IMG/VR virus record: IMGVR_UViG_3300046780_000208
Coordinates: 1 to 21,464 of that record
From: a virus
DNA length: 21,464 nucleotides
Reading direction: 5' to 3' (one strand)
The notes beneath the pieces were generated by a model that had not been told where the DNA came from, searched no databases, and saw only the letters and a program-made list of their open reading frames with translations. This document shows positions 1 to 21,464 of the stretch, piece after piece (position 1 is the stretch's first letter; every line of letters begins with the position of its first letter). The position numbers and the translations under genes were made by a program.

Positions 1-368
1 GGCGAGCCTTGATCCATTGCGTCTACGGATGTAATCATTACTACGTCATCATATTTGGCACGCAGATCCGTAATGGTGAATCCGCTGCTAATTTCATCGG
101 TGACAATATTGCGCACAATAATGTCACCTTCCTGCAAAGTCCAATGATTTGTTTTGCTTGCTTGCCACGCTTTAGGCTGTAGATACTCTGCAGCAACTCC
201 AAACGGAATGAATATAGTGGCAATATTCGATGCTAAAAGACCGGACTTTGAACCGCTCACGGCTTTGGTTGCCTGCCACACAACAAGTTTGATTTCTGAC
301 CGCTGATATGCTTCCACGCGAGACGAAATATATTTGTTGTAAATCGTGATGTCGCTATTGGGTATCAT
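1..368 (-). CDS. Head-closure / minor structural protein, 3' end missing
   Basis: The ATG at 368 overlaps the stop of the connector gene as ATGA. The frame stays open for 122 codons to the window edge, so the C-terminus is missing. The start, MIPNSDITIYNKY, followed by a stretch with VVWQATKAV and a later region with WTLQEGDIIVRN, resembles small minor structural proteins (DUF6751-like) that sit after the head-tail connector in phages of Gram-positive bacteria. Its role is probably at the head-tail interface, judged mainly from gene order. No catalytic motif is visible. Confidence 0.6.
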   Translation of the reverse strand, partial: MIPNSDITIYNKYISSRVEAYQRSEIKLVVWQATKAVSGSKSGLLASNIATIFIPFGVAAEYLQPKAWQASKTNHWTLQEGDIIVRNIVTDEISSGFTITDLRAKYDDVVMITSVDAMDQGS

Positions 369-781
369 GGCAGCCACCAATAATTACCGTTGGGATTATC
401 GGAACCATATTCACCAGCGCTGAACCCGGCAAACATGAGAAACGTTCCATCCAGCCATAAACGGGCAGCTTGTTCCAATTTGGATTGATTCGATTTGGCG
501 CGACTGGAATTCACACCATACGCTACTGAGTATTGTCCTTGTGATTCGCTCGTAATGCCGTCAGTGGTAGAGTGTTGATTTTGCAATTCTTCAGCAACTG
601 CGCACATTGCCATTGCGATCTTATCGACAATATCCGTATCGGTCTGTGAAGCCGCACGTTGAAACGTAACGCGGTCAATTACCTGTGAGGCTTGCAGGGC
701 TAATTTTGGAAAGTCGGCCTCGGCTATGACTGTACCTAAATATGTGGTTGTGTAATAGGTGTAATCCGCGTATACAGTCAT
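365..781 (-). CDS. Head-tail connector (adaptor) protein
   Basis: This 138-residue protein begins MTVYADYTYYTTTYLG, followed by a helical region (AEADFPKLALQASQVIDRVTF) and a central AMAMCAVAEELQ helix. That is the usual layout of gp6/gp15-type connectors, which bind under the portal ring after packaging. It lies after the capsid and decoration-like genes and before another interface protein, which fits a head-completion role. Codons near residues 85-88 contain one TACTGAGTA copy (524-532), encoding YSV. The start has a modest AAAGG upstream. Family assignment is from sequence feel and gene order. Confidence 0.7.
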   Translation of the reverse strand: MTVYADYTYYTTTYLGTVIAEADFPKLALQASQVIDRVTFQRAASQTDTDIVDKIAMAMCAVAEELQNQHSTTDGITSESQGQYSVAYGVNSSRAKSNQSKLEQAARLWLDGTFLMFAGFSAGEYGSDNPNGNYWWLP

Positions 782-793
782 AGCCGATAACCT

Positions 794-1288
794 TTATGCC
801 GAAGCAATGCCTTCAACATATTCCAAATAACCGGTTAACTTTCCACCGGTTAGCGCTTCCACCGCGACGGTCACAGTAACTTCGCGTGCCTGGGTGGTTT
901 TTACGGATGTTGATTCGGGTGTGTTATTTTTGGGAACGATGGCTTTGCGGCCAATCGTTGAAAATGGCGCACCGCTTACAGCCGCCGCGCTGATCACATC
1001 ATTAGCGCCTTCAACTTTAATCGCAACTGTTGAAGTTGAATTCGTTGAGGTAAACGCGGTGTTCACGTCTACGAAGCCGCCAATCACAATAGCATTAGCG
1101 GGCAGTGAAACATTCATGCCATGTGCGCCTACAGCTGTATTTGCCGCACCCGCCGAATCGGTGAGAGACGTGTCAAATGTAAAACGGGCAACGCGCCGCG
1201 CACCCAATCCTGAGCCGCCATTGAAAAACGGTCCAAGATAGTTATTAATCTGTTGGAGCCAATTGACGCCGTTAAAGAGTTCAGGCAT
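794..1288 (-). CDS. Putative virion decoration-like structural protein
   Basis: The 164-residue product is rich in Ala, Thr, Val and Gly and has no obvious enzyme motif. It has alternating beta-type segments, such as ARFTFDTS, ANAIVIGGFVDV, STVAIKVEGANDV and REVTVTVAVEALTGG, and ends in GKLTGYLEYVEG. This resembles beta-sandwich capsid-associated proteins encoded next to the major capsid gene in many siphoviruses. The ATG overlaps the stop of the HeH gene as TAATG, so translation is probably coupled. Capsid decoration is inferred from position and composition. A head fibre or other surface protein is also possible. Confidence 0.5.
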   Translation of the reverse strand: MPELFNGVNWLQQINNYLGPFFNGGSGLGARRVARFTFDTSLTDSAGAANTAVGAHGMNVSLPANAIVIGGFVDVNTAFTSTNSTSTVAIKVEGANDVISAAAVSGAPFSTIGRKAIVPKNNTPESTSVKTTQAREVTVTVAVEALTGGKLTGYLEYVEGIASA

Positions 1289-1524
1289 TATTCACCTGCC
1301 GTTTCGTTCAACGCGATCAAGAGATCGGCTTTTTTCATATCTTCAAAGCCTTCGATACCCTTTTCTTTTGCGAGTTCTTTCAACTCTGCAACAGTTAATT
1401 TCTCAAGAGGCTTTTCGTCTGGCTCAACAGGAGTGATTACTTCGACCCAGCCGCGCTGCTTATAAAGCGCTATATCAGCAGGGGTAGTAACTGTGGTTGA
1501 GATACCGCCTTTTTCAAGTTCCAT
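1288..1524 (-). CDS. Small HeH/LEM (SAP-like) domain protein
   Basis: This is a 78-residue protein. Residues about 40-75 contain LEKLTVAELKELAKEKGIEG, followed by MKKADLLIAL, the pattern of a HeH/LEM or Rho-N type helix-extended-helix domain. The N-terminal half, with TPADIALYKQRGWVEV, is typical of small phage proteins encoded between capsid and connector genes. A strong AAGGAGG lies 7 bases before the ATG, suggesting high expression. It is translationally coupled to the following decoration-like gene. The role in the virion is unknown; the domain can bind DNA or protein. Confidence 0.7.
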   Translation of the reverse strand: MELEKGGISTTVTTPADIALYKQRGWVEVITPVEPDEKPLEKLTVAELKELAKEKGIEGFEDMKKADLLIALNETAGE

Positions 1525-1535
1525 GATGTGCCTCC

Positions 1536-2435
1536 TTAAGTGGCTTTCTTGTGCAGATAAACGCCCTTGACCTTGTTATCCTCAACAAAGGCATCATGAT
1601 ACAGGCGGTAGTCCCACAAATGAGCATTCTTGGTTTGATTGATGTCAGCGGAGAAATAGCGAACGTTGTCCAGTTTTTTAGCCTGGATTACAGCGGACGG
1701 ATGAATCAGCAGGAAGTTAATATCAACTCCGCCGCCGCCGGTATTCTTGGAGAAACCACCAGCACTCGAAGATGCACCTGGATCAAGGGTGATCTTCGTA
1801 TAGAAACGGGTTTGAGGCACAGGAACGATCTGAACACGATCCAGATTTTGAACTGTGCGATCCACGTTACCCTCATTGTTGCCAATCAAACGAGTCAGGG
1901 ACTGTTTGAGGAAAGACGCAACAGTTGCTGAAGCAAACAATTTGCGGCCATCCATCGGAACCTCGTCCTCATCCTGCTGCAGCATCGCCGCATCAAATGC
2001 AGCCAAAACGGTAGAAGCAGAAAGTGTTGCAGCCGCAACCGTTGAAATTCCGGACCAACTTGCATACTTAGCAAAGCGATAAGCGTCCAGTTCAGGAGCA
2101 ACCGAGATTCTTTGGAATGTGCGGATTGCGTTACCGAGAACCAAGCCAAGCGATTCGTCGTTATCCATCGCGTCAATCGAGAACTTGCGGGCACGTTCAG
2201 TTGCCAGAGTCAAGAGTTCCCACGTGGCAGTAAAGTCGCCATCAGGCGAACCAGTTGCACGACTGTAGTTGCCAAGTCCAGTCGTTGTCAGTTTCATGAT
2301 CTTGATATTGGCAGTACCATTGAATTCAGGTGCGTCTACTTGCAGCGCATCCAACACCGCACTTTTCGATTCGTCTTTATAAGCCTCGTCCATCTTTGCT
2401 AAAAAGATGGTAGTTAAATCAATTGCGTTAGCCAT
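1536..2435 (-). CDS. Major capsid protein (HK97-fold family)
   Basis: The 299-residue protein starts MANAIDLTTIFLAKMDEAYK. It has the central pattern YSRATGSPDGDFTATWELLT then ERARKFSIDAMDNDES, which is characteristic of a capsid family found in Gram-positive siphoviruses. The C-terminal region, with FLLIHPSAVIQAKKLDNVR and a following DYRLYHDAFVEDN, is also typical. It lies directly after the scaffold gene with a 13-bp gap and has AAGGA before the ATG. No N-terminal protease or delta domain is fused, in keeping with a separate scaffold. It should form the icosahedral shell. Confidence 0.88.
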   Translation of the reverse strand: MANAIDLTTIFLAKMDEAYKDESKSAVLDALQVDAPEFNGTANIKIMKLTTTGLGNYSRATGSPDGDFTATWELLTLATERARKFSIDAMDNDESLGLVLGNAIRTFQRISVAPELDAYRFAKYASWSGISTVAAATLSASTVLAAFDAAMLQQDEDEVPMDGRKLFASATVASFLKQSLTRLIGNNEGNVDRTVQNLDRVQIVPVPQTRFYTKITLDPGASSSAGGFSKNTGGGGVDINFLLIHPSAVIQAKKLDNVRYFSADINQTKNAHLWDYRLYHDAFVEDNKVKGVYLHKKAT

Positions 2436-2448
2436 TATTTATTTTTCC

Positions 2449-3015
2449 TTATTGGGGCGTTTTGAAGTTGCCGCCTTTGTTGACTGCCGCTTCAAACGCA
2501 GATATGTTTGCAGCTTGAGTGTTATTTGCGCCCGTTACGATTCTAGGCGCGGGTTTGTCACCTTCAAACAGGAAATCATTTTCCGTTTTGATTTTTTCGA
2601 GCTGCTCTTTCAAACCGAGAATTAAGCCGTCTTCCTGAAGTTTGAGCGCATCTTTACTCAGTAGGGCTGTTACTGCTTTGACGTTCTTTGCTTTCGCACC
2701 CGTGAGCGCTGATTCAAGCGCATGGTCGAATTTAATTTGTGCCAATTGCGACGTTGAGTCTTTTTGAGCCTGTTCAAACTTGGTTCTCCAATCATCGGCA
2801 GCGGCTTTGAGTTCATCAGGCTTGAGTGCCTTGAATCCTTCAATGGTCTTATTGGCGTCGGTTAATTGACCGTTCGCCGCGTCGAGCTGCGATTGCAAGT
2901 TTGTCACCGCTGTTTTTTGCGCGTTGACATCCTCGCCATGCAACTTCATAATGCCGTCGATGGTTTCATCGGTCGCCGAATCACCGAGCAGTTTTTTTAC
3001 ATCTTCACGTTTCAT
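2449..3015 (-). CDS. Capsid scaffolding protein (phage GP20 family)
   Basis: From the ATG at 3015 this gives 188 residues. The N-terminus, MKREDVKKLLGDSATDETID, leads into a long charged coiled coil that includes NLQSQLDAANGQLTDANKTI. It then has the segment FDHALESALTGAKAKNVKAV and a closing GLILGLKEQLEKIKTEND. This is the layout of GP20-type minor structural/scaffold proteins, which guide capsid assembly and are lost or cleaved later. An in-frame GTG at 3039 is possible, but AGGT stands at a better distance before 3015. One TACTCAGTA copy (2655-2663) encodes LLS. It is the first gene after the terminator at 3100-3147. Confidence 0.85.
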   Translation of the reverse strand: MKREDVKKLLGDSATDETIDGIMKLHGEDVNAQKTAVTNLQSQLDAANGQLTDANKTIEGFKALKPDELKAAADDWRTKFEQAQKDSTSQLAQIKFDHALESALTGAKAKNVKAVTALLSKDALKLQEDGLILGLKEQLEKIKTENDFLFEGDKPAPRIVTGANNTQAANISAFEAAVNKGGNFKTPQ

Positions 3016-3099
3016 GATATGTACCTGTTTGCCTTTCACTACGCTTTTTTACGAGGTTGCGCCTCATGTGTTTAACCCGTTACGCTGGTCAAGCGAAAT

Positions 3100-3147
3100 A
3101 AAAAAGCCGCGTGACAATGCACATCTCTGTACACTGTCAGCGCGGCT
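3100..3147 (-). terminator. Intrinsic terminator ahead of the scaffold gene
   Basis: Read on the minus strand, AGCCGCG and TGACA pair with TGTCA and CGCGGCT, with one bulged C. The stem continues with six further pairs, including G-U wobbles, to a six-base AGAGAT loop. This is about 18 pairs, followed directly by six T residues (A tract at 3100-3105). It would stop transcription coming from the portal/minor capsid genes before the scaffold and capsid genes. Confidence 0.75.
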
Positions 3148-3258
3148 GATTTTCAGCGGGGCTGTAAAGCTATTTGATTGTAGTCATTTGCCGCTACTAC
3201 CACCCGTTTTCTTTTTGGGGTTTCACCTTGCTGCAGCTAGTCGCAAATGACAATTTGC
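3145..3258 (-). promoter_or_regulatory. Structured leader with mutually exclusive pairings
   Basis: In the 226-bp gap between genes, three complementary arms are visible. On the minus strand the arm at 3251-3243 (GTCATTTGC) can pair with GCAAAT at 3258-3253 (6 bp, 4-base loop) or with GCAAATGAC at 3191-3183 (9 bp, perfect). The two pairings exclude each other. A small GCTGA/TCAGC hairpin (3157-3153 with 3149-3145) shares bases with the 5' arm of the following terminator. The order of alternative hairpin, terminator, then scaffold gene is that of an attenuator or riboswitch. I do not recognise a known class, and no clear promoter is visible. Confidence 0.35.
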
Positions 3259-3270
3259 ATTTTACAACTA

Positions 3271-3444
3271 TTATTCTACCTTTGCAAGCGGAGAAATGTT
3301 ACTCAGTAGTCCTATATCTTCCGGTTTCTCTTGAATCGTAATCATAATATCCTGATAATTAGGAAGTCCATATTTCTTGCGAATACCTACCACAATCGCG
3401 ATGAGAGCACGGCAAATAATATCGGCTAATTGTTTGTCACTCAT
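3271..3444 (-). CDS. Small protein of unknown function, 57 residues
   Basis: The ATG at 3444 overlaps the stop of the minor capsid gene as ATGA, so it is probably translated by coupling. The product starts MSDKQLADIICRALIAIVVG, with a hydrophobic stretch at about residues 8-20 in an amphipathic helix. A charged segment (IRKKYGLPNYQD) and a tail ending SPLAKVE follow. One TACTCAGTA copy (3300-3308) encodes LLS. It is the last gene before the non-coding leader and terminator. I do not recognise the family; it may be a small virion or assembly factor. Confidence 0.6.
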   Translation of the reverse strand: MSDKQLADIICRALIAIVVGIRKKYGLPNYQDIMITIQEKPEDIGLLSNISPLAKVE

Positions 3445-4565
3445 ATAACCTGCTCTCGTTCCCGTTGGCGAATTAAATCTGTTTCAGAAATAAAGTTCCT
3501 CATTTGCGCTTGATATTGCGATACCTTTGCCAGTTCAAAAGAGTTATCTAAGCCCGCCGCATCTAAAGCCGCTGCTTGACGTTTCCAAAGGCGAATGTTG
3601 CGCTCAATCTGACGTTGATACTGAGTAGCATCATACATGCTGATTTCTTGTCCCTGATATTTCACCTTTTGATTATTCATGCTTTTTAACTCAGCACGGT
3701 CATAAGCATTTTCGGAGATACCAGCGAAGTAAGCATAAAAGCTATGCCGACAGTTATAACCTCCTAAACCTTCGCCAGTGCCGTAGCCAGTGACCTTTAC
3801 AAAATTTGGATATTTGGAATCATTGCCAGAACGAGAGTAAATTTTTCCCTGCCAACTCGCATGATTTTCGGGCCCAATACCTTTATTGCGTGCGCCAATA
3901 TGCGCAGATACAGCAACCAAATCCGAGCCCATTTCATCAGCGCGATTCATTTGCAGTTGATGCGTAGTTTGAGATACACCCGTGAGCACGGTGCGACGCG
4001 TTGCTACATCCAAACTATCAGTATGCCCTGATGCAAATTCAATTACATCCAATCCATCAGCCGACACTTTTTTTACAGCAGCACGAATTGCCTGGTCATA
4101 GGACATTGCACCCGTGCTTACTTGCATATGTGCCACATCGGCGGCTCTCAAAAAAGTTTGCTGTGAGGTCACCGCAGTTGACTTTGTGAGATTATTTAAC
4201 ACGCCGTTGGTTTTATCCAAGCCAGCTTTCAAAGTCTGCAGCATAGCCGGCGACATATTAAGCGGTATCGGCTTCAAGCCTGCATCTTTATAAATTGAGT
4301 CGTCAAACTGTACCGCTTTCACACCACCACTACTGAGTATTTTGGTAATTTCTTTTTCAGATTTCCCCGTGAGCTTGGCAAGTTCCTTAAGCACGTTTTG
4401 AAACAGCGCTCCCGATTCAGTAAGCCGTTGCACCTGCCAGGCCGCAGATGAGAAATCTAAATTGATTAACCGCCGTGCAATATCATTGATAATCGTTTGC
4501 TCGTATTCTGAGTAAAGATTGAGAATTGGGTCAGCAAGAGATTCAAATTGATCAGAAGTAATCAA
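3441..4565 (-). CDS. Phage minor capsid protein 2 (MuF-like head protein)
   Basis: This 374-residue protein has a long helical N-terminus with TIINDIARRLINL. The central region has QTFLRAADVAHMQVSTGAMS, RTVLTGVSQTTHQLQMNRAD, then SAHIGARNKGIGPENHASWQ. The C-terminal YNCRHSFYAYFAG motif marks the minor capsid protein 2 family, which is packaged inside the head and may be ejected with DNA. The start appears to be TTG at 4565, one base after the portal stop. AAAGAG lies upstream, and no usable ATG occurs for more than 100 codons. TACTGAGTA occurs twice (3619, 4331), encoding TQY and ILS. Confidence 0.85.
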   Translation of the reverse strand: MITSDQFESLADPILNLYSEYEQTIINDIARRLINLDFSSAAWQVQRLTESGALFQNVLKELAKLTGKSEKEITKILSSGGVKAVQFDDSIYKDAGLKPIPLNMSPAMLQTLKAGLDKTNGVLNNLTKSTAVTSQQTFLRAADVAHMQVSTGAMSYDQAIRAAVKKVSADGLDVIEFASGHTDSLDVATRRTVLTGVSQTTHQLQMNRADEMGSDLVAVSAHIGARNKGIGPENHASWQGKIYSRSGNDSKYPNFVKVTGYGTGEGLGGYNCRHSFYAYFAGISENAYDRAELKSMNNQKVKYQGQEISMYDATQYQRQIERNIRLWKRQAAALDAAGLDNSFELAKVSQYQAQMRNFISETDLIRQREREQVI

Positions 4566-4566
4566 A

Positions 4567-5988
4567 TTACACTCTTTCGCTCACGTTGCCAGGGAAGAAG
4601 CTCGTATCAGTTAGTTCTTGTTGTGCCATTGCAATCATTTTGGTTGCAATTTCCTTTGTTTCGCCATACGTTCTCATACGCCATTCAACCTTGCTCATGG
4701 TGCCCAATGCTAATGCCTGAGAATCTTGGCTGAACTGGGTGTCATGATCGGCAACAATTGAGTCGTCAAAACTATAAACAGCCTGATACGTGCCGTTGGG
4801 CGCAAGGTTGCCTATCGTAGTCCATACGTCCATTGCGTAGAGAAGATTTTCCAACGCATCCTCGAGACTTTTTTGTACATCTGTAATAGTGGCATACGTG
4901 CGCTGCCGTGAAATTTTTATTTCAGTCGCAGTAAGTGCAACCGTAGACGGGTCGCTGATTGTTCCTTGAGCAAGACCACTGGTAAATTCAATTTTCTTTA
5001 GGATCGCATCAAGTCCATTGAGAATATTTACCTCTCTTAAGGTCGGTGTCCAGTCCTCGAATAAACCAGGTTGATCTATTTTGCCCTGCAAATCTAAAAG
5101 CCGATACAATCGCTTATCTGGCAGAATTGGCTTATTCGTCTTTGGGTCTTTGGCAAATGCTTGAGTGTCCGTATATAACGCTCGTTTACCCGATTCAAAC
5201 TCCCACAGAAAATCAGACCATTGGCGATCTGCCTGCTCAATCAAATTTACTGCACGCGCATATACCGAAACACCAAGCGGGGAAACAGTATCAATATTAT
5301 TTGCAAATGGCATTTTGAAATAAGAGAACAAAGGTTTATCAATATTCAAAATGATTGCTTCAGGCTCCAAATCTGCCCACTCTGGAATACTGGCTAAGGA
5401 TACCTGCATCCCCAACACATCACGAGTCGATGATCTCCACGCCGAATTTACAATATGATATCCATCCGGCAGCATGGCATGATATTCAAGGCGGGTATAA
5501 AAATACTGTCCAACTGTTTTTTGATCTGCAAAAACGCAGGATGTCATGCAGTTGTTGCCATCAAATGCGATGGGATAGAACATATCTGCTTGCACGCAAT
5601 CGATTGCTAACCCATTATTTTTGATGTATGGTTTGAATATTGCCCCGCCTTTCGCACAAGCGTATTCTGTATATTGGCGCAAATGATCGATAAATGAATC
5701 TACCTGCGAATCAAGAAAATCAGCACGCGGCGAACCACTGATTTCTACACCCATTTCAATGGTTACAGATCGTGCAATCTCAGACGCAATTGCAGCAGCT
5801 AAATTAAGAGATTTAATCTCATTGTTCAGCCAAGGCGACCAATTGATATACATCAATGACCAATTTAAAAGCGCCTGAGTCATATAAGGCGATGCAACAA
5901 CATTAAGATTAAGTGCTTGTTTCACTGAGGAAGTAGATAGCATTTTGTCAATCCATTCTCGAACAAATTGTAAGATTCTTTGAAACAT
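4567..5988 (-). CDS. Portal protein (A118/SPP1-type)
   Basis: The 473-residue product matches the length and order of A118/SPP1-like portals. It has an N-terminal segment (NEIKSLNLAAAIASEIARSV), CAKGGAIFKPYIKNNGLAI, CVQADMFYPIAFDG, and the later region with PLGVSVYARAVNLIEQADRQ and WEFESGKRALY. The C-terminal helices include LAQGTISDPSTVALTATEIK, also usual for the family. Portals form the dodecameric ring at one capsid vertex and the gate through which terminase pumps DNA. The ATG at 5988 follows directly on the TAG of a 23-codon frame, so initiation may be coupled to that frame. Its own ribosome-binding site is weak. Confidence 0.85.
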   Translation of the reverse strand: MFQRILQFVREWIDKMLSTSSVKQALNLNVVASPYMTQALLNWSLMYINWSPWLNNEIKSLNLAAAIASEIARSVTIEMGVEISGSPRADFLDSQVDSFIDHLRQYTEYACAKGGAIFKPYIKNNGLAIDCVQADMFYPIAFDGNNCMTSCVFADQKTVGQYFYTRLEYHAMLPDGYHIVNSAWRSSTRDVLGMQVSLASIPEWADLEPEAIILNIDKPLFSYFKMPFANNIDTVSPLGVSVYARAVNLIEQADRQWSDFLWEFESGKRALYTDTQAFAKDPKTNKPILPDKRLYRLLDLQGKIDQPGLFEDWTPTLREVNILNGLDAILKKIEFTSGLAQGTISDPSTVALTATEIKISRQRTYATITDVQKSLEDALENLLYAMDVWTTIGNLAPNGTYQAVYSFDDSIVADHDTQFSQDSQALALGTMSKVEWRMRTYGETKEIATKMIAMAQQELTDTSFFPGNVSERV

Positions 5989-6060
5989 CTATGCCTGCCG
6001 TTTGCATAGTGCTGAAATAATACTCAGTAGTAACGGGATCAGCAAAATAAATTTATTCAC
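5989..6060 (-). CDS. Candidate 23-residue membrane peptide between terminase and portal
   Basis: A GTG at 6060 overlaps the terminase stop as GTGAATAA, with GGCGAGG close upstream. The frame runs MNKFILLIPLLLSIISALCK and ends RQA, with TAG touching the portal ATG. It is almost wholly a hydrophobic helix with a basic end, like a single-pass membrane micro-peptide. One TACTCAGTA copy (6021-6029) encodes LLS. The exact fit into the gap and the SD-like sequence support translation. The short length leaves chance possible, and it may serve mainly to pass ribosomes to the portal start. Confidence 0.4.
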   Translation of the reverse strand: MNKFILLIPLLLSIISALCKRQA

Positions 6061-7873
6061 CTCGCCGCCTCCAAATGGGATTTGTTCCATAGCGCGTATC
6101 ATCAATTGCATGATCGTTTTTCTCTGGATATTCAGTAATAATTTCGCCGTCTTTCGTGCGTTCGTATTCGCAGTTTAAAAATTCTTCCGCATGATATGGA
6201 GCGCGAATATTGTCAATTATGATGGAATTCAGACCTTGCAGCCACTTGTAAGAATAGTTGCGTGTGCCTGGACCCTTTTCGGCACCACGACACGAAGCAC
6301 CGTAGGCTTTGAAATCGCCTACTGATTTGGGTTCGGCGCTGTCAGCGACTATTAGTTCGTTGTCACTGTACAACTTGGAATCAATAAGCGCCTGATGGAG
6401 ATCCTCGTTGCTTTTCTTCCAAGCGCGATACTCGCCAAAAATGTATAACTTGCGGCGAGTCGAGTCATAGTACATTTTTCCGTAACTTGCAGGGTCGGGA
6501 TAAAAGCCCCAATCTAAACCATGACGAACATTATCAAACTGTTCGATTTCTTCATTGGTAATTGATCTAATTTCCAAATTCGTAAATACCAAACTGCCGT
6601 CATTGACAGGGATACCTAAGTATTCGTGTTCAAAGGCTTGCGGGTTCACTTGTTGTAAATGATTCGCATCTTCGAGCCATGTATTACCGAGCCATTCTTG
6701 GGGCACGGCCATGCTTGCATAAGTCTTTATTATTACATCCAATGGAACGGCTTTTCTTAATTCCTCGTTGCGCAAATATTCCTCGGGAATGCCCAGGTAG
6801 TTGCTAAAGTGCTGATACTGATTTGCCTTTGGAATCTCAAGATATTTATTTGCCCAATTATTCTTAGTTGGCGGTGGATTGAAACTCTTGAAATATACAA
6901 TATTGTCACCACCGCGAATTGACTGCTCCACAGTACGGATTGAATTTTGTCCATGAAATTGATCCAACTCTTCAAACCATACAACACCAATAAAGCCAAA
7001 TGTCGGGGTAATTGATTTAATTCTGCCCGGGTCGTTTGCGCCACGAAAATATATTTTTTGCCCCGTAGGTAAATATTCAATCTCCATTGGCGAGCCGGTG
7101 CATTTGAATTTATCGGATAAACCCAACTCATTAATTGCCCACTGTAACCGAGCATAAACAGAGTCGCGCAATGTATCAGCAACCTGCCGCAATGCTAATC
7201 CGTGCATAAGTGGATTGTTTATCATCAGATAGATAAACATCTCGGAGACAAATGCTGATTTTGTTGAACCGCGCCCGCCTTTGAAAATATATTCCGTATG
7301 TAATTTTTGAGTAATATCTCGATACGCGCCAACAAACGAAGGCGCAATCATATGCGCGGGAATAGTAAAATTGGAGGTCGTTGGTTGCAGCGACGCAGGT
7401 TCATCTTTGAATACGCCTGCAATCTTCAAGATGCGTTCTTGCGCTACATCAGCCGGATAGAGTTCAATTTCATCAATGTATATTTCTTTATCGCTGGAAC
7501 GTTTGCCGCCATCAATAAAAGTTTTCTTTGATTTGACTCGCTTAATGAGTCGTGTTAACCCCAGCTTCTCAGCTTCTTGTAAATTAACTGAGTAGCCGTT
7601 TTTTGAAATCGCTAAAAAGTCACCAATATCCCCGCGTGCAATATCGGCTTGCCGACGCAGAGCTTCATTCACCGTCATGTGTGATTCAGTGAGACGCTTT
7701 TCAATTTCTTCTCGAACATGTGCTCTTTGTAGAATTGTCCAACCCATAGACCGCGCCAAATGTTTCTTAGCTCCAATGCGCAGTGCTGCTTTAACATAGT
7801 CAAGCGTAAGCAGATATTCATCAATGAATATTAGTTCTTGGTCGGTTGGTCCGGTGAAAGTCACACTAGCCAT
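6053..7873 (-). CDS. Fused terminase, small-subunit-like N-terminus and large subunit
   Basis: The product has 606 residues. Residues 1-160 resemble a Terminase_2-type small subunit: an N-terminal helix-turn-helix-like part with FIDEYLLTLDYVKAALRIGA, then ALRRQADIARGDIGDFL. Residues from about 180 form the large subunit. It has Walker A GGRGSTKS (199-206), Walker B GVVWFEE (296-302), and a C-terminal RNase H-like nuclease with D454 (HGLDWGF), D511 (IVADSAEPKS) and D591/D592 (HAIDDTRYG). The protein should recognise, pump and cut phage DNA at the portal. Both parts are in one uninterrupted frame. The ATG overlaps the stop of a small upstream frame as TAATG. Confidence 0.9.
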   Translation of the reverse strand: MASVTFTGPTDQELIFIDEYLLTLDYVKAALRIGAKKHLARSMGWTILQRAHVREEIEKRLTESHMTVNEALRRQADIARGDIGDFLAISKNGYSVNLQEAEKLGLTRLIKRVKSKKTFIDGGKRSSDKEIYIDEIELYPADVAQERILKIAGVFKDEPASLQPTTSNFTIPAHMIAPSFVGAYRDITQKLHTEYIFKGGRGSTKSAFVSEMFIYLMINNPLMHGLALRQVADTLRDSVYARLQWAINELGLSDKFKCTGSPMEIEYLPTGQKIYFRGANDPGRIKSITPTFGFIGVVWFEELDQFHGQNSIRTVEQSIRGGDNIVYFKSFNPPPTKNNWANKYLEIPKANQYQHFSNYLGIPEEYLRNEELRKAVPLDVIIKTYASMAVPQEWLGNTWLEDANHLQQVNPQAFEHEYLGIPVNDGSLVFTNLEIRSITNEEIEQFDNVRHGLDWGFYPDPASYGKMYYDSTRRKLYIFGEYRAWKKSNEDLHQALIDSKLYSDNELIVADSAEPKSVGDFKAYGASCRGAEKGPGTRNYSYKWLQGLNSIIIDNIRAPYHAEEFLNCEYERTKDGEIITEYPEKNDHAIDDTRYGTNPIWRRRGE

Positions 7874-7998
7874 TAACCACTACTCAGTAGTATGTTATCC
7901 GGTTGTCCGCCATCGCATCTTACTGCGCGAGGACGACGTAAACAAAGATATATAAGAATGATTATTGGCATAAATAGACACGTTAAACATTCATCCAC
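7873..7998 (-). CDS. Candidate 41-residue membrane peptide before terminase
   Basis: A GTG at 7998 overlaps the TAG of the upstream gene (TAGTG), and the TAA overlaps the terminase ATG (TAATG), so the frame fills the gap exactly. It reads MDECLTCLFMPIIILIYLCL, then a basic RRPRAVR and a short polar tail ending ILLSSG. One membrane helix (about residues 7-20) with a following positive cluster suggests an N-out, C-in single-pass peptide. The tail carries TACTCAGTA (7881-7889). No family is recognised and there is no clear ribosome-binding site apart from coupling. Confidence 0.4.
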   Translation of the reverse strand: MDECLTCLFMPIIILIYLCLRRPRAVRCDGGQPDNILLSSG

Positions 7999-8330
7999 TA
8001 TGCACCTAATTTTGCCGCGATTCGTTTGAGAAGAAGATAAACATCTTCAATTGTTGGCACGGGTTCGGAATCAGCTCTGAGTAAAATTACCTTTTTGTTT
8101 GCTCCAACTTTCAAGCCGACATAACGAACATTACCCTCTACATTTTCCGTAACCCGGCCCCAAACAATACCATTGCGATCCACGGGCAGTATTTGAAAAA
8201 CACGAAATTCATCATTGCGATAATATCGTCCCTGTTCCGGTGAGGTTGAAATCATGGCATTATGAATAATCAAATTGGTGAGGTCTGCACTAATTGTGTA
8301 AGTGCCTATTGGAAATTCTTCTGATGACAT
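7998..8330 (-). CDS. Conserved-looking small phage protein, possibly SH3-like
   Basis: The 110-residue product is mostly beta-type, with segments such as GTYTISADLTNLIIHNAMIS, GRYYRNDEFRVFQIL, IVWGRVTENVEG and RYVGLKVGANKKVILL. A final amphipathic helix (IEDVYLLLKRIAAKLGA) follows. The WGRV and RYVGL spacing is reminiscent of bacterial SH3-like barrels, but I cannot assign it firmly. A very strong AAGGAGG precedes the ATG, suggesting abundant product. It is the last sizeable gene before terminase. Its function is unknown. Confidence 0.75.
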   Translation of the reverse strand: MSSEEFPIGTYTISADLTNLIIHNAMISTSPEQGRYYRNDEFRVFQILPVDRNGIVWGRVTENVEGNVRYVGLKVGANKKVILLRADSEPVPTIEDVYLLLKRIAAKLGA

Positions 8331-8358
8331 AGCTACCTCCTTGTTATGAATTTAGTGA

Positions 8359-8766
8359 TTATTTGTCTGATAGTCTGCGCCCGCTGCGCAACATTGCTTT
8401 TTGTTGTTCTTCGAGTTTTACCAATGGATCAGTAATTCCATTGATGTAACCATTCAGACGCGCAACTTCAACTTTTAGGTCTGCATTTTCTACCAATGCA
8501 GTTCCCAAATCATTACGCAATTTTTCTTTTTCCTTGTCGCATTCTTTTTCCTGTTGAAGAAATTTATCTTTCCAGTAATTTGTAGCATCTTCAAGTAAGT
8601 CGGTGCTACTTTGGCGAATAATCGAAGCGCTATCTACAATGGATTTAACTTCATCAACAGTTGCTTTCTTGTCAATATTCTTTTTGTTTGAATAATAAGC
8701 AAATACCGCTACCATCAGCGGCACAAGTCCTACAAGCAGAGGGACAATCAAAGACTTATCGAGCAT
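8359..8766 (-). CDS. Membrane-anchored coiled-coil protein
   Basis: Residues 5-25 (SLIVPLLVGLVPLMVAVFAY) form one membrane helix near the N-terminus. The rest of the 135 residues is highly charged coiled coil, including EKECDKEKEKLRNDLG and NADLKVEVARLNGYI. This shape resembles phage lysis accessory or spanin-like proteins, but also many small phage membrane proteins, so lysis is only a possibility. No lysozyme or amidase gene is seen beside it. The ATG overlaps the upstream stop as TAATG. Confidence 0.75.
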   Translation of the reverse strand: MLDKSLIVPLLVGLVPLMVAVFAYYSNKKNIDKKATVDEVKSIVDSASIIRQSSTDLLEDATNYWKDKFLQQEKECDKEKEKLRNDLGTALVENADLKVEVARLNGYINGITDPLVKLEEQQKAMLRSGRRLSDK

Positions 8767-8945
8767 TACTCTTTTACCTCTGCGGTCATTTCTTTGATGG
8801 TCACAACTATGGGCGAATACATGCGGGTTGTTTGCAAATCAGGAAATTCTTTCTTAACTACTTCAGTGATTTTTTCAATTGCCTGGGAATATTTCTCTTC
8901 ATCGGTTTTGGGAATATCGATCACAATACGAATTTGAATAATCAT
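8766..8945 (-). CDS. Small hypothetical protein, 59 residues
   Basis: The ATG at 8945 overlaps the upstream stop as ATGA, and the TAA overlaps the next ATG as TAATG, giving coupling on both sides. The product begins MIIQIRIVIDIPKTDEEKYS, continues with the helix QAIEKITEVVKKEFPD, and ends with SPIVVTIKEMTAEVKE. This beta-alpha-beta order suggests a small folded domain. I do not recognise the family. Confidence 0.65.
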   Translation of the reverse strand: MIIQIRIVIDIPKTDEEKYSQAIEKITEVVKKEFPDLQTTRMYSPIVVTIKEMTAEVKE

Positions 8946-9166
8946 GACGATCCCGTAATCTCAACCGCAAAGAAATCGCTTTTGAGAATTTGCAACGTGA
9001 TCTCTTTGATAATTAGTAATCCAGATACACGATTACCTTTGAGATTAAAAGTAAGTTGCGTTTGGTGTGGCAATTCGCGTTCTTCAGGCATTGGACGCAC
9101 ATTCTCCACAACCATGCTTATGGGACGATGATAGGTACGATCAGGTTTATCAGGTTTATCAGTCAT
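8942..9166 (-). CDS. Small hypothetical protein, 74 residues
   Basis: The ATG at 9166 is chosen because a longer frame would run 70 bp into the upstream gene. The product starts MTDKPDKPDRTYHR, and the repeated DKP is encoded by a tandem 9-base repeat. It continues with beta-like segments such as QTQLTFNLKGNRVSGLLII and ends FFAVEITGSS. The stop overlaps the next start as ATGA. No family is recognised, and the ribosome-binding site is weak. Confidence 0.6.
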   Translation of the reverse strand: MTDKPDKPDRTYHRPISMVVENVRPMPEERELPHQTQLTFNLKGNRVSGLLIIKEITLQILKSDFFAVEITGSS

Positions 9167-9195
9167 AACTCTAAAATTTTTGAAACAAAAAATCT

Positions 9196-9492
9196 TTACG
9201 CTTTCTCGATCCAATGCCATGTGTGAGGTTTGGGTTCTTCCGAATACACAACGGAGGTTTTCCAAACAACACCGCTTTTCACATCGTCTTTATCCATCCA
9301 TTCTTGACCATCGGCGCTTTTGATATGGTTGTAATCATTTGTGCCATCGGTAAAAACTTGCAAGTTAGAACAGCCGTTATCAGGTGGTGTTCCATCTGAT
9401 TTGCGCCACACCTTAACAACGACAGCCGGACGATGCTCTTGACCGTCTGGCATTACATAATGCACAATTCGACCTTCTGTTAAGCCTTCCAT
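9196..9492 (-). CDS. Conserved phage hypothetical protein
   Basis: This 98-residue protein has the opening TEGRIVHYVMPDGQEHRP, then VVVKVWRK, CSNLQVFTDGTNDYNH, and SGVVWKTSVVYSEEPKPHTW, closing with HWIEKA. This pattern recurs in small proteins of many phages, generally as a compact beta domain. Its role has not been established as far as I know. GAAAGG precedes the ATG, and a GC-rich hairpin (9518-9546) lies in its 5' region. It precedes the set of small coupled genes leading to terminase. Confidence 0.75.
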   Translation of the reverse strand: MEGLTEGRIVHYVMPDGQEHRPAVVVKVWRKSDGTPPDNGCSNLQVFTDGTNDYNHIKSADGQEWMDKDDVKSGVVWKTSVVYSEEPKPHTWHWIEKA

Positions 9493-9517
9493 AATTCACA
9501 ACCTTTCATAATGTTTT

Positions 9518-9546
9518 GCCTCCCGCGCATGGGCAACACGGGAGGC
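9518..9546. repeat. GC-rich hairpin in the gap before the 98-residue gene
   Basis: GCCTCCCG (9518-9525) pairs perfectly with CGGGAGGC (9539-9546) around a 13-base loop. Neither side has a T run, so it is not a standard terminator. It resembles the terminator at 9957-9987: both read CTCCCGT(G/A)TTGCC near the left arm on the minus strand and close with GCGGGAG. It could be a processing or RNA-stability element, or a decayed terminator copy. Confidence 0.55.
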
Positions 9547-9565
9547 TGAAACAAGGAGAAAATCT

Positions 9566-9745
9566 TTACTTCAAACCACGGGCGCGAAGTTCAAGAGTAA
9601 CCCCAAACAAATGCAACACTGCCAGCGCAAACGCAAGTAACGCGCCATCAGTAACCGCTGAGTCGGGTTTGAAATACAAGACCAATGCCGCAATCACAAA
9701 CGTGACTGCTTTCCAAAACGCAAGAGACTTCCAAAAGGGTGTCAT
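9566..9745 (-). CDS. Small two-helix membrane protein, holin-like in shape
   Basis: The ATG at 9745 has GGAGG at an ideal distance, so it is preferred over an upstream in-frame ATG. The 59-residue product has two hydrophobic helices, about residues 8-25 (AFWKAVTFVIAALVLYF) and 33-51 (GALLAFALAVLHLFGVTL), joined by the polar turn KPDSAVTDG. It ends in a basic LRARGLK tail. Two helices, short length and a charged tail fit small class II-type holins, but no lysis enzyme is adjacent. It could instead be another small phage membrane protein. Confidence 0.7.
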   Translation of the reverse strand: MTPFWKSLAFWKAVTFVIAALVLYFKPDSAVTDGALLAFALAVLHLFGVTLELRARGLK

Positions 9746-9956
9746 AATATGAACCTCCGTTCTATATTTCCCCAATATTACATAGGTTTGTATGTATTCG
9801 GATACTGTCCAAAGGTGCACATAGTCCTTTTAGACTAAAGTGCATATACTTGCGCGTGATACACAATCGCATAATTCATAATGGAGGCAGCACTATGAAA
9901 TAAATTTATGTCCTTAGCTTTCGAGTGAGATTAATTTCAGCCCTACTCCTATATAG
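9746..9956. other. Non-coding gap with a two-codon minigene on the plus strand
   Basis: No minus-strand gene is seen here. It contains a near-palindrome CTTTTAGACTAAAG. On the plus strand GGAGG (9883-9887) stands 7 bases before ATG AAA TAA (9895-9903). A five-codon frame, ATG GAG GCA GCA CTA TGA (9881-9898), overlaps this start as ATGA. The bidirectional hairpin at 9957-9987 would end a plus-strand transcript, which would make a short RNA. No convincing plus-strand promoter is visible; TTGCGC at 9850 has only a poorly spaced CATAAT. Most of the gap probably serves as the 5' region of the gene at 9745. Confidence 0.4.
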
Positions 9957-9987
9957 AAAAACTCCCGCTGGCAATACGGGAGTTTTT
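9957..9987 (-). terminator. Intrinsic terminator after the LuxR-type gene (bidirectional)
   Basis: AAAAACTCCCG (9957-9967) pairs perfectly with CGGGAGTTTTT (9977-9987) around a nine-base loop. It has T runs on both strands. On the minus strand it lies 5 bp after the stop of the HTH gene, so it ends that transcript. It can also stop plus-strand transcription from the gap at 9746-9956. Confidence 0.85.
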
Positions 9988-9991
9988 CGTT

Positions 9992-10231
9992 TTAACTAAT
10001 TGCCTTCCACATCGCAAACACAACAATAAGCTGCGTGCGGTTGTCAGCTTCAATTTTATTGCACGCACGTTTGATGTGAAATTTAATTGTGCGTGTACCG
10101 ATACTCAGTAGTGTTGCTATCTCCTTATTACTTTTGCCCTCAGCTAAAAGCGCAACGATTTCTAGTTGCCTGGGCGTAAGTCGTGCTACCAGGTTAGGAA
10201 GCAGCGAGGGAGAGAGAGTCAGAGGATTCAT
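9992..10231 (-). CDS. Stand-alone LuxR-type helix-turn-helix regulator
   Basis: The 79-residue protein is little more than a GerE/LuxR DNA-binding domain. Residues 18-69 carry LTPRQLEIVALLAEGKSNKE, IATLLSIGTRTIKFHIKRAC and NKIEADNRTQL, with the usual four helices. No receiver or ligand domain is present. It is the last gene before a strong terminator and lies just upstream of late membrane and packaging genes, so control of late transcription is likely but inferred. A TACTCAGTA copy (10102-10110) lies within the HTH codons, encoding LLS. An ATGAT-TT-ATCAT inverted repeat (10272-10283) upstream is a possible operator. Confidence 0.85.
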   Translation of the reverse strand: MNPLTLSPSLLPNLVARLTPRQLEIVALLAEGKSNKEIATLLSIGTRTIKFHIKRACNKIEADNRTQLIVVFAMWKAIS

Positions 10232-10302
10232 TTACGCATTTTCTCTAGTGGCACTCCCCTCCCCCAGCACCATGATTTATCATAGTCATGACGATTTTTC
10301 AT
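10228..10302 (-). CDS. Doubtful 24-codon frame before the LuxR-type gene
   Basis: An ATG at 10302 opens MKNRHDYDKSWCWGRG and ends EKMRK, with its stop overlapping the regulator start as ATGA. This fits the window's habit of coupled micro-frames. However, there is no ribosome-binding site, and part of it lies in G-rich DNA that forms an inverted repeat. The frame also continues open upstream into the 242-residue membrane gene, so it may be chance. Confidence 0.2.
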   Translation of the reverse strand: MKNRHDYDKSWCWGRGVPLEKMRK

Positions 10303-10349
10303 TCTGATTTGCCATGATATTGGGCGCAACCACGTGTCGGGGGAGTGGC
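10248..10349. promoter_or_regulatory. C/G-rich inverted arms and a small palindrome in the gap
   Basis: CACTCCCC (10252-10259) is complementary to GGGGAGTG (10340-10347), separated by about 80 bases. Between them lies ATGAT-TT-ATCAT (10272-10283), an operator-like inverted repeat. The gap separates a membrane-HTH gene from the LuxR-type gene. No T run follows, so a terminator is unlikely, and control of the regulator gene is the simplest reading. Confidence 0.25.
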
Positions 10350-10351
10350 TA

Positions 10352-11080
10352 TTATAATTTTCCTTGTGTAACTTCCTCTTGCACGCGTACTTTCCACTTC
10401 TGAGCTGAACGCACACCAACATGATATTCCTTGGCAATAACTTTGCTCAGACTATTCAACACAAAATATTTATCTGATTGTGAAAGGCTATCGTATGTTC
10501 GCCCTCCTGACTCATTTTCTTGCGAATCATTCGCGTCCTGTTCGTTGCCTTGCGAACGGTTCGGCGAACGGTTCGCTTCGTTCGTTGCCCGTTCGCTTTT
10601 GATGTCAGCCAATAAATCTTTGTGACCTACACGCGAAATAACAATCAATGCAGCGGGAATCGTCTGCAACGTGTACAAGGCTTTCACGGCAATAATTGCC
10701 CAATCCGCTTTATTGGTTGCGTCCAATAAAATATTCGATGTGACAATCAACGCGAGATAAAAAATAAAAGCGAAAATCACAAAACTCACGGGAGCCTTTT
10801 TGCCCTCAGCTTTATTGCGTCGATTGAATAACCAAAAGCTCATAAATGTGGATATGGCGCTAAAACCCAATATCTCTACCACAATTGCAATTGGTAAAGA
10901 TACCCACGTTGGAAAATGCAGCGTATTCGCTGCATGGTCATACGTCATGTATGCCGGCGCAATCGGAGCCAGCCAGGGAGCGATAGCTGAAATCAAATTT
11001 ACGATAGACGATTCAATGCTTCGTACCCAGCTATTGATTCTCTCAAATACATCTGCAGTTTCTTTTTTTTCAGTTGCCAT
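10352..11080 (-). CDS. Four-helix membrane protein with C-terminal HTH-like domain
   Basis: This protein has 242 residues. Hydrophobic helices fall at about 26-45, 58-85 (SLPIAIVVEILGFSAISTFM), 98-118 (FVIFAFIFYLALIVTSNILL) and 126-149. A polar, repeat-encoded linker rich in Asn, Ser, Glu and Arg covers 160-195. The cytoplasmic end (about 203-233, SKVIAKEYHVGVRSAQKWKV) looks like a helix-turn-helix. A membrane-bound DNA-binding protein could anchor phage DNA, sense the membrane or regulate genes. GAGGAG precedes the ATG. It belongs to a run of membrane genes and I cannot name the family. Confidence 0.8.
   Translation of the reverse strand: MATEKKETADVFERINSWVRSIESSIVNLISAIAPWLAPIAPAYMTYDHAANTLHFPTWVSLPIAIVVEILGFSAISTFMSFWLFNRRNKAEGKKAPVSFVIFAFIFYLALIVTSNILLDATNKADWAIIAVKALYTLQTIPAALIVISRVGHKDLLADIKSERATNEANRSPNRSQGNEQDANDSQENESGGRTYDSLSQSDKYFVLNSLSKVIAKEYHVGVRSAQKWKVRVQEEVTQGKL
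10552..10575. repeat. Tandem 12-base repeat inside the membrane-HTH gene
   Basis: GCGAACGGTTCG occurs twice end to end (10552-10563 and 10564-10575), within a wider stretch rich in CGTTCG/CGAACG (about 10520-10600). It encodes the polar linker between the membrane part and the HTH-like part. This is likely an expandable spacer of low constraint. Confidence 0.7.
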
Positions 11081-11098
11081 GATATTTTCTCCTCGTCT

Positions 11099-11251
11099 CT
11101 AATATTTTTTGTTATTCTTGTATCCAGGTGGATATTTGGGCGAACGCCTTGAAATGCGATATTGATCGCCAGACATTCCTAATGCCGCTATAAAAAACAG
11201 ACTACCTATTACAAACGCAAAACCACAATATAGGGCATCGTAGTTAATCAT
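11099..11251 (-). CDS. Small single-pass membrane protein, 50 residues
   Basis: The ATG at 11251 overlaps the upstream stop as ATGA. Residues about 7-26 (LYCGFAFVIGSLFFIAALGM) form a membrane helix, followed by a basic, proline-rich tail (ISRRSPKYPPGYKNNKKY). It lies between two larger membrane proteins that have cytoplasmic DNA-binding-like domains and may act with them. No family is recognised. Confidence 0.6.
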   Translation of the reverse strand: MINYDALYCGFAFVIGSLFFIAALGMSGDQYRISRRSPKYPPGYKNNKKY

Positions 11252-12216
11252 TGCGCCACCTCCATAAACTTATATTCATTTGGTAACTCATGCCGATCAA
11301 ACCAATATTGATGAAATCTCTCACCTTCATCGTTCAACGCGATCTGTCCCGCGCCGGCAGGCACCGCAAGATTGTTATCCAGATAAAAACCGCGCATCTG
11401 ATATAAGACATCGCGGGTAAGAGTGCGACTTGTATTCTCCAAACGATTTATCCCGAACGTTCGTTCACCATTGACGACAAGTTCGGATAATTCTGTAAGC
11501 TGCTCAGACGCACATGGAACCTCATGCTTTTTCCGTATTGAATAGTCTCCTTGACCCAAATCTATTTTATACATGTCCTCAAAGATGGGTTTTGTTGGTT
11601 CTACCAACACCTGTTCTTTTGGATCTCGGACCCGCATGAATAAAAATATAATCAAACCAATGGCAAAGATACTAATCGCACCCATTGCAAACATACTCAC
11701 TATGTAATTCACCGCTCCATATTTCGCTTGTAGCTGCGAGTCGATCATCGCGCGGGCTTGTGCCGGCGCTTCTTTAGTTGCGGTCAATTGCGCTGCCACA
11801 AGAGCCTGTTGCCTGGGTATCTGTGTGTTGATCGCCGCTTGTTGCGTAGCGGTCAACGGAATAACCGTATTTACTGCTTGCGCTGTCCACTGCAACTTAG
11901 CAAAATTGTTCTGTTCGACAATCTGCGTAGCTTGCATTTGTTGATTAAGTATCGCTTCGTGCGCCGCGGTTGCCTGTGCATTGACACGCCGTGCTTCATC
12001 GGCGGTAGCTTGCGCGACTTGTGCTGTTTGTTGATAGTCTATCGTGACGGTAGGTACAAGTGTATTCGTCGGTTTGGGCGTAGCGGTAGATTGGTACTCA
12101 GTAGTCAATGCTATGACTTGATTGCCAGCCGGCTTGTATTTCGAGGGACGAGTCGTCAACACGTAGACGCCAATAATCAACACAATGGCACATCCATAGA
12201 AGAGAATAGTTTTCAT
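11248..12216 (-). CDS. Two-pass membrane protein with external Thr/Gln/Ala-rich loop and winged-helix-like end
   Basis: The 322-residue protein has a membrane helix at about 4-20 and another at 171-194. The loop between them is external by the positive-inside rule (basic residues follow helix 2). It starts STATPKPTNTLVPTVT and continues as a Gln/Ala/Thr-rich, probably helical stretch. Such TATP-type linkers are common in Anaerolineae. The C-terminal cytoplasmic part (about 235-305), with TELSELVVNGERTFGINR, SRTLTRDVLYQMRGFYLD and VPAGAGQIALNDEGE, looks like a winged helix. Signalling from the envelope to DNA, or membrane tethering, is inferred. One TACTCAGTA copy (12095-12103) encodes TEY. 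Confidence 0.8.
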   Translation of the reverse strand: MKTILFYGCAIVLIIGVYVLTTRPSKYKPAGNQVIALTTEYQSTATPKPTNTLVPTVTIDYQQTAQVAQATADEARRVNAQATAAHEAILNQQMQATQIVEQNNFAKLQWTAQAVNTVIPLTATQQAAINTQIPRQQALVAAQLTATKEAPAQARAMIDSQLQAKYGAVNYIVSMFAMGAISIFAIGLIIFLFMRVRDPKEQVLVEPTKPIFEDMYKIDLGQGDYSIRKKHEVPCASEQLTELSELVVNGERTFGINRLENTSRTLTRDVLYQMRGFYLDNNLAVPAGAGQIALNDEGERFHQYWFDRHELPNEYKFMEVAQ

Positions 12217-12221
12217 AGTAT

Positions 12222-12560
12222 TTACTTTCTCGGAAACAATTTAGAACCAAATAAATTGCGATGTACAGTTATGGGTTCAGCTACTGATTCGGCTACGGGT
12301 TCAACTTCTTCTTGTTCAACTACCTCTTCAACTTCTTCAGTAACGGGAGTCAAATCTATTCCTGCCTTTCTCATGCAATAATTCGCCATGATGCTTTGCT
12401 TCGCGCCTTTGGCAATTTGATACTCAGTAGCAAGTTCAAGCCAGTCCTCACGACTACCTGATTTCTCCAACGCATCACGACGGAGACAGCACACGATGAA
12501 TAAATCGAAGTCATAGAAATGCAACAAATTCTTTTTATTTTTCAATGCACGAATTACCAT
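12222..12560 (-). CDS. Hypothetical protein with acidic C-terminal stretch
   Basis: The product has 112 residues. The N-terminal two thirds is mixed helical (RREDWLELA-like region at about 35-60, with CCLRRDALEKSGSREDWLEL), followed by a very acidic Val/Glu tract (TEEVEEVVEQEEVEPVAESV) from short DNA repeats. It ends in a basic LFGSKLFPRK tail. One TACTCAGTA copy (12421-12429) encodes TEY. It lies 5 bp before the two-pass membrane gene. I do not recognise it; the acidic tract may be a protein-interaction or DNA-mimic segment, but that is speculation. Confidence 0.65.
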   Translation of the reverse strand: MVIRALKNKKNLLHFYDFDLFIVCCLRRDALEKSGSREDWLELATEYQIAKGAKQSIMANYCMRKAGIDLTPVTEEVEEVVEQEEVEPVAESVAEPITVHRNLFGSKLFPRK

Positions 12561-12566
12561 ACTGAC

Positions 12567-12782
12567 CTAACCTTTGTTGTAATCATCCATCATCATCTTG
12601 ACTTGACCATAAGTAACGTAACCCTTTTGGCCGGAAGATTTCATCAAGCCCAAACAGCCAATCAAGAATCGAGTGTTGCGATTTGCGTTTACTGAATGAT
12701 TGAAATCGGGATGATTCTCTTTAATCAATCTTCGTATGTTTGCCAGTGCCCTGGCGCGTTTACGAGAACTATTGATAGTCAT
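12567..12782 (-). CDS. Small basic hypothetical protein, 71 residues
   Basis: The ATG at 12782 overlaps the upstream stop as TAATG and is preferred over an in-frame start inside the upstream gene. The product begins MTINSSRKRARALANIRRLI and has many basic residues (ENHPDFNHSVNANRNTRF). It closes with GYVTYGQVKMMMDDYNKG, a helix-strand pattern that might bind nucleic acid. No family is recognised. Confidence 0.65.
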   Translation of the reverse strand: MTINSSRKRARALANIRRLIKENHPDFNHSVNANRNTRFLIGCLGLMKSSGQKGYVTYGQVKMMMDDYNKG

Positions 12783-13006
12783 TAACAGTGACCCGTAAAA
12801 CAATAGATCATGCCTACCAGTATTAGAAACGCATCTTGCACATACGGTAAAATTAACGCAATGATGATGATAAAAAACGCATATCCAGAAATGCTGACGA
12901 TCAAAGAAAAGTCAGACGAATCCTTAACCCAGTCGGCATGTACGATTTCGTCTTGTTCATCTTCCTTGCCCGAGGGCAATTGATTGATATTGTATTTGGG
13001 GGCCAT
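12782..13006 (-). CDS. Small membrane protein with acidic N-terminus
   Basis: The 74-residue product has a polar acidic N-terminal third (SGKEDEQDEIVHADWVKDS). Two closely spaced hydrophobic segments follow, at about 34-55 (SLIVSISGYAFFIIIIALIL) and 57-71. This suggests a helical hairpin with the acidic end in the cytoplasm. It sits 3 bp after a 33-codon membrane frame and is coupled to the next gene through TAATG. Function unknown. Confidence 0.65.
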   Translation of the reverse strand: MAPKYNINQLPSGKEDEQDEIVHADWVKDSSDFSLIVSISGYAFFIIIIALILPYVQDAFLILVGMIYCFTGHC

Positions 13007-13009
13007 ATG

Positions 13010-13111
13010 TCACCACGTTTTGAAAATAATAAACACAATCACGCCAACGCCCACGGTATACAAGATCAAGCCGACGATAAATTTAAGTTCGGTTTTCGTT
13101 TGTGGATTCAC
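13010..13111 (-). CDS. Candidate 33-residue single-pass membrane peptide
   Basis: A GTG at 13111 overlaps the stop of the cysteine-rich gene as GTGA. The frame reads MNPQTKTELKFIVGLILYTV, followed by GVGVIVFIIFKTW, a classic single membrane helix (about 9-30). It stops 3 bp before the next ATG. It fits the run of small membrane proteins in this part of the genome. Function unknown. Confidence 0.5.
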   Translation of the reverse strand: MNPQTKTELKFIVGLILYTVGVGVIVFIIFKTW

Positions 13112-13485
13112 TTTGCGCCTCTTTCCCATTGTTGCCATCGTTCAATTATTTGCTTACCCTTTTTCCCATTCCACGCTCGCGCCAAATGATGATACAAAAT
13201 ACGCGGGTTGTCTTTGCCGTGCATGGCCGTTCGTCCTTCAATGGGCTTTAGTCCCAAATCATGCAGTTGGCACAATCCATTTTTGTGAAATACGCAAGTT
13301 CCTTTCGTTCCTTTTGAGCCGCGCGATTTGATAACGGCAAACTCCAAAGATGGGTCGTTATCGTTATCTATGGTTAATTTGGACATGTATCCCGCATCCA
13401 TGATCGCCGCAATTTCTTTGGGTGTTCCCATGCAGGGCGTGCGTCGGCACATGGATTGACAATCTGAACATTGACAACTATTCAT
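13108..13485 (-). CDS. Cysteine-rich metal-binding protein (YkgJ-like)
   Basis: From the ATG at 13485 (TAATG overlap with the primase stop) the product has 125 residues. The N-terminus, MNSCQCSDCQSMCRRTPC, has Cys at 4, 6, 9, 13 and 18. Further on come GTCVFHKNGLCQLHDLGLKP and an HGKD motif. This Cys pattern followed by C-x7-C-x2-H-x4-KP resembles YkgJ-type zinc- or iron-cluster-binding proteins. The basic C-terminal helix (NGKKGKQIIERWQQWER) could contact nucleic acid. It may act with the primase-polymerase, but that is inferred only from coupling. Confidence 0.7.
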   Translation of the reverse strand: MNSCQCSDCQSMCRRTPCMGTPKEIAAIMDAGYMSKLTIDNDNDPSLEFAVIKSRGSKGTKGTCVFHKNGLCQLHDLGLKPIEGRTAMHGKDNPRILYHHLARAWNGKKGKQIIERWQQWERGAK

Positions 13486-14402
13486 TATCCCCATATCCCC
13501 ACCTCCTTAGCCAATTGCGACACAGCAACCGACTCATAAATATTATGTTGACGCGCATATAAGTTAATTACATCCATCGGTTTCATGCCGCATACTTGGC
13601 AGCCGAACAACTGCCGGCGGGCATCGATCCAACCAGACGGACGCGTATCTTGATGGAACGGACAGACTACTGAGTACCATCGGCCATCAGCAGAAGTGCG
13701 GGTAAGATTTGAAAAGAAGTTCTCAATTCGCACAGTGTTCTTAACCTTTGAAATCAAATCCATGCCGGTGCTGTTGACTACTGAGTAAGCATCGTACACA
13801 CCCTGCGTCTGAATAGTGATGTGAGACGTATTCGTTTGCACATACTTACAAGTCGCCGCTACGCGAGGAAATAAATCAAGTGGCAAAATAGATTCCACGC
13901 TAGGAACACGCACAAGTGCAAACTCGTTTTCTGGTTCGTACATCGCACCACTGGGATGAACGCAGCCTGGACCAACTACAAATCTACCTTGCGCCTGCAC
14001 ATCGATACCGCCGCTGTTGACAATTCGTTTGCCATTGTCGGCTTTGCTTTCTGTTACGACATACACGTGCATACCATGGCGTGTGCGAACACGAAAAGAA
14101 TTATTAACCACATTCTGAACGTCGCCATCCTGCATACTTCCCCACAGTTGCCAAATGTTGTAATAATCCATTGTGTCAAAATCAATGATGACTAAATTCT
14201 GCCAGCCCGCAATAACGGCATAATTCAGCCAACCAGAGCCAAGCCATTTTAATAAGTCGTACTCAGTAGGTAACTGGGTGTTATATTGTCCCCAACGACC
14301 ACCGATCAATGAGGCTTCGGGCTCCTTGCCTCGGTGCCTGAGAGGAATAATGGCTATACCCATTTTCAAAAAGTTTAGTGCGTTTGTAAGTTTGTCTGAC
14401 AT
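13485..14402 (-). CDS. Primase-polymerase with C-terminal CHC2-like zinc ribbon
   Basis: The 305-residue protein starts with a prim-pol (bifunctional primase/polymerase) domain at about 1-180. It has ALNFLKMGIAIIPLRHRGKE, the catalytic DFD at 74-76 (NLVIIDFDTMDY), and the segment VNSGGIDVQAQGRFVVGPG with a following HPSG. A C-terminal zinc ribbon has C247, H250, C268 and C271 (CPFH and CQVC), as in DnaG CHC2 domains, but at the opposite end. It should make primers at the replication start, together with the VirE-type helicase upstream. It contains three TACT(C/G)AGTA copies (13668, 13779, 14260). The candidate origin lies directly before it. Confidence 0.85.
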   Translation of the reverse strand: MSDKLTNALNFLKMGIAIIPLRHRGKEPEASLIGGRWGQYNTQLPTEYDLLKWLGSGWLNYAVIAGWQNLVIIDFDTMDYYNIWQLWGSMQDGDVQNVVNNSFRVRTRHGMHVYVVTESKADNGKRIVNSGGIDVQAQGRFVVGPGCVHPSGAMYEPENEFALVRVPSVESILPLDLFPRVAATCKYVQTNTSHITIQTQGVYDAYSVVNSTGMDLISKVKNTVRIENFFSNLTRTSADGRWYSVVCPFHQDTRPSGWIDARRQLFGCQVCGMKPMDVINLYARQHNIYESVAVSQLAKEVGIWG

Positions 14403-14603
14403 ATTTACCTATTTTCTTTTTTTTCAAAAAAATCTATCTGTTACACTTCCCTTGGAGCACTCTTCTATAATTAACTTTGCCTACAATCAGGCGTAACAGA
14501 TGTAACAGATATTTCTTAAGGAGTTTGAAAAAGTTTTAAAATATTTTTTCTAATTAAAGGGAATTATGTGTTACATCTGTTACGTGTTACACCTATCTGT
14601 TAC
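14403..14603. other. Candidate replication origin: AT-rich gap with ATCTGTTAC iterons
   Basis: ATCTGTTAC occurs five times: forward at 14436-14444, 14575-14583 and 14595-14603, and reverse (GTAACAGAT) at 14493-14501 and 14502-14510. Two more GTGTTAC half copies lie near 14568 and 14585. Between the two groups, 14521-14560 is almost all A/T. Iterons next to an easily melted stretch, between a primase-polymerase gene and helicase/methyltransferase genes, fit an origin or a repressor region. The last codons of the methyltransferase run through the rightmost repeats. A poor -10-like TATAGA lies near 14465 on the minus strand. Confidence 0.5.
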
Positions 14604-15212
14604 GCTCCATTGCTCAGCCATTGCACGAGCGATACCAGGAAATGTTTTTGACCTGATACCCCCCCCGTGTTTAGCGTCTGTAAAATAACGTTTCTTTTGG
14701 CGGGGAGTGTTGTCGATATAAATTGGATCGGGTCTATTGGTTGCAGTTCTTTCTCCAAATAATTCATTTTGCAATCTGTATTCCAAAAGCGGTAAATTCT
14801 TTAACCATATCCATGTAGTTTTCAGATGATCATCACCAAAATAATAAGGTTGTATCTCTTGTGAATATTTGGCAATTGTTGGCGAAGCACATCCTTTCGG
14901 ATTTTCAAGACAAATCTTTTCAATGGGAGCTGTCCATAATTTAGCAAAGAAATTCAACGCCTCCAATCGTTTTTCAATTCGTCCAAGTTGATTCCAAACA
15001 TGCGTACCGGCGTAACTCAAATATGTGCAAGGCGGATGGGCAATCATCAAATCCCATCCATCATTAAGCACTGTCAAGACATCGGCTTTTATATGCCATT
15101 CAGGAAAACCGCCGCTGCAATCTTGAATATCGCAGCTGTATGCCTCATGACCCAATGTACGAAACGCTTTGGTGATTTCCTGGCTTTCTTCACAACCAAT
15201 TAAAATCTTCAT
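14580..15212 (-). CDS. DNA cytosine-C5 methyltransferase-like protein, short form
   Basis: The 210-residue protein starts MKILIGCEESQEITKAFRTL, a SAM-binding first strand and helix, followed by GHEAYSCDIQDCSGG. The catalytic Pro-Cys is HPPC at 59-62 (C62), and CLENPKG (E103, N104) matches the family's ENV-type motif. The C-terminal target-recognition domain of full-size enzymes is not apparent. Such short phage forms are common, and their target is unknown. It could protect phage DNA or mark origin DNA. Whether it targets the repeated TACTSAGTA motif cannot be told from sequence. Start from ATG at 15212, with a weak SD. Confidence 0.82.
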   Translation of the reverse strand: MKILIGCEESQEITKAFRTLGHEAYSCDIQDCSGGFPEWHIKADVLTVLNDGWDLMIAHPPCTYLSYAGTHVWNQLGRIEKRLEALNFFAKLWTAPIEKICLENPKGCASPTIAKYSQEIQPYYFGDDHLKTTWIWLKNLPLLEYRLQNELFGERTATNRPDPIYIDNTPRQKKRYFTDAKHGGGIRSKTFPGIARAMAEQWSVTDRCNT

Positions 15213-15221
15213 GGTAGAAAA

Positions 15222-16694
15222 TCAATTCCAAAATAGCCGCGCGTTGGAGAGCCACCAGTACGCTAGCTTTGTAAGCGCCCGGGCAAGTTTCCGCATGTCC
15301 AACTCAGAACCAACGCGGAGATTGCCTTTATTCGGGTCTTTGAGTGCATCCATAATCTCTAAAGACGAAAGCCACCAATTAGAATTTTGCGGATCAATCT
15401 TGAACCACTTTTTGATAGTTTCTTCCACGGGATCAAGAATTCGATACTCTTCATTGATAATGTCAATGCGTTGCCGTTCTTGGTCTGTTGTCGGCTGCCA
15501 ACTCTCGCCACTGAGATAGAGCATCATGGCTTGCGCCCAAACCTGATTTACATCAATCTTTGTGTATGCCCAATCAATACTGAGTATCTTTTCAACGTAA
15601 TAACGCCGGTCTCCTGTTGGCATGAATCCCTCTTCGTTGTTGATCGTGCCAATGAAACTTGCCAACGCTGGTTGAATGGTATCTACCCTGTCATACTTGC
15701 GGCGAAATGTCACAGTGCGTTGTGTTAGAAATCCCTTCATGGATTCCCAATCGCTTTTACGCATTGACGAACCTAGCTCTTTCACTTCCCAAATCCAATT
15801 CTCAGCCAGGCGGCGCTTATTATCTTCATTACGCGTATCTAACTCTTCCTCAAGAAAATATGCGGGCATTGGTGAGGCAATCCAGCGGACAAAATGACTC
15901 TTGCCAATTCCCTTCGGACCATCCATAACCAACATACGGTTTTGTTCGGCTGCCATTGCCTTAGCACAGGTACCAATCAGCCAGCGGCGCAAGAACACTG
16001 GAAACATGCCGTACTCGCTGTGAAAGTAATTTGCTAAATCCGCAATTGGATCACCGCCCTCGAACGATAGCCCGCGCAAATAATCTTGAATTGGATGATA
16101 AGCATTTTTATACGCCGTGGATGTAATCACGTCTTGCACCGCATCCATGCCTAATACTTTTAGATCACGCATTTCTCTCCGAATGTCTGCATAATCTCCG
16201 TTGGTCATGGTGCGCCCGTTGTCCTCGACGCCTCGGCATAAATTAAGTCTGATAGAGTGCCCACGGCTTTGAATGAGTTGGAGGATCTCATAACTCTTGA
16301 TATGCTTTGGCGCTTTGGTGTGTGCTTGATTTTGTGCAGCCCGATGAGCGTTGCCGCGCTGCACAATTGCGCGCTCAATGGCTCCCCTTAGTAATTGATC
16401 GTAGATACTTAGTGCATTGCGATACGCTGCATCAATATCAGGACTGCCAATCAATTCAATCCAGATGCGTTCCCACGGTTGCGAAGTGGGTAAACCGTAA
16501 TTTGTAATCTCACGAGATATGCTAAGTGCGTGTGCTAACCGTTCCATGCCATCAATAAACAAGCTGGAGTTTTCGTCAATAAACGCATCTGTCAAAATTT
16601 GTGCGTCTGGATCAACGATTCCTTGCAGAATCAAATCAGCATGAAGAGTCGACATCTTTACCTGGGGCGAGGCATACGCAGCATTGGGCATCAC
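15222..16694 (-). CDS. VirE-type superfamily 3 replicative helicase
   Basis: The 490-residue protein has a C-terminal VirE/D5-like ATPase with Walker A GPKGIGKS (259-266) and acidic NWIWEVKEL (299-307). It also has sensor-like SFIGTINNEEGF (346-357) and GDRRYYVE (361-368). The preceding part (about 140-240), with LQLIQSRGHSIRLNLCRGVE and YHPIQDYLRGL, is typical of such phage helicases. It should unwind DNA at the origin in concert with the prim-pol encoded at 13485-14402. The start is GTG at 16694 or ATG three bases later. One TACTGAGTA copy (15578) encodes ILS and extends to a perfect 11-base palindrome apart from its centre. Confidence 0.85.
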   Translation of the reverse strand: MMPNAAYASPQVKMSTLHADLILQGIVDPDAQILTDAFIDENSSLFIDGMERLAHALSISREITNYGLPTSQPWERIWIELIGSPDIDAAYRNALSIYDQLLRGAIERAIVQRGNAHRAAQNQAHTKAPKHIKSYEILQLIQSRGHSIRLNLCRGVEDNGRTMTNGDYADIRREMRDLKVLGMDAVQDVITSTAYKNAYHPIQDYLRGLSFEGGDPIADLANYFHSEYGMFPVFLRRWLIGTCAKAMAAEQNRMLVMDGPKGIGKSHFVRWIASPMPAYFLEEELDTRNEDNKRRLAENWIWEVKELGSSMRKSDWESMKGFLTQRTVTFRRKYDRVDTIQPALASFIGTINNEEGFMPTGDRRYYVEKILSIDWAYTKIDVNQVWAQAMMLYLSGESWQPTTDQERQRIDIINEEYRILDPVEETIKKWFKIDPQNSNWWLSSLEIMDALKDPNKGNLRVGSELDMRKLARALTKLAYWWLSNARLFWN

Positions 16695-16696
16695 GA

Positions 16697-17320
16697 TTAT
16701 TTTTTCCCGATTGCGAGGTTGTAGGCTTTTTGCACTTGGTCAAATAAAACAGGGTCGCCGCCTGCGTCCGGATGGTGAACTTTTACGAGTTGTAAATATG
16801 CTCCTCGGATTTCTTGACTAATTGCAGTTTGCGGAACGTGCAATACTTCCCACCATTGTTTTGTGTCTGGGTCTGGCAATGCCGCATAACCCGCGAACGC
16901 TTGATCCAGTGAACCTACTCCCCATCGTTCTTGTCCTCGCAGTGCTTCGATATGCTTGACGATAGCCCAAAGGTTATCTTCGATGGAAGTCCATTTATCA
17001 CACGCAAAAACTAAATCGCGTTTTTTCCAAGCGAAATAAACTGCTACCCCGCAATCTTCAGGTTGTCTTTGACCTGAGTAAGGCAACCCGTTTGACTTTA
17101 CTTTCAGGTTGGAGGAAATAATAAGATTGCTTCCGCCCAATCTCCGAATTTCTTGCTCCAATTCTCGAGCACCTTCAGAGATTGTATGCTTCCGACCAGG
17201 TTGATAACCGGCATAAGAACTAACTCGCCCTTGTGTTCCAAAGCGGGCACGTGCATGATTTTGGGTTCGTGGTTGACCAACAGGCCATGACAACGGGTAA
17301 TTGGTAATATCATCGTTCAT
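16697..17320 (-). CDS. J-domain protein 1 (C-terminal DnaJ domain)
   Basis: Residues about 155-205 of 207 carry a J domain: WWEVLHVPQTAISQEIRGAY, then LVKVHHPDAGGD with the HPD triad at 183-185. J domains stimulate Hsp70 ATPase, so the protein may recruit host DnaK. The N-terminal 150 residues, with RARFGTQGRVSSYAGYQPGR and CGVAVYFAWKKRDLVFACDK, are not recognised. They may bind a replication protein, as the gene is followed after 2 bp by the helicase gene. GAGG stands before the ATG. A lambda P or DnaJ-like role in helicase loading or remodelling is inferred. Confidence 0.82.
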   Translation of the reverse strand: MNDDITNYPLSWPVGQPRTQNHARARFGTQGRVSSYAGYQPGRKHTISEGARELEQEIRRLGGSNLIISSNLKVKSNGLPYSGQRQPEDCGVAVYFAWKKRDLVFACDKWTSIEDNLWAIVKHIEALRGQERWGVGSLDQAFAGYAALPDPDTKQWWEVLHVPQTAISQEIRGAYLQLVKVHHPDAGGDPVLFDQVQKAYNLAIGKK

Positions 17321-17328
17321 AATCGCCT

Positions 17329-17886
17329 CTATGCTGTCAACAAGTTCTTAACAGTGGATTCCAATTCTTTGACTTTCTCGGCAGTGACACCTTGCCCACC
17401 AGATGCCTTAGCCAAGCGATTCAGAAACTTCTGACCTGCGCCACCTTCGGGACCAACGTAAATTGTGTCGATCTTCGCTTTGTAAGTTTTAGCAACTCGC
17501 AAACATTCTTGCTCGTCGTCAGGTTCACCATCGCTAATGACAATAAAACGAATGCCTTTGAGATCAGCCATCTTTGCAAACTTCAACGCCTTGGCTAGAT
17601 CGGTACCGCCGCCAAAATTGAAAGGGATTCCATTGGGGCAGAATTGAACGTCATCGCTAAATGACAGTAGTGCTAGTTTGCCTGGAAGACTTGCCTGCAA
17701 TTTCTTGAGTTCCTCACAAGCTACGTCATAGCGCGATTGATTATTGCGTGAATCGTTTGCGCCCATGCTGCCACTAGTGTCGACTATGAGTATTACATCC
17801 GCATTGATAAAGCTCTCGGCAACACTTTTGCCTTGCGCTTGAGCGACGGCACCTAATGAGCCTTGAATAATTGCACCTTGATTCAT
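17329..17886 (-). CDS. VWA-domain protein with intact MIDAS
   Basis: The ATG at 17886 overlaps the upstream stop as ATGA and has GGGGG before it, giving 185 residues. An N-terminal Gly/Ala/Gln segment leads to the metal-ion site DTSGSMG (D36, S38, S40), followed by LALLSFSDDVQFC, GGGTDLAKALKFAK and IRFIVISDGEPDDE. This is a complete von Willebrand factor A fold, binding a partner through a divalent metal. No signal peptide is present, so it works in the cytoplasm. No AAA+ MoxR-type partner is visible. The flanking J-domain and zinc proteins suggest a joint complex. Confidence 0.85.
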   Translation of the reverse strand: MNQGAIIQGSLGAVAQAQGKSVAESFINADVILIVDTSGSMGANDSRNNQSRYDVACEELKKLQASLPGKLALLSFSDDVQFCPNGIPFNFGGGTDLAKALKFAKMADLKGIRFIVISDGEPDDEQECLRVAKTYKAKIDTIYVGPEGGAGQKFLNRLAKASGGQGVTAEKVKELESTVKNLLTA

Positions 17887-18371
17887 TTTGACCCCCATAG
17901 ATCGAGTCTGACTTGTATGATTTCGCAAGTCTCGCAGTTTTCAGGACGATAGCCATATTTTGAAAGATGTTCTAAGTGCCCGAATAAGTTATCTTCAATT
18001 TCAAAAGCTTTTTCAAGCAATTTCTTTTCAGGTCGCTTTTCGCAAGTCATAACATGGTCAAAAATTTCAATCAGATTATTTTTATCTTCGTGTACGTGCC
18101 CGCAATAAGCGCACATAGTTTTGTTGTTTATACATAAAGCGCAATACTGAGTACCGTTCCCGTCCTGTGCTAAATATCTGTTTTTATGTCCGCACGGCAT
18201 GGTAATGTCGTAGGTTTCGAGCCACCATTTAAGGCTCTCATTTTTCTCTTTAGTGACTTGTTCAATGATATTAACAACCTCTGGAATGTCACTGGCAGAT
18301 TGTCCGGGTTTCCATTCTGGTTCAGTGTTGAAATATTCAATAATCTTTTTTGCCGCTTCTTCAGGTATCAT
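17883..18371 (-). CDS. Zinc-binding protein with several Cys/His knuckles
   Basis: The 162-residue product has a helical N-terminus (PEEAAKKIIEYFNTEPEW) and a Cys/His-rich middle: PCGH (60-62), CALC (77-80) and CAYCGH (87-92). A further CETC pair stands near the end (146-149). Two or three zinc sites are likely. TACTGAGTA (18145-18153) encodes TQY next to one knuckle. GGAG precedes the ATG, and the stop overlaps the VWA start. No family is recognised; adaptor or nucleic-acid binding are the usual roles for such folds. Confidence 0.72.
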   Translation of the reverse strand: MIPEEAAKKIIEYFNTEPEWKPGQSASDIPEVVNIIEQVTKEKNESLKWWLETYDITMPCGHKNRYLAQDGNGTQYCALCINNKTMCAYCGHVHEDKNNLIEIFDHVMTCEKRPEKKLLEKAFEIEDNLFGHLEHLSKYGYRPENCETCEIIQVRLDLWGSK

Positions 18372-18380
18372 AGTTTTCTC

Positions 18381-19202
18381 CTAGCACCAAACTTCGGTAA
18401 ATTTATCTTCGCCAGCTTTCCAGCTCACAACCAGCACGCGGCCAAATGAATCTTTTATATCTTCCCATGCAAAAATCTTTTGCACTTGAAGCACGCCTAT
18501 TGTTTCAACGCCTTCACACATAATCAAACCGCAGCGCAATGGAGAACGATAACCATTAGCTACTGAGTACTGGTTACTTGATTTCGGTGTATTTCTCAAC
18601 GTCGCTTCGAGTGCCAATCCTGCATCATAGCGATCACGGCTTTTTGTCAAAACTTCATACGCATGTTGGATAGCTAAAAATTGTTCATGTGCGTTTGGTT
18701 CACGACAAGCATCAGGATGCCATTGACGCGCCATTCTTCGATAGCCTGATTTGAGTTCGTCCTCTGTTGCGCTTTGCCTAATGCCAAGTACTGCATATAG
18801 CGTTGGCTGCTCGTCCGGTTGCGCGGGTGCGTCAAACCAAGTGCGGAGAACTGTTTCAGGAAATAATACAGACCAAGAATTATTTACATAACCGTATGCT
18901 GAGTATTCTCCGTTGCCACGATCTTTAGTTGCGCCTATATAGCGACAATCAATAATTTGCTGTTTGACTACCGGCTTGCTATTCGCAACTACTGGCAATG
19001 GCACAATCTCGTTGAAAATATCCAAGCAAATATCTTGTAACTTCTTCCCATGTTGAGGAGACACCAACCAGTATTTTTTATCTGGCACATATCGCCGCTC
19101 GTTTGCCGGAATCCGCCGTTTGAGTTCATACAAAAATTGTTGATCGTAGGGCGTAACAATCGCAATTGCGCCATTTTCAGAGAGTAATTTGCATTGAGTC
19201 AT
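18381..19202 (-). CDS. J-domain protein 2 with N-terminal HARP-like segment
   Basis: The product has 273 residues. Residues 10-65, with AIAIVTPYDQQFLYELKRRI and DKKYWLVSPQHGKKLQD, resemble the small HARP-like domain found beside some DNA-remodelling proteins. A J domain follows at about 133-187 (LYAVLGIRQSATEDELKSGY, ARQWHPDACRE) with HPD at 162-164. The C-terminus (about 225-273), with VGVLQVQKIF-like and GRVLVVSWKAGE segments, is unassigned. It differs from J-domain protein 1 in domain order, so the two are not recent duplicates. TACTGAGTA (18561) encodes YSV. It probably recruits host Hsp70 to the replication proteins. Confidence 0.82.
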   Translation of the reverse strand: MTQCKLLSENGAIAIVTPYDQQFLYELKRRIPANERRYVPDKKYWLVSPQHGKKLQDICLDIFNEIVPLPVVANSKPVVKQQIIDCRYIGATKDRGNGEYSAYGYVNNSWSVLFPETVLRTWFDAPAQPDEQPTLYAVLGIRQSATEDELKSGYRRMARQWHPDACREPNAHEQFLAIQHAYEVLTKSRDRYDAGLALEATLRNTPKSSNQYSVANGYRSPLRCGLIMCEGVETIGVLQVQKIFAWEDIKDSFGRVLVVSWKAGEDKFTEVWC

Positions 19203-19252
19203 AGTGATAACGCCTCACATAAATTCTTCGCCATACGTGCGATTTGCTTCAT
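19199..19252 (-). CDS. Candidate 17-residue coupled micro-frame
   Basis: An ATG at 19252 overlaps the upstream stop as ATGA, and its own stop overlaps the next start as ATGA. The frame, MKQIARMAKNLCEALSL, therefore exactly fills the gap. It is amphipathic and basic. It may be a real micro-peptide or simply a way to carry ribosomes to the J-domain gene. Confidence 0.35.
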   Translation of the reverse strand: MKQIARMAKNLCEALSL

Positions 19253-19527
19253 TGCATTTCCTTTCGATCACTCAGGCACCATAGCAATTCAGCAGGTGCC
19301 ATCTCTTGAATTCGCTTGTAACGAGGATGTTTATAAATACCAAGCAACTTCCTTGTTTCAATGTTCTTAGGTGTCCAAGAGCCATTTGATTTTGCAATGC
19401 GATTTAAAGTTCCGGCTTTCACGCCAGGGTAATCTTCTTTTGCTATTGTTCGGTACGATCTGCCTTTTACGTTTTCTCGTAGAATGCGTTTTGATAATTT
19501 ATAGGCTGTAGTAGTCAATTCGTGCAT
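19249..19527 (-). CDS. Small HTH-like DNA-binding protein
   Basis: The 92-residue protein has a helix-turn-helix-like core at about 22-65: RSYRTIAKEDYPGVKAGTLN, RIAKSNGSWTPKNIETRKLL, then GI. Similar small proteins appear in phages and probably bind DNA. A perfect palindrome GTCACG-TTTT-CGTGAC lies 21 bp before its start, so self-regulation is plausible but not shown. AGGA precedes the ATG at some distance. Confidence 0.7.
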   Translation of the reverse strand: MHELTTTAYKLSKRILRENVKGRSYRTIAKEDYPGVKAGTLNRIAKSNGSWTPKNIETRKLLGIYKHPRYKRIQEMAPAELLWCLSDRKEMQ

Positions 19528-19603
19528 ATCAAGTAATCCTGAGTACTGTCACGTTTTCGTGACGCACGCTGTAAGGCTAACTGAGACTTGTAAAAACGCT
19601 GTT
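19528..19603. promoter_or_regulatory. Operator-like palindrome in the gap before the HTH gene
   Basis: GTCACG (19548-19553) and CGTGAC (19558-19563) form a perfect 6-base inverted repeat around TTTT. Directly beside it, TCCTGAGTA (19537-19545) is a one-mismatch version of the dispersed TACTGAGTA motif. The gap lies between the GIY-YIG and HTH genes. A weak AAAAC/GTTTT hairpin with a T run follows the nuclease stop on the minus strand and could be a poor terminator. Confidence 0.45.
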
Positions 19604-20140
19604 TTAGCCCAATTCATAGTCTTGCAGGGATGCAATCCATTGGACATCGTTTTCGTCTAATTCAAACCATTCATATTCAATGCGCTTGGTCGAAAACTTT
19701 TGATGTAAATCTTTTTCAACTTTTCGGTAATCATGACAAGCAAAACAATGAATGACTTCAATAAGAACCGGAAACTGTCTTTTCAAACCACCTAAACGGT
19801 TTTCCACTTTTTTAGATATTCCTATTTTGTGGTAGCCATTTCCAGAGCGCATAAGATAAACATATCCAAACAGTTGATTTGCTTCATATAACTGAGCCTG
19901 TCTTTCTTTCTCCAAATCTCTTTCTGTTTTGACTATTTCTGTCTTAGTCTTCTTTTCTAAAATAATTGAAGATGGCTTTTCAATTGGCTTTTTTATTTCG
20001 TCTTGTTTTTGTTTGATCTGTTCTGCTTCGTTTTCTTTCCATATTTTGAACGAACAAGAGGAGCAAATTCCGTTATCTCGTGAACTTGCCCAAAAATCTT
20101 TTTTACACACTGAACACGTTTCTACTCTTGGATATTGCAT
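19604..20140 (-). CDS. GIY-YIG nuclease (T5orf172-like) with N-terminal zinc knuckle
   Basis: The ATG at 20140 has GGAG 7 bases upstream and gives 178 residues. The N-terminus has a four-Cys knuckle (C9, C12, C26, C29), followed by a charged coiled-coil linker (about 35-88). The C-terminal catalytic domain (91-170) shows GYVYLMRSGNGYHKIGISK, NRLGGLKRQFP, and EKDLHQKF with the expected Glu (E142), then YEWFELDENDVQWI. These are the core residues of T5orf172-type GIY-YIG proteins. It may be a free-standing homing-type or repair nuclease. An in-frame GTG at 20272 exists but gives an unlikely leader. Confidence 0.85.
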   Translation of the reverse strand: MQYPRVETCSVCKKDFWASSRDNGICSSCSFKIWKENEAEQIKQKQDEIKKPIEKPSSIILEKKTKTEIVKTERDLEKERQAQLYEANQLFGYVYLMRSGNGYHKIGISKKVENRLGGLKRQFPVLIEVIHCFACHDYRKVEKDLHQKFSTKRIEYEWFELDENDVQWIASLQDYELG

Positions 20141-20281
20141 AGTGATCTCCAAATAAATTACTAGATAATTGCTTTGCCAGCAGTAATCATTTGTATTATC
20201 TGAAAAAGTCTCACCGCTTACCTGCTGGCACATAAGGGTGGATTGTGACAGGCACGGAGCCTGATAACACACTACTGAGTA
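20141..20281. promoter_or_regulatory. Non-coding gap between RecT-like and GIY-YIG genes
   Basis: It contains the only copy of TACTGAGTA outside a gene (20273-20281), touching the RecT-like stop. It also has an inverted repeat CTGATA/TATCAG that encloses that copy, and a CAGGC/GCCTG hairpin (about 20248-20262) without a T run. No convincing promoter is seen. It may separate early recombination from replication transcription. Confidence 0.35.
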
Positions 20282-21064
20282 TCAGTCTCTGTTCGTGGCT
20301 TCTACCATTGCCTGTTGCGTGAGCAGCTTGCGTCGCACTTCCTCAATTTGTCCATTGGTAGGAATTGCACCGTTGTTCACGTTCATAATTGCCTCAGCGC
20401 CGAAATCATTGATAAGTTGTTGCAATGGGTCAACACTGGGCACGCTAGTCGCAACCGCATCAATCACGTCCCCGCCCTCAGTAAGTGCCACGCCATACAT
20501 TTCGGGTGCTTTCATGAGCGTTGTCATTCCAGCAGTAACATCAGGCGCAACCACATCAGCAGCAAAACCCACGGCGCGCCATAAGCACATATTTTCGGGA
20601 TACTTTGACCAACCCGAATCAGGCTTGACCAAACCGGCGCGGGTTGCATCTTCCATTGTGAATCGGGCGGTGTGTTGAAAGTTCTTGCCGGTGCGCTTCA
20701 TCGTGCATTGATAGCCAGAAAATTTTCCGGTTTTATCTTCGAGCCGCACAATGTCGATATCGCTGATAATAGGACTACTGAGTAGTAATGCCATCGCGCC
20801 GCGTGGTGCAACACCAGGCTTGCCTTGAATCACTTGAATAAAATCAAATGAGGCAGTCATACTGAAGCCGCACTCAAAACCTTTGAGCATGATCGCCTCA
20901 GCCTGTTCGATGGAGGTCACGCCGAATAAATGACTCTTGTACATGGCGGGAGCCATGACTTCAATCATCTTCCAAATTGCGGGTGTGAGCTCACGAGTTG
21001 CAGCAGTCACTGCTAATTCAGTTGTAATGGGTTCAATTGCGGTTTGTTTAGTTTTCGTTGCCAT
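20282..21064 (-). CDS. RecT-family single-strand annealing protein
   Basis: The 260-residue product has the RecT core: MLKGFECGFSMTASFDFIQV, IQGKPGVAPRGAMALLLSS, GYQCTMKRTGKNFQHTARFT and MEDATRAGLVKPDSGWSKYP. The closing NMCLWRAVGFAADVVAPDVT matches the family's conserved end. It should bind single strands and anneal them during phage recombination. The partner exonuclease would be expected upstream (right of the window). It has one TACTGAGTA copy (20776-20784) inside the core, encoding LLS-type residues, and another directly after the stop. The gene is 2 bp after a small upstream gene. Confidence 0.82.
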   Translation of the reverse strand: MATKTKQTAIEPITTELAVTAATRELTPAIWKMIEVMAPAMYKSHLFGVTSIEQAEAIMLKGFECGFSMTASFDFIQVIQGKPGVAPRGAMALLLSSPIISDIDIVRLEDKTGKFSGYQCTMKRTGKNFQHTARFTMEDATRAGLVKPDSGWSKYPENMCLWRAVGFAADVVAPDVTAGMTTLMKAPEMYGVALTEGGDVIDAVATSVPSVDPLQQLINDFGAEAIMNVNNGAIPTNGQIEEVRRKLLTQQAMVEATNRD

Positions 21065-21066
21065 GA

Positions 21067-21270
21067 TTACTCCTTGTTCTTTTCAGCTTCTTTGGCAAAT
21101 AGGTCATTGATTGCAACCTGTAACTGAGATTTGATAATGTTTCCAAAGTCAAGACTTTCAGCCACGTTTTGCGGGATCGTCATAGTAATTTCAGTTTCGC
21201 CTCGTTCTTGTGAAGTTGCAAATTTTTTTCTCGCTGCTGTTACATTTATTTCGATGTATAGATTGTCCAT
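21067..21270 (-). CDS. Small hypothetical protein before the RecT-like gene
   Basis: This 67-residue product starts MDNLYIEINVTAARKKFATS, continues GETEITMTIPQNVAESLDFG and ends in a charged helix (NDLFAKEAEKNKE). AAGGAG precedes the ATG. It has a strand-helix pattern with a basic patch and is tightly linked to the annealing gene, so a role in recombination is possible. Not recognised. Confidence 0.65.
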   Translation of the reverse strand: MDNLYIEINVTAARKKFATSQERGETEITMTIPQNVAESLDFGNIIKSQLQVAINDLFAKEAEKNKE

Positions 21271-21272
21271 GA

Positions 21273-21464
21273 TTATTTTTCTCCTTGCAAAATAGGTTGA
21301 TTCATTTGTGTTCCAGTAAGCTCAATATTTTCACCATCATTGAGACTGAATAAGTTTCTAATTCTTCGTCGTACCGATAAACCAACGGGACTTTTGATTT
21401 CCATATCAGTAAGACCGATGAGCGCGTGTCCCACATTGTTATTTGACCAATCGAGAATTTCCTG
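21273..21464 (-). CDS. C-terminal end of an unidentified gene (5' part outside the window)
   Basis: An open frame enters from the right edge and gives 63 residues before TAA. It shows LIGLTDMEIKSPVGLSVRRR and IRNLFSLNDGENIELTGTQ, ending ILQGEK. The stop is 2 bp before the next ATG, whose AAGGAG overlaps these last codons. Its place before the RecT-like operon suggests recombination or repair, but the fragment is too short to name. Confidence 0.55.
   Translation of the reverse strand, partial: QEILDWSNNNVGHALIGLTDMEIKSPVGLSVRRRIRNLFSLNDGENIELTGTQMNQPILQGEK

Follow-up and report, generated by a model that had tools for sequence, protein, structure and literature searches.

A nine-base word, TACTSAGTA, recurs throughout the window (the whole stretch of viral DNA analysed here, 21,464 nt) and marks a group of uncultured phages, not being peculiar to this contig. 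The motif depends on a primase gene, and the word changes when the primase changes, with L345, L369, L371, L435, L475, L486 and G422 as exceptions. From the sequence comparisons below we consider it quite probable that the phage's own primase recognises the motif on its template, and that the copies are retained through the genome as a set of priming sites.

The motif in the window and its shape

Exact copies of TACTSAGTA occupy 18 sites between positions 524 and 20784. The original prediction that this count lies far above chance was borne out, as 100 dinucleotide shuffles of the window gave a mean of 0.07 copies and a maximum of 1. The reversed word does not occur in the window, and TACTCAGTA and CTACTGAGTA are its top-ranked 9-mer and 10-mer against an order-2 (trinucleotide) Markov background. 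The genes holding copies are, as had been claimed, of many functional kinds. The copies are given below with the strand that reads 5'-TACTGAG(TA)-3'; "kept" permits a swap of the centre, and for these rows the relatives were classed by motif, with L369, L371 and G422 left out.

524..532, + strand, motif copy, kept in 1/1 aligned motif-group relative
2655..2663, - strand, motif copy, kept in 3/4 aligned relatives
3300..3308, - strand, motif copy, exact match, no homologous alignment
3619..3627, + strand, motif copy, kept in 5/11 motif-group and 0/3 motif-less relatives
4331..4339, + strand, motif copy, kept in 1/10 aligned relatives
6021..6029, - strand, motif copy, exact match, no homologous alignment
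7881..7889, - strand, motif copy, exact match, no homologous alignment
10102..10110, - strand, motif copy, exact match, no homologous alignment
12095..12103, - strand, motif copy, exact match, no homologous alignment
12421..12429, - strand, motif copy, exact match, no homologous alignment
13668..13676, + strand, motif copy, exact match, no homologous alignment
13779..13787, + strand, motif copy, exact match, no homologous alignment
14260..14268, - strand, motif copy, exact match, no homologous alignment
15578..15586, + strand, motif copy, kept in 1/4 aligned relatives
18145..18153, + strand, motif copy, exact match, no homologous alignment
18561..18569, + strand, motif copy, kept in 1/2 aligned relatives
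20273..20281, + strand, motif copy, exact match, no homologous alignment
20776..20784, + strand, motif copy, kept in 2/7 aligned relatives

An effect on protein or codons was rejected as the cause of the motif, in agreement with the earlier claim that it is independent of protein sequence. In 11 records, the window included and one record entered twice (as G435 and L355), 196 of 240 sites lie inside ORFs versus 218.8 expected from coverage, and the intragenic copies occupy all five stop-free phase/centre classes.

It had further been claimed that exact copies are kept while near copies stay at chance level. The first part stood and the second was only partly right: the window holds 6 near copies versus about 2 expected, and over 31 contigs the single-change forms AACTCAGTA and CACTCAGTA are enriched 12-fold and 9.6-fold. 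Since all other changes reach at most 3.0-fold, the C/G centre swap (the reverse complement of the word itself) excepted, the first T is a relaxed position, and in place of a strict palindrome the motif has an oriented core, CTCAGTA/TACTGAG. Nine primase-bearing records longer than 30 kb carry 11-43 copies each, spread throughout. When viral contigs were searched for paired close copies, the 10 richest of at least 80 loci were tandem or clustered repeats.

The primase and the motif in related phages

13485..14402, - strand, primase of 305 aa with an N-terminal Prim-Pol (AEP) domain, a flexible linker and a C-terminal CHC2 zinc-binding domain; putative reader of the motif

In the primase an archaeal-plasmid-type Prim-Pol core is linked to a DnaG-type CHC2 zinc domain. 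Pfam families PF09250 and PF01807 are found in all 16 members of the family, and the PDB relatives, by sequence and by fold alike, are ORF904 and the DnaG zinc domain. Among solved structures the N-terminal half is nearest to pRN1 ORF904 (1rni; E 3.9e-15 by sequence, 2.8e-11 by fold), which is not known to have a C-terminal DnaG-type CHC2 domain; the fold of NrS-1 PrimPol (6a9w) matches the model of the window primase weakly (E 4.1e-3). The AEP PrimPol catalytic residues D74, D76, H112 and D134 are invariant in the 16 sequences, and we take D74/D76, H112 and D134 to be AEP motifs I-III (DxD, H, D). Among the DnaG-type CHC2 ligands C247, H250 and C268 are invariant, and C271 is present in at least 90% (n=16).

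The over-representation claimed for the window extends to related phages: of 62 loci retrieved via the primase, 59 show CTCRGTA enrichment (p<0.03). All p-values given here are affected by the relatedness of the records, and those for the VWA set, retention and orientation are too small because the comparisons have records and ancestry in common. Reversed control words reached p<0.05 in 0/62. On contigs new relative to the earlier searches for relatives 44 of 47 loci are enriched, and the motif is common to two portal types. The three primase loci without enrichment are L345 (4.5 kb only), L369 and L371. Loci L381-L396, which are distant or partial Prim-Pol matches, were left out of the 62; their top words are not of the CTCRGTA type, except GCTCGGTA in L387. 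Five genome stretches of the likely host class with weaker primase matches lack CTCRGTA enrichment, and the other weaker matches in that class were examined as short loci only.

Presence of the primase in 38 records was defined by an HMM, which matched 16 (G426, G425 and G427 weakly, at 45, 39 and 20 bits); 15 of the 16 are motif-enriched at p<0.001. Among portal-family records of at least 19.9 kb without the primase, 1 of 15 is enriched; 7 of the 22 primase-less records, under 16 kb, were left unjudged (six with the motif, L055 without). A further six motif-less records (G418, G420, G424, G437, G438 and G439) stand outside this comparison. In the locus test no primase-minus row reached p<0.01 (0/17), the value for G422 being p=0.011; this record has no primase, yet carries 5 motif copies. 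L106 was not counted as primase-minus, since it is part of record G419, which carries the primase. The primase is unmatched in six fragments of 5.9-15.2 kb that carry the motif, and their length may or may not account for its absence.

In the VWA set of loci, which overlaps the primase set, the motif is enriched (p<0.05) in 49 of 54 primase-bearing loci. The exceptions are L435, L447, L472, L475 and L486, of which L447 and L472 represent the same contigs as L369 and L371. Among the 25 loci in which no primase was matched, 4 are enriched, namely L442, L457, L451 and L492; the contig of L442 stops 3.4 kb past the VWA gene, and L457 belongs to G423, with the primase elsewhere in the record.

Individual sites also follow the primase. 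With relatives classed by primase, G422 included, homologous sites persist in 347 of 728 comparisons when the relative carries the primase (background 4.2%) and in 0 of 204 when the relative lacks it (background 3.2%); an earlier figure of 0/220 was partly built in, because its classes were set by motif. Loss through ordinary drift in close relatives, against which the original prediction had been set, was not seen, as retention is about eleven times background in primase-bearing relatives at 60-75% identity.

The words of two primase relatives are GCTCAGTA (L339) and GCTCGGTA (L356). After removal of near-identical loci, as also for the orientation and offset analyses below, the bases flanking the motif vary with the primase tree: flank profile and primase distance are correlated (Mantel r=0.27, p=0.001), and the correlation holds in comparisons across portal types (r=0.23, p=0.004). 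Of the two halves of the primase, the one with the zinc domain is no closer a match to the flanks.

Strand orientation and a proposed role in priming

14434..14606, no strand, AT-rich iteron-like cluster of TGTAACAG / ATCTGTTAC copies directly upstream of the primase gene; candidate origin of replication

Of 57 loci, 35 have a repeat cluster (p<=0.02) upstream of the primase. That the motif itself represents origin iterons was rejected, as its copies are dispersed and only 2 cores fall within the 57 upstream stretches (at most 320 bp).

The orientation of the motif flips at the primase, with counts of 199/150 to the left and 149/382 to the right (p=1.4e-17). The flip holds within co-oriented genes (p=2.9e-13), and also when the first kb, where the primase gene lies, is left out (p=6.1e-14). 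CTCAGTA is the first of 4,878 7-mers for the strength of the flip, which is sharpest at the primase start (49 offsets tried). The bias is partial: within 10 kb it amounts to 72% on one side and 57% on the opposite one, and at greater distances it disappears. GC and TA skew also differ between the two sides, and together with the iterons this suggests that the primase-side locus is the replication origin.

We propose that replication would start at the iterons and run both ways, and that the lagging-strand template of each arm would preferentially bear 5'-TACTGAG-3' (in the window mostly 5'-CTACTGAGTA-3'). The primase would be sequence-specific, binding the site, reading it on this template through its zinc domain and starting its primer there; with copies about 1 kb apart, lagging-strand synthesis would always find a start. 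The proposal draws on the observed enrichment, primase dependence, primase-linked retention, covariation between flanks and primase phylogeny, and strand flip. It also seems fairly likely that the motif constitutes a genome-wide, selectively maintained code of Okazaki start sites, that is, a word of 7-10 bases about once per kb with a chimeric PrimPol bearing a DnaG zinc domain as its reader, the site set decaying or being rebuilt upon exchange of the replication module.

If this is true, sequence alone would suffice to learn primase specificity, origin and fork direction from the word, its variant forms and the strand it lies on, and the latter two would become predictable in uncultured phages. 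Lagging-strand start sites are rarely readable in genomes, since primases usually recognise words short enough to be present everywhere. The present word is long, rare by chance, apparently kept by selection and variable with the primase, so that some 60 primases with inferred target words would form a natural data set, and the specificity of the zinc domain would be open to simple primer assays. Exchange of replication modules may also force dozens of sites to be rewritten, which would be a seldom considered price of recombination. Among the papers listed in literature searches, none describes by title or abstract opening such words dispersed and maintained for priming, and among the matches listed for the motif letters none concerns the motif by title or abstract opening.

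The T7 gp4 primase likewise has a zinc domain, joined to a catalytic core of a fold other than the Prim-Pol core here, and plant organellar Twinkle has a DnaG/T7-type catalytic core. Gp4 recognises 5'-(G/T)2GTC-3', with about 26 proposed active sites in about 37 kb, near the number of motif copies here, and Okazaki fragments of 1-6 kb (PMC12839067). Its core is, however, a common triplet or pentamer, numbering 504 and 177 within the lagging-strand region (PMC12839067), unlike the word here of 7-10 bases, which is otherwise almost absent. Most described primase words are shorter, that of T7 being a triplet inside a pentamer (PMC12839067), and this counts against the priming reading. In Twinkle a swap of the zinc domain transfers template recognition between primases, the property proposed for the window primase, but the recognised word is short (PMC10557236). 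NrS-1 PrimPol, likewise an AEP primase-polymerase from a phage, begins synthesis at a specific word about as long as the motif, 5'-TTTGGTTA-3', but it lacks the zinc finger (PMC8718748, PMC7102993) and its genome is stated to have two site copies, at the centre (PMC7102993), as opposed to the 11-43 copies throughout each of the nine primase-bearing records here. ORF904 of pRN1 differs in using a GTG site (PMC12205980).

Alternative readings

Another fork protein travelling with the primase (a helicase loader, a single-strand binding protein, a polymerase, or some small protein or RNA that escaped detection) might read the motif, since the strand flip shows a link to the fork only, and the loci were cut at 10 kb with ORFs below 45 aa left unclustered. 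We regard this as unlikely, because no other gene seen is near-universal in the 62 primase loci (VWA 40, VapE 32, DnaJ 32, RecT 23, HTH 8, MTase 0; the 61/62 for the primase is by construction, the loci being retrieved via it). VWA, DnaJ, VapE, ERCC4 and RecT-like genes were set aside as motif-linked genes after these locus-wide counts of co-occurrence; a search with the VapE protein returned no relatives. Moreover, three clusters flanking the primase (a VapE type, a D5 type by Pfam and a third of no named family) take one another's place while the motif persists.

Chi sites are oriented with replication, as the motif is, and RecT-like, ERCC4 or PD-(D/E)XK genes are present in many loci. Chi-like or other recombination-steering sites that would serve a nuclease or annealing system of the phage are nevertheless improbable, as by cluster these genes occur in 17/62, 22/62 and 21/62 loci (phage genes only, loci cut at 10 kb), G436 has ERCC4 and RecT-like genes but neither motif nor primase, and the likely host class lacks a comparable motif density. 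No recombination gene seen tracks the motif, as the original prediction implied in not recognising it as Chi; its distinction from HIP1, stoperators and methyltransferase targets was likewise upheld by host density, gene tracking and orientation, and its interpretation overall is partly supported.

9992-10231, LuxR-type HTH protein (PF00196)

The motif is a dispersed near-palindrome and the window carries this HTH protein, but repressor or silencer sites resembling the stoperators of mycobacteriophage L5 are very improbable and were rejected, as the HTH gene, the only repressor searched for, is found in 8/62 loci, most sites are intragenic, and motif orientation flips with replication side where gene direction does not.

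Least credible is a HIP1-like word or one imposed by a host or phage methyltransferase, although the motif is near-palindromic and very abundant and a methyltransferase-like gene (phrog_757) adjoins the window primase: relatives of this gene, the only one searched for, occur in 0/62 loci, which led us to reject its target, and the motif is oriented by replication side. HIP1 of cyanobacteria is also a short palindromic word of very high density, but it is a cellular-genome word tied to methyltransferases (PMC4390886), as opposed to a phage word. A host-wide motif was rejected as well, since 396 genomes of the likely host class, inferred from portal relatives, show no density comparable to that of the phages (the richest has 95 copies over 4.4 Mb, or about 0.02 per kb). 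In most of them the motif is rarer than the reversed control word; in some it exceeds the control, as in G322 (95 vs 48), G398 (19 vs 2) and G120 (19 vs 5).

An oriented core behind the palindrome

The original prediction that TACTSAGTA (S = C or G) is strongly over-represented in the window was borne out, with 18 copies in 21,464 bases against 0.07 in shuffled sequences and no copy of the reversed control word; CTACTGAGTA was the top over-represented 10-mer of the window. The window's record, a linear virus fragment, has the gene content of a tailed phage, with proteins for head, portal and terminase alongside a replication block. Across 31 contigs, TACTCAGTA occurred in 254 exact copies on both strands, against 2.15 expected. 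Among its single-change forms in these contigs only AACTCAGTA (12-fold) and CACTCAGTA (9.6-fold) stood out and all others reached at most 3.0-fold, the C/G centre swap being left out since it makes the reverse complement of TACTCAGTA. The core is therefore oriented, CTCAGTA (TACTGAG on the other strand); the palindromy is an addition of the window's clade. Directly 3' of the word most phages have a T, and 15 of the 18 window sites have a G. Spacing of the sites was near random, with a slight lean to regularity (Fisher-combined p=0.001, 24 partly related sets).

Relatives were gathered by the portal protein. At 52-70% portal identity, many carried the motif at 0.2-1.2 per kb and equally similar others had none. 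Among whole records, G405 had 43 copies in 41,041 bases, G409 28 in 39,521, G412 23 in 42,730 and G401 22 in 38,352, and G416, G425, G426 and G434 had 0. The closest portal matches in cellular records were to metagenome-assembled genomes (MAGs) with the titles Anaerolinea, Anaerolineales and Chloroflexi, at 51-65% identity. The first of these MAGs is genome G001. Across 396 genomes of its class the motif nowhere reached a phage-like density; the richest genome, of 4.4 Mb, has 95 copies, or about 0.02 per kb. The motif density thus belongs to the phages, provided that this class, assigned solely from portal relatives, is the host. Five loci with related portals (L055, L056, L132, L138, L141), in which no enrichment of the motif was seen, have over-represented words of their own (ACTGATCACT, ACTGTTCACT, ATAGAGCC in 18 copies, GCAGTCCTCA in 15 and ACCTGAGCGG in 9), and tandem heptamer arrays, (TACTGAG)n, occur in other viral contigs (L208, L221, L230, L250 and L263).

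The motif and the primase gene

Gene clustering across 38 records drew attention to the replication block. The window features considered here are as follows.

13485-14402, minus strand: primase, 305 aa
14434-14606: AT-rich iteron-like repeats TGTAACAG/ATCTGTTAC with inverted copies, directly upstream of the primase
14580-15212: MTase-like protein (phrog_757; no Pfam family), adjoining the putative origin
16697-17320, 17329-17928, 18381-19202: two DnaJ-domain proteins and one VWA-domain protein, within the replication block

We consider the motif to be most likely a lagging-strand priming site of the phage's own primase. Of 22 records that carry the motif, 16 also have the primase, the remainder being six fragments of 5.9-15.2 kb. 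The motif was enriched in 15 of the 16 records with the primase by HMM (p<0.001; the records are related by descent, so p-values are optimistic), and the sixteenth, G415 (p=0.06), still has four exact 9-mers. Among primase-less records of at least 19.9 kb, only G422 of 15 was enriched (p<0.01, HMM search). A separate search by primase alone returned 80 loci, 62 of which (L319-L380) were scored: CTCRGTA was enriched in 59 (p<0.03; 57 at p<0.01), and reversed control words reached p<0.05 in 0 of the 62. Contigs new to the analysis made up 47 of these loci, 44 of them enriched, and two portal types were represented (PHROG 533 and PHROG 64). Exceptions to the link are L345, L369, L371, L435, L475, L486 and G422.

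The main rival, that another fork protein travelling with the primase reads the motif, appears improbable. Relatives of the window's VWA protein were found in 40 of the 62 primase loci, of VapE and DnaJ (the larger of the window's two) in 32 each, of RecT-like in 23, of HTH in 8 and of MTase-like in 0. G436 has VWA, DnaJ, ERCC4 and RecT-like genes and lacks both primase and motif. A VWA gene also lies in L455, where no primase match was found in the piece examined and GCCAGTAGG, possibly a further variant of the word, occurs 11 times.

Site retention was scored on alignments of 60-75% DNA identity in which partners were classed by the primase. Exact retention was 347/728 comparisons for partners with the primase (background 9-mers 4.2%), 65/131 for the six short fragments (4.0%) and 0/204 for primase-less partners including G422 (3.2%). 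Where a site could be aligned to partners of both kinds (51 sites), mean retention was 0.51 with primase versus 0.0 without (centre swap allowed). A run in which the motif instead defined the classes gave 489/1027 versus 0/220. G422 (L187, L188, L507) has the window's structural genes, a DnaB-type helicase (PF03796) in its replication block, and five retained motif copies. Over the 39.9 kb examined it has four 9-mers, all outside that block, and two or three single cores in or at it, a pattern that perhaps reflects recent exchange of the replication module.

Strand orientation around a probable origin

In 35 of 57 loci a repeated 8-mer (p<=0.02) was found in the stretch of at most 320 bp that precedes the primase, in the window as TGTAACAG/ATCTGTTAC; clusters at other loci have sequences unlike the window's, and the 57 upstream stretches hold only 2 motif cores. 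Positions 14434-14606 are probably the replication origin of the window.

When 57 records were oriented by the primase, its reading direction being taken as forward, CTCRGTA lay on the primase strand at 199/349 sites upstream (0.3-10 kb) versus 149/531 downstream (0-10 kb; p=1.4e-17), and the flip was also seen within genes of primase direction on both sides (p=2.9e-13). The first kb downstream is the primase gene itself, dense in sites possibly shared by descent; with it excluded the right side gave 115/388 (p=6.1e-14). Downstream, TACYGAG was in excess in 54 of the 57 records and CTCRGTA in none; upstream, CTCRGTA was in excess in 27, fewer in 13 and tied in 17. CTCAGTA ranked first for the flip among 4,878 7-mers, and the smallest p among 49 offsets fell at the primase start. 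GC and TA skew were unequal on the two sides with unchanged sign, and the strand bias was gone beyond 10 kb. In the window, 5'-TACTGAG-3' is on the predicted lagging-strand template at 5/5 sites above 14.6 kb and 8/13 below 14.4 kb.

The primase and its proposed template word

The primase would read 5'-TACTGAG-3' on the single-stranded lagging template and start primers there, at sites spaced like Okazaki fragments. TACTGAG includes CTG, the E. coli DnaG triplet. By sequence and AlphaFold2 model (mean pLDDT 84.5, pTM 0.58; linker 183-210 below 50) the protein has two parts. Its N-terminal half matches pRN1 ORF904 (1rni, E 2.8e-11); for the C-terminal part the match is to the Bacillus stearothermophilus DnaG zinc-binding domain (1d0q, E 2.1e-5). 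In one account of T7-like primases, template recognition resides in the zinc domain and moves along when that domain is swapped (PMC10557236). About 26 priming sites are proposed for T7, whose genome is similar in size (PMC12839067). NrS-1 PrimPol is described as reading an 8-nt word, but one with two copies in its genome (PMC7102993). The literature searched (titles and abstract starts) yielded no account of a word that is dispersed, conserved and primase-linked.

The flanks of the core differ by primase clade (TACTCAGTA(T/G), ACTCAGTAT, GCTCAGTA, GCTCGGTA, CTCAGTAA, CTCAGTAT), and flank distance correlated with primase distance (Mantel r=0.27, p=0.001), also across different portal types (r=0.23, p=0.004). 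The zinc domain was not singled out by this correlation, the two protein halves being about equal (0.24 and 0.25). Loci with distant Prim-Pol proteins (L392, L394, L395, L396) show over-representation of AAACTCAC or AAACTCATA; those of L392 and L395 are grouped into iteron arrays confined to about 350-420 bases.

Follow-up and report, generated by a model that had tools for sequence, protein, structure and literature searches.

A J-domain protein and a von Willebrand factor A protein form a conserved gene pair in phage recombination and replication operons and may engage host DnaK

The window analyzed here is a whole virus record of 21,464 bases that carries terminase, portal, scaffold and head genes, together with a minus-strand early operon. 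In the direction of transcription, the stretch 16697-19202 of this operon encodes HARPJ, Zn, VWA and JC, and the gene of a VapE/VirE helicase follows (Table 1). The tight coupling that an earlier, sequence-only reading had attributed to these genes is indeed present: the gap between HARPJ and Zn is 9 bp, the stop codon of Zn and the start codon of VWA overlap as ATGA, and the gaps between VWA and JC and between JC and the helicase gene are 8 and 2 bp, respectively. Because of the ATGA overlap with Zn, the ATG at 17886 was taken as the start of VWA and not the mechanically assigned TTG at 17928. Promoter or terminator signals above shuffled expectation were not found in the region.

Table 1. 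Positions of the genes, domains and motifs in the window
Feature	Coordinates	Strand	Basis
HARPJ, 273-aa J-domain protein: HARP-like N-domain, middle J domain, beta-rich C-terminal part	18381..19202	-	Pfam DnaJ, AlphaFold2
HARPJ N-terminal domain, aa 1-65, HARP-like	19008..19202	-	sub-threshold PF07443 hits in relatives
HARPJ aa 79-122, three strands and a helix, first half of possible OB-like core	18837..18968	-	model topology, weak Foldseek
HARPJ J domain, aa 135-192; HPD codons 18711-18719	18627..18800	-	Pfam DnaJ
HARPJ aa 225-272, C-terminal beta region conserved in the alignment, second half of possible OB-like core by model topology	18387..18530	-	
Zn, 162-aa Cys/His protein, CGHxxRY...GTQYCxxC knuckle	17883..18371	-	motif search
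VWA, 185-aa von Willebrand factor A protein, intact MIDAS	17329..17886	-	Pfam VWA_2, alignment
MIDAS motif 1 (DTSGS) of VWA	17767..17781	-	alignment
JC, 207-aa J-domain protein, J domain C-terminal	16697..17320	-	phrog_9210
JC J domain, aa 156-201; HPD codons 16766-16774	16718..16855	-	Pfam DnaJ
VapE/VirE-type AAA+ helicase	15222..16694	-	PF05272, 116 bits
Prim-Pol primase-polymerase with CHC2 zinc ribbon	13485..14402	-	downstream of pair in most relatives
RecT-like single-strand annealing protein, upstream of HARPJ	20282..21064	-	phrog_4171 and phrog_561

Three further genes lie nearby. The protein encoded at 19604-20272 begins with a zinc-ribbon-like segment, contains a MUG113/T5orf172 domain (GIY-YIG-like) and shows a weak match to the PADLOC model PDC-S57. 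A 92-aa protein is encoded at 19249-19527; its relatives lie directly upstream of HARPJ in contigs 34128_000004 and 05294_000850 and are placed elsewhere in other contigs. Between the helicase and Prim-Pol, at 14580-15212, lies the gene of a phrog_757 protein annotated as DNA methyltransferase, a relative of which adjoins Prim-Pol in contig L155.

Two J domains with an HPD motif had been recognized at the locus, and both are genuine: Pfam DnaJ (PF00226, cut-off 27.8 bits) scores 67 bits in HARPJ and 33 bits in JC, and the HPD codons were located in each. Their contexts differ as described before, the domain being in the middle of HARPJ and at the C-terminus of JC. In the structural models the J domain of HARPJ aligns with solved J domains with a Z of up to 11.7 and an rmsd of 1.1 over 70 residues, and JC does so with a Z of up to 9.1 over 64 residues. 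Against the full-length NCBIfam DnaJ model (cut-off 377.2 bits) HARPJ scores 63.1 bits and JC 21.7 bits, and neither qualifies as a canonical DnaJ/CbpA protein (class A/B). The HARPJ family is present in 87 contigs. The HPD motif is kept in 87 of 88 HARPJ proteins, the remaining one reading HSD, and its H and D are invariant across 51 aligned sequences.

The AlphaFold2 model of HARPJ (pLDDT 87, pTM 0.59) runs from the N-domain via three strands and a helix to the J domain and on to more strands, an order that fits a five-stranded OB fold split by the J domain. The OB folds of RMI1C-RMI2 are the only non-J family among the best 50 Foldseek matches of HARPJ, and these matches are weak (E 4e-3 to 1e-2, TM-score about 0.2-0.3); the fold-match lists of both HARPJ and JC consist mostly of J-domain matches, and the other parts are barely covered. 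A sequence and profile search of PDB and Pfam with the J-excised core of HARPJ gave nothing relevant. The split OB-like core is thus a possible lead only. The HARP-like segment of the sequence-only reading fared similarly: PF07443 has no match in the HARPJ of the window, and in several relatives it hits the N-domain at one and the same position below the cut-off (12-21 versus 25 bits; best E 2e-4), which lends the assignment weak support. Unlike the SMARCAL1/HepA-related proteins that carry HARP, HARPJ is devoid of an SNF2 helicase domain. Three HARPJ forms (L044, L046 and L159) have no HARP-like N-domain; the first strand of their beta-rich core forms the N-terminus. In the JC model, residues 47-133 show a helix-strand-strand-strand-helix order that resembles a dsRBD, and the only non-J fold match of this N-domain is a weak one to Dicer-2-R2D2 (probability 0.14).

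The sole HARPJ with HSD is encoded at 7159-7980 of L175 (IMGVR_UViG_3300034128_000004). This phage is one of the three that also carry JC, in which the HPD is intact, and the chance expectation for the HSD protein to fall in a JC-carrying phage is about 3%. The HSD may be a sequencing error; JC may also provide the J function in this phage.

The assignment of VWA as a MIDAS-type protein is well founded. Both VWA_2 (30.7 bits, cut-off 27) and VWA (25.6 bits, cut-off 23.8) of Pfam match above threshold, and the window protein has the full set of MIDAS residues (DxSxS, T, D), none of which varies among 62 aligned VWA proteins. The slot immediately upstream of VWA is highly variable and is occupied by many unrelated genes.

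HARPJ and VWA constitute a conserved two-gene pair, the members of which are rarely found apart. The searches of viral contigs and genomes with VWA and HARPJ yielded 97 contigs, including the window, and 83 of these contain both genes. More specifically, VWA is found within 6 kb on the same strand in 70 of the 75 HARPJ loci whose 6-kb downstream flank is complete, and HARPJ is present in 59 of the 61 VWA loci with a complete upstream flank, counts that have to be read with the contigs being partly non-independent and with a HARPJ profile built from loci first found via VWA. Two of the five HARPJ loci that lack VWA match HARPJ in the J domain only. A search of Anaerolineaceae genomes with HARPJ only returned four new loci, and VWA was present in all three that were testable. 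In contigs 18079_000022 and 44712_001406 the two genes lie at opposite ends, which may reflect circular permutation. In metagenome 3300029822, L105 has HARPJ without VWA and the shorter L067 has VWA and Prim-Pol without HARPJ; these could be fragments of one population, or unrelated.

The spacing within the pair is not fixed. The two genes are at most 50 bp apart in 21 of 77 pairs, the median gap is 318 bp with varied genes in between, and in some loci the separation reaches about 5 kb and 10 genes. A comparison of distance matrices gave no signal specific to the pair: for 35 matched contigs the correlation between HARPJ and VWA was 0.53, versus 0.60-0.68 with the SSB-like and ERCC4 genes. In unmatched sets the correlation of HARPJ and VWA with VapE was 0.35-0.37, and that of VapE with Prim-Pol 0.65.

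The two other genes of the cluster behave differently. JC belongs to phrog_9210, a family labelled 'DnaJ-like chaperonin' that is known from actinophages and others. The match (E 5e-51) spans the full length of JC, from residue 1 to 203 of 207, and the family was found in 89 phage records and 273 viral stretches. The neighbours of JC vary, none being constant across about 80 loci, and among the 80 loci kept, VWA and HARPJ of the window kind occur in only two phages. Unlike other members of phrog_9210, JC can stand beside the HARPJ-VWA pair, which it does in three phages only, the window included. A second J protein was found in few of 50 JC records, and for the present set the earlier remark that two J proteins in one phage are uncommon proved right (3 of 49 records). 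JC is best explained as a separate J protein, present beside the pair or in its place in a few phages; in L178 (see below) it may replace the pair. The Cys/His character of Zn is evident from its knuckle, CGHKNRY..GTQYCALC. A pattern of this kind (CGHxxxY...QYCxxC) occurs in 4 of 12,303 ORFs, from four phages, each directly upstream of VWA and overlapping it; a sequence search found no relatives of Zn in viral contigs or phages, and the motif search alone succeeded. Zn is best explained as an occasional accessory of VWA. The notion of a four-gene unit was rejected, as JC and Zn are missing from nearly all HARPJ-VWA loci. Independent occurrence of the four genes, which the sequence-only reading had named as evidence against a joint role, thus applies to JC and Zn, whereas HARPJ and VWA are rarely apart.

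The pair is embedded in an operon for recombination and replication. Clustering of neighbouring genes revealed a recurrent order of SSB-like gene, ERCC4 nuclease, RecT-like or RecA-like AAA recombinase, PD-(D/E)XK nuclease and HARPJ, followed by variable genes, VWA, helicase, Prim-Pol and terminase, in which SSB-like and terminase are putative labels from our own reading of the sequences; Pfam gives no match for the first gene. The recombinase upstream of HARPJ is RecT-like in 45 loci and of the AAA_24 type in 18. Downstream of the pair the helicase is VapE in 39 loci and of another type (D5/SF3, RecA-like or other) in 37, the non-VapE types having been assigned by gene cluster, with a single Pfam check for each. 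In the divergent contigs L149 and L124 the pair is kept and RecT, VapE and Prim-Pol were not recognized nearby; in L149 an SSB gene lies directly upstream of HARPJ. The RecT, JC and VapE of L178 (IMGVR_UViG_3300005471_000030) are 69-78% identical to those of the window, and its helicase, at 78%, is the closest relative found for that of the window, while HARPJ and VWA are absent from the 41-kb record. The relatives of RecT, JC, VapE and Prim-Pol lie at 6663-13050 of L178, with a DNA methyltransferase gene between JC and the helicase. VapE was rejected as the specific partner of the pair, because the pair persists with other helicases and a changed recombinase; in addition, L178 has VapE without the pair. 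The proposal that the four-gene set would be dedicated to the VirE helicase and prim-pol is not supported, the pair retaining its position with D5/SF3, RecA-like and other helicases.

The carriers of the pair are tailed phages, some of them prophages of Chloroflexota (Anaerolineae), an assignment from which the host of the window itself is excepted. Matches in genomes came from Chloroflexota, namely Anaerolineae bins and the cultured Ornatilinea apprima, and single ones, possibly the result of mis-binning, from bins assigned to Saccharibacteria and Gammaproteobacteria. Oscillochloris has a divergent VWA alone. A host chromosomal system was considered and rejected: among 298 genomes of the Ornatilinea class, VWA was found in a single one, namely Ornatilinea itself. 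MW202444.1 (Manatee Spring) is the only annotated phage record with the pair, and among the titles and abstracts listed we found no description of a J-vWA pair in phages or prophages. Phage-encoded J-domain cochaperones as such are known; what would appear to be new is the pairing with a vWA protein.

A comparison with known systems suggests how the pair might act. The J protein Rki (057w) of enterobacteriophage RB43 relies on host DnaK, and its binding of DnaK was shown experimentally to stabilise sigma32 (PMC3486835). HARPJ is likewise a phage J-domain protein, for which we propose the same reliance on DnaK; unlike Rki, it contains HARP-like and beta-rich regions, is paired with VWA and lies among recombination/replication genes, and RB43 records were not among the tblastn matches listed for HARPJ or JC at E <= 1e-3. 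Host DnaJ, DnaK and GrpE act in the release of lambda P-DnaB and the monomerisation of P1 RepA (PMC4926192, PMC8215388). The action proposed here would similarly be an Hsp70 dismantling a replication complex, whereas the phages encode the J protein themselves and use VapE, D5 or RecA-like helicases. In the systems of MoxR AAA+ ATPases and vWA co-chaperones, a MIDAS vWA protein is combined with an ATP-driven chaperone activity (PMC7159879), a combination that we propose for the present pair as well. Here, in contrast, the partner is a J protein, so that the ATPase would be host DnaK; MoxR-like AAA_5 (PF07728) was found at E <= 1e-3 in none of 48 virus records, some of them fragments.

Distant counterparts are uncharacterised vWA proteins of Delftia, Pectobacterium and Xanthomonas plasmids, which are 26-42% identical to the phage VWA and have in common with it the region SDGEPDxE...ID.LYIGP. 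They adjoin other small plasmid genes, among which no J protein was recognized. These relatives (L273 5495-6959, L274 5270-6920 and L275 5141-6734) are encoded in a small operon, preceded by the gene of an 'LDFSDLTDDQLIELARxCC'-like protein and followed by that of a protein of about 145 aa; none of the three has a Pfam assignment.

On this basis, HARPJ and VWA may constitute a phage co-chaperone pair that brings host DnaK to recombination and replication complexes, a reading that we find evenly balanced between acceptance and doubt. It draws on the observed pairing, the conserved HPD and MIDAS motifs, the operon setting, the independence of helicase type and the lack of a detected Hsp70 or MoxR. 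Host DnaK is the simplest partner for HARPJ, as the HPD is conserved, an Hsp70 above cut-off was found in none of 49 records and a MoxR-like ATPase is likewise not detected, and recombination/replication complexes are the likely client because of the operon setting. The dependence on host Hsp70 put forward by the sequence-only reading is thus kept as a natural, if conditional, interpretation of these features. HARPJ would stimulate host DnaK via its HPD motif, and its HARP-like N-domain and beta-rich core would aim it at DNA or at a complex bound to ssDNA. VWA would associate with HARPJ as an adaptor or client clamp via its metal-binding MIDAS. DnaK might then be brought to the annealing protein, the SSB, the nuclease or the loading of the helicase, and the complexes would be dismantled or reset, much as the lambda P-DnaB complex is by DnaJ/DnaK. 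It is a further and rather doubtful step to regard HARPJ, with its putative DNA-targeting scaffold, and the near-obligate MIDAS VWA as a new kind of phage co-chaperone that links a vWA protein to host Hsp70, and not to a MoxR ATPase, for the remodelling of these complexes.

Several observations weigh against this mechanism: inheritance of the operon also predicts the co-occurrence of HARPJ and VWA, the distances of the two correlate no better with each other than with the SSB-like and ERCC4 genes, most pairs are more than 50 bp apart with varied genes in between, the OB-like core is seen in model topology and weak fold matches, and in L178 a very similar set of RecT, VapE and Prim-Pol does without the pair. 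HARPJ and VWA could accordingly be independent early proteins that are neighbours through inheritance of the module. Operon-level co-inheritance does account for much of the linkage, and both the large separation in some loci (about 5 kb and 10 genes at most) and the distant plasmid VWA relatives without a recognizable J partner are in line with independence. Nevertheless, the pair was retained despite the exchange of recombinase and helicase on either side, and in L124 and L149 even without a recognized RecT, VapE or Prim-Pol nearby, which makes independence distinctly improbable. A host takeover in the manner of Rki is also unlikely. HARPJ (and JC) would in that case redirect or titrate host DnaK, for instance with respect to the heat-shock response, VWA would tether or regulate, and the position in a replication operon would reflect early expression only. 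Rki does function as a phage J protein, with DnaK and sigma32 as its targets and not in the way of a generic cochaperone (PMC3486835), a phage Hsp70 was not found, and the absence of a constant neighbour of JC at about 80 loci fits a host-directed cargo gene. For a general decoy of DnaK, however, neither the conserved HARP-like N-domain and beta-rich core of HARPJ nor its constant recombination/replication setting would be expected.

The original suggestion, a single assembly or remodelling apparatus of all four genes for the VapE/VirE helicase and prim-pol, was derived from the gene order and tight coupling in the window, and gains from the recurrence of JC with the pair in two further phages and from the 39 loci with the pair upstream of a VapE helicase. 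The distribution of the genes already largely contradicts it: the pair is retained in 37 loci with another helicase type, the closest helicase (78% identical) is that of a phage without the pair, JC and Zn are missing in almost all relatives, and the distances of HARPJ and VWA correlate weakly with those of VapE (0.35-0.37, against 0.65 for VapE and Prim-Pol, in unmatched sets). We consider it very unlikely. Finally, the highly variable slot directly upstream of VWA could point to a device for anti-defence or superinfection in which JC and Zn are exchangeable cargo beside VWA. That is hardly credible, as the HARPJ-VWA pair is constant and not variable and the PADLOC models match none of HARPJ, VWA and JC; together, PADLOC and NCBIfam added no function.

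Being small, and present in an apparent prophage of at least one cultured host, Ornatilinea apprima, the pair lends itself to direct tests of the co-chaperone reading. Should this reading hold, phages of a broad and little-explored group would have dedicated access to host Hsp70 for the recombination and replication of DNA, and a vWA protein would be a fixed partner in this phage Hsp70 route. The lambda paradigm, in which host DnaJ is borrowed, would then extend to phages that supply a J protein of their own, and the J-vWA pair would represent a counterpart of the MoxR-vWA machines.
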